Assembly: GCA_032622095.1 (NCBI GenBank) | Contig: CP136066.1 | Coordinates: 231,202,961-231,266,960, forward strand | Direction of reading: 5' to 3' | From: Siphonodentalium dalli | Lineage: Eukaryota; Mollusca; Scaphopoda; Gadilida; Siphonodentaliidae | Length of the DNA stretch: 64,000 bases | Shown: positions 1 to 64,000 of the stretch, piece after piece | Numbering within the stretch: position 1 is the first letter of the stretch | How the letters are laid out: the number at the start of each line of letters is the position of its first letter | The notes under the pieces: generated by a model | What the model was told of the DNA's origin: nothing | Databases searched by the model: none | Seen by the model: the letters and a program-made list of their open reading frames with translations, nothing else | Program-made: the position numbers and the translations under genes

Positions 1-298
1 GTAATTTGAATAACAACGGGAATGGTGGGGGACAATGTTTGGACTACACTTCAGCGGCACCCGTGTGTTGGTCGTGAACGTGCTTGACTTTTTACTTAAT
101 TTGAATATTGTTGAATACATTAATAATTACTATGGAATTGGAGTAAACAGTCCACGTGGCTGTTTTAGTCAAGAACAGACGCCGAAAATAAGTCCATTCA
201 ATTTCATTGGGAAAAGGTCAGATTTATTACCAAATTCAGATTCCTAAATCCTAATTAACAGAAACTGTATTATTTTCTGAACAAACGACGAGATTTCT
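1..298. repeat. Left copy of a segment duplicated at 52187-52983
   Basis: This stretch matches 52187-52983 in the same orientation, with scattered substitutions and small indels; shared words include CTTCAGCGGCACCCGTGTGT and GTCCACGTGGCTGTTTTA. The match already runs at base 1, so it probably extends left of the window. It stops near 298, after the shared words TTTTCTGAACAAACGACRAG and then AGATTTC. The right copy contains 503 extra bases that this copy lacks, so this one is the empty site. The two copies flank the satellite array, about 52 kb apart. No reading frame here looks real. Confidence 0.85.
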
Positions 299-429
299 CA
301 TTCCTTGTATAACTATTTTTTTCATCTCGCCTCCATTTTATTTAGATAGAATACGAAATATATGAAGGGTGCGCCAAAAACGCTGAATCATCTGCTGATC
401 AGCAAGTTAACACCTATATCCACTACAGG

Positions 430-1040
430 AAGGGGCCACCTTTTTGACCCCAGCGACACCATTTCAGTAGTTCAAAATCCAGTTCAGCAGTACGACAGCT
501 GCAGTTCAGCAGATTGTCGCGAACGCAGTTGAACTCAATTATAACGAAATTAGTAGAGTTTAGGTTGTGCAAATGACTTGTAATACATGGGCCAAACCAT
601 ATACAGGGAGGGAAAACCATTTGACTGACCACAACCCCAGTTCAACAGTTCAAAATCCCGTTCAGCACTTCTTATGAAGAAGTTCAGCAGATTCCCATTA
701 ACTAAATTATAATGAAGTTATTCGGGTAAAGGTTATGCAAATGACTTTTAATCGATGCGACTTAACTAAATACATAGAGAAAACACCATTTGACCTACCT
801 CCACCCCAGTCCAGCAATACCTTTCAAAAAACCACCCCAGTTGAACAGTTCAAAATCCCGTTCAGCACTTCATATGGAGCAGTTCAGCAGATTCCCATTA
901 CACAATTTAACTAAATTGTAATGAAGTTATTCGGGTAAAGGTTATGAAAATGACTTTTAATAGATGTGACTTAACCAAATACATAGAGAAAACACCATCT
1001 GACCGACCTACACCCCAGACTAGCAGTATCTTTCAAAATT
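430..1040. repeat. Three diverged tandem copies of a 180-200 bp unit
   Basis: The word GTTCAAAATCC(C/A)GTTCAGCA recurs at about 470, 649 and 850, giving periods near 179 and 201. Copies two and three also share GAAGTTATTCGGGTAAAGGTTATG and the CATAGAGAAAACACCAT block. Copy one is the most diverged. This is a short local tandem repeat; no coding potential or known family is recognised. Confidence 0.8.
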
Positions 1041-1538
1041 TACTGCTATAGAACAGTATGAGAAATTTTCATATATTACTGGGTAAAATGTCTAGATCCT
1101 ATTGTCAGTGTCTCAAAAAGTAGTCTTTCCTCTGGTCTAGTGATGAAACACGAATATTTCGACAAAAATGCATGGTGGTATACTATAAACGCAATGTATC
1201 AAAACACGAAGGAATACCTTAGACTATCTTCAATAAATTCTCAATTTGATGAAAATTGCCAGCATACTTTGTTGCAGTGACATTATACCTGGACATTATA
1301 TTTGGCTGTAATAATCAAGACCACATATACGCGAGATACTACGTGTTCTGTAACCATGTCACCGTGTTTAACTGTTTTCCATAATGTTAGTGTCGGCGCA
1401 CACGATCCCGATTGTGCCCGGCTAAATCCGGCTGCCGGACAAATCGGGCCCCATATAATCGGGAGGTCAGCGCACACGAGTCGGATTTTCACTCCGGTCA
1501 TATGCATGCTATATATGATCACTGTAGTATATATCCAT
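1041..1538. other. Non-repetitive left flank of the satellite
   Basis: I see no gene. An imperfect inverted repeat lies around 1409-1447 (CGATTGTGCCCGGC against GCCGGACAAATCG), and the word CGCACACGA occurs twice, near 1397 and 1471. Overlapping frames of 88 codons exist on both strands here but are chance mirror frames. Confidence 0.6.
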
Positions 1539-4500
1539 CGATCGGACATCGGGAACTTGTCATATTAATCGATACAAACCCAAACTAGAAATGTATTGGT
1601 AGAAATTTTGGCTGTTTGGTTGCCTGTCGTCGGATTTCTATAAATATTTTTGGCAGCAACCTTTTGCATGTTACAAGATAAATCTTTTACCAATCCGTGG
1701 ATACCAAATTTATTACGATTGGACGTCGGGAACATGACTTACAAATTGAAATAATCTCGAGGGGTATAAACCCCAAATAACCCCACTAGATAGATTTAGG
1801 AAGACAGTTTATTACGGTAGTTTATCATTGCGAGCTTTTAGCGGCATTTAGCATATTGTAAGATAAATCGTTTACCAAACAGTGTGTACCAGATGTACTA
1901 CGATTGGACGTCGGAAACATGACGTACTAATTGAAATAACCCCGAACAAACCCACTAGATATATTTCGGAAGACAGTTTATTACGGGAGTTTATCATTGC
2001 GCACTACAATACGGGCTGTGTTTAGATGACTTTTGTGGGTTTTCTATATACATTTTTAGCGGCAAATTTTTGCATGTGGCAAGTTCAGTCTCTGGCTGAT
2101 TCATGGGTATGAAATTTATTACGATCGGACATCGGGAACTTGTCATATTAATCGATACAATCCCAAACAAGAAATGTATTGGTCGAAAGTTTGGCTGTGT
2201 TTGCATGCCTGTCTTCGGATTTCTGTAAATATTTTTAACGGAAACCTTTTGTATTTTGAAAGATAAATCTTTACCAATCCGTGGATACCAAATTTATTAC
2301 GATTGGACCGGGAACATGACGTACTAATTGAAATAATCTCGAGGGGTATAAACCCCAAATAAACCCACTAGATATATTTCGGAAGACAGTTTATTACGGT
2401 AGTTTATAATTGCGCGCTACAATACGGTCGAAAGTTTGGCTGTGTTTGAATGCCTGTCGTCGGATTTCTAATCTCGAGGGGTATAAACCCTAAATAACCC
2501 CACTATATATATTTCGGAAGACAGTTTATTACGAGAGTTTATCATTGCGCACTAAAATACGGGTTGTGTTTAGGTGACTTTTGTGGGTTCTCTATAAATC
2601 ATTTTAATGGCAATTTTTTGGATGTGGCAAGTTCAGTCTCTGACCGATTCATGGGTATGAAATTTATTACGATCGTACATCGGGAACTTCTCATATTAAT
2701 TGATAGAAACCCAAACAAGAAATGTATTGGTCGAATGTTTGGCTGTGTTTGAATGCCTGTCGTCGGATTTCTATAAATATTTGGAACGACAACGTTTTGC
2801 TTTTTGCAAGATAAATCTTTTACCAATCCGCGAATACCAAATATATTACGATTGGACGTCGGGAACATGACGTGCTAATTGAAATAATCTCGAGGGGTAT
2901 AAGCCCCAAATAACCCCACTATATATATATATATATTTCGGAAGACAGTTTATCATTGCGCGCTACAATACAGTCGAAAGTTTGGCTGTGTTTGAATGCC
3001 TGTCGTCGGATTTCTGTAAATATTTTTAAAGGCATCCATTTGCATTTTGCAAGATAAATCTTTTACCAATCCGTAGATACCAAATTTTACGATTGGTCAG
3101 GGAACATGACGTACTAATTGAAATAATCTCGAGTGGTATAAACCCCAAATAACCCCACTAGATATATTTCGGAAGACAGTTTATCACGGGAGTTTATCAT
3201 TACGCACTACAATACGGGCTGTGTTTCGGCGACTTTTGTGGCTTTTCTATAAACATTTTTATTTGCAAATTTTGCATGTTGCATGATCAGTCTCTGTCTG
3301 ATTCATGGGTATGACATATATGATGATCGGACATCGGGAAGTTGTCATATTAATCGATAAAAACCCAAACTAGAAATGTATTGGGCGAAAGGTTGGCTGT
3401 GTTTGAATGCCTGTTGTCGAATTTCTATAAATATTTTAGCGGCAACGTTTTGCATGTTGCAAGATAAATCTTTTACCAATCCGTGAATATAAAACTTATT
3501 ACGGTTGTACGTCGGTAACATGACGTACTAATTGAAATAATCTCGAGGGGTATATAAACCTCAAATAACCCCACTAGATATATTTCGGAAGACAGTTTAT
3601 TAAGGTAGTTTATCATTCCGAACTACAATATGGTCGAAAGTTTGGTTGTGTTTGAATGCCTGTCGTCGGATTTATATAAATATTTTTAAGGCATCCTTTT
3701 GCATGTTGCAAGATACATCTTGTACCAATCAGTGGATGCCAAATTTATTACGATTGGACGTTGGGAAAATGACGTACTAATTTAAATAATCTCTAGGGGT
3801 ATAAACCCCAAATAACCCCACTAGATATATTTCGGAAGACAGTTTATTACGGGAGTTTATCATTGCGCACTACAATACGGGCTGTGTTTAGGTGACTTTT
3901 GTGGCTTTTCTATAAACAGTTTTAGCGGCAAATTTGTGCATGTTGCACGTTAGTCTCTGTCCGATTCACGGGTATGGAAATTATAACGATCGGACATCGG
4001 GAACTTGGTATATTAATCGATACAAACCCAAACTAGAAATGTATTTGTCGAAAGTTTGGCTGTGTTTGAATGCCTGTCGTCGAATTTCTATGAACATTTT
4101 AGCGGCAACGTTTTGCATGTTGCAAGATAAATCTTTTACCAATTCGGGAATATAAAACTTATTACGGTTGGACGTCGGTAACATGACGTACTAATTGAAA
4201 TAATCTCGAGGGGTATAAACCTCAAATAACCCCACTAGATATATTTCGGAAAACGGTTTATTACGAAGTTTATCATTGCGAACTACAATATGGTCGAAAG
4301 TTTGGTTGTGTTTGAGAGCCTGTCATCGTATTTATATAAATATTTTTAAAGGCATCCTTTTGCATGTTGTAACATAGATCTTTTACAAATCAGTGGATAC
4401 CAAATTTATTATGATCGGACGTCGGGAAAATGACGTACTAATTTAAATAATCTCGAAGGGTATAAACCCAAAATAACCCCACTAGATATATTTCGGAAGA

Positions 4501-6302
4501 CAGTTTATTACGGGAGTTTATCATTCCGAACTACAATATGGTCGAAAGTTTGGTTGTGTTTTAACGACAACCTTTCGCACTTTGCAAGATAAATCTTTTA
4601 CAAATCCGTGGATACCAAATTTATTACGATTGGACGTCGGGAACATGACGTACTAATTGAAATAATCTCGAGGGGTGTAAACCCCAAAAAAACCACACTA
4701 GATATATTTCAGAAGACTGTTTATTACGGGAGTTTATCATTGCGCACTACAATACGGTCGAAAGTTTGGCTGTGTTTGAATGCATGTCGTCGGATGTCTA
4801 TAAACATTTTTGATGGCAACCTTCTGCTTTTTCCAAGACAAATCTTTTACCAATCTGTGGATACCAAATTTATGGCGATTGGATCGGGGACATGGCGTAC
4901 TAATTGAAATAATCTCGAGGGATATAAGCCCTAAATAACTCAACTAGATATATTTCGGAAGAGTGTTTATTACGGGAGTTTATCATGGCGCACTAAAATA
5001 CGGGCTTTGTTTAGATGACTTTGGTGGGTTTTCTATCAACATTTTTAGCTGCAGCTTTATGTATGTTGCCAGCTCAGTCTGGCCGATTTATGGCTATGAA
5101 ATTTATTACGATCGGACATCGAGAACTTGTCATATTAATCGATACAAATCCAAACTACAAATTATTATCGAATGTTTGGCTGTGTTTGCATGCCTGTCGT
5201 CGGATTTCTGTTAATATTTTTAACGACAACCATTCGCACTTTGCAAGATAAATCTTTTACAAATCCGTGGATACCAAATTTATTTCGATTGGACTTCGGC
5301 AACATGACGTACTAATTGAAATAATCTCGAGGGGCATAAACCCCAAAAAACACACTAGATATATTTCGAAAGACAGTTTATTACGCGAGTTTATCATTGC
5401 GCACTACAATACGATCGAACGTTTGGCTGTGTTTGAATGCCTGTCGTCGGATTTCGAATCTCGAGGGGTATATGCCCTAACTAACCCCACTAGATATATT
5501 TCGAAAGACAGTTTATTACGGGAGTTTATCATTGCGCACTGCAATACGGGCCGTGTTTAGGTAACCTTTGTGGGTTTTCTATAAACATTTTAGCTGCAGA
5601 TTTTTGTACGTTGCAAGTTCAGTCACGGGTATGAAATTGAAAACGATCGGACATCGTGAACTTGTCATATTAATCGATACAAATCCAAACAACAAATATA
5701 TTGGTCGAAAGTTTGGTTGTGTTTGCATGCCTGTCATCGGATTTCTATAAATATTTTTAGCAGCAACCTTTTGGGATTTTTCAAGACAAATCTTTTACCA
5801 ATCCGTGGATACTAAATTTATTACGATTGGACCGGGAACATGACGTACTTATTGAAATAATCTCGAGGGGTATAAACCCCATATAACCCCACTATATATA
5901 TTTCGGTTTATTACGGGAGTTTATTATTGCGCACTATAATACGGGCTGTGTTTAGGTGATTTTTGTGGGTTTTTTATAAACATTTTAGCGGCAGATTTTG
6001 TGCGTTGCAAGTTCAGTCTCTTGCCGATTCATGGGTATGAAATTGATTACGATCGGACATTAGGAACTTGTCATATTAATCGATACAAATCCAAACTACA
6101 AATATATTGATCGAAAGTTTGGTTGTGTTTGAATGCCTGTCGTCGGATTTCTATAAATATTTTTAACGGCAACCTTTTGCATTTTGCAAGATAAATCTTT
6201 TACCAATCCATGGATACCAAACTTATTACGATTGGACCGGGAACATGACGTACTAATTGAATTTCGGAAGACAGTTTATTACGGGAGTTTATCATTGCGC
6301 AC
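1539..6302. repeat. Diverged left edge of the array
   Basis: A and B halves are recognisable throughout, but lengths vary and substitutions, deletions and partial halves are frequent, with no regular higher-order period. Parts of it, especially about 4300-5750, are near copies of about 44200-45800. Divergence at array edges fits the usual view that edges escape homogenisation. The segment ends in the target site of the hAT-like insertion. Confidence 0.85.
6295..6302. repeat. Left 8-bp target duplication TTGCGCAC
   Basis: TTGCGCAC stands here and again at 9319-9326, directly flanking the inserted element. The uninterrupted satellite reads TTGCGCAC at this place, and the paralogous empty site at 47567-47574 reads TTGCGTAC. 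Confidence 0.9.
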
Positions 6303-6545
6303 CAGGGGCGGCGGAGCCGGGGGGGCACAGGGGGGCACGTGCCCCCCCACTTTTTTCCCCAATTATGGGTACATAATCTTCCAATACTAAATACATTGGA
6401 GAAAATAATTTTTGGTTCCCAAGAAAACATTCCATTAGTAGACAAATGTGTTTAATCTTATCAGTTATGCCACTATGGCTAGCAAGATAGATAGTTAATC
6501 CCTTGGTCAGTATTTATGGGAGGCCCTTTTCACATTTATTATTTA

Positions 6546-6725
6546 TTTGCGCTTAAGCGCAAATATTTGCACTTAAGCACAAATCATTTGCGCTTAAGCG
6601 TAAATCATTTGCGCTTAAGCGCAAATCATTTGCGCTTAAGCGCAAATATGTGTCTATCAATTTATTTGCGCTTAAGCTCAAATCATTTGCGCTTAAGCGC
6701 AAATCATTTGCGCTTAAGCGCAAAT
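6546..6725. repeat. Left array of eight 18-bp palindromes
   Basis: Eight copies of the self-complementary word TTTGCGCTTAAGCGCAAA or one-to-two-base variants, mostly separated by a few A/T bases. A spacer with TATGTGTCTATCAATTTA sits between copies five and six. Each copy could form its own small hairpin or bind a symmetric dimer. Confidence 0.9.
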
Positions 6726-7309
6726 ACCTAACACTCCCTTACTTCCCTCTGATTGTGAATGATTGAGTCCATCTCATACTGAGGCATAGTATATTATGAT
6801 GGGCCCATAGTAATAGCCCCATACAGACTCGAAGTTGAAGAAAAAACATATTTCCATATGCCTATCAGCATCTCTGTCCCTGGTGTCCCAGGAATTGGTG
6901 TCTCACTCCCAGAGCTCTAGTATATTTTATTAAAGGGATATCTCCTGCACAGATATACCGTATACCATTTCTATGGCCATAAAAAGGGAATTAGGGGTTA
7001 CCGGGGGGCTTGCTTCCTTCATATTGTGTACTTATTGACTTGAAATAGGGGAAAAAACCCTATTTTCATATTATCAGCATCCCTGTCCAGAAGAATGTGT
7101 GTCTCCATCACAGAGATCAAGTATATTTTATGAATGAGACATATCCTGCACAGATCTATACCATTTCCATGTCATAAAAGGGATCTAGGGTTACTGGGGG
7201 ATTGCTTCCCTCATATGGTGGGCCTACCGGTATATAGACTTGAGTGATGTGTTTAGGCCTGTGCCATTTAAAATTAATTCAGGGGGGAATCAATGAATAT
7301 TAATTTTTA

Positions 7310-7488
7310 TTTGCGCTTAAGCGCAAATCATTTGCACTTAATCGAAAATATGATCTATTTGCGCTTAAGCGCAAATGAATTGCGCTTAAGCGCAAATGAT
7401 TTACGCTTAAGCGCAAATATTTGCGCTTAAGCGCAAATGATAGAGGTTATTTGCGCTTAAGCGCAAATATTTGCGCTTAAGCGTAAAT
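7310..7488. repeat. Right array of eight 18-bp palindromes
   Basis: Eight further copies of the TTTGCGCTTAAGCGCAAA palindrome, some with one to three changes, arranged as a rough mirror of 6546-6725. It leads directly into the right inverted end of the same element. Confidence 0.9.
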
Positions 7489-7584
7489 AAATAATAAATG
7501 TGAAAAGGGCCTCCCATAAGTATTGACACTGTGTCTGAGTAATTGCCCTCTGGGAATTTAACTACAGACGTTGAGTTCTTTGTA

Positions 7585-8341
7585 GAGCTCAGGTCTTCTG
7601 GGGGGCACCATCATAGCCACAGAGAAGACAAAATGCTTGATTTTCAGAAGGAGGAAGCCAAAAGTTCACCCTCAGTTTTTCCTTGAAGATAATCTCTTGG
7701 ATCTGGTTAACGAATATACCTATCTCGGAATGACGGGGTAGCTGGGAATTCGATATTCAAAAGTCTGGAGTCATTTGGCTTGACGCTTGACTATACCCTC
7801 CGACATTACTAACAACAAGCCTCTAATTAACAAGCTTGTAAAGTCATTTAAACGCTAGCTTCGTGAAAATCACACTGAAAACTTCAGAACAAGTATGCGC
7901 GATGGTGTTTCAAAAACTGGTAAAAATAAATTAAGAACATATCGACTTTTTAAAAGAGATATTGTCCTAGAACCTTATCTCTTAAATACAGCGTCGCTAG
8001 CTGACCGCTCAACATTTACATGTCTAAGAATAAGTAATCATTCTCTTGCCATTGAAAAGGGTCGTCACGCCCAACCACCGATTCCTTTAGCCAGAAGATT
8101 ATGTGTTTTGTGTAATAACGAAGCCATCGACGATGAGAGGCATTTCCTAATTGATTGTCCAACATTTCTTCCTATACCGAATGAACTCATTAAAATTATG
8201 GATGACAATTTTATCAATTTTCGATTGAGGAGTAGATTGGACCAACTCACACATATATTAGCCAATGACACAGCTCAAATATGCTCCCAAATCTGCAACG
8301 TAGTCAAGCGGTTATTCGAGGCCAGATCACAGTTAAACTAG
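7585..8341 (+). pseudogene. Decayed C-terminal part of a non-LTR reverse transcriptase
   Basis: About 7600-7735 translates to an RT thumb-like stretch with EKTKCLIF and NEYTYLGMT, ended by a stop. After an internal gap the frame resumes near 7810, crosses a TAG, and stays open from 7895 to 8341 (148 codons). The open part contains RTYRLFKRD, ISNHSLAIEKGR and a zinc-binding pattern C-x2-C-x9-H-x4-C. The intact RT at 20491-22902 has the same order of motifs and the same zinc spacing, so both belong to related elements. Stop codons, a deletion and lack of the catalytic core make this a dead 5'-truncated copy lying inside the hAT-like element. Confidence 0.85.
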
Positions 8342-8407
8342 ACAAATTATGTGTGTTGAATCATGTAACATAACTCACTCTATACAGATAAGAATATACG
8401 CAATTAA

Positions 8408-8459
<52 letters not shown>

Positions 8460-8598
8460 GATATTATCACTATTATTCAATGTATGTAATGTCAATATAT
8501 TGTATGATGTCACATGATACACTGTTAATATTATTATACATGGCAACCTGTCCCTATAATGGGACGTCTTTTGCTGAATAAATATATCTATCTATCTA
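8342..8598 (+). mobile_element. 3' tail of the decayed non-LTR element
   Basis: This follows the RT pseudogene. It includes a long AT run and ends with GCTGAATAAATATATCTATCTATCTA: a polyadenylation-like AATAAA followed by a short TATC repeat. Microsatellite-like 3' tails of this kind are common in animal non-LTR retrotransposons. The end point is inferred from the tail. Confidence 0.65.
8409..8457. repeat. AT dinucleotide run
   Basis: A nearly pure (AT)n microsatellite of about 48 bases within the 3' region of the decayed RT element. Confidence 0.95.
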
Positions 8599-9227
8599 GC
8601 CATGTCTTGGATGCAGCAGCTTGTCTAATTAAAATCACATTCACCATACCAATCAAAGGTTTAAATTTGAGTGTCTTCAATAAAAGTGCAAACCTGTGGT
8701 TTGGCAGGTATACAATTTCATGCCAAGGTGGTCAAACTCCTGATATCATGAGATCACTTGCTATATACAATATCAGTTGATGCTGAGTATTCATTGGAAT
8801 AACTTGACTATGATTTTTATCAACTCAGCTAATTCGTTATTACCGAGAAATAAGAAGAGTTAGAATAATTATTTTCTACATGAAGTTTACTGTGTACTTG
8901 CAAGTGTTTGTGTACATATATATTATAGTGTTATTTAATATTCAAAGTTACTTGTGATTATTGTTTCTTCGATATCAACGGTTGTCGTATGTGGAGTGAA
9001 TTGGATTATACAGTACAGTGTATACTAATTTCATCATAACATTTATGTAGGTCATCTTTCACACATTGGCTGCAAAAATAAGTGAGTAGCAGAGTAGTAT
9101 CATTTAAACTCTTTCTTATGTTCTACCTCCATAATGGTACATGCTGTAGCCATGAATAACATCATACTAAACAATCTTTGCGCTGGCGCATATTGCAACA
9201 GTTTTCAATTCATTCATGTAGTATTTG
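8599..9227. other. Interior of the hAT-like element, nothing recognised
   Basis: AT-rich sequence without a convincing frame or known repeat. A 73-codon frame starting at 8559 begins inside the RT tail and shows no recognisable domain. Confidence 0.5.
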
Positions 9228-9282
9228 AAAAAAAATGACGTATTTGAAAACAAATGACGTATTTGAAAAAAAATGACGTGCC
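9228..9282. repeat. Short tandem repeat near the right end of the hAT-like element
   Basis: About three copies of an 18-base unit around GACGTATTTGAAAA, leading into GACGTGCCCCCCC. Subterminal repeats of this sort often serve as transposase binding sites in hAT elements; that role is inferred here. Confidence 0.75.
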
Positions 9283-9318
9283 CCCCCCCCCACTTTTTTG
9301 TAGCTTCCGCCGCCCCTC

Positions 9319-9326
9319 TTGCGCAC
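9319..9326. repeat. Right 8-bp target duplication TTGCGCAC
   Basis: Exact partner of 6295-6302. The satellite resumes immediately after it with TATAATACGGGCTGTG. Confidence 0.9.
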
Positions 9327-12300
9327 TATAATACGGGCTGTGTTTGGGTGACTTTTGAGGGGGTTTTTATAAACATTTTAAAAAGAAAATTTGTGTGTGC
9401 TGCAAGTTCAGTCTCTGGCCGATTCGTGGGTATGAAATTTATTACTATCGGACATCGGATACATGTCATATTAATCGATACAAACCCAAACTAGAAATGT
9501 ATTGGTCGAAAGTTTGACTGTGTTTGAATACCTGTCATCGGATTTCTATAAATATTTCCGGGGCAACGTTTTGAATGTTGTAAGATAAAACTTTTACCAG
9601 TCCGTAGATATAACATTTATTACGATTGGACGTCGGGAACATCACGTACTAATTGAAATAATCTCGAGGGGTATAAACATCAAATAACCCCACTAGATAT
9701 ATTTCGGAAGACAGTTTATTACGGGAGTTTATCATTGCGCATTTCTGTAAATATTTTTAACGGCAACCTTTTGCATATATTTCAAGATAAATCTTTTACC
9801 AATCCATGGATACCAAAGTTTTTACGATTGGACGTCGGGAACATAACGTACAAACTGAAACCCCACTAGATATATTTCGGAAGACAGTTTATTACGGGAG
9901 TTTATCATTGCGCACTACAATACGGGCTGTGTTTAGGTGATTTTGTGGGTTTTCTATAAACATTTATACCTGTTGCATGTTCAGTCTCTGTCCGATTCAT
10001 GGGTATGAAATTTATGACGATCCGACATCGGGAACTTGTCATATTAAGCGATACAAACCCAAACTAGAAATGTATTGGTCGAAAGTTTGGCTGTGTTTGA
10101 ATGATTGTCGTCGGATTTCTAGAAATATTATTAACGGCAACCTTTTGGATTTTCCAAGATAAATCTTTTACCAATCCGTGGATACCAAATTTATTACGAT
10201 TGGACCGGGAACATGACGTACTTATTGAAATAATCTCGAGGGGTATAAACCCCATATAACCCCACTATATATATTTCGGAAGACAGTTTATTACGGGAGT
10301 TTATTATTGCGAAGTACAATACAGGCTGTGTTTAGGTGACTTTTGAGGGTTTTCTATAAACATTTATACCTGTTGCATGTTCAGTCGCTGTCCGATTCCC
10401 CATGGGTATGACATTTATGACGATCGGACGTCGGGAACTCGTCATATTAAGCGATACAAACCCAAACTAGAAATGTATTGGTCGAAAATTTGGCTGTGTT
10501 TGAACGCCTGTCGTCGGATTTCTATAAATATTTAGCGGCAACGTTTTGTCTGTTGAAAGATAAAACTTTTACCAATCCGTGGATATACAATTTATTACGA
10601 TTGGACGTCGGGAATATGACGTACTAATTGAAATAATGTCTAGGGGTATAAACCTCAAATAACCCCACCAGATATATTTCGGAAGACAGTTTATTACAGG
10701 AGTTTATCATTGCGCACTACAATACGGGATGTGTCTAGGTGACTTTTGTGGGTTTTCTATAAATGTTTTAGTAGCAACTTTTGGGATATGGCAAGGACAG
10801 TCTATGGCCGATTCATGGGTATTAAAGATATTACGATCAGACATCAGGAACTTTTGGATGTGGCAAGCTCAGTCTCTGGCTGATTCATGGGTATGAAATT
10901 TATTACGATCGGACATCTGGAACTTGTCATATTAATCGATACAAACCCAAATAAGAAATGTATTTAGCCGCAATCTTTTGCATTTTGCAAGATAAATCTT
11001 TTAATAATCCGCGGATACCAAATTTATTACGATTGGACCGGGAACATGACGTACTAATTGAAATAATCTCGAGGGGTATAAACCCCAAATAACCCCACTA
11101 GATATATTTCGGAAGACAGTTTATTACGGGAGTTTATCATTGCGCACTACAATACTGGCTGTGTTTAGGTGACTTTTGTGGGTTCTCTATAATTAATTTT
11201 AATGGCAAATTTTTGGATGTGGCATGTTCAGTCTCTGGCCGATTGATGCGTATGGAATTTATTACGATCGGACATCCGTTCTGAAATTGTCATATTAATC
11301 GATAGAAACCCAAACAAGAAATGTATTGGTCGAAAGTTTGGCTGTGTTTGAATGCCTGTTGTCGGATTTCAATAAATATTTTGAACGGCAACGTTTTGCT
11401 TTTTGCAAGATAAATCTTTTACCAATCCGTTGATACCAAATATATTACGATTGGACGCCGTGAACATGACGTACTAATTGAAATAATCTCGAGGAGTATA
11501 AGCCCCAAATAACCCCACTAGATTTATTTCGGAAGACAGTTTATTGCGGGAGTTTATCATTGCGCACTACAATACGAGCTGTGTGTATGTGACTTTTGTG
11601 GGTTCTCTATAAATAATTTTAATGGCAAATTTTTGGATGTGGCATGTTCTGTCTCTGGCCGATCGATGGGTATGAAATTTATTACGATCGGACATCCGCT
11701 CTGGAAATTGTCATATTAATCGATAGAAACCCAAACAAGAAATGTATTGGTCGAAAGTTTGGCTGTGTTTGAATGCCTGTTGTCGGATTTCAATAAATAT
11801 TTGAACGGCAACGTTTTGCCTATTGCAAGATAAATCTTTTACCAATCCGTTGATAACAAATATATTACGATTGGACGTCGTGAACATGCCGTAATAATTT
11901 AAATAATCTTCAGGGATATAAACTCCAAATAACCCCACTATAGATATATTTCGGAAGACAGTTTATTACTGGAGTGTATCATTGCGCACTACACAATACG
12001 GGCTGTGTTTAGGTGACTTTTGTCGGTTCTCTATAAATAAATTTAATGGCAAATGTTTGGTTGTGGCAAGTTCAGTCTCTGGCCGATTGATGGGTAGGAA
12101 ATTTATTACGATCGGACATCCGTTCTGGAGCTTGTCATATTAATCGTTAGAAACCCAAACAAGAAATGTATTGGTCGAAAGTTGGGCTGTGTTTGAATGC
12201 CTGTCGTCGAATTTCTATAAACATTTTAGCTGCAACGTTTTGAAATAATCTCGAGGGGTATAAACCTCAAATAACCCCACTAGATATATTTCGGAAGACA

Positions 12301-13010
12301 GTTTATTACGGAAGTTTATCATTGCGAACTACAATATGGTCGAAAGTTTGGTTGTGTTTGAATGCCTGTCGTCGGATTTCTATAAATATTTTTAACGGCA
12401 TCCTTTTGCATGTTGCAAGATAGATCTTTTACCAATCAGTGGATACCAAATTTATTACGATTGGACGTCGGGAAAATGACGTACTAACTTAAATAATCTC
12501 GAGGGGTATAAACCCCAAATAACCCCACTAGATATAATTCGGAAGACAGTTTATTACGGGAGTGTATCATTGCGCACTATACAATACGGGCTGTGTTTAG
12601 GTGACTTTTGTGGGTTCTCTATAAATAATTTTAATGGCAAATGTTTGGATGTGGCATGTTCAGTCTCTGGCCGATTGATGCGTATGAAATTTATTACGAT
12701 CGGACATCCGCTCTGGAAATTGTCATATTAATCGATAGAAACCCAAACAAGAAATTTATTGGTCGAAAGTTTGGCTGTGTTTGAATGCCTGTTGTCGGAT
12801 TTCAATAAATATTTTGAACGTCAACATTTTGCCTATTGCAAGATAAATCTTTTACCAATCCGTTGATAACAAATATATTACGATTGGATGTCGTGAACAT
12901 GACGTACTAATTGAAATAATCTCGAGGGGTATAAACCCCAAATAACCCCAATATAGATATATTTCGGAAGACAGTTTATTACGGAATTTATCATTGCGCA
13001 CTACATTACG
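9319..13010. repeat. Diverged array segment left of the 661-bp core
   Basis: Irregular A and B halves with local deletions. A hybrid module, an A half with an internal partial duplication (GGGATATGGCAAGG followed by GGATGTGGCAAGCTCAG), lies at about 10760-10960 and recurs at five other places in the array. Near 12235 a B half has lost its middle (CAACGTTTTGAAATAATC); the same deletion recurs at about 24848. Confidence 0.85.
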
Positions 13011-16000
13011 GGCTGTGTTTAGGTGACTTTTGTGGCTTTTCTATAAACAGTTTTAGCGGCAAATTTGTGCATGTTGCATGTTAGTCTCTGGCCGATTCAC
13101 GGGTATGAACATTATGACGATCGGACATCGGGAACATGTCATATTAATCGATACAAACCCAAACTAGAAATGTATTGGTCGAAAGTTTGGCTGTGTTTGA
13201 ATGCCTGTTGTCGAATTTCTATAAACATTTTAGCTGCAACGTTCTGCATGTTGTAAGATAAATCTTTTACCAATCCGGGAATATACAACTTATTACGGTT
13301 GGACGTCGGTAACATGACTTACTAATTGAAATAATCTCGAGGGGTATAAACCTCAAATAACCCCACTAGATATATTTCGGAAGACAGTTTATTACGGAAG
13401 TTTATCATTGCGAACTACAATATGGTCGAAAGTTTGGTTGTGTTTGAATGCCTGTCGTCGGATTTATATAAATATTTTTAAGGCATCCTTTTGAATGTTG
13501 TAAGATAGATCTTTTCCCAATCAGTGGATACCAAATATATTACGATTGGACGTCGTGAACATGACGTACTAATTGAAATAATCTCGAGGGGTATAAACCC
13601 CAAATAACCCCACTAGATATATTTCGGAAGACAGTTTATTACGGGAATTTATCATTGCGCACTACAATACGGGCTGTGTTTAGGTGACTTTTGTGGCTTT
13701 TCTATAAACAGTTTTAGCGGCAAATGTGTGCATGTTGCATGTTAGTCTCTGGCCGATTCACGGGTATGAAAATTATGACGATCGGACATCGGGAACTTGT
13801 CATATTAATCGATACAAACCCAAACTAGAAATGTATTGGTCGAAAGTTTGGCTGTGTTTGAATGCCTGTTGTCGAATTTCTATAAACATTTTAGCTGCAA
13901 CGTTTTGCATGTTGCAAGATAAATCTTTTACCAATCCGGGAATATAAAATTTATTACCATTGGACGTCGTGAACATGATGTACTAATTGAAATAATCTCG
14001 AGGGGTATAAACCTCAAATAACCCCACTAGATATATTTCGGAAGACAGTTTATTACGGAAGTTTATCATTGCGAACTACAATATGGTCGAAAGTTTGGTT
14101 GTGTTTGAATGCCTGTCGTCGGATTTATATAAATATTTTTAACGGCATCCTTTTGCATGTTGCAAGATAGATCTTTTACCAATCAGTGGATACCAAATTT
14201 ATTACGATTGGACGTCGTGAACATGCCGTAATAATTTAAATAATCTCGAGGGATATAAACCCCAAATAACCCCACTAGATATATTTCGGAAGACAGTTTA
14301 TTACGGGAATTTATCATTGCGCACTACAATACGGGCTGTGTTTAGGTGACTTTTGTGGCTTTTCTATAAACAGTTTTAGCGGCAAATTTGTGCATGTTGC
14401 ATGTTAGTCTCTGGCCGATTCACGGGTATGAACATTATGACGATCGGACATCGGGAACTTGTCATATTAATCGATACAAACCCAAACTAGAAATGTATTG
14501 GTCGAAAGTTTGGCTGTGTTTGAATGCCTGTTGTCGAATTTCTATAAACATTTTAGCTGCAACGTTCTGCATGTTGTAAGATAAATCTTTTACCAATCCG
14601 GGAATATAAAACTTATTACGGTTGGACGTCGGTAACATGACTTACTAATTGAAATAATCTCGAGGGGTATAAACCTCAAATAACCCCACTAGATATATTT
14701 CGGAAGACAGTTTATTACGGAAGTTTATCATTGCGAACTACAATATGGTCGAAAGTTTGGTTGTGTTTGAATGCCTGTCGTCGGATTTATATAAATATTT
14801 TAAGGCATCCTTTTGAATGTTGCAAGATAGATCTTTTCCCAATCAGTGGATACCAAATATATTACGATTGGACGTCGTGAACATGACGTACTAATTGAAA
14901 TAATCTCGAGGGGTATAAACCCCAAATAACCCCACTAGATATATTTCGGAAGACAGTTTATTACGGGAATTTATCATTGCGCACTACAATACGGGCTGTG
15001 TTTAGGTGACTTTTGTGGCTTTTCTATAAACAGTTTTAGCGGCAAATGTGTGCATGTTGCATGTTAGTCTCTGGCCGATTCACGGGTATGAAAATTATGA
15101 CGATCGGACATCGGGAACTTGTCATATTAATCGATACAAACCCAAACTAGAAATGTATTGGTCGAAAGTTTGGCTGTGTTTGAATGCCTGTTGTCGAATT
15201 TCTATAAACATTTTAGCTGCAACGTTCTGCATGTTGTAAGATAAATCTTTTACCAATCCGGGAATATACAACTTATTACGGTTGGACGTCGGTAACATGA
15301 CTTACTAATTGAAATAATCTCGAGGGGTATAAACCTCAAATAACCCCACTAGATATATTTCGGAAGACAGTTTATTACGAAAGTTTATCATTGCGAACTA
15401 CAATATGGTCGAAAGTTTGGTTGTGTTTGAATGCCTGTCGTCGGATTTATATAAATATTTTTAAGGCATCCTTTTGAATGTTGTAAGATAGATCTTTTCC
15501 CAATCAGTGGATACCAAATATATTACGATTGGACGTCGTGAACATGACGTACTAATTGAAATAATCTCGAGGGGTATAAACCCCAAATAACCCCACTAGA
15601 TATATTTCGGAAGACAGTTTATTACGGGAATTTATCATTGCGCACTACAATACGGGCTGTGTTTAGGTGACTTTTGTGGCTTTTCTATAAACAGTTTTAG
15701 CGGCAAATGTGTGCATGTTGCATGTTAGTCTCTGGCCGATTCACGGGTATGAAAATTATGACGATCGGACATCGGGAACTTGTCATATTAATCGATACAA
15801 ACCCAAACTAGAAATGTATTGGTCGAAAGTTTGGCTGTGTTTGAATGCCTGTTGTCGAATTTCTATAAACATTTTAGCTGCAACGTTTTGCATGTTGCAA
15901 GATAAATCTTTTACCAATCCGGGAATATAAAATTTATTACCATTGGACGTCGTGAACATGATGTACTAATTGAAATAATCTCGAGGGGTATAAACCTCAA

Positions 16001-19000
16001 ATAACCCCACTAGATATATTTCGGAAGACAGTTTATTACGGAAGTTTATCATTGCGAACTACAATATGGTCGAAAGTTTGGTTGTGTTTGAATGCCTGTC
16101 GTCGGATTTATATAAATATTTTTAACGGCATCCTTTTGCATGTTGCAAGATAGATCTTTTACCAATCAGTGGATACCAAATTTATTACGATTGGACGTCG
16201 TGAACATGCCGTAATAATTTAAATAATCTCGAGGGATATAAACCCCAAATAACCCCACTAGATATATTTCGGAAGACAGTTTATTACGGGAATTTATCAT
16301 TGCGCACTACAATACGGGCTGTGTTTAGGTGACTTTTGTGGCTTTTCTATAAACAGTTTTAGCGGCAAATTTGTGCATGTTGCATGTTAGTCTCTGGCCG
16401 ATTCACGGGTATGAACATTATGACGATCGGACATCGGGAACTTGTCATATTAATCGATACAAACCCAAACTAGAAATGTATTGGTCGAAAGTTTGGCTGT
16501 GTTTGAATGCCTGTTGTCGAATTTCTATAAACATTTTAGCTGCAACGTTCTGCATGTTGTAAGATAAATCTTTTACCAATCCGGGAATATAAAACTTATT
16601 ACGGTTGGACGTCGGTAACATGACTTACTAATTGAAATAATCTCGAGGGGTATAAACCTCAAATAACCCCACTAGATATATTTCGGAAGACAGTTTATTA
16701 CGGAAGTTTATCATTGCGAACTACAATATGGTCGAAAGTTTGGTTGTGTTTGAATGCCTGTCGTCGGATTTATATAAATATTTTAAGGCATCCTTTTGAA
16801 TGTTGCAAGATAGATCTTTTCCCAATCAGTGGATACCAAATATATTACGATTGGACGTCGTGAACATGACGTACTAATTGAAATAATCTCGAGGGGTATA
16901 AACCCCAAATAACCCCACTAGATATATTTCGGAAGACAGTTTATTACGGGAATTTATCATTGCGCACTACAATACGGGCTGTGTTTAGGTGACTTTTGTG
17001 GCTTTTCTATAAACAGTTTTAGCGGCAAATGTGTGCATGTTGCATGTTAGTCTCTGGCCGATTCACGGGTATGAAAATTATGACGATCGGACATCGGGAA
17101 CTTGTCATATTAATCGATACAAACCCAAACTAGAAATGTATTGGTCGAAAGTTTGGCTGTGTTTGAATGCCTGTTGTCGAATTTCTATAAACATTTTAGC
17201 TGCAACGTTTTGCATGTTGCAAGATAAATCTTTTACCAATCCGGGAATATAAAATTTATTACCATTGGACGTCGTGAACATGATGTACTAATTGAAATAA
17301 TCTCGAGGGGTATAAACCTCAAATAACCCCACTAGATATATTTCGGAAGACAGTTTATTACGGAAGTTTATCATTGCGAACTACAATATGGTCGAAAGTT
17401 TGGTTGTGTTTGAATGCCTGTCGTCGGATTTATATAAATATTTTTAACGGCATCCTTTTGCATGTTGCAAGATAGATCTTTTACCAATCAGTGGATATCA
17501 AATTTATTACGATTGGACGTCGTGAACATGCCGTAATAATTTAAATAATCTCGAGGGATATAAACCCCAAATAACCCCACTAGATATATTTCGGAAGACA
17601 GTTTATTACGGGAATTTATCATTGCGCACTACAATACGGGCTGTGTTTAGGTGACTTTTGTGGCTTTTCTATAAACAGTTTTAGCGGCAAATTTGTGCAT
17701 GTTGCATGTTAGTCTCTGGCCGATTCACGGGTATGAACATTATGACGATCGGACATCGGGAACTTGTCATATTAATCGATACAAACCCAAACTAGAAATG
17801 TATTGGTCGAAAGTTTGGCTGTGTTTGAATGCCTGTTGTCGAATTTCTATAAACATTTTAGCTGCAACGTTCTGCGTGTTGTAAGATAAATCTTTTACCA
17901 ATCCGGGAATATAAAACTTATTACGGTTGGACGTCGGTAACATGACTTACTAATTGAAATAATCTCGAGGGGTATAAACCTCAAATAACCCCACTAGATA
18001 TATTTCGGAAGACAGTTTATTACGGAAGTTTATCATTGCGAACTACAATATGGTCGAAAGTTTGGTTGTGTTTGAATGCCTGTCGTCGGATTTATATAAA
18101 TATTTTTAAGGCATCCTTTTGAATGTTGCAAGATAGATCTTTTCCCAATCAGTGGATACCAAATATATTACGATTGGACGTCGTGAACATGACGTACTAA
18201 TTGAAATAATCTCGAGGGGTATAAACCCCAAATAACCCCACTAGATATATTTCGGAAGACAGTTTATTACGGGAATTTATCATTGCGCACTACAATACGG
18301 GCTGTGTTTAGGTGACTTTTGTGGCTTTTCTATAAACAGTTTTAGCGGCAAATGTGTGCATGTTGCATGTTAGTCTCTGGCCGATTCACGGGTATGAAAA
18401 TTATGACGATCGGACATCGGGAACTTGTCATATTAATCGATACAAACCCAAACTAGAAATGTATTGGTCGAAAGTTTGGCTGTGTTTGAATGCCTGTTGT
18501 CGAATTTCTATAAACATTTTAGCTGCAACGTTTTGCATGTTGCAAGATAAATCTTTTACCAATCCGGGAATATAAAATTTATTACCATTGGACGTCGTGA
18601 ACATGATGTACTAATTGAAATAATCTCGAGGGGTATAAACCTCAAATAACCCCACTAGATATATTTCGGAAGACAGTTTATTACGGAAGTTTATCATTGC
18701 GAACTACAATATGGTCGAAAGTTTGGTTGTGTTTGAATGCCTGTCGTCGGATTTATATAAATATTTTTAACGGAATCCTTTTGCATGTTGCAAGATAGAT
18801 CTTTTACCAATCAGTGGATACCAAATTTATTACGATTGGACGTCGTGAACATGCCGTAATAATTTAAATAATCTCGAGGGATATAAACCCCAAATAACCC
18901 CACTAGATATATTTCGGAAGACAGTTTATTACGGGAATTTATCATTGCGCACTACAATACGGGCTGTGTTTAGGTGACTTTTGTGGCTTTTCTATAAACA

Positions 19001-20130
19001 GTTTTAGCGGCAAATTTGTGCATGTTGCATGTTAGTCTCTGGCCGATTCACGGGTATGAACATTATGACGATCGGACATCGGGAACTTGTCATATTAATC
19101 GATACAAACCCAAACTAGAAATGTATTGGTCGAAAGTTTGGCTGTGTTTGAATGCCTGTTGTCGAATTTCTATAAACATTTTAGCTGCAACGTTTTGCAT
19201 GTTGCAAGATAAATCTTTTACCAATCCGGAAATATAAAATTTATTACCATTGGACGTCGTGAACATGATGTACTAATTGAAATAATCTCGAGGGGTATAA
19301 ACCTCAAATAACCCCACTAGATATATTTCGGAAGACAGTTTATTACGGAAGTTTATCATTGCGAACTACAATATGGTCGAAAGTTTGGTTGTGTTTGAAT
19401 GCCTGTCGTCGGATTTATATAAATATTTTTAACGGCATCCTTTTGCATGTTGCAAGATAGATCTTTTACCAATCAGTGGATACCAAATTTATTACGATTG
19501 GACGTCGTGAACATGCCGTAATAATTTAAATAATCTCGAGGGATATAAACCCCAAATAACCCCACTAGATATATTTCGGAAGACAGTTTATTACGGGAAT
19601 TTATCATTGCGCACTACAATACGGGCTGTGTTTAGGTGACTTTTGTGGCTTTTCTATAAACAGTTTTAGCGGCAAATTTGTGCATGTTGCATGTTAGTCT
19701 CTGGCCGATTCACGGGTATGAACATTATGACGATCGGACATCGGGAACTTGTCATATTAATCGATACAAACCCAAACTAGAAATGTATTGGTCGAAAGTT
19801 TGGCTGTGTTTGAATGCCTGTTGTCGAATTTCTATAAACATTTTAGCTGCAACGTTCTGCATGTTGTAAGATAAATCTTTTACCAATCCGGGAATATAAA
19901 ACTTATTACGGTTGGACGTCGGTAACATGACTTACTAATTGAAATAATCTCGAGGGGTATAAACCTCAAATAACCCCACTAGATATATTTCGGAAGACAG
20001 TTTATTACGGAAGTTTATCATTGCGAACTACAATATGGTCGAAAGTTTGGTTGTGTTTGAATGCCTGTCGTCGGATTTATATAAATATTTTTAAGGCATC
20101 CTTTTGCATGTTGCAAGATAGATCTTTTCC
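13011..20130. repeat. Homogeneous 661-bp higher-order repeat, A-B-B'
   Basis: Unit starts fall at 13011, 13672, 14334, 14994, 15655, 16317, 16977, 17639, 18300, 18962 and 19624, a period of 660-662. Each unit is A (178), B (about 247) and a lone B' (about 237). The copies differ by only a few bases. Two subtypes (GTATGAACATTATG and GTATGAAAATTATG) mostly alternate, giving a 1322-bp superperiod with two breaks (15655 and 19624). The eleventh unit is cut by the RT element at 20131. Confidence 0.95.
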
Positions 20131-22900
20131 AATTCAATTCTTTATTCTCATGACCTATAATACATAGGTATCGAGATAACATTTGTACACTATTTACATA
20201 TATCATGGTACAAATATAAGCATATTATACACATTATTATAAATAAATATAAATAAACACATTATAAATAAATACCAATAAACACATTATAAATAAATAT
20301 AATAGCACTGTCATTGCTATATATATAACATTATTCATTAATAGTAATAATATATCTAGAAGTGAACATATACATTTTGTGCACACATACACACACAGAG
20401 TTAGTTATCAGTGTATCAATACTACATATTCAAGTTATCTTTATAATACCATATGGAGTATTACAATCGCTTCAATATTATATATTATAATCATTCAATA
20501 TTCGATAGTTCGCGGTTAACAATTTTAATAAAATCACATAGTCGTCGTAGGCTTGTTGGATTTTTCTGATTAAGTAGTTCGCTCATAGTGATTGTATTGG
20601 GGCGTTTGTCCGTTAGCGTTGTTAATAAACGACGCCTGGCTTTAGATAAGCTTTCGCACTCGAGAAGGTAGTGGAACTCGTCTCCAATTTTACCGGATTT
20701 GCAGAGTTGGCATACACGATCGGATTGTTCGGAGTTTCTCCAACGGCCTATTTCAATCGGGAGTCGATGATTGCTTGGTCTAAATTTACACAAGATGAAA
20801 CGATTTGCTATGTTGAGTGTTACAAGATAATTTTCGAATGACAAATCGTGCTTGAAAATTCTATATATGCGGCCTCGGCTCGAGTTGTTTAAGTCCGTTT
20901 CCCATGATTTTCTAAACTGGGATATTAAACTACATTTCATGTATGAGATAAGTTGGTTGCTATCCGGTATCTGTTCCATGTGCCAATAGAGTATTTGTCC
21001 GTTGTCTTCTAATATATTATAAACTTTATGTAACCAGGGGAATCTTTCGTCGTTTATATCGAACATCGAATGTGCTAGTTTGAAAATTAGCTTTTGATAT
21101 CTACCGCCGTTACTGTTCATGATCTTACTCCAGAACTTCATCATTCTTGTATATATCTGTATTTGCAATGGTAGTCTTCCACATTCCCCGTACACCATAT
21201 AATTTGGGGTTGATGGCCTAAGTTTTAGGACGTGTTTAAGAAATGTACCGTGGACTTTTTCCAGAACATCATTGTTGCCAAACCCCCATACTTCACAACC
21301 ATATAGCAATATCGGGGTAACATGCAAATCGAACAAGTCCAGTTGATTTTTAACAGAAAGGCAGTGTTTGCGTGATTTCCCGATTAAGGAGTACATGGCA
21401 CGAGTGGCTTTTTCTACCAATGTTTTTTTCGCCATCGTAAAGGAGCCGGATTTACAAAATATTATGCCAAGGTAATTAAAATTGTTAACGGTATCAATTT
21501 TCTTCCCTTTAAACAGAAACGAGACTTTCTTGGATAGACTCGCTTTAGATAAATTTAATATTTTTGTTTTATCCACATTGACTGTTAATTTCCATTGACT
21601 ACAATATTTTTCAAAAATATCGAGTTGTTGCTGTAGCTCTTTAGGTGTTTCCGCCATAATAACTGTATCGTCGGCGTAAAGAATCATGAATATCTTCAAA
21701 TAGTAGTTCAATTTGTCACCTATCTCCGCGTCTACAGTTTTCAGTCCCACTGTGCAGTTTTCAAGGAAAAATTCTTCCAAATCATTCAAATACAAGGAAA
21801 ACAACAGTGGGGATAAGTTCTCACCTTGGCGAACCCCCGCATAACATGGAAAATAAGCTGATAGCTCGCCATTTACACGGACACATGATTTCACATGGTT
21901 ATACATGTTGACGATGACCCTAAACAATTTACCATTGATTCCACTTTTTACAATTTTGGACCAGAGCCCCTGTCTCCACACGGTATCAAAGGCTTTCTGG
22001 AAGTCAACAAACGCACATATTAGTTTCTTTTTCAATTTTCTACTAATTTCGAACAACAAGTGTAGCACAAATATATTGTCGAGGGTTGAATAATTTTTTC
22101 TGAAACCAGTCTGGTTTTCTGAGAGTATTTCATATTTTTCGACATATTGTGTGAGCCTATTTGACAATATCTTTGTAAATAACTTACCAAAACAACTCAA
22201 GATCGTTATCGGCCTATAATTACCTGGGTCACTTAAATTTCCTTTGTTTTTATAGAGAGGGACAATCGTTCCAGTTACCCAGTCTTCGGGTATGAGACCA
22301 GTATCCAGTATGATATTAAATAACTTACGGTATATGCTGACAAAGACTTCGGATGAGGCAATGATATACTCATTGACAATGCGGTCGTGGCCGGATGATT
22401 TATTGTTTTTCAAAGTATTAATCGACTGTTGTATTTCGAACTCGGTAATTGGCATGTTTAGTTCAGGGTTAGCATCAATGCTAAAGTGTGCCTTTATAGT
22501 TCTCTCTACAACAGGGTTATCATCGTGTCTAATAGCGTTGACATCGCGAAAATAATTAGCTAAGTCATCTAAATTAACACCAATACGATTAGAGTTACTG
22601 TCCCTGAGCCTTTTCCAAAATTGTTTTGGATTACTTCGCTGCATGGACGTCATTTCATAAGTCACAAGATCACGGTGCGATTTAATTGCTTTATCCATCT
22701 CTGATTTATAAGAGCGTGCAGCGGCTTTCATTTCTCGATCGGAACTGGCTGACCGCAATCTATGGTTCTCCCTTGTAGCTTTGCGGTATAACTTGCGTGC
22801 ATTACGACACGCATCATTGAACCATGGTTTGGTCTTGATTGACGCGCGTGGCCGTGACTTTTTATTATATACACCTAATGTCTCCACAGCGGCTGTTGTC
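20131..22900 (-). mobile_element. 5'-truncated non-LTR retrotransposon
   Basis: This is inserted in a B' half of the 661-bp array, with the element reading on the minus strand. Its 3' end is at 20131 (minus strand ...AATAAAGAATTGAATT), and its 3' untranslated region (20131-20490) is AT-rich with repeats around AATAAACACATTATAAATAA. Only the RT and C-terminal parts remain; the endonuclease is absent, as expected for incomplete reverse transcription. No target duplication is visible: about a dozen satellite bases are missing between the two junctions. The sequence 22901-22916 (ATACCAAATATACCAA) is extra filler resembling the satellite word next to it. Confidence 0.9.
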
Positions 22901-22902
22901 AT
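20491..22902 (-). CDS. Non-LTR retrotransposon reverse transcriptase, N-terminally truncated
   Basis: The product copies element RNA into DNA at the insertion site. From the first in-frame ATG (22902) the frame is 803 codons. It starts in the linker before the RT domain (KPWFNDACRNARKLY). Core motifs in order: NYRPI (residues 228-232), TGFRKNYSTLDN (about 265-276), FVDFQKAFD (298-306) with the first catalytic aspartate, GVRQGENLSPLLFSLYLNDL (356-375), and the catalytic YADD (409-412). NFNYLGI (474-480) marks the thumb. Near the C-terminus is C-x2-C-x9-H-x4-C (C731, C734, H744, C749). The frame has no stop or frameshift, so the copy is young, but it lacks the endonuclease normally encoded upstream. 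The open frame continues without ATG through filler and satellite to 22992 or beyond. The motifs fit the CR1/Jockey-like group; exact clade is unsure. Confidence 0.93.
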   Translation of the reverse strand: MTTAAVETLGVYNKKSRPRASIKTKPWFNDACRNARKLYRKATRENHRLRSASSDREMKAAARSYKSEMDKAIKSHRDLVTYEMTSMQRSNPKQFWKRLRDSNSNRIGVNLDDLANYFRDVNAIRHDDNPVVERTIKAHFSIDANPELNMPITEFEIQQSINTLKNNKSSGHDRIVNEYIIASSEVFVSIYRKLFNIILDTGLIPEDWVTGTIVPLYKNKGNLSDPGNYRPITILSCFGKLFTKILSNRLTQYVEKYEILSENQTGFRKNYSTLDNIFVLHLLFEISRKLKKKLICAFVDFQKAFDTVWRQGLWSKIVKSGINGKLFRVIVNMYNHVKSCVRVNGELSAYFPCYAGVRQGENLSPLLFSLYLNDLEEFFLENCTVGLKTVDAEIGDKLNYYLKIFMILYADDTVIMAETPKELQQQLDIFEKYCSQWKLTVNVDKTKILNLSKASLSKKVSFLFKGKKIDTVNNFNYLGIIFCKSGSFTMAKKTLVEKATRAMYSLIGKSRKHCLSVKNQLDLFDLHVTPILLYGCEVWGFGNNDVLEKVHGTFLKHVLKLRPSTPNYMVYGECGRLPLQIQIYTRMMKFWSKIMNSNGGRYQKLIFKLAHSMFDINDERFPWLHKVYNILEDNGQILYWHMEQIPDSNQLISYMKCSLISQFRKSWETDLNNSSRGRIYRIFKHDLSFENYLVTLNIANRFILCKFRPSNHRLPIEIGRWRNSEQSDRVCQLCKSGKIGDEFHYLLECESLSKARRRLLTTLTDKRPNTITMSELLNQKNPTSLRRLCDFIKIVNRELSNIE

Positions 22903-22916
22903 ACCAAATATACCAA

Positions 22917-23633
22917 ATACCAAATATATTACGATTGGACGTCGTGAACATGACGTACTAATTGAAATAATCTCGAGGGGTATAAACCCCAAATAACCCC
23001 ACTAGATATATTTCGGAAGACAGTTTATTACGGAAATTTATCATTGCGCACTACAATACGGGCTGTGTTTAGGTGACTTTTGTGGCTTTTCTATAAACAG
23101 TTTTAGCGGCAAATGTGTGCATGTTGCATGTTAGTCTCTGGCCGATTCACGGGTATGAAAATTATGACGATCGGACATCGGGAACTTGTCATATTAATCG
23201 ATACAAACCCAAACTAGAAATGTATTGGTCGAAAGTTTGGCTGTGTTTGAATGCCTGTTGTCGAATTTCTATAAACATTTTAGCTGCAACGTTTTGCATG
23301 TTGCAAGATAAATCTTTTACCAATCCGGGAATATAAAATTTATTACCATTGGACGTCGTGAACATGACGTACTAATTGAAATAATCTCGAGGGGTATAAA
23401 CCTCAAATAACCCCACTAGATATATTTCGGAAGACAGTTTATTACGGAAGTTTATCATTGCGAACTACAATATGGTCGAAAGTTTGGTTGTGTTTGAATG
23501 CCTGTCGTCGGATTTATATAAATATTTTTAACGGCATCCTTTTGCATGTTGCAAGATAGATCTTTTACCAATCAGTGGATACCAAATTTATTACGATTGG
23601 ACGTCGTGAACATGCCGTAATAATTTAAATAAT
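22917..23633. repeat. Continuation of the 661-bp array after the RT insertion
   Basis: The satellite resumes with ATACCAAATATATTACGATT. It completes the interrupted B', then gives another A (from 23061), B and part of B' before the MITE. The sequence is very close to the units left of the RT insertion, so the insertion split one array. Confidence 0.93.
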
Positions 23634-24517
23634 GGCTGCGGACACACGTACCACAGTAGCGATGGCATAGTAGGTGTGACAATTAATTATGGTGGAGTTT
23701 GGTGACAATTGGCCAACATAATTTATATGCCATAGGAATTCATGTCGCCCGCCGCATATTCACACAGTGAGTCGACTGACCAATTAACCCATTGCGTTTC
23801 ACCAAGGCTGATCTCTACTCATTACGTTTAGCCACATTGTATTCTCTACCATACATAACATTGCACGATCGATCGTCCAGAATTGTGTTTGAACCCATTC
23901 ACTCACATATCATGCAAGTGGCATGTTTTATTGATATGATCTGAATACATGTTTATCTACATATATTATTTTCACGCGTATTAAGTCAGTTCCCCAATTG
24001 CGTGTTTTATTTTGCGACGTTAAATTCTACGCATAATTAGGCTAACATCATGTGGACAGATGAAGCTGTATCGGAATTGTTGTAAGAGGTGCAGATAAGA
24101 GAAAGTATATGGAATAAACAAAGCGACATAACACTTATAACTGATCGCAATGTTTGACCCACTTTTATATATGCTGAGAAATTACACTGGTGATTTGTTC
24201 TTAGTAAGAACAATCATGACTGTTGACAGAAACGAGGTATTTATTAAGTTATCAAGTGGACTTGTGTGTTAGCATTAAAATATAACATTGCGTTTTCAGT
24301 AAAGATCAACAGCGACAAGACATTCGGTTAGATAAATCATTGAGATGTCGATCTCGACGCTGATAGAGCTTGGAAGAGACTCATTGTGTGAATGTGCGGC
24401 GGGCGACATTGCTCGCTATGGCACAGAAATATGACGACCAATTGTCACCAAAATTGCACCATAATTAATTGTCACACCTACTATGCCATCGCTACTGTGA
24501 TGCGTGTGTCCGCAGCC
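23634..24517. mobile_element. 884-bp MITE with 140-bp terminal inverted repeats
   Basis: The ends 23634-23773 and 24378-24517 are inverted copies starting GGCTGCGGACACACG, with roughly 10-15 percent difference. The flanks carry the 3-bp direct repeat AAT (23631-23633 and 24518-24520), while an intact satellite has a single AAT here (TTAAATAATCTCGAG). The centre has no transposase frame. A three-base duplication and GG-initial ends recall PIF/Harbinger-type elements, though those usually favour TWA targets. The superfamily is therefore only suggested; class II non-autonomous is firm. Confidence 0.88.
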
Positions 24518-27500
24518 AATCTCGAGGGATATAAACTCCAAATAACCCCACTAGATATATTTCGGAAGACAGTTTATTACTGGAGTGTATCATTGCGCAC
24601 TACACAATATGCGGGCTGTGTTTAGGTGACTTTTGTGGGTTCTCTATAAATAATTTTAATGGCAAATGTTTGGTTGTGGCAAGTTCAGTCTCTGGCCGAT
24701 TGATGGGTATGAAATTTATTACGATCGGACATCCATTCTGGAGCTTGTCATATTAATCGTTAGAAACCCAAACAAGAAATGTATTGGTCGAAAGTTGGGC
24801 TGTGTTTGAATGCCTGTCGTCGAATTTCTATAAACATTTTAGCTGCAACGTTTTGAAATAATCTCGAGGGGTATAAACCTCAAATAACCCCACTAGATAT
24901 ATTTCGGAAGACAGTTTATTACGGAAGTTTATCATTGCGAACTACAATATGGTCGAAAGTTTGGTTGTGTTTGAATGCCTGTCGTCGGATTTATATAAAT
25001 ATTTTTAACGGCATCCTTTTGCATGTTGCAAGATAGATCTTGTACCAATCAGTGGATAACAAATTTAATACGATTGGACGTCGGGAAAATGACGTACTAA
25101 TTTAAATAATCTCGAGGGGTATAAACCCCAAATAACCCCAACATAGATATATTTCGGAAGACAGTTTATTACGGGAATTTATCATTGCGCACTACATTAC
25201 GGGCTGTGTTTAGGTGACTTTTGTGGCTTTTCTATAAATATTTTAGTAGCAACTTTTGGGATATGGCAAGGACAGTCTATGGCCGATTCATGGGTATTAA
25301 AGATATTACGATCAAACATCAGGAACTTTTGGATGTGGCAAGCTCAGTCTCTGGCTGATTCATGGGTATGAAATTTATTACGATCGGACATCTGGAACTT
25401 GTCATATTAATCGATACAAACCCAAATAAGAAATGTATTTAGCCGCAATCTTTTGCATTTTGCAAGATAAATCTTTTAACAATCCGCGGATACCAAATTT
25501 ATTACGATTGGACCGGGAACATGACGTACAAATTGAAATAATCTCGAGGGGTATAAACCCCAAATAACCGCACTAGATATATTTCGGAAGACAGTTTATT
25601 ACGGGAGTGTATCATTGCGCACTACACAATACGGGCTGTGTTTAGGTGACTTTTGTGGGTTCTCTATAAATAATTTTAATGGCAAATTTTTGGATATGGC
25701 ATGTTCAGTCTCTGGCCGATTGATGCGTATGAAATTTATTACGATCGGACATCCGTTCTGGAACTTGTCATATTAATCGATAGAAACCCAAACAAGAAAT
25801 GTATTGGTCGAAAGTTTGGCTGTGTTTGAATGCCTGTTGTCGGATTTATATAAATATTTTGAACAGCAACGTTTCGCCTATTGCAAGATACATATTTTAC
25901 CAATCCGTGGATACCAAATATATTACGATTGGACGTCGGGAACATGAAGTACTAATTGAAATAATCTCGAGGGGTATGAACCCCAAATAACCCCACTAGA
26001 TATATTTCGGAAGACAGTTTATTACGGGAGTGTATCATTGCGCACTACACAATACGGGCTGTGTTTAGGTGACTTTTGTGGGTTCTCTATAAATAATTTT
26101 AATGGCAAATTTGTGGATATGGCATGTTCAGTCTCTGACCGATTGATGCGTATGAAATTTATTACGATCGGACACCGTTCTGGAAATTGTCATATTAATC
26201 GATAGAAACCCAAACAAGAAATGTATTGGTCGAAAGTTTGGCCGTGTTTGAATGCCTGTTGTCGGATTTCAATAAATATTTTGAACGGCACCGTTTTACC
26301 TATTGCAAGATAAATCTTTTACCAATCCGTTGATACCAAATATATTACGATTGGACGTCGTGAACATGACGTACTAATTGAAATAATCTCGAGGGTTATA
26401 AACCCCAAATAACCCCACTATAGATATATTTCGGAAGACAGTTTATTACGGGAATTTATCATTGCGCACTACAATACGGGTTGTGTTTAGGTGACTTTTG
26501 TGGCTTTTCTATAAACAGTTTTTAGCGGCAAATTTGTGCATGTTGCATGTTAGTCTCTGTCCGATTCACGGGTATGAAAATTATGACGATCGGACATCGG
26601 GAACTTGTCATATTAATCGATACAAACCCAAACTAGAAATGTATTGGTCGAAAGTTTGGCTGTGTTTGAATGCCTGTTGTCGAATTTCTATAAACATTTT
26701 AGCTGCAACGTTTTGCACGTTGCAAGATAAATCTTTTACCAATCCGGGAATATAAAACATATTACGGTTGGACGTCGGTAACATGACTTACTAATTGAAA
26801 TAATCTCGAGGGGTATAAACCTCAAATAACCCCACTAGATATATTTCGGAAGACAGTTTATTACGGAAGTTTATCATTGCGAACTACAATATGGTCGAAA
26901 GTTTGGTTGTGTTTGAATGCCTGTCGTCGGATTTATATAAATATTTTTAACGGCATCCTTTTGCATGTTGCAAGATAGATCTTGTACCAATCAGTGGATA
27001 ACAAATTTAATACGATTGGACGTCGGGAAAATGACGTACTAATTTAAATAATCTCGAGGGGTATAAACCCCAAATAACCCCACTAGATATATTTCGGAAG
27101 ACAGTTTATTACGGGAGTGTATCATTGCGCACTACACAATACGGCTGTGTTTAGGTGACTTTTGTGGGTTCTCTTTAAATAATTTTAATGGCAAATTTTT
27201 GGATGTGGCATGTTCTGTCTCTGGCCGATTGATGGGTATGAAATTTATTACGATCGGACATCCGCTCTGGAAATTGTCATATTAATCGATAGAAACCCAA
27301 ACAAGAAATGTATTGGACGAAAGTTTGGCCGTGTTTGAATGCCTGTTGTCGGATTTCAATAAATATTTTGAACGGCAACATTTTGCCTATTGCAAGATAA
27401 ATCTTTTACCAATCCGTTGATTCCAAATATATTACGATTGGACGTCGTGAACATGACGTACTAATTGAAATAATCTCGAGGGGTATAAACCCCAAATAAC

Positions 27501-29870
27501 CCCAACATAGATATATTTCGGAAGACAGTTTATTACGGGAATTTATCATTGCGCACTACATTACGGGCTGTGTTTAGGTGACTTTTGTGGCTTTTCTATA
27601 AATATTTTAGTAGCAACTTTTGGGATATGGCAAGGACAGTCTATGGCCGATTCATGGGTATTAAAGATATTACGATCAAACATCAGGAACTTTTGGATGT
27701 GGCAAGCTCAGTCTCTGGCTGATTCATGGGTATGAAATTTATTACGATCGGACATCTGGAACTTGTCATATTAATCGATACAAACCCAAATAAGAAATGT
27801 ATTTAGCCGCAATCTTTTGCATTTTGCAAGATAAATCTTTTAACAATCCGCGGATACCAAATTTATTACGATTGGACCGGGAACATGACGTACAAATTGA
27901 AATAATCTCGAGGGGTATAAACCCCAAATAACCGCACTAGATATATTTCGGAAGACAGTTTATTACGGGAGTGTATCATTGCGCACTACACAATACGGGC
28001 TGTGTTTAGTTGACTTTTGTGGGTTCTCTAATAAATAATTTTAATGGCAAATTTTTGGATATGGCATGTTCAGTCTCTGGCCGATTGATGCGTATGAAAT
28101 TTATTACGATCGGACATCCGTTCTGGAAATTGTCATATTAATCGATAGAAACCCAAACAAGAAATGTATTGGTCGAAAGTTTGGCCGTGTTTGAATGCCT
28201 GTTGTCGGATTTCAATAAATATTTTGAACGGCACCGTTTTACCTATTGCAAGATAAATCTTTTACCAATCCGTTGATACCAAATATATTACGATTGGACG
28301 TCGTGAACATGACGTACTAATTGAAATAATCTCGAGGGTTATAAACCCCAAATAACCCCACTATAGATATATTTCGGAAGACAGTTTATTACGGGAATTT
28401 ATCATTGCGCACTACAATACGGGCTGTGTTTAGGTGACTTTTGTGGCTTTTCTATAAACAGTTTTAGCGGCAAATTTGTGCATGTTGCATGTTAGTCTCT
28501 GTCCGATTCACGGGTATGAAAATTATGACGATCGGACATCGGGAACTTGTCATATTAATCGATACAAACCCAAACTAGAAATGTATTGGTCGAAAGTTTG
28601 GCTGTGTTTGAATGCCTGTTGTCGAATTTCTATAAACATTTTAGCTGCAACGTTTTGCACGTTGCAAGATAAATCTTTTACCAATCCGGGAATATAAAAC
28701 ATATTACGGTTGGACGTCGGTAACATGACTTACTAATTGAAATAATCTCGAGGGGTATAAACCTCAAATAACCCCACTAGATATATTTCGGAAGACAGTT
28801 TATTACGGAAGTTTATCATTGCGAACTACAAAATGGTCGAAAGTTTGGTTGTGTTTGAATGCCTGTCGTCGGATTTATATAAATATTTTTAACGGCATCC
28901 TTTTGCATGTTGCAAGATAGATCTTGTACCAATCAGTGGATAACAAATTTAATACGATTGGACGTCGGGAAAATGACGTACTAATTTAAATAATCTCGAG
29001 GGGTATAAACCCCAAATAACCCCACTAGATATATTTCGGAAGACAGTTTATTACGGGAGTGTATCATTGCGCACTACACAATACGGCTGTGTTTAGGTGA
29101 CTTTTGTGGGTTCTCTTTAAATAATTTTAATGGCAAATTTTTGGGTGTGGCGTGTTCTGTCTCTGGCCGATTGATGGGTATGAAATTTATTACGATCGGA
29201 CATCCGCTCTGGAAATTGTCATATTAATCGATAGAAACCCAAACAAGAAATGTATTGGACGAAAGTTTGGCCGTGTTTGAATGCCTGTTGTCGGATTTCA
29301 ATAAATATTTTGAACGGCAACATTTTGCCTATTGCAAGATAAATCTTTTACCAATCCGTTGATTCCAAATATATTACGATTGGACGTCGTGAACATGACG
29401 TACTAATTGAAATAATCTCGAGGGGTATAAACCCCAAATAACCCCAACATAGATATATTTCGGAAGACAGTTTATTACGGAAATTTATCATTGCGCACTA
29501 CATTACGGGCTGTGTTTAGGTGACTTTTGTGGTTTTTCTATAAATATTTTAGTTGCAACTTTGGGGATATGGCAAGGACAGTCTATGGCCGATTCATGGG
29601 TATTAAAGATATTACGATCAGACATCAGGAACTTTTGGATGTGGCAAGCTCAGTCTCTGGCTGATTCATGGGTATGAAATTTATTACGATCGGACATCTG
29701 AAACTTGTCATATTAATCGATACAAACCCAAATAAGAAATGTATTTAGCCGCAATCTTTTGCATTTTGCAAGATAAATCTTTTAACAATCCGCGGATACC
29801 AAATTTATTACGATTGGACCGGGAACATGACGTACAAATTGAAATAATCTCGAGGGGTATAAACCCCAAA
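24518..29870. repeat. Array segment with a 1942-bp higher-order repeat
   Basis: A halves of the GTGCATGTTGCATGTTAG type start at 26480 and 28422, 1942 bp apart, and the order of halves between them is repeated nearly base for base until about 29870. Markers such as CCCAACATAGATATATTTC recur at about 27503 and 29445 with the same spacing, and one earlier at about 25139. The unit includes A, B and B' halves and the hybrid module with GGGATATGGCAAGG. The second copy is incomplete on the right. Confidence 0.88.
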
Positions 29871-32800
29871 TAACCCCACTAGATATATTTCGGAAGACTG
29901 TTTATTACGGGAGTTTATCATTGCGCAATATAATACGGGCTGTGTTTGGGTGACTTTTGTGGGGGGTTTTATAAAAATATTTAGCGGCAAATTTATGTGT
30001 GCTGCAAGATCAGTCTCTGGTCGATTCATGGGTATGAAATATATTACTATCGGACATCGGATACATGTCATATTAATCGATACAAACCCAAACTGAAATG
30101 TATTGGTCGAAAGTTTGGCTGTGTTTGAATGCCTGTCGTCGGATTTCTATAAATATTTCCGCGGTAACGTTTTGCAAGTTGTAATATAAAACTTTTCGCA
30201 GTCCGTAGATAAAAAATTTATTACGATTGGACGTCGGGAACATCACGTACTAATTGAAATAATCTCGAGGGGTATAAACATCAAATAACCCCACTAGATA
30301 TATTTCGGAAGACAGTTTATTACGGGAGTTTATCATTGCGCATTACAATACGGTCGAAAGTTTGGTTGTGTTTTAATGCCTGCCGTCGGATTTCTATAAA
30401 CATTTTGAAGCGCAACCTTTAGCATTTTTCAAGACAAATCTTTTACCAATCCGTGGATGTCAAATTTATTGCGATTGGATCGGGAACATGGCGTACTAAT
30501 TGAAATAATCTCGAGGGGTATAAACCTCAAATAACCCCACCAGATATATTTCGGAAGACAGTTTATTACGGGAGTTTATCATTGCGCACTGCAATACGGG
30601 CTGTGTTTAGGTAACTTTTGTGGGTTTTCTATAAACATTTTTGCAGCAGATTTTTGAACGTTGCAAGTTCAGTCTGGCCGATTCTCGGGTATGGAATTGA
30701 TTACGACCGTCATCGCGAACTTGTCATATTAATCGATACAAATTCAAACTACAAATATATTGGTCGAAAGTTTGGTTGTGATTGCAGGCCTGTCGTCGGA
30801 TTTCTATAAATAGTTTTAAAGGCAACCTTTTGCATTTTTGCAAGATAAATCTTTTACCAATACTGGATACCAAATTTATTACGATTGGACCGGGAACATG
30901 ACGTACTAATTGAAATAATATCGAGGGGTATAAACCCCAAATAACCCCACCAGATATATTTCGGAAGACAGTTTATTACGGGAGTTTATCATTGCGCACT
31001 GCAATACGGACTGTGTTTAGGTGACTTTTGTGGGTTTTCTATAAACATTTTAATGGCAGATTTTTGTACGTTACAAGTTCAGTCTCTGGCCGATTCATGG
31101 GTATGAAATTTATTACTATCGGACGTCGGGAAAATGAAAAACTAATTAAAATAATCTCGAGCGAGTGATATAAACCCCAAACAACCCCACTATATAGATA
31201 TATTTCGGATGACAGTTTATTACAGGAGTTTATCATTGCGCACTACAATACGGGCTGTGTTTATATAGGTTATTTTTGTGGCTTTTCTATAACCGTTTTG
31301 GCGGAAAATTTGTGAATTTTGCAAGTTGATTCAATTGCCGATTCATGGGTATGAAATTTTTGACGATCGGACATCGGGAACTTGTCATGTTAATCGAAAC
31401 AAACCCTAAGTTGAAATGTATTTGTCGACAGTTTGGCTGTGTTTGAATGCCTGTTGTCGGATTTCTATAACTATTTTAATGGCAAACTTTTGAATGTTGC
31501 AAGATAAATCTTTTACCAATCCGTGAATACCAAATTTATTACGATTGGATGTCGGGCACATGACGAACTAATTGAAATAATCTCGAGGGGTATAATCCCC
31601 AAATAACACCACTATAGATATATTTCGGAAGACAGTTTATTACGGGAGTTTATCATTGCGCACTACAATACAGGCTGTGTTTATATGACTTGTGTGGTCT
31701 TTCTATAAACAATTTTAGAGGCAGATTTTTGCACGTTACAAGCTCAGTCTCTGGCCGATTCATGGGTATGAAATTGATTACAATCGGACATCGGGAAATT
31801 GTCATATTAATCGATACAAATCCAAACTACAAATGTATTGGTCGAAAGTTTCGCTGTGTTTGAATGCCTGTCGTCGGATTTCTATAAATATTTTTAACGG
31901 CAACCTTTTGCATCTTGCAAGATATTCTTTTACCAATCAGCGGATACCAAACTTATTACGATTGGACTTCGGAAACATGACGTACTAATTGAAATAACCT
32001 TTTGAATTTTGGAAGACAAATCTTTTACCAATCCATGTATATCAAATTTATTGCGATTGGACCGGGAACACGACGTACTTATTGAAATAATATCGAGGGG
32101 TATAAACCCCATATAACCCCACTAGATATATTTCGGAAGACAGTTTATTACGAGAGTTTATCATTGCGCTCTACAATACGGGCTGTGTTTAGGTGACTTT
32201 TGTGTCTTTTCTATAAACAGTTTTAGCGGCAAATTTGTACATGTTGCATGGCCAGTCTCTGGCCGATTCCTGGGTATGAAAATTATGACGATCGGACATC
32301 GGGAACTTGTCATATTAATCGATGCAAACCCAAACTAGAAATGTATTGGTCGAAAGTTTGGCTGTGTTTGAATGCCTGTCGTAGGATTTCTAGAAATAGT
32401 TTTAATGGCATGCTTTCGCATGTTGCAAGATAAATCTTTTACCAATCTGTGGATATCAAACATATTACGATTGGACGTCGGGACCATGACGTACAAATTG
32501 AAATAATCTTCAGGGGTATAAACCCCAAATAACCCCACTAGATATATTCCGGAAGACATTTTATTACGGGAGTTTATCATTCCGAACTACAATATGGTCG
32601 AAAGTTTGGTTGTGTTTGAATGCCTGTCGTCGGATTTCTATAAATATTTTTAACGGCAAACTTTTGAATGTTGCAAGATAAATCTTTTACCAATCAGTGG
32701 ATACCAAATTTATTACGATTGGGCGTCGGGAAAATGACGTACTAATTTAAATAATCTCGAGGGGTATAAACCCCAAATAACCTCACTATAGATATATTTC

Positions 32801-33692
32801 GGAACAGTTTATTACGGGAGTGTATCATTGCGCACTACACAATACCGGCTGTGTTTAGGTGACTTTTGTGGGTTCTCTATAAATAATTTTAATGGCAAAT
32901 TTTTGGATGTGGCAAGTTCAGTCTCTGGCCGATTGATGGGTATGAAATTTATTACGATCGGACATCCGTTCTGGAACTTGTCATATTAATCGATAGAAAC
33001 CCAAACAAGAAATGTATTAGTCGAAAGTTTGGCTGTGTTTGAATGCCTGTTGTCGGATTTATATAAATATTTTGAACAGCAACGTTTCGCCTATTGCAAG
33101 ATACATATTTTACCAATCCGTGGATACCAAATATATTACGATTGGACGTCGGGAACATGAAGTACTAATTGAAATAATCTCGAGGGGTATAAACCCCAAA
33201 TAACCCCACTAGATATATTTCGGAAGACAGTTTATTACGGGAGTGTATCATTGCGCACTACACAATACTGGCTGTGTTTAGGTGACTTTTGTGGGTTCCC
33301 TATAAATAATTTTAATGGCAAATTTTTGGATATGGCATGTTCAGTCTCTGGCCGATTGATGCGTATGAAATGTATTACGATTGGACATCCGTTCTGGAAA
33401 TTGTCATATTAATCGATAGAAACCCAAACAAGAAATGTATTGGTCGAAAGTTTGGCCGTGTTTGAATGCCTGTTGTCGGATTTCAATAAATATTTTGAAC
33501 GGCACCGTTTTACCTATTGCAAGATAAAACTTTTACCAATCCGTTGATACCAAATATATTACGATTGGACGTCGTGAACATGACGTACTAATTGAAATAA
33601 TCTCGAGGGTTATAAACCCCAAATAACCCCACTATAGATATATTTCGGAAGACAGTTTATTACGGGAATTTATCATTGCGCACTACAATACG
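29871..33692. repeat. Diverged central array segment
   Basis: A and B halves in irregular order with more substitutions and small deletions, without a clear period. The right part (about 32820-33692) again becomes close to 25610-26479, leading into the next regular block. Confidence 0.8.
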
Positions 33693-36600
33693 GGCTGTAT
33701 TTAGGTGACTTTTGTGGCTTTTCTATAAACAGTTTTAGCGGCAAATTTGTGCATGTTGCATGTTAGTCTCTGTCCGATTCACGGGTATGAAAATTATGAC
33801 GATCGGACATCGGGAACTTGTCATATTAATCGATACAAACCCAAACTAGAAATGTATTGGTCGAAAGTTTGGCTGTGTTTGAATGCCTGTTGTCGAATTT
33901 CTATAAACATTTTAGCTGCAACGTTTTGCAGGTTGCAAGATAAATCTTTTACCAATCCGGGAATATAAAACTTATTACTGTTGGACGTCGGTAACATGAC
34001 TTACTAATTGAAATAATCTCGAGGGGTATAAACCTCAAATAACCCCACTAGATATATTTCGGAAGACAGTTTATTACGGAAGTTTATCATTGCGAACTAC
34101 AATATGGTCGAAAGTTTGGTTGTGTTTGAATGCCTGTCGTCGGATTTATATAAATATTTTTAACGGCATCCTTTTGCATGTTGCAAGATAGATCTTGTAC
34201 CAATCAGTGGATAAAAAATTTAATACGATTGGACGTCGGGAAAATGACGTACTAATTTAAATAATCTCGAGGGGTATAAACCCCAAATAACCCCACTAGA
34301 TATATTTCGGAAGACAGTTTATTACGGGAGTGTATCATTGCGCACTACACAATACGGCTGTGTTTAGGTGACTTTTGTGGGTTCTCTTTAAATAATTTTA
34401 ATGGCAAATTTTTGGATGTGGCATGTTCTGTCTCTGGCCGATTGATGCGTATGAAATTTATTACGATCGGACATCCGTTCTGGAAATTGTCATATTAATC
34501 GATAGAAACCCAAACAAGAAATGTATTGGTCGAAAGTTTGGCCGTGTTTGAATGCCTGTTGTCGGATTTCAATAAATATTTTGAACGGCACCGTTTTACC
34601 TATTGCAAGATAAAACTTTTACCAATCCGTAGATACCAAATATATTACGATTGGACGTCGTGAACATGATGTACTAATTGAAATAATCTCGAGGGTTATA
34701 AACCCCAAATAACCCCACTATAGATATATTTCGGAAGACAGTTTATTACGGGAATTTATCATTGCGCACTACAATACGGGCTGTGTTTAGGTGACTTTTG
34801 TGGCTTTTCTATAAACAGTTTTAGCGGCAAATTTGTGCATGTTGCATGTTAGTCTCTGTCCGATTCACGGGTATGAAAATTATGACGATCGGACATCGGG
34901 AACTTGTCATATTAATCGATACAAACCCAAACTAGAAATGTATTGGTCGAAAGTTTGGCTGTGTTTGAATGCCTGTTGTCGAATTTCTATAAACATTTTA
35001 GCTGCAACGTTTTGCACGTTGCAAGATAAATCTTTTACCAATCCGGGAATATAAAACATATTACGGTTGGACGTCGGTAACATGACTTACTAATTGAAAT
35101 AATCTCGAGGGGTATAAACCTCAAATAACCCCACTAGATATATTTCGGAAGACAGTTTATTACGGAAGTTTATCATTGCGAACTACAATATGGTCGAAAG
35201 TTTGGTTGTGTTTGAATGCCTGTCGTCGGATTTATATAAATATTTTTAACGGCATCCTTTTGCATGTTGCAAGATAGATCTTGTACCAATCAGTGGATAA
35301 CAAATTTAATACGATTGGACGTCGGGAAAATGACGTACTAATTTAAATAATCTCGAGGGGTATAAACCCCAAATAACCCCACTAGATATATTTCGGAAGA
35401 CAGTTTATTACGGGAGTGTATCATTGCGCACTACACAATACGGCTGTGTTTAGGTGACTTTTGTGGGTTCTCTTTAAATAATTTTAATGGCAAATTTTTG
35501 GATGTGGCATGTTCTGTCTCTGGCCGATTGATGCGTATGAAATTTATTACGATCGGACATCCGTTCTGGAAATTGTCATATTAATCGATAGAAACCCAAA
35601 CAAGAAATGTATTGGTCGAAAGTTTGGCCGTGTTTGAATGCCTGTTGTCGGATTTCAATAAATATTTTGAACGGCACCGTTTTACCTATTGCAAGATAAA
35701 ACTTTTACCAATCCGTTGATACCAAATATATTACGATTGGACGTCGTGAACATGATGTACTAATTGAAATAATCTCGAGGGTTATAAACCCCAAATAACC
35801 CCACTATAGATATATTTCGGAAGACAGTTTATTACGGGAATTTATCATTGCGCACTACAATACGGGCTGTGTTTAGGTGACTTTTGTGGCTTTTCTATAA
35901 ACAGTTTTAGCGGCAAATTTGTGCATGTTGCATGTTAGTCTCTGTCCGATTCACGGGTATGAAAATTATGACGATCGGACATCGGGAACTTGTCATATTA
36001 ATCGATACAAACCCAAACTAGAAATGTATTGGTCGAAAGTTTGGCTGTGTTTGAATGCCTGTTGTCGAATTTCTATAAACATTTTAGCTGCAACGTTTTG
36101 CACGTTGCAAGATAAATCTTTTACCAATCCGGGAATATAAAACATATTACGGTTGGACGTCGGTAACATGACTTACTAATTGAAATAATCTCGAGGGGTA
36201 TAAACCTCAAATAACCCCACTAGATATATTTCGGAAGACAGTTTATTACGGAAGTTTATCATTGCGAACTACAATATGGTCGAAAGTTTGGTTGTGTTTG
36301 AATGCCTGTCGTCGGATTTATATAAATATTTTTAACGGCATCCTTTTGCATGTTGCAAGATAGATCTTGTACCAATCAGTGGATAACAAATTTAATACGA
36401 TTGGACGTCGGGAAAATGACGTACTAATTTAAATAATCTCGAGGGGTATAAACCCCAAATAACCCCACTAGATATATTTCGGAAGACAGTTTATTACGGG
36501 AGTGTATCATTGCGCACTACACAATACGGCTGTGTTTAGGTGACTTTTGTGGGTTCTCTTTAAATAATTTTAATGGCAAATTTTTGGATGTGGCATGTTC

Positions 36601-39600
36601 TGTCTCTGGCCGATTGATGGGTATGAAATTTATTACGATCGGACATCCGCTCTGGAAATTGTCATATTAATCGATAGAAACCCAAACAAGAAATGTATTG
36701 GTCGAAAGTTTGGCTGTGTTTGAATGCCTGTTGTCGGATTTCAATAAATATTTGAATGGCAAAGTTTTGCCTATTGGAAGATAATTTTTTTACCAATCTA
36801 TTGATACCAAACATATTACGATTGGACGTCGTGAACATGACGTAATAATTGAAATAATCTCGAGGGCTATAAACCCCAAATAACCCCACTAGATATATTT
36901 CGGAAGACAGTTTATTACGGGAGTGTATCATTGCGCACTACACAATACGGGCTGTGTTTAGGTGACTTTTGTGGGTTCTCTATAAATAATTTAAATGTCA
37001 ATTTTTTTGGTTGTGGCAAGTTCAGTCTCTGACCGATTGATGGGTATGAAATTTATTACGATCGGACATCCGTTCTGGAACTTGTCATATTAATCGTTAG
37101 AAACCCAAACAAGAAATGTATTGCTCGAAAGTTGGGCTGTGTTTGAATGCCTGTCGTCGAATTTCTATAAACATTTTAGCGTCAACGTTTTGCATGTTGC
37201 AAGATAAATCTTTTACCAATCCGGGAATATAAAACTTATTACTGTTGGACGTCGGTAACATGACTTACTAATTGAAATAATCTCGAAGGATATAAACCTC
37301 AAATAACCCCACTAGATATATTTCGGAAGACGGTTTATTACGGAAGTTTATCATTGCGAACTACAATATGGTCGAAAGTTTGGTTGTGTTTGAATGCCTG
37401 TCGCCGGATTTATATTGATATTTTTAACGGCATCCTTTTGCATGTTGCAAGCTACATCTTGTACCAATCAGTGGATGCCAAATTTATTACGATTGGACGT
37501 CGAGAAAATGACGTACTAATTTAAATAATCTCGAGGGGTATAAACCCCAAATAACCGCACTAGATATATTTCGGAAGACAGTTTATTACGGGAGTGTATC
37601 ATTGCGCACTACACAATACGGGCTGTGTTTAGGTGACATTTGTGGGTTCTCTATAAATAATTTAAATGGCAAATTTTTGGTTATGGCAAGTTCTGTCTCT
37701 GGCCGATTGATGGGTATGAAATTTATTACGATCGGACATCCGTTCTGGAACTTGTCATATTAATCGTTAGAAACCAATACAAGAAATGTATTGGTCGAAA
37801 GTTTGGCTGTGTTTGAATGCCTGTCGTCGAATTTCTATAAATATTTTGAACAGCACCGTTTTGTCTATTGCAAGATAAATCTTTTACCAATCCGTTGATA
37901 CCAAATATATTACGATTGGACGTCGTGAAAATTACGTACTAATTGAAATAATCTCGAGGGGTATAAACCCCAAATAACCCCACTATAGATATATTTCGGA
38001 AGACAGTTTATTACGGGAATTTATCATTGCGCACTACAATACGGGCTGTGTTTAGGTGACTTTTGTGGCTTTTCTATAAACAGTTTTAGCGGCAAATTTG
38101 TGCATGTTGCATGTTAGTCTCTGTCCGATTCACGGTTATGAAAATTATGACGATCGGACATCGGGAACTTGTCATATTAATCGATACAAACCCAAACTAG
38201 AAATGTATTGGTCGAAAGTTTGGCTGTGTTTGAATGCCTGTTGTCGAATTTCTATAAACATTTTAGCTGCAACGTTTTGCACGTTGCAAGATAAATCTTT
38301 TACCAATCCGGGAATATAAAACATATTACGGTTGGACGTCGGTAACATGACTTACTAATTGAAATAATCTCGAGGGGTATAAACCTCAAATAACCCCACT
38401 AGATATATTTCGGAAGACAGTTTATTACGGAAGTTTATCATTGCGAACTACAATATGGTCGAAAGTTTGGTTGTGTTTGAATGCCTGTCGTCGGATTTAT
38501 ATAAATATTTTTAACGGCATCCTTTTGCATGTTGCAAGATAGATCTTGTACCAATCAGTGGATAACAAATTTAATACGATTGGACGTCGGGAAAATGACG
38601 TACTAATTTAAATAATCTCGAGGGGTATAAACCCCAAATAACCCCACTAGATATATTTCGGAAGACAGTTTATTACGGGAGTGTATCATTGCGCACTACA
38701 CAATACGGCTGTGTTTAGGTGACTTTTGTGGGTTCTCTTTAAATAATTTTAATGGCAAATTTTTGGATGTGGCATGTTCTGTCTCTGGCCGATTGATGGG
38801 TATGAAATTTATTACGATCGGACATCCGCTCTGGAAATTGTCATATTAATCGATAGAAACCCAAACAAGAAATGTATTGGTCGAAAGTTTGGCTGTGTTT
38901 GAATGCCTGTTGTCGGATTTCAATAAATATTTGAATGGCAAAGTTTTGACTATTGGAAGATAAATTTTTTACCAATCTATTGATACCAAACATATTACGA
39001 TTGGACGTCGTGAACATGACGTAATAATTGAAATAATCTCGAGGGCTATAAACCCCAAATAACCCCACTAGATATAGTTCGGAAGACAGTTTATTACGGG
39101 AGTGTATCATTGCGCACTACACAATACGGGCTGTGTTTAGGTGACTTTTGTGGGTTCTCTATAAATAATTTAAATGTCAATTTTTTTGGTTTTGGCAAGT
39201 TCAGTCTCTGACCGATTGATGGGTATGAAATTTATTACGATCGGACATCCGTTCTGGAACTTGTCATATTAATCGTTAGAAACCCAAACAAGAAATGTAT
39301 TGCTCGAAAGTTGGGCTGTGTTTGAATGCCTGTCGTCGAATTTCTATAAACATTTTAGCGTCAACGTTTTGCATGTTGCAAGATAAATCTTTTACCAATC
39401 CGGGAATATAAAACTTATTACTGTTGGACGTCGGTAACATGACTTACTAATTGAAATAATCTCGAAGGATATAAACCTCAAATAACCCCACTAGATATAT
39501 TTCGGAAGACGGTTTATTACGGAAGTTTATCATTGCGAACTACAATATGGTCGAAAGTTTGGTTGTGTTTGAATGCCTGTCGCCGGATTTATATTGATAT

Positions 39601-42399
39601 TTTTAACGGCATCCTTTTGCATGTTGCAAGCTACATCTTGTACCAATCAGTGGATGCCAAATTTATTACGATTGGACGTCGGGAAAATGACGTACTAATT
39701 TAAATAATCTCGAGGGGTATAAACCCCAAATAACCGCACTAGATATATTTCGGAAGACAGTTTATTACGGGAGTGTATCATTGCGCACTACACAATACGG
39801 GCTGTGTTTAGGTGACATTTGTGGGTTCTCTATAAATAATTTAAATGGCAAATTTTTGGTTATGGCAAGTTCTGTCTCTGGCCGATTGATGGGTATGAAA
39901 TTTATTACGATCGGACATCCGTTCTGGAACTTGTCATATTAATCGTTAGAAACCAATACAAGAAATGTATTGGTCGAAAGTTTGGCTGTGTTTGAATGCC
40001 TGTCGTCGAATTTCTATAAATATTTTGAACAGCACCGTTTTGTCTATTGCAAGATAAATCTTTTACCAATCCGTTGATACCAAATATATTACGATTGGAC
40101 GTCGTGAAAATTACGTACTAATTGAAATAATCTCGAGGGGTATAAACCCCAAATAACCCCACTATAGATATATTTCGGAAGACAGTTTATTACGGGAATT
40201 TATCATTGCGCACTACAATACGGGCTGTGTTTAGGTGACTTTTGTGGCTTTTCTATAAACAGTTTTAGCGGCAAATTTGTGCATGTTGCATGTTAGTCTC
40301 TGTCCGATTCACGGTTATGAAAATTATGACGATCGGACATCAGGAACTTGTCATATTAATCGATACAAACCCAAACTAGAAATGTATTGGTCGAAAGTTT
40401 GGCTGTGTTTGAATGCCTGTTGTCGAATTTTTATAAACATTTTAGCTGCAACGTTTTGCACGTTGCAAGATAAATCTTTTACCAATCCGGGAATATAAAA
40501 CATATTACGGTTGGACGTCGGTAACATGACTTACTAATTGAAATAATCTCGAGGGGTATAAACCTCAAATAACCCCACTAGATATATTTCGGAAGACAGT
40601 TTATTACGGAAGTTTATCATTGCGAACTACAATATGGTCGAAAGTTTGGTTGTGTTTGAATGCCTGTCGTCGGATTTATATAAATATTTTTAACGGCATC
40701 CTTTTGCATGTTGCAAGATAGATCTTGTACCAATCAGTGGATAACAAATTTAATACGATTGGACGTCGGGAAAATGACGTACTAATTTAAATAATCTCGA
40801 GGGGTATAAACCCCAAATAACCCCACTAGATATATTTCGGAAGACAGTTTATTACGGGAGTGTATCATTGCGCACTACACAATACGGCTGTGTTTAGGTG
40901 ACTTTTGTGGGTTCTCTTTAAATAATTTTAATGGCAAATTTTTGGATGTGGCATGTTCTGTCTCTGGCCGATTGATGGGTATGAAATTTATTACGATCGG
41001 ACATCCGCTCTGGAAATTGTCATATTAATCGATAGAAACCCAAACAAGAAATGTATTGGTCGAAAGTTTGGCTGTGTTTGAATGCCTGTTGTCGGATTTC
41101 AGTAAATATTTGAATGGCAAAGTTTTGCATATTGGAAGATAAATTTTTTACCAATCTGTTGATACCAAACATATTACGATTGGACGTCGTAAACATGACG
41201 TAATAATTGAAATAATCTCGAGGGGTATAAACCCCAAATAACCCCACTAGATATATTTCGGAAGACAGTTTATTACGGGAGAGTATCATTGCGCACTACA
41301 CAATACGGGCTGTGTTTAGGTGACTTTTGTGGGTTCTCTATAAATAATTTAAATGGCAATTGTTTTGGTTGTGGCAAGTTCAGTCTCTGACCGATTGATG
41401 GGTATGAAATTTATTACGATCGGACATCCGTTCTGGAACTTGTCATATTAATCGTTAGAAACCCAAACAAGAAATGTATTGGTCGAAAGTTTGGTTGTGT
41501 TTGAATGCCTGTCGTCGGATTTCTATAAACATTTTAGCGTCAACGTTTTGCATGTTGTAAGATAAATCTTTTACCAATCCGGGAATATAAAACTTATTAC
41601 TGTTGGACGTCGGTAACATGACTTACTAATTGAAATAATCTCGAGGGATATAAACCTCAAATAACCCCACTAGATATATTTCGGAAGACGGTTTATTACG
41701 GAAGTTTATCATTGCGAACTACAATATGGTCGAAAGTTTGGTTGTGTTTGAATGCCTGTCGCCGGATTTATATAAATATTTTTAACGGCATCCTTTTGCA
41801 TGTTGCAAGCTACATCTTGTACCAATCAGTGGATGCCAAATTTATTACGATTGGACGTCGGGAAAATGACGTACTAATTTAAATAATCTCGAGGGGTATA
41901 AACCCCAAATAACCGCACTAGATATATTTCGGAAGACAGTTTATTACGGGAGTGTATCATTGCGCACTACACAATACGGGCTGTGTTTAGGTGACATTTG
42001 TGGGTTCTCTATAAATAATTTAAATGGCAAAGTTTTGGTTATGGCAAGTTCTGTCTCTGGCCGATTTATGGGTATGAAATTTATTACGATCGGACATCCG
42101 TTCTGGAACTTGTCATATTAATCGATAGAAACCCATACAAGAAATGTATTGGTCGAAAGTTGGGCTGTGTTTGAATGCCTGTCGTCGAATTTCTATAAAT
42201 ATTATGAACAGCAACGTTTTGTCTATTGCAAGATAAATCTTTTACCAATCCGTTGATACCAAATATATTACGATTGGACGTCGTGAAAATTACGTACTAA
42301 TTGAAATAATCTCGAGGGGTATAAACCCCAAATAACCCCACAAGATATATTTCGGAAGACAGTTTATTACGGAAGTTTATCATTGCGCACTACAATACG
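33693..42399. repeat. Array segment with 1086-bp and 2179-bp higher-order repeats
   Basis: A halves of one subtype start at 33693, 34779, 35865, 38044, 40223 and (next block) 42400. The first two spacings are 1086 and the next three about 2179. The 1086 unit is A-B-B'-A-B. The 2179 unit is two such units whose second half is a diverged version with GTTAGAAACC and CGCCGGATTTATAT variants. Copies within each class differ by few bases, so amplification is recent. Confidence 0.92.
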
Positions 42400-45300
42400 G
42401 GCTGTGTTTAGGTGACTTTTGTGGTGGCTTTTCTATAAACAGTTTTAGCGGCAAATTTGTGCATGTTGCATTTTAGTCTCTGTCCGATTCACGGGTATGA
42501 AAATTATAACGATCGGACATCGGGAATTTGGTATACAAACCCAAACTATAAATGTATTTGTCGAAAGTTTGGCTGTGTTTGAATGCCTGTCGTCGAATTT
42601 CTATAAATATTTTAGCTGCAACGTTTTGCATGTTGCAAGATAAATCTTTTACCAATCCGGAATATAAAACTTATTACAGTTGGACGTCGGTAACATGACT
42701 TACTAATTGAAATAATCTCGAGGGGTATAAACCTCAAATAACCCCACTAGATATATTTCAGAAGACGGTTTATTACGGAAGTTTATCATTGCGAACTACA
42801 ATATGGTCGAAAGTTTGGTTGTGTTTTAACGACAACCTTTCGCACTTTGCAAGATAAATCTTTTACAAATCCGTGGATACCAAATTTTGAGTGCCTGTCA
42901 TCGGATTTATATAAATATTTTTAACGGGATCCTTTTGCATGTTGTAACATAGATCTTTTACCAATCAGTGGATACCAAATTTATTACGATTGGACGTCGG
43001 GAATATGACGGACTAATTGATATAATCTCGAGGGGAATAAACCTCAAATAACCCCACCAGATATATTTCTGAAGACAGTTTATTACGGGAGTTTATCATT
43101 GCGCACTGCAATACGGGCTGTGTTTAGGTGACTTTTGTGGGTTTTCTATAAACATTTTAATGGCAGATTTGTGTACGTTGCAAGTTCAGTCTCTGGCCGA
43201 TTTATGGGTATGAAATTTATTACTATCGGACGTCGGGAAAATGAAGAACTAATTAAAATAATCTCAAGCGAGTGATATAAACCCCAAACAACTTCACTAT
43301 AGATATATTTCGGATGACAGTTTATTACAGGAGTTTATCATTGCGCACTACAATACGGGCTGTGTTTATATAGGTTATTTTTGTGGCTTTTCTATAACCA
43401 TTTTGGCGGCAAATTTGTGAATTTTGCACGTTGATTCAATTGCCGATTCATGGTTATGACATTTTTGACGATCGGACATCGGGAACTTGTCATATTAATC
43501 GATACAAACCCAAAGTAGAAATGTATTGGTCGAAAGTTTGGCTGTGTTTGAATGCCTGTTGTCGGATTTCTATAAATATTTTAATGGCAAACTTTTGACT
43601 GTTGCAAGATAAATCTTTTAGCAATCCGTGAATACCAAATTTATTACGATTGGATGTCGGGCACATGACGAACTAATTGAAATAATCTCGAGGGGTATAA
43701 TCCCCAAATAACACCACTATAGATATATTTCGGAAGACAGTTTATTACGGGAGTTTATAATTGCGCACTACAATACAGGCCGTGTTTAGGTGACTTTTGT
43801 GGTGGCTTTTCTATAAACAGTTTTAGCGGCAAATTTGTGCATGTTGCATTTTAGTCTCTGTCCGATTCACGGGTATGAAAATTATAACGATCGGACATCG
43901 GGAATTTGGTATATTAATCGATACAAACCCAAACTATAAATGTATTTGTCGAAAGTTTGGCTGTGTTTGAATGCCTGTCGTCGAATTTCTATAAATATTT
44001 TAGCTGCAACGTTTTGCATGTTGCAAGATAAATCTTTTACCAATCCGGAATATAAAACTTATTACAGTTGGACGTCGGTAACATGACTTACTAATTGAAA
44101 TAATCTCGAGGGGTATAAACCTCAAATAACCCCACTAGATATATTTCAGAAGACGGTTTATTACGGAAGTTTATCATTGCGAACTACAATATGGTCGAAA
44201 GTTTGGTTGTGTTTTAACGACAACCTTTCGCACTTTGCAAGATAAATCTTTTACAAATCCGTGGATACCAAATTTTGAGTGCCTGTCATCGGATTTATAT
44301 AAATATTTTTAACGGCATCCTTTTGCATGTTGTAACATAGATCTTTTACCAATCAGTGGATACCAAATTTATTATGATCGGACGTCGGGAAAATGACATA
44401 CTAATTTAAATAATCTCGAAGGGTATAAACCCAAAATAACCCCACTAGATATATTTCGGAAGACAGTTTATTACGGGAGTTTATCATTCCGAACTACAAT
44501 ATGGTCGAAAGTTTGGTTGTGTTTTAACGACAACCTTTCGCACTTTGCAAGATAAATCTTTTACAAATCCGTGGATACCAAATGTATTACGATTGGACGT
44601 CGGGAACATGACGTACTAATTGAAATAATCTCGAGGGGTGTAAACCCCAAAAAACCACACTAGATATCTTTCGGAAGACAGTTTATTACGGGAGTTTATC
44701 ATTGCGCATTACAATACGGTCGAAAGTTTGGCTGTGTTTTAATGCATGTCGTCGGATGTCTATAAACATTTCTGATGGCAACATTTTGCATTTTCCAAGA
44801 CAAATCTTTTACCAATCTGTGGATACCAAATTTATTGCGATTGGATCGGGGACATGGCGTACTAATTGAAATAATCTCGAGGGATATAAGCCCTAAATAA
44901 CTCCTCTAGATATATTTCGGAAGAGTGTTTATTACGGGAGTTTATCATTGCGCACTAAAATACGGGCTGTGTTTAGATGACTTTGGTGGGTTTTCTATCA
45001 ACATTTTTAGCTGCAGCTTTATGTATGTTGCCAGCTCAGTCTGGCCGATTTATGGCTATGAAATTTATTACGATCGGACATCGAGAACTTGTCATATTAA
45101 TCGATACAAATCCAAACTACAAATTATTATCGAAAGTTTTGCTGTGTTTGCATGCCTGTCGTCGGATTTCTGTTAATATTTTTAAAGACAACCATTTGCA
45201 CTTTGCAAGATAAATCTTTTACAAATCCGTGGATACCAAATTTATTTCGATTGGACTTCGGCAACATGACGTACTAATTGAAATAATCTCGAGGGGCATA

Positions 45301-48300
45301 AACCCCAAAAAACACACTAGATATATTTCGGAAGACAGTTTATTACGGGAGTTTATCATTGCGCACTATACAATACGGTCGAACGTTTGTCTGTGTTTGA
45401 ATGCCTGTCGTCGGATTTCTATATATAGTTCACCAATCAGTGGATACAAAGTTTATTACGATTGGACATCGGGAACATGACGGACTAATTGAAATAATCT
45501 CGAGGGGTATAAACCCCAAATAACCCCATTAGATATATTTCGGAAGACAGTTTATTACGGGAGTTTATCATTGCGCACTGCAATACGGGCTGTGTTTAGG
45601 TAACTTTTGTGGGTTTTCTATAAACATTTTAGCTGCAGATTTTTGTACGTTGCAAGGTCAGTCTCTGGCCGATTCACGGGTATGAAATTGAATACGATCG
45701 GTCATCGTGAACTTGTCATATTAATCGATACAAATCCAAACTACAAATATATTGGTCGAAAGTTTGGTTGTGTTTGCATGCCTGTCATCGGATTTCTATA
45801 AATATCTTTAGCGGCAACCTTTGGGATTTTCCAAGACAAATCTTCTACCAATCCGTGGATACCAAATTTATTACGATGGGACCGGGAACATGACGTACTT
45901 ATTGAAATAATCTCGAGGGGTATAAACCCCATATAACCCCACTATATATATTTCGGAAGACAGTTTATTACGGGAGTTTATTATTGCGCACTACAATACG
46001 GGTGACTTTTGTGGGTTTTCTATAAACATTTATACCTGTTGCATGTACAGTCTCTGGCCGATTCATGGGTGTGAAATTTATGACGATCCGACATCGGGAA
46101 CTTGTCATATTAAGCGATACAACCCCAAACTAGAATGTATCGGTCGAAAGTTTGGCTGTGTTTGAATGCTTGTCGTCGGATTTCTATAAATATTTTTAAC
46201 GGCAACCTTTTGGATTTTCCAAGACAAATCTTTTACCTATCCGTGGATACCAAATTTATTACGATTGGACCGGGAACATGACGTACTTATTGAAATAATC
46301 TCGAGGGGTATAAACCCCATATAACCCCACTATATATATTTCGGAAGACAGTTTATTACGGGAGTTTATTATTGCGCACAATACGGGCTGTGTTTAGGTG
46401 ACTTTTGTGGGTTTTCTATAAACATTAATACCTGTTGCATGTTCAGTCTCTGGCCGATTCATGGGTATGAAATTTATGACGATCGGACATCGGGAACTCG
46501 TCATATTAAGCGATACAAACCCAAACTAGAAATGTATTGGTCGAAAGTTTGGCTGTGTTTGAACGCCTGTCGTCGGATTTCTATAAATATTTAGCGGCAA
46601 CGTTTTGTGTGTTGCAAGATAAAACTTTTACCAATCCGTGGATATACAATTCATTACGATTGGACATCGGTAACATGACGTACTAATTGAAATAATGTCC
46701 AGGGGTATAAACCTCAAATAACCCCACCAGATATATTTCGGAAGACAGTTTATTACGGGAGTTTATCATTGCGCACTACAATACGGGCTGTGTTTAGGTG
46801 ACTTTTGTGGGTTTTCTATAAATGTTTTAGTAGCAACTTTTGGGATATGGCAAGGTCAGTCTATGACCGAATCATGGGTATTAAAGATATTACGATCAGA
46901 CATCAGGAACTTTTGGATGTGGCAAGCTCAGTCTCTGGCTGATTCATGGGTATGAAATTTATTACGATCGGACATCTGGAACTTGTCATATTAATCGATA
47001 CAAACCCAAACAAGAAATGTATTTAGCCGCAATCTTTTGCATTTTGCAAGATAAATCTTTTAACAATCCGCGGATACCAAATTTATTACGATTGGACCGG
47101 GAACATGACGTACTAATTGAAATAATCTCGAGGGGTATAAACCCCATATAACCCCACTATATATATTTCGGAAGACAGTTTATTACGGGAGTTTATTATT
47201 GCGCACTACAATACGGGCTGTGTTTAGGTGAATTTTGTGGGTTTTCTATAAACATTTTAGAGGCAGATTTTTGTACGTTGCAAGTTCAGTCTCTGGCCGA
47301 TTCATTAGTATGAAAATGATTACGATCGGACATTAGGAACTTGTCATATTAATCGATACAAATCCAAACTACAAATATATTGGTCAAAAGTTTGGTTGTG
47401 TTTGAATGCCTGTCGTCGGATTTTTATAAATATTTTAACGGTAACCTTTTGCATTTTGCAAGATAAATCTTTTAACAATCCATGGATACCAAAATTATTA
47501 CGATTGGACCGGGAACATGACGTACTAATTGAATTTCGGAAGACAGTTTATTACGGGAGTTTATCATTGCGTACTATAATACAGGCTGTGTTTGGGTGAC
47601 TTTTGAGGGGGTTTTATAAACATTTTTAGCGGCAAATTTGTGTGTGCTGCAAGTTCAGTCTCTGGCCGATTCGTGGGTATGAAATTTATTACTATCGGAC
47701 ATCGGATACATGTCATATTAATCGATACAAACCCAAACCCGATTCATGGGTATGAAATTTATGACGATCGGACATCGGGAACTCGTCATATTAAGCGATA
47801 CAAACCCAAACTAGAAATGTATTGGTCGAAAGTTTGGCTGTGTTTGAACGCCTGTCGTCGGATTTCTATAAATATTTAGCGGCAACGTTTTGTGTGTTGC
47901 AAGATAAAACTTTTACCAATCCGTGGATATACAATTCATTACGATTGGACATCGGTAACATGACGTACTAATTGAAATAATGTCCAGGGGTATAAACCTC
48001 AAATAACCCCACCAGATATATTTCGGAAGACAGTTTATTACGGGAGTTTATCATTGCGCACTACAATACGGGCTGTGTTTAGGTGACTTTTGTGGGTTTT
48101 CTATAAATGTTTTAGTAGCAACTTTTGGGATATGGCAAGGTCAGTCTATGGCCGATTCATGGGTATTAAAGATATTACGATCAGACATCAGGAACTTTTG
48201 GATGTGGCAAGATCAGTCTCTGGCTGATTCATGGGTATGAATTTTTTTACGATCTGACATCTGGAACTTGTCATATTAATCGATACAAACCCAAACAAGA

Positions 48301-49462
48301 AATGTATTTAGCCGCAATCTTTTGCATTTTGCAAGATAAATCTTTTAACAATCCGCGGATACCAAATTTATTACGATTGGACCGGGAACATGACGTACTA
48401 ATTGAAATAATCTCGAGGGGTATAAACCCCATATAACCCCACTATAAATATTTCGGAAGACAGTTTATTACGGGAGTTTATTATTGCGCACTACAATACG
48501 GGCTGTGTTTAGGTGACTTTTGTGGGTTTTCTATAAACATTTATACCTGTTGCATGTTCAGTCTCTGGCCGATTCATGGGTATGAAATTTATGACAATCG
48601 GACATCGGGAACTCGTCATATTAAGCGATACAAACCCAAACTAGAAATGTGTTGGTCGAAAGTTTGGCTGTGTTTGAACGCCTGTCGTCGGATTTCTATA
48701 CATATTTAGCGGCAACGTTTTGTGTGTTGCAAGATAAAACTTTTAACAATCCGCGGATACCAAATTTATTACGATTGGCCCGGGAACATGACGTACTAAT
48801 TGAAATAATCTCGAGGGGTATAAACCCCAAATAACCCCACTAGACATATTTCGGAAGACAGTTTATTACGGGAGTTTATCATTGCGCAATATAATACGGG
48901 CTGTGTTTGGGTGACTTTTGTGGGGGTTTTTATAAACGATTTGGCGTCGGGAAAATGACGTACTAATTAAAATAATCTCGAGGGGTATAAACCCCAAATA
49001 ACCCCACTATAGATATATTTCGGAAGACAGTTTATTACGGGAGTGTATCATTGCGCACTACAATGCGGGCTGTGTTTAGGTGACTTTTGTGGGTCCTCTA
49101 TAAATAATTTTAATGGCAAATTTTTGGATGTGGCAAGTTCAGTCTCTGGCCGATTGATGGGTATGAAATTTATTACGATCGGACATCCGTTCTGGAACTT
49201 GTCATATTAATCGATAGAAACCCAAACAAGAAATGTATTGGTCGAAAGTTTGGTTGTGTTTGAATGCCTGTCGTCGGATTTCTATAAATATTTTTAACGG
49301 CAACGTTTTACATGTTGCAAGATAAATCTTTTACCAATCCGTGGATACAAAATTGGTGGTTTTCTATAAACATTTTTAGTGGCAGATTTTTGTATGTTGC
49401 AAGTTCAGTCTCTGGCCGATTCATGGGTATGAAATTTATTACGACCTGACATCGGGAACTTG
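42400..49462. repeat. Diverged right edge of the array
   Basis: Irregular A and B halves. About 42400-42990 is repeated at 43779-44370 (offset near 1380). About 44200-45800 is a near copy of the left edge around 4300-5750, and 47507-47640 is the uninterrupted counterpart of the hAT target site. The hybrid GGGATATGGCAAGG module occurs at about 46835 and 48120. The array stops after GACATCGGGAACTTG at 49462. Confidence 0.85.
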
Positions 49463-50344
49463 AGAATTCTGTGGGGAAAAAAATTCCATTGAATATCAAA
49501 TATCTCGCGCAAAAATTTAATAAACACTCAAAATACATTTAAAATAATAATATAATTGATGCGCAAATTATCACACGGTGTTGTATCGCGTTTTTACACA
49601 ATGTTCGCGCCATGAAAAGATCGAGAAACGCTGATTTGGACAACGTGCACATTACGTCAATCAAGATATGTATCTTAAGGGGTTCGCCAAATCACAATGA
49701 TAAATTACTATAGAAAACATTGTCAATAGATTGCTCTTACATGTTTTAAGATATCGAATTGAAATTTGGTAGTGAGGAGTTTTTCGAGGCGCTGAATTCG
49801 ATGAAATTGTCACCGGGTTACTCCGATGGCCCAAACTGTGTCATTGACGTGGTACATATAGCTGCATGTATACCACACGAACGGGAAACTAGTATACGCA
49901 GCACAGCGGCAGTACGATTGTTATAGAACGGAAACTATTGATTTTCAAATTGTTTTCAGTTTTGTCATCTGCTTTTCTACGAAGTTGGTTATTGTAAACG
50001 TTATCCTATTTAGAAAATTCGTTAAGTCTCACTGATCACCCGTCACTCATATCATTCCCTAACATAATGCTATGTTATTCCACCAGCAAAATTAATGCCT
50101 AAAACTGCACAGAATAAATTAGTTAGATGGCCACATAAAACAACATATTTGAATTTTGTAATTTCACGCAATCGGTACCGGAATTGGTACCGGAGTTCGA
50201 TTCTTTCCAATATTAAATAATCAAAGTAAATAACTAGTTGGTGTAAATGATTGTTTTTCCCCATGAAACCTGGCACACAGCTATGCGTTTCCCAAGGTAA
50301 CTTTGCACTGCATGAGTTGAAGACCACATTAGATTGCAGACATT
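49463..50344. other. Unique sequence right of the satellite, nothing recognised
   Basis: AT-rich sequence with no supported gene. An 85-codon minus-strand frame at 50070-50327 has no recognisable domain and no supporting context. The dyad-like GCAATCGGTACCGGAATTGG words near 50168 are short. Confidence 0.5.
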
Positions 50345-50354
50345 AAACATTAAC
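50345..50354. repeat. Left 10-bp direct repeat AAACATTAAC
   Basis: The same ten bases occur at 51763-51772, just outside the inverted ends of the element between them, so they may be its target duplication. Seven bases separate this copy from the inverted repeat on the left and one on the right, which leaves some doubt. Confidence 0.65.
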
Positions 50355-50369
50355 ATGAAAAACCCTGTG

Positions 50370-50436
50370 CCAATGCATTCTCTTATATATGCGAGTCGAT
50401 CATAGGTCACCTCGCATATATGAGAGAATGCATTGG
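50370..50436. repeat. Left terminal hairpin, 26-bp stem
   Basis: Arms 50370-50395 and 50411-50436 are reverse complements with one mismatch (CCAATGCATTC ... GAATGCATTGG), around a 15-base loop. Confidence 0.95.
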
Positions 50437-51165
50437 CCTAACAATGTTTTATCATTTGTTATTATTTTTTACAATTTTTTACAATTTTAATAATTTTTTC
50501 TTATATTCTTTAACAATTTTATAATTTCACCCATACAGAGCCCCAGACAAACATGAGCAGACAACACTCAGTACACATGCTTCTATATGTTTGGGGCTTC
50601 CTGCATGGAAATCTAAGTTTTATAATTTATAATTTTATAATTTTATAATTTTATAACGAACCAAAGCCGGACGCTTTGGGTCGTATATAGACTATCTGAT
50701 TTTGTGACGTCACCAATTATTATACGACGCTGTTGTTTTGAATTTGGGGAGCACGAATGTCGCACAGTAGATCGGTGGGCTTAAAGCATTAATGTCGTAA
50801 TCGGCTGCCAAGAGGCCAACCCAAATCAGTCGACGTGCAACATTCTCCTATTTATATAACGTTAAAAATAATTTATTTGTTTTTATTTATAAGGTAAAGT
50901 AGGTCCATACTGAATTTCTAACGGGTATACTCCGGCACTCTACTGGATCAAATCATCGGACCCTAGGAAGTTTAAATATGTTTTTAAATAAACTAAAATC
51001 ACCACAACTCAACACGATCTACGTGTATCTCAAAGCTTTATTTACCAACTGATTCACAGCAGTTGATCAATACTGCATGGTTCTGTATAGAGTCTATACG
51101 GTGCGAAAGGAAATAAGATAATATTTAATACGGATTTGATTGTTATCTTAAGTCTGCATACTTAC

Positions 51166-51402
51166 ATCCATCTGATAATCCATATATATCCTATTTTCTT
51201 GAATAGAATGAAAACACATACTTATGAACAAAGCAGAAGATACATTCAGTTCCACGCGAATTCGGTCAATGGTGAAAGTTACACGATGACGTTGTTTGTC
51301 GACTATCGTTGAAGTGTTATGAGTGAAATGAACATCCTCATTATCTGAAGCGGAGAGCTCCCCCAGTACGCCAATTAATATAATGGTTAGTTTCAGTTCC
51401 AT
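51166..51402 (-). CDS. Possible first exon of a small secreted protein, inside the inverted-repeat element
   Basis: The open frame on this strand runs 51546-51148. From the inner ATG at 51402 it reads MELKLTIILIGVLGELSAS, a typical signal-peptide profile (short charged start, hydrophobic core, small residues), then a hydrophilic part with FTIDRIRVELNV. After 79 codons, at a codon boundary, the minus strand shows GTAAGT, the consensus splice donor, so an exon ending at 51166 is likely if this is a gene. The family is not recognised. Related but broken DNA occurs at about 56570-56770 and 57280-57430, where FTIDRI corresponds to VIIDRI. It could be a captured host exon or simply repeat-borne sequence. 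Confidence 0.4.
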
Positions 51403-51686
51403 GCATTCTCGACAAGATATATAAGTATTTATAATTACCCCACCAAACATGAGCCTTATGCGTGTGGATCTTATTTGGTGGGAATCTATAAAGTGATTTT
51501 GACAAGAATTTTTACAGAGCCCCAGACAAACATGAGCAGACGACACTCAGTACACGTGCTTCTATATATGTTTGGGGCTCCCTGTAGGGTTATTCATACT
51601 CTGGATGTTTTTTTTATTGTATGTCCTAAAAATTGTTAAAGAATGTAAGAAAAATTTATTTTAAAAAAAGATGAAAAATTGTTAGG

Positions 51687-51753
51687 CCAATGCATTCTGT
51701 TATATATGCGAGGCGACCTATGGTCGACTCGCATATATAAGAGAATGCATTGG
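51687..51753. repeat. Right terminal hairpin, 26-bp stem
   Basis: Arms 51687-51712 and 51728-51753 pair with one mismatch around a 15-base loop; the whole is the inverted counterpart of 50370-50436. Confidence 0.95.
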
Positions 51754-51762
51754 CACAGGGTC

Positions 51763-51772
51763 AAACATTAAC
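51763..51772. repeat. Right 10-bp direct repeat AAACATTAAC
   Basis: Exact partner of 50345-50354, one base outside the right inverted end. Confidence 0.65.
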
Positions 51773-52186
51773 GCAGATAATTAATTGAGCGCCACCGCGA
51801 CGAAGTCTGGAATAAAATGTTATGATTTCTTACACTGTCGAGAAACACAGATGTGGGCCAAGGTGTACTGTTGGTCCGATCCCCCTGCTTCAGATTATGA
51901 CAATAGCTCTATATGGCCTATACGTATATTTGTCATCTCATTCAATGACCATAATTATATTTGTTGCACGTGACATCAAATAAACATCAATAACATAAAA
52001 TTGTGATTGATTCTTCAATAAACATTTGGAGAAAAAAATGACTGAAAAGGAAATACTCACTCGAATATGGCCACGACGTGCCCAGCTCAGAGACGAATCA
52101 CGGTGTTGGTACTGCATGATTTAGTTGTGTTCTAAACTGTTGGGGACAGGACAACGTATTATGACCTCTTCATTTCTATCTGAATC
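51773..52186. other. Intervening sequence, nothing recognised
   Basis: No supported gene or repeat; a 62-codon plus-strand frame at 51785 has no recognisable domain. Confidence 0.5.
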
Positions 52187-52983
52187 TAATTTGAATAAGA
52201 ATGGGAATGATAAGAGAAATGTTTGGACGACACTTCAGCGGCACCCGTGTGTTAGTCGGGAACGTGCTTGACTTTTTACTTAATTTGAATATTGTTGAAT
52301 ACATTAATTAGTATGGAATTGGAGTAAACAGTCCACGTGGCTGTTTTATTCAAGAACAGACGCCGAAAATAAGTCCATTCAATTTAAGTGGGAAAAGGTC
52401 AGGTTTATTAACAACAGAATATCCACACTCCTCAAAATTCCCTATACTGCCAACAAGATATTTCATCTTTCCACCTAACACTTTCCTTATCATATCCGAC
52501 ATCCATCTTAACCCCTTAAACTATTCTCACATAAACAAAATAATTCCATATAAAACTATTTTATAGTCATCTGACAACCGCCATACCCTTCCAACATACT
52601 CCCACATAACCCAAATCATTCGATATGAAACTACCTTATCTTGAAACACCTATCGAACCGGCCCATCCTGTGAGTAGACTATAGCACACGCGATAAAACG
52701 TCAACAATTTAAAACCTGAAGCCCCCGTCTACTTGAAACAATCTGAAATGTTATAAAATCACTCTCACATGATGGAACTTGTCATTAGCCAATCGGAAAC
52801 GACTCCCAAAAGCTTAAAGCTTGTTGTCGAATCCCTTTCATATCATCACTATTAATCTTTGTCTTGTTTTTTTGTAATATACGAATAATATGGAATAAAT
52901 ACTGTTTGCATCAACAACTTCTGATTCCTAAATCCTCAAATAACAGAAACTATTCTATTTTCTGAACAAACGACAAGATTTCC
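52187..52983. repeat. Right copy of the flank segment, split by an insertion
   Basis: 52187-52415 and 52919-52983 together match bases 1-298 in order. The split is a 503-bp insertion at 52416-52918. Without it the two copies align base for base across the junction (TTATTACCAAATTCAGATTC on the left, TTATTAACAACTTCTGATTC here). Confidence 0.88.
52416..52918. mobile_element. About 500-bp insertion of unknown class
   Basis: Absent from the paralogous copy at bases 1-298. It is flanked by the direct repeat AACAAC (52410-52415 and 52913-52918), a likely 6-bp target duplication. Near its right end is an AATAAA at 52894, preceded by a T-rich run. No frame is present, and the ends are not obvious inverted repeats. 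It could be a solo LTR or a short retroelement read on the plus strand. Confidence 0.7.
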
Positions 52984-53784
52984 CTTTAACTGAAAAGAGC
53001 GTTCCGTGTTAATGAAAGCGCGCTCATCAGTACTCTGGTAATTGACAATTCACTATGAGTCGTGTCAGTTTAGGCCAGACAAAAAAAAATTAATCAACTA
53101 TCAGCAGACCAAAGCAATTTATTGTTACACCAGTTGATAATGGTTCGAAGAAAGAATGACAGGCGCATGAGAACAAATCACATGTGAATACACAATAAAT
53201 AGTGTACATGTACACAAATAGAAATAGGGCTACTTCATCTGCAAATACACAGGTTCTAACTTACACAGTGTGAAATACATGGGTTGAAATGACAAAGAAA
53301 GATTAAGTGTGCACATTCGCCAAGCCCGAGTAACAATTAATAAAATCAGCTTTGCCTGTCGCAATGCCTCGGTGTTGACCGTGACTAATAACGGACACGA
53401 TTTTTGCTCACACGAGCGAATACCGTTTTCTTTCTGTGTGCATATCTATATCAATCCGTTTACACTAGTATGCGTGTAGAACTGTATACAGATCTACAGC
53501 AATGTAAACACACCCTTAGTCTATTCTTGATATGGTAGAAATAAAGAGCCTTTGTTTTACTTCTGTACGAAAAAAACAAACAGCTGGAATAGCGCTTTGA
53601 CCACGGTATGTATTTCTCAGAGAATATGAGGCGGTATATATACTTATCAACATTTCTTATACATTGCAACAAATCTTATACATCCTTAGAAATTACTTAG
53701 ACAAATTTTGGATGCTCGAATGAGCCATGTCCATTTAAATTAACAGAATATCATGACAGTAGATGTCTAATTTTATTGGGGTCA
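52984..53784. other. Unique sequence, nothing recognised
   Basis: No supported gene, RNA or repeat. A 70-codon minus-strand frame at 53460-53672 shows no known domain. Confidence 0.5.
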
Positions 53785-54456
53785 ATTGTGCGGGCATGCA
53801 CGATTATATATGATCCTATACCCAACATGACTTTCAATATGTTGTATCTGCCACTCGAAGTGAAGGTAATTCCACTTAATCTTCTGTTATAATAGATAGC
53901 TATACTCTTATTTCTTAATACACTTGTTGGATTATGTAGGTAACATCCGCTGCAACCATTATCGGGTTTAAAACGTTTGTTACTAAATGATCACAAAGTG
54001 CAGATATCGTTCGAATAAATATCATGTAAAGAACCGCCACAGCCATGGTTATCTTGGAATAGAACCGTATCACGCATAACTGTTGTGATTAGGTGGCTAA
54101 TGCTCCAAATTACCGACACACATCGGGATATTTCCTCAGCTATTTTACAGAAGAATAACACAGTTACAATTTATACTCAGTGTTCGTCTTCAGAATGCGT
54201 TTCACAGTCGGTATGCTACCGAAAACAAAGAAATAACGTTTACAATGCTTGATTTTCAGTGATTGTATGTTGATAATTACACGTTAACTCGCTATATCCG
54301 AGTTAATTGTGATCTAACGTTCAGGTTTCGGTAAAACGGCACTTATGCAGCCTGAAAATGATAATTTTTAATCATAAGGAACCGTAACAAATCAGTCAAG
54401 AACCATCACAATACCGGTGATAGAACGACTTCCGATGTAACAGTTCCTACACAGTG
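53785..54456. repeat. Copy 1 of a diverged 0.7-kb direct duplication
   Basis: This matches 54814-55514, with offsets drifting from about 990 to 1060. The best-conserved part is the right end, GAACGACTTCCGATGTAACA followed by GTTCCTACACAGTG. On the minus strand both copies read CRNCYIGSRSI(T/A)GIV and stop soon after, preceded by TGTGTAG, which could be a splice acceptor. A coding origin is possible but unproven. Confidence 0.75.
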
Positions 54457-54813
54457 ATTGTATGATAAGAAATTTGTAACAGTTGAACATTTTGACCAAA
54501 GTTGGGGATATACACCATTTAAGCATCCCCTCCCCAAGTACCCCCCCCCCCCCCACCACCACCCCAATCACGCCATAACCTATCAATGATTTAGATGAAC
54601 GTGATTTCATAAGTTATATTCATGTCTGGGCGACAAACAAGTGTAAATGTCCCTCAGGCGGACTTCAGAGGAGGAAATATGATGTCGCTGGCATTGAAAT
54701 ATTGTCACACCTGGATCTTTCAATAATGCCCAGATTAAGTAAATGAATATACATGTAACCTCTCTCTCATATTCTCCTGAGAGTAGATTTATATTACCAT
54801 TGGTCATTTATAT

Positions 54814-55514
54814 AGGCGGGCATGATTATGATACTATAATCATCGGGAGCTTCAATATTTTATTTCTGCCAATTAATGTCACTTAATCTCCCATATTAGG
54901 TATTTATTGTGTCCTTTCTTAATATACCTGTTCTATTATGCAAATTACATAAGCTACAGTCATTATCTAGTTTAAAATGTCAGATACACAAGACGATTTT
55001 CGGACCAATAAATCTCATGTACAGAACCGTCACAGCCATGATTGGTTTGAAATATAACCGTAACGCGCACCCGTGTTGAGGCCACAGCTTCCAATTATCA
55101 ACCCCTATCGGGATACTTTTTCAGCTATTTTACAGAAGAATAACACGGGTATACTTTATAGTCAGTGTTTGTCTTCAGAATGTGTTTCATATCATCAAGT
55201 TTTATACGCCACGAAAAACAAAGAAATTGCGTCGTCGTGGCTTGATTTTTAGTGATAAAACATGTTGATATGTACGCGTTAACTCGCTAATATACCGAGT
55301 TAATTGTGGTCTAGAGTTCAGGTTTCCATAACACGTCACTTCTGCAGCCTCTGTTCATTCGGGAGGGTATAATATATTCAAGATATCTATAATTGTGCGT
55401 GATTTTGTCACAAAAATGATTATTTTCAATCAGAAGGAACCGTAACAAATCAGGCATGAACTATCACAATACCGGCGATAGAACGACTTCCGATGTAACA
55501 GTTCCTACACAGTG
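54814..55514. repeat. Copy 2 of the 0.7-kb direct duplication
   Basis: Diverged partner of 53785-54456, sharing ACAGAAGAATAACACRG, TTAACTCGCTA and the conserved right end. The intervening 54457-54813 is unrelated and contains a C-run near 54541-54554. Confidence 0.75.
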
Positions 55515-56162
55515 CATATTTTACCTGTATCCTCGAGGTGGTATAGCTGGTTGCAATAAAATTCCAACCTAAATCACTAGGATTCGTGGGAACCAACAAC
55601 GAGACAGTCAATGACGAGCTCCAGACTGTACAGATGGAGAAGACTGGGACTCTGAAGACACAATAGTCAGTACTTGTCAAATAACTTTAAAACAAGCGGT
55701 TCTTAACAGAGTCACCGGTAGAGGGTCTTTGTTGAACAGTGGATGGATATGGGGGTATCCACCTTGAAATTTATAACTGCACACCCCTCCCCCTCCCCAA
55801 TAGATAATTGCCCATTACCTCCCAACTGGACCAAACTAAATTACAACTGGTACTTCAAGATCTCCAACTGTTTGAAATTTATCAAAACCTTACTGATAAT
55901 ACCGGTATATATCAAAATTATTACATGTAATATAGGAATCTATATACAGGTACCAAACATGATTTTATAGCATAGACATGGCGGTGTGGAAGTGTTTTAA
56001 ATCTCCTATATCTGCCACTATTTGAACCAAATGTAAATCCCAATCTATGAGATCCATTGATCTAGTAATTTTATATGGTATATTATAGAAGTTGAAGTGA
56101 GTTCATTTTCATTAAAATAAGTTACAAAATTAAGGGAAGGGTTATCAACTTTCCTTGAAATC
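55515..56162. other. Unique sequence, no supported gene
   Basis: A plus-strand stretch near 55560-55664 reads as a short polar frame (GTNNETVNDELQTVQMEKTG) ending in TAG, preceded by TATAG. It might be an exon but has no recognised domain. The rest is AT-rich and featureless. Confidence 0.4.
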
Positions 56163-56775
56163 ATCAGCACAATAAATAAGCACATCATTATCACAGATGA
56201 AAAGAAGTCCACATAAAATAAAATTGAGCAAGGAGTAAAAACAATCTATAATTTTTTTTTTAAATTGAATTCTTTTTAATGTTTTTTTTTTTCATTGTTA
56301 AATTGAGCAAGGAGTTAAATCCCCCCAAAAAAATCTGGAGTTATGTCCATGGCTCTGCCCACATTTGACGCAGTGACATCATTTGAACAAATCTGAACCC
56401 CAGTCACCCAAGGACATTTCATACCAAATATGAACCCATTCGACCCGGTGGTAGATGGGAAGAAGTCGTTTTAGCAATTACTTTGGAGGGGAAAAGTTAT
56501 GGCCCTGGCTTCTCACCGGAGAATGGGCATGGGCCAGTCGAAATATTTTTCAAATGACTCCACATAACACATAACTCCAAAAAATGTTTTTTTCACGTGA
56601 ATTCGGTCAATGATGACTTTATCCGCCGAATTTGAAATCGACATCCGTTGGGGCGGTATTTTATGGATGAAATATGAAATGAACATGATGAAATTTACAA
56701 TGAAACTGATAAGTTTCAAGTTAGCTATCAGTCGGTGTGCTCCCCCAGCGTTACTATCAATAATAGCTAATAAAT
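56163..56775. repeat. Copy 1 of a tandem interspersed-repeat pair
   Basis: Shares with 56781-57440 the anchors CACATCATTATCACAG, TGACATCATTTGAACAAATC, AAATATGAACCCATT and GCTCCCCCAGCGTTACTATC. Poly-T runs lie in the middle. The minus-strand frame at 56513-56836 falls within the repeat and is probably not a gene by itself, although part of it resembles the exon candidate at 51.2 kb. Confidence 0.85.
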
Positions 56776-56780
56776 AATAA

Positions 56781-57440
56781 ATAAAACACATCATTATCAC
56801 AGAAGAAAAGAAGTCAATATAAAATGAATTGAGCAATGAGTAAAAACAATAATCTTAATGTGTTTTTTTTTTTAATTTTTTTTTTTTTTAAATTTGAGCA
56901 AGGAGTTAAATCTCAAAAAACTCTTTTTGTTTTTTGAGTTATGTCCCTGGATCCGACCACAATTGACCCAGTGACATCATTTGAACAAATCTGAACCCCA
57001 GTCACCAAATATGAACCCATTGGACCCGATGGTACGTGGGAAGAAGTCGTTTTTTTTTAAAGAATTACTTTGGAGGAAAGAGTTATGTCCCTGGCTTCGC
57101 AAATATTTTAGTAATTTTACTTGCTGACCTAATTTTAACAAATCTGAATGTGAGTCACCAAGGGAACATTCACACCAAATATGACCCATTTCGGTCTAAT
57201 GGTTTTGGAGAAGATGTTTAAAGAATTGTTAACGGACGGACGGACGGACGGATGGAAGGATGATGACGTTATTAACCGAATTTGTGAAATCGACATCCGT
57301 TGGGGCGGTATTTTATGGATGGAATTATGAAATGAACATTACGAAATTTACAATGAAACTGACAAGCTTCAAGTTAGCCATCAGCCGATGTGCTCCCCCA
57401 GCGTTACTATCAATAATAGCTAATTTCAATAACAATTCTC
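56781..57440. repeat. Copy 2 of the tandem pair, with GGAC tail inside
   Basis: Second copy at an offset of 605-653. Between its two main blocks it carries GTTAACGGACGGACGGACGG (about 57228-57252), a short GGAC microsatellite often seen at ends of interspersed repeats in marine invertebrates. Copy 1 lacks this tail. Confidence 0.85.
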
Positions 57441-57500
57441 CCAGTTTACACTCGAAAGCACAAATTGTGCATAAATTTGTCTCCGTATTTATAATTATTT

Positions 57501-57653
57501 TATAAGATAAGATAAGATTTTAATGCAAAATACACCCAATGGGCAGTTGCACATATAATAAATACAACATATATCAACATAAGGAATAATTTAACATGAG
57601 TAATCACATACGATATATGCATATATACGCTCGTGGATTACTGTCATAAAATC
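57501..57653 (-). mobile_element. 3' tail of a truncated non-LTR element
   Basis: Downstream of the RT C-terminus at 57654-57899 on the minus strand. It ends in a short ATCTT-type repeat (TATAAGATAAGATAAGATTT on the plus strand, 57501-57520), the microsatellite-like tail typical of these elements. Confidence 0.65.
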
Positions 57654-57899
57654 TCAGGTATACTTGCTTTTATTAGACATATGTATATTGTCTCGAATGG
57701 TGAAGAAAGACCGGATCATGTCGCATATAACGTTAACGGTTGCAATTTGTTCATTCTGCATAATAAATCTGAACTTCTCATAATTTGTCATTTCTAAGAA
57801 ATGAGGGCACGTTGCAATTAAGTCCTTTACATAAGCTTCGCGAATACTTTCATAGGACCGACATTCTAAGATTTTATATGGATCGTTTGTATTCTGCAA
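57654..57899 (-). pseudogene. C-terminal remnant of a non-LTR reverse transcriptase
   Basis: The 81-codon frame begins inside the remnant and reads ILECRSYESIREAYVKDL, then VICDMIRSFFTIRDN. This layout (cysteine of the zinc motif, a helical stretch, then a final FxxxR helix before the stop) is the same as the last 60 or so residues of the RTs at 7895-8341 and 20491-22902. Everything upstream is missing, so it is a heavily 5'-truncated copy, of a different family from the other two. Confidence 0.7.
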
Positions 57900-58094
57900 T
57901 ACCCAAAGGGACGAATTCTTATGTTTTATTGTGTTTTTAAACTCCGAGGTGGGGAAATCTCGGTTTGTTTACATTATGAATGTTCTAGCTGATTCCGATC
58001 AAACTCTATATGCGCAGTTCACTATTACATGTGAATTTGGTCTCCCATATTCGTTTGAGATCATCTAAATTCTCGTCCCGCCATATTAACTAAC

Positions 58095-58277
58095 TTGAGA
58101 GAATTTAGCAACGCTGGTAGAGCTTACGTCCAATGCTTTACGCCTATGACCACACTTGGTGGCGAGGAGCCAATCGAATGCAACCCGGATATAACTACAA
58201 ACATTCTGCCTGGTATCGCACGTTCTTTGGGAATTCCGTATAAAAAACATTTGGAATTGGATTATTCTGGTGCGTAA
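58095..58277 (+). other. Possible isolated exon
   Basis: A 60-codon open stretch reads AGRAYVQCFTPMTTLGGEEP and then CNPDITTNILPGIARSLGI. Upstream is TTAACTAAC, which fits a branch-point consensus, followed by AG dinucleotides; near the end is TCTG|GTGCGTAAG, a fair donor. The first codon is TTG, so it is not a normal start. No family is recognised; it may be an exon or a transposon fragment. Confidence 0.3.
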
Positions 58278-58649
58278 GGTAGAATCATTGTCTGCGCTAT
58301 GAACTGTTTAAACTTTTTGTGCCAATTGAATTTCATATCTCACATTGTTCTTTTTCACATGACAGTTGACACGGTAGGCTACCTGCTGCATTATGCATAT
58401 GTAAAATCGTCAATCGAGATTCGGCTATCCGGGTCGCCACGTCAACATCCCATTCCCAATTCACATCATATAGATCCGGGTCGTTTAGATTTACATACGG
58501 TATATGAACCAGGATTTACAGTGTATCATGCATGGGTCGATTTAATTTGTTTCATTTTTCTAGCATTTTGCAGCACTGGATAGGCATAGATTTTGTATAG
58601 CATTCCCTACCATTGTACCAATACATGTTTCTTCATTGTAAATTGGTTA
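58278..58649. other. Spacer, nothing recognised
   Basis: A 94-codon plus-strand frame at 58299 has no recognisable domain. The stretch ends at a TTA target site for the next element. Confidence 0.45.
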
Positions 58650-58967
58650 GGCCTAAAAAAAAAAGACGTTTGTTTTCGCTAACCCGACCGACCCTATTTT
58701 AAACCCCCGACCCTAAACTTTTTATTGCCATTGCCAAAAAAAAAAAAATGGACAAAAAAAAAAAAAAAAAAAAAAAAATTTTTTTATTTACATTTTTTTT
58801 TTTCAATTTAGGTCTCAATTCATATCATAACAAGATGCAAAACATTTATATATATTGACATAAGAAATTTAAGTTTACAAAAAGATTTAAATTTAATAGT
58901 TGGAATCATACTGTAAAGTATGTTTGGCTTTATCTACTATAGCTTTCATCTGTGAAAACTTCAATTA

Positions 58968-60725
58968 GGCCAAAAAAAAAAGATTGTATGTTTGCGAGTG
59001 AAAAAATTAGGGTAGGTAGGTAGGGAATTTTTTTATTATTATTTTATTTTGATATTTTTTATCCAGCTGCTGAAATATTGAATTACTTCGACCGAAGTGA
59101 CATAAAATGCCAACTTGTGTTGTGGGGAAAGTATTACTTGATAAACACAGTGGAAATAGACATTAAGATTGATGAAAGATCACGCTTACTTCATGCTTAA
59201 GTATGTTATTTATTATTCACATACCACATTTTCATACATTTGGATATAAACTTGGTACGAGATTGATGTCACTAACGTTTATAAGAATTTTACCCATAAT
59301 ACCACCATTATACCGTACTTATATTGTGACGACTACATCCCATTGTCTGGAGGTAGCCAGTACACCCAACCTACTAGCATGCCTGGTTTTTGGAAACAGT
59401 AGCTGTACCCCTAACATATGTGGTGATACTAGTAACCTCTATACATGTATATATACAGATACACACACCATGTCTGTTGATAGTGCTCCTACCGGTGTAA
59501 CAGTTTATCTCCCCCCCCTGATCAACTTGACCTAGGTTATCTCCCCCCCCCGCCCTGATCATCTCCCCCCCCGCCTGAATTTTACATACCTTAACATCTA
59601 TTGGCGTGATAGTCTCATTTTATCATTCACTATGACTATGTGACATAGAAAAACTATCATTGGTGGCAAGGAAGCATGTCTTTTCTTCGGCAGAGACATT
59701 ATTGTTCAGATTTGTTTTTATTGAAAATCACCCAGTTTATCTCCCCCCCCCCCCCCCCCCCCGCCTGAATTTTCCATACCTTAACATCTATTGGCGAGTT
59801 AGTCTCATTTTATCGTTCACTATCACTATGTGACTAAGAAAAACTATCATAGGTGACAAGGAAGCATGATTTTTCTGTAAAAGAGACAATAATTATAGTT
59901 CGGAGAATTTTCATTGGAATTTACCTAGTTTATCTCCCCCCGCCTGGATTTTCCATACCTTAACATCTATTGGCGAGATAGTCTCATTTTATCATTCACT
60001 ATGACTATGTGACTTAGAAAAACTATCATTGGTGGCAAGGAAGCATGTCTTTTCTTCGGCAGAGACATTATTGTTCAGATTTTCTTTTATTGAAAATCAC
60101 CCAGTTTATCTCCCCCCCCCCCCCCCCCACCTGAATTTTCCATACCTTAACATCTATTGGCGAGTTAGTCTCATTTTATCGTTCACTATCACTATGTGAC
60201 TAAGAAAAACTATCATAGGTGACAAGGAAGCATGATTTTTCTGTAAAAGAGACAATAATTATAGTTCGGAGAATTTTCATTGGAATTTACCTAAACTTGC
60301 AGACTCAAATAAGCACTGTGCAGGGGGGAAATTTTCCAAGAAAATAATAAATGCGTGCATGTTTATTTGGAACCCATGAGTATGTTCCATAAGTCCCAAA
60401 CAAGGCATACAGGTAAAGCAGGCATGAGATCCACTCTCATGAAATTAAAATTGCAAAATTCATGCCCATCAATCCACAACCCATCACACACCTGGGGCTT
60501 TTGAGACAAATGTCACTTCATGGTCACTTTTCAGAAGCATATGTTAGAAACCATGTGTTTTGCACACTAATGATCATCAATATTTATGAGCATTAGTGGT
60601 AAAAACAGTAAAAAAAAAAAAAAAATTTAGATTTTTTCTCAAAATATCAATAAAAAGATTAGGGTCGGCAGGTTATTTTTAGGGTCGGTCGATGTACGGA
60701 AACATAGCATCTTTTTTTTTTGGCC
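58968..60725. mobile_element. Inner element of the same family, opposite orientation
   Basis: Ends GGCCAAAAAAAAAAGATTGT (58968) and the reverse complement of GGCCAAAAAAAAAAAGATGC (60725) both continue into TATGTTTSCG, and TTA flanks both sides (58965-58967, 60726-60728). Its left subterminal block is the ATTAGGGTAGGTAGG type and its right one the CCGACCCTA type, the reverse of the outer element. It therefore inserted backwards into a relative. The body holds the poly-C tandem repeat. Confidence 0.72.
59535..60295. repeat. Four-copy tandem repeat headed by poly-C tracts
   Basis: RCCTG(A/G)ATTTT at about 59573, 59763, 59942 and 60129 marks four units of 180-190 bp, each opening with TTATCT followed by a C run of 6 to 20. 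Units 1 and 3 share TTTTCTTCGGCAGAGACATT; units 2 and 4 share TTTTTCTGTAAAAGAGACAA. The array is thus a roughly 370-bp dimer repeated twice. Confidence 0.9.
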
Positions 60726-60728
60726 TTA

Positions 60729-61749
60729 GTTTCAGTTCAGGTTTGTTATGATTCAGCCTTCAGACTTCAGTATTTCAATCAAATAAAGTACAGGAACATT
60801 ATCAATTTGATCGAATCAACCTGGTTATCAGGTGGGATCTCATAATACCAAATGAAAAATTAACATAGAGATTAGTACTATAAATAGTAATTACTAACTT
60901 AATAGACACATTGTTTCTGCACTACATGTAGTATATTATGTATGTGTCTCACTTGAATTTTATAAAATAGCCTATTATATGAATTAGAGTGATAGTGGTA
61001 TTTAAAGTCTCATTTCAAGCAGGATAAGCATAATCCATTGAACCAAAAGATATCTGACAATAACTTATAAGCATTTCCAATCCATACATATATAAAAATT
61101 TCCAAAGTTATGCTTGAGAAACTTGATCAAATTGACCTCTCAGTAAAATTCAAAATACTAACTCAAAGTGCCCTAGATTAGCTCTAAATGCAATGGATTT
61201 TCAAAAAAAATCCAGGGGGATAACACCCACCATCAGCAGGGGGTCACCCCTCCCAAACCTTCCTCCGCTCAGGCCTTCAGGTTATGCCTTTGGCATATCA
61301 TTGCCCAAAAACAGGTGTCCCCAAAAAATACCTAGATCCTTCACTGAATGCGGAGGAGAAGGTGGGGTTGTGAAGCCATCATTAAGAGATCGGTACAAGA
61401 CGGTCACTCCAATATGTGACAGTGCAGTGGTGCTGGACTGACTCCAGTTGTCGCCAGACCATATGGGAAATATTAGGATTATCAAAGACTATATTAGTAT
61501 ATAGACTACTATATATGTAAATATTGAAGCATATGTAAGATTGAATTGGTGATTCTAGTTCCTCTGTCATCTGGGTTAACCTGATTGGGGCTAAGAAGTG
61601 CATAGTTTGGGTTATTGACAAGCATTATACAATTATTTTTAAAGATACTGAAAAAAAAAAGTAAAAAAAAAAGAAGAAGTTAAGCCTACCTACCTACCCT
61701 AATTTTTTTCAGCTCGTTAGCGGAAACAAATGTATTTTTTTTTTAGGCC
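60729..61749. other. Right arm of the outer element, nothing further recognised
   Basis: AT-rich with a C-rich patch around 61195-61280. Opposing frames of 67-82 codons at 61193-61485 overlap one another and are not convincing. Confidence 0.5.
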
Positions 61750-61929
61750 TTACCAGGAATTGGAAATTGCATCGCAAAGTTCAAACCTCACAGTTCCTAG
61801 CTGTCGTGAGATAGTATATTTTCCGGATGTGTTATTACGCCACAAGGTGGTGAAAGTAGTTTTGGAGATTTTGATTTTCTGTGGTCGACTGGGCGAATGC
61901 ATTGTGGGAGATTTTTGTTTTGTACCTTA

Positions 61930-62092
61930 CTCAATCGTACCGATAGAATCACGTAGATGCTGAAATTGTAAAGTTAACGCCACCGGTGTATAATATGTTT
62001 TTGAAAATATGACTCAATCGTATCGATAGAGTCATGACAGGCTGAAATTGTAAACTTAAAGTCACCGGTGTAATAATATGTTGTTGAAAATA
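61930..62092. repeat. Two tandem copies of an 83-bp unit
   Basis: CTCAATCGTAYCGATAGARTC occurs at 61930 and 62013, and each is followed by GCTGAAATTGTAAA and CACCGGTGTA and by TTGAAAATAT. Confidence 0.9.
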
Positions 62093-63282
62093 TAAATAAT
62101 CTGATAGCCTGAAAATAATGTATAACCCATTGGGAGCCCCTGGTGTAGTGAATGGGTAATTTTAATTGGAGTGCGCATGTCTGTTCTGTTGTAGTAACCG
62201 CGATCTTTTATTTTCTGTTCATCAAGTCAAAATTGTATCGTATACACAATGTGTTTGTACCGATGGATGTATCGTGACTCGCCTCATTTTTATGGTCATA
62301 TAGGCCCTATATAACCTATGATCGCAAAAACGAGCAGAGTCGCGATATCTGATAGAATTCCAGGAATCGTACATTCACTTTCAATAGTATAGATTCTCTC
62401 AATCTGCTGCGAAATTCCCAAAATTGTACTTTCATTTTCAATAGGATTTTCCGAATTTCCACTTTTACTTTTCACTTTTACCACGCAAAGCGACCTTAGT
62501 TAACACAGATATATGGCACACTGACTGAGTCCATGATAAATAGTTTTATGTAGCATTGCTTCTTTCATTTAATTAAAGCTCACCTCGTTAAAATGCATGT
62601 CAATCGTATTTGTTTACAAATTGCATTGGGTGCGACGATTTGCAGTAGGTCCCTATTTGAGGAGGTCACTTTGCGGAAGTTCCCGAATTCGCGGAGGTCC
62701 CCTAAAATGGGCGATATATGTAGATTTTAATGAGGGAACGGGTGCGTATATGTCAATTGATATGTATTTTAAACAAATAACGACACGATCATCATAATAG
62801 AGGTCTGTTCTATCAATTATATATGCGCCGAGTTCACTTGGTGCAAATCAAATGGCGATAAATATTCTCGTGTGCCAGAAGGACTCCTTAAAGTTGTGAA
62901 TAAGATGAATATAAAAATGAATAATATTTTATATTATAATTATATTATAATTTATATTTATGGCTAATAATATGGCGTTACCATTTCTGACTATGGTTTT
63001 CTTGTTCAATACTGGGCACCGGAATGAAGTGCGGTCGCGGAACGGGGAATAAATAAATATTATTTTAATAATAACTTTATGCCGTGAATTATAGCGGCAT
63101 GATTGACTTTTACTGGACCAACCTAACATTGAGCTTCACAAAAACACCTTTTGACTACCTACTCACAGCAGTCTTGATATTTGCTTAATGAGTTATCCAT
63201 ATGTTTGCATTATATGGTAATTCTTAATAGCTAGAACACACAGTAAGTCTGAATATAGTGTGTCTGACATTTGCAGAATGAG
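62093..63282. other. Unique sequence, nothing recognised
   Basis: No supported gene, RNA or transposon. Short open frames on both strands lack domains. Confidence 0.5.
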
Positions 63283-63353
63283 GTCCCCAGAGGGTGAATT
63301 TAGTGATGCTATTCCACACTGGGCTAGCGTCACCAAATTGTCCCTCTGGGGAC
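63283..63353. repeat. Foldback hairpin with 28-base arms
   Basis: Left arm 63283-63310 (GTCCCCAGAGGGTGAATTTA...) and right arm 63326-63353 (...AATTGTCCCTCTGGGGAC) pair with a few mismatches around a 15-base loop. It directly abuts the TAGGGTCCTGCGAATATTCG sequence that may begin the next element. Confidence 0.85.
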
Positions 63354-64000
63354 TAGGGTCCTGCGAATATTCGATTCGATTCGAAAGTCAAATTCGATTC
63401 GAAATTTCCAACTCGAAATTTCGAATATACACTGACAAAAAAGTAGGCTGTTTACGAACATGTACACATGTCAATCTTAGCTGTTTCTGTGCCATATTAT
63501 TCCCGAAAATTATGAATATATGCAGCTTATAATTCTTATAGTACATCGCGAACGTTCGCATGATACTAAATATAATTATAGCCAGTAATTAGCCACTATA
63601 GGACGACTAAATACATCTGAATTCTAGCTTTGATCATGGTAGCCAAAAGCTCGGAGATCGCCGATGGACCGACGACGCACGTAAATTATAATAGCGATGA
63701 GACTGAGCAACCGCTAGCGTTATGTACAATGTAAACAACACATGTTCCCGGCGTCGAAAAGTGCACGTGGGCTGTGTTTTCTTTTGAAGTTGACTTTTAG
63801 TTTCGGAGCGTTCCTTGAAACTTGACAATTTGTCGTCCGTTATTCATGTTTATTTTAAACATTATAAAAGCTGCATGCAGTGCTGGAATTTACACGTGTG
63901 ATAAATGCAACATGGTATATAAATCGCAAGCATCTGGGACAATGCATCCAGCACTACATAAACAGCACCCTGCGACTGTTGTTGCATCTTCAAGTTTATA
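63354..64000 (+). mobile_element. Candidate 5' end of an autonomous hAT transposon (partial)
   Basis: TAGGGTCCTGCGAATATTCG followed by several TCGATTCGAAA words resembles ends and subterminal repeats of hAT elements. About 280 bases later comes a reading frame with a BED-type zinc finger, the usual N-terminal domain of hAT transposases. The other end lies beyond the window, so no inverted partner or 8-bp duplication can be checked. Confidence 0.5.
63636..64000 (+). CDS. BED-type zinc-finger protein, probably hAT transposase, N-terminal part
   Basis: Running off the window end is a frame with YTCDKCNMVYKSQ, then MHPALHKQHP: a C-x2-C pair, an aromatic spacer and a terminal His cluster ending in HP, the BED finger layout that binds transposon ends in hAT transposases. 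Two starts are possible: a direct ATG at 63846 in the same frame, or a first exon from 63636 (MVAKSSEIADGP...) to 63730, a 150-base intron with GTAAAC donor and GCATGCAG acceptor, and a second exon from 63881. The spliced version joins in frame and removes a hydrophobic, unlikely N-terminus. The catalytic domain lies outside, so activity cannot be judged. Confidence 0.55.

What the first reader, a model, noticed from the sequence alone, without database searches (positions are those of the whole stretch)
1539..49462. Satellite monomer is an ancient duplication; lone half-monomers build the higher-order repeats
The roughly 420-bp monomer splits into A (178 bp) and B (240 bp), which align along nearly their whole length; B has about 55 extra bases. 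Deleting A exactly between GGCTGTG boundaries gives the lone B' halves. The 661, 1086, 1942 and 2179 bp repeats are therefore different strings in a two-letter alphabet. This suggests unequal exchange occurs at half-monomer register as well as full register.
Basis: seen in the sequence. Interest (0 to 1): 0.75.

Follow-up and report, generated by a model that had tools for sequence, protein, structure and literature searches.

The report
Transposon-borne satellite with hybrid half-repeats
A 48,000-base block of repeated DNA near a chromosome end is the overgrown repeat core of a mobile element; its repeat unit is an old doubled sequence, and some of its halves have recombined with each other, which is a clear but not unprecedented way for such repeats to diversify.

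Summary
The array (window 1539-49462, three insertions) is real. Halves A (179 bp) and B (237) are paralogues: 137/179 aligned bases identical, local score 28 SD above shuffles. In a tree of 539 full halves, A and B separate without error. The 661, 1086, 1942 and 2179 bp repeats are strings of halves: ABB', (AB)2B', a damaged (AB)4B', and two (AB)2B' blocks. Two corrections. The BB' doublet is not an exact GGCTGTG-to-GGCTGTG deletion: in 38/38 matched window copies the join lies 13 bp before GGYTGTG, at non-homologous points, so it looks like one ancestral deletion, later copied. Half-register exchange is shown instead by hybrid A/B halves joined at paralogous positions: 4 of 54 junction types, 0.42 expected, about three independent events. 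It resembles satellite-bearing HINE or Tetris elements but fails the Helentron end layout; its superfamily is unknown.

The parts
1539..6302 (+). A/B array, left part; begins at A109, a start shared with several other C6 arrays
6303..9318 (.). hAT-like insertion: inverted ends AGGGGCGGCGGA..., 8-bp target duplication TTGCGCAC; holds 21-bp palindromic repeats and an ORF (7859-8341) without Pfam match
   Evidence: (sequence); the name hAT rests on TSD length and end sequence, recalled
9319..20130 (+). A/B array, includes the 661-bp ABB' higher-order repeat at about 13423-20035
20130..22914 (-). non-LTR retrotransposon insertion (limits approximate); ORF with RVT_1 (E 9.6e-43)
   Evidence: 'non-LTR' recalled from the look of the protein
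22915..23633 (+). short stretch of A/B array between two insertions
23634..24517 (.). short inverted-end insertion (GGCTGCGGACACACG...)
   Evidence: sequence
24518..49462 (+). A/B array with 1942-, 1086- and 2179-bp higher-order repeats
13423..20035 (+). 661-bp HOR = A B B', 10 units; at a 1983-bp lag units 1-2 are identical to units 4-5
34105..41726 (+). 1086/1092-bp HOR = A B A B B'; pairs of them form the 2179-bp HOR
26892..28831 (+). 1942-bp HOR = (AB)4 B' with one A partly duplicated (A126->A55) and one B missing its first 41 bp (A165->B42)
31009..31252 (+). hybrid half: A1-113 joined to B114-237 at paralogous position (diagnostic sites 25 A : 2 B, then 1 A : 5 B)
43116..43357 (+). second copy of the same hybrid half (25:2, then 0:6)
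49463..49614 (+). 3' end of the host mobile element, ending ...ACACAATGTTCGCGCCATG; the 3' hairpin present in many other copies is missing here

Best explanation
The satellite is the expanded tandem-repeat core of a dispersed DNA element bounded by an imperfect 24-bp inverted repeat (5' CATGACGCGAACATTGCGTTAAAA ... TTTTAACACAATGTTCGCGTCATG 3'), with the repeats close to its 3' end. An ancestral half of about 180 bp was duplicated and one copy (B) gained about 58 bp; this dimer was already in the element when it spread. In one insertion lineage, now present near the C6 end, on C4 and at two other C6 places, a 168-bp non-homologous deletion (B236-A166) made a B-B' doublet. Unequal exchange in the AB register then changed the number of AB dimers between doublets, giving (AB)nB' higher-order repeats, which were amplified block by block. 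Less often, A paired with B and crossed over at matching positions, making hybrid halves, some of which were amplified in tandem. Shown: homology, dispersal, element ends, junctions, hybrids. Inferred: unequal exchange as the process, the order of events, and mobility by a transposase in trans.
For: Homology and its age. HOR strings. BB' join: 38 in the window and 73 in other loci, seen in 15 of 30 sequences (some of them adjoining pieces of one array) and in none of the 13 dispersed loci L017-L029. Hybrids: A113->B114 (8 places), A27->B28 and A33->B35 (L021), B69->A70 (L014); 4 of 54 types vs 0.42 expected, P 0.0008 (random targets) or 0.0017 (shuffled targets); 4 of 60 and 3 of 45 at other penalties. 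Element: same 3' end in copies with different flanks; 70 3' ends and 42 5' ends genome-wide within 3 mismatches, 0 in reversed-pattern controls; exact empty site in a 165-bp satellite. Five array-bearing copies lie between paired ends 8,040-24,215 bp apart (hand-paired; 32 of 42 5' ends could be paired).
Against: The 5' end of the window's own element was not found. No transposase or Rep gene was recognised, but only parts of the large copies were read and only three of their ORFs were scanned. L021's two hybrids probably share one origin; three events of about 53 would give P near 0.01 (hand estimate's mean). Most junction types are not half-register: 39 of 62 unmerged types begin and end in the same half type. 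10 of 42 5' ends have no 3' partner in the lists. Only 29 fetched loci plus the window were decomposed, and the first genome search scored 27 of 125 candidates. A/B labels come from HMMs built on window halves.
Confidence: 0.78

Rival explanations
1. One reading: homologous unequal exchange in half register itself removed A and made every BB' doublet.
For: The deleted length (168 bp) is close to one A half; hybrids show that A and B can pair.
Against: 107 of 111 BB' joins are B235/236->A167/168. By the alignment A167-179 is homologous to B191-203, not to B's end, so the join is not at matching positions. The older-looking form ACAATACGG|TCGAA (37 exact matches; the derived ACAATATGG form 51) shares only GG at the two break points (read from the sequence).
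Confidence: 0.12
2. Satellite first: AB arrays existed as ordinary satellite DNA and were captured by the element, or the element inserted beside them.
For: Satellite capture by mobile elements is discussed in the literature (recalled). Among the loci examined the long arrays belong to one lineage. L019 and L029 each lack one of the two common flanks.
Against: Of the 13 dispersed loci L017-L029, 12 share the left flank and start at B1 (not L029) and 12 share the right flank (not L019); many C6 arrays share the limits A109 and about A128.
Confidence: 0.15
3. Amplification by rolling circles of excised repeat DNA (eccDNA) rather than unequal crossing over.
For: Two of three 661 units are 100% identical at a 1,983-bp lag, and shared array limits fit block insertion.
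Against: Sequence alone cannot tell the two apart; HOR lengths graded by whole AB dimers fit unequal exchange equally well.
Confidence: 0.25
4. The host element is a Helentron/HINE (Helitron2) non-autonomous element.
For: Tandem repeats inside, a 3' palindrome, no fixed target duplication; Helitron Rep genes are abundant in the genome (151 matches).
Against: Inverted repeats are strictly terminal at both ends and the palindrome lies inside them, unlike the Helentron/Helitron2 layout (against 45, 58, 60); insertion sites are not TT; none of the about 150 listed Rep hits falls between the 18 large paired ends (by inspection; 457 candidates, 150 scored).
Confidence: 0.2

Closest known systems
Tetris foldback transposon and TIR-220 satellite, Drosophila virilis (PMC4079207, abstract read)
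   Different: Tetris repeats lie in its TIRs; here the TIR is 24 bp and the repeats lie near one end; the unit here is a dimer of diverged halves with HORs
Cg_HINE elements of oyster Crassostrea gigas (PMC7492417, abstract and two sections read)
   Same: Dispersed non-autonomous elements carrying short satellite-like arrays, 3' palindrome, no TSD
   Different: HINE have 11-12 bp subterminal repeats, a microsatellite and T-rich targets; here 24-bp terminal repeats, other targets, paired ends up to about 32 kb apart
Hybrid monomers of human alpha satellite (PMC8336445, passages read)
   Same: Monomers made of a prefix of one and a suffix of another monomer
   Different: Here the recombining units are the two diverged halves of one dimeric monomer in a transposon-borne satellite

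Membership tests
Helentron/HINE/Helitron2 | 3' inverted repeat subterminal, about 20-60 bp from the 3' end and upstream of the hairpin | tested here: not met
   3' inverted repeat is terminal; hairpin lies upstream of it; definition from passages
Helentron/HINE/Helitron2 | Insertion in TT / T-rich target without TSD | tested here: inconclusive
   Bases beside the element T/T, G/G, G/C, T/G, C/G, A/T with 0-6 shared bases; no TT preference seen, TSD not fixed (7 insertions printed, two of them near-copies of one)
Helentron/HINE/Helitron2 | Rep/helicase protein in an autonomous partner | tested here: inconclusive
   Rep hits exist in the genome but none listed lies between paired ends; most large copies were not read
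TIR DNA transposon with fixed TSD (hAT, Maverick, etc.) | Fixed-length target duplication | tested here: not met
   Shared bases 1, 3, 6, 0 in four independent copies with both ends in one piece; two more with ends in separate pieces show 0 and 2 (by eye)
Satellite DNA with higher-order repeats | Multi-monomer units more alike between units than monomers within a unit | tested here: met
   661 units 97-98%, 2179 lag 95.0-99.7%, while window A-A and B-B average 88.5-88.6%
Transposon-derived satellite | Same repeats inside dispersed copies with common element ends | tested here: met
   the 5' end of the window copy itself was not found

The most novel reading that the evidence does not exclude
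The host element belongs to an undescribed group of large DNA transposons with short terminal inverted repeats, a palindrome inside the 3' end and no fixed target duplication, which carries satellite dimers as part of its 3' end and seeds higher-order satellites at a chromosome end.
Probability: 0.2. Interest if true: 0.6.

Novelty: new variant of a known kind. Interest (0 to 1): 0.42.

Why it matters
It gives in one genome the whole series from a mobile element with one or two AB dimers, to short arrays, to a 48-kb array with higher-order repeats, with traceable junctions. Hybrid halves read at 33 diagnostic sites make it possible to test how diverged two repeats may be (about 70-76% identity) and still recombine.

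Tried and rejected
A first decomposition with a background state is meaningless outside the array because the background score was too low; the register test uses the junctions recomputed on array blocks. Those blocks leave out part of the inverted segment of L012 (3101-3666). Homology of the repeat to the element's 5' end: only an 11-base match, not above shuffles; rejected. Homology of the 3' flank to B86-215: 3 of 300 shuffles reach it; left open as a possible decayed half. Repeats inside A or inside B: none above shuffles. The sequence at L032:4686 was first taken as a possible 5' end of the element, but it is the end of another very abundant young element; rejected. Helentron membership: see membership test. 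Organism: a mollusc-type haemocyanin search found nothing, but nothing rang in the controls either, so the species stays unknown. Paper searches showed no listed title or abstract start that describes this repeat; they do not prove absence.

Rows dropped before counts: 1441 nhmmer hits were reduced to 744 non-overlapping halves; 205 of these at or below 85% coverage were left out of the tree; 7 of 61 junction types with net shift of 15 bp or less were left out of the register test.
Full report
1. The array. The window is G000:C6:231202961-231266960 in a 2.23-Gb genome of nine contigs; C6 is 233.5 Mb long, so the array lies about 2.2 Mb from the contig end. Between 1539 and 49462 the repeat boundaries (GGYTGTGTTT) run on the + strand; one near-match on the other strand (45193) is not a repeat boundary. 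Three insertions interrupt the array: 6303-9318 (inverted ends, 8-bp duplication TTGCGCAC), about 20130-22914 (a reverse-transcriptase ORF, RVT_1 E 9.6e-43) and 23634-24517. nhmmer finds 212 half-units in the array, 170 of them full.

2. Two homologous halves. Consensus A (179) and B (237) align over all of A with 137 of 179 identities; gaps in A are 15, 9 and 34 bp. The score is far outside 1000 dinucleotide shuffles (max 7.8 vs 71.0 global; 26.6 vs 83.4 local). In a FastTree tree of 221 A and 318 B full halves from the 30 sequences searched, the best split has no error, support 0.89. A-A between window and dispersed loci averages 86.0%, B-B 82.6%, A-B 68.6 to 75.5%. The duplication is therefore older than the dispersal of the copies.

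3. Higher-order repeats. 661 = B'AB (the same as ABB'), 1086/1092 = (AB)2B', 2179 = two such blocks, 1942 = (AB)4B' with one partly duplicated A and one truncated B. Each block holds one BB' doublet, and blocks differ by whole AB dimers. Identities: 97.0-98.3% between neighbouring 661 units and 96.8-100% at three-unit lag; 99.8% between the first two 1086 units but 92.9-95.2% between the later neighbours; 95.0-99.7% at the 2179 lag; 96.2% at 1942 over 1450 bp from 26892 and 92.2% from 24950.

4. The BB' join. Aligning 43 array blocks to a circular AB reference gave 287 jumps of more than 15 bp net shift, of 54 merged types. 111 jumps are the BB' join, 38 in the window and 73 elsewhere. 107 of them join B235/236 to A167/168, the other 4 lie within 3 bp. 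In 38 of 38 window cases matched by pattern the next GGYTGTG starts 13 bp downstream. By the alignment, A167-179 matches B191-203, so the two sides are not homologous. The form ACAATACGG|TCGAA shares GG with both parents; the ACAATATGG form common in the window differs by one base (exact forms 37 and 51). The join is absent from the 13 dispersed loci L017-L029 and from L011 and L014. One ancestral deletion, then copying, is the simplest reading.

5. Hybrid halves. Four of 54 junction types connect matching positions of A and B within 2 bp: A113->B114 (8 places in window, L002, L006, L009), A27->B28 and A33->B35 (both L021), B69->A70 (L014). Random targets give 0.42, P 0.0008; shuffled observed targets 0.48, P 0.0017. 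With jump penalties -9 and -18 the result is 4 of 60 (P 0.0018) and 3 of 45 (P 0.006). At the diagnostic sites (33 in all between positions 1 and 142) the switch is sharp, for example 25 A: 2 B then 0 A: 6 B, or 1 A: 11 B then 17 A: 0 B; the weakest, in L021, is 7:1 then 6:19. The two L021 hybrids probably have one origin, so I count about three events. In L002 two hybrid halves stand in tandem; L028 holds three tandem 207-bp halves of another fusion (A118->B150, not at matching positions), and L029 one.

6. The host element. Arrays at other places share one or both flanks with each other. The right flank ends at ...CGCGTCATG, after which the dispersed copies differ, apart from the pair L023/L024. 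Ten copies on C6 and C4, the window included (L001, L004, L007, L008, L010, L012, L013, L015, L016), continue with the same host sequence AAAAG(A/T)TCGA..., so they probably descend from one insertion. The distance from array end to element end is about 150-320 bp in most copies (152 in the window, 268 in L018) and 1-2.2 kb in L016, L023, L024, L028 and L029 (positions). Three loci with 461-bp copies (L038-L040, 99% identical) show both ends: CATGACACGAACATTGCATTAAAA and its inverted partner; L038 sits in a 165-bp satellite whose neighbouring units give the empty site CAACTGGTCC, with at most one T duplicated. Shared flank bases in other copies are 3, 6 and 0, and 0 and 2 for two copies read in separate pieces. 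Genome-wide there are 70 3' ends and 42 5' ends within 3 mismatches, with none in the reversed controls. Pairing them by hand (same strand, right order) places 32 of the 42 5' ends: 12 copies of 460-462 bp, two of 3,669 bp and 18 of 8.0-32.0 kb; five of the last (8,040, 13,863, 22,376, 22,319, 24,215 bp) hold arrays L021, L018, L017, L027 and L026. In the window copy the 3' hairpin is missing and no 5' end was found.

7. Relation to known systems. Growth of satellites from tandem repeats inside mobile elements is known (Tetris, abstract; oyster Cg_HINE, abstract and two sections). Hybrid monomers are known in alpha satellite (passages). Helentron and Helitron2 descriptions (passages) place the 3' inverted repeat inside, upstream of a hairpin; here it is terminal, so membership is not claimed. 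No long ORF was seen in the parts read, three short ones gave no Pfam match above cut-off, and none of the listed Rep hits lies between the large paired ends (by inspection; 150 of 457 candidates were scored).

8. Verdict. The mobile-element context is the main addition. Interest is moderate: the kind is known, the detail is unusually complete.

Noticed in passing
L034-L037; G000 C8:103927436 and many places: Another element, end CATCTTCGGAATGC..., has 40 scored copies at 99-100% identity among 1077 candidates: very abundant and young.
   Followed up: no
window 6541-7490: Arrays of a 21-bp palindromic unit ATTTGCGCTTAAGCGCAAATC inside the hAT-like insertion, in two separate blocks.
   Followed up: no
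L038 1-7001: A 165-bp satellite with 33 copies and a 461-bp mini-element copied together with a satellite block (two near-identical insertions 5,897 bp apart).
   Followed up: partly
L042 109-3777: 3.67-kb copy with the element's ends but, by tandem-repeat search, ACCAAGGTA-type palindromic repeats instead of an AB array.
   Followed up: partly
L007 1552-3465, L008 2642-4875, L012 2272-3661: Inverted segments of the array: mainly minus-strand halves between plus-strand halves, in three loci.
   Followed up: no
G000: 151 Helitron_like_N matches, seven of those listed in open frames above 2,500 codons.
   Followed up: no
window 634-1038 and 59756-60293: Other short tandem repeats of 209 and 179 bp outside the array.
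   Followed up: no
L020 2491-2757, corresponding to window 49463-49614: The flank after the array aligns to B86-215; 3 of 300 shuffles reach the score (L020 copy tested); perhaps a decayed half.
   Followed up: partly
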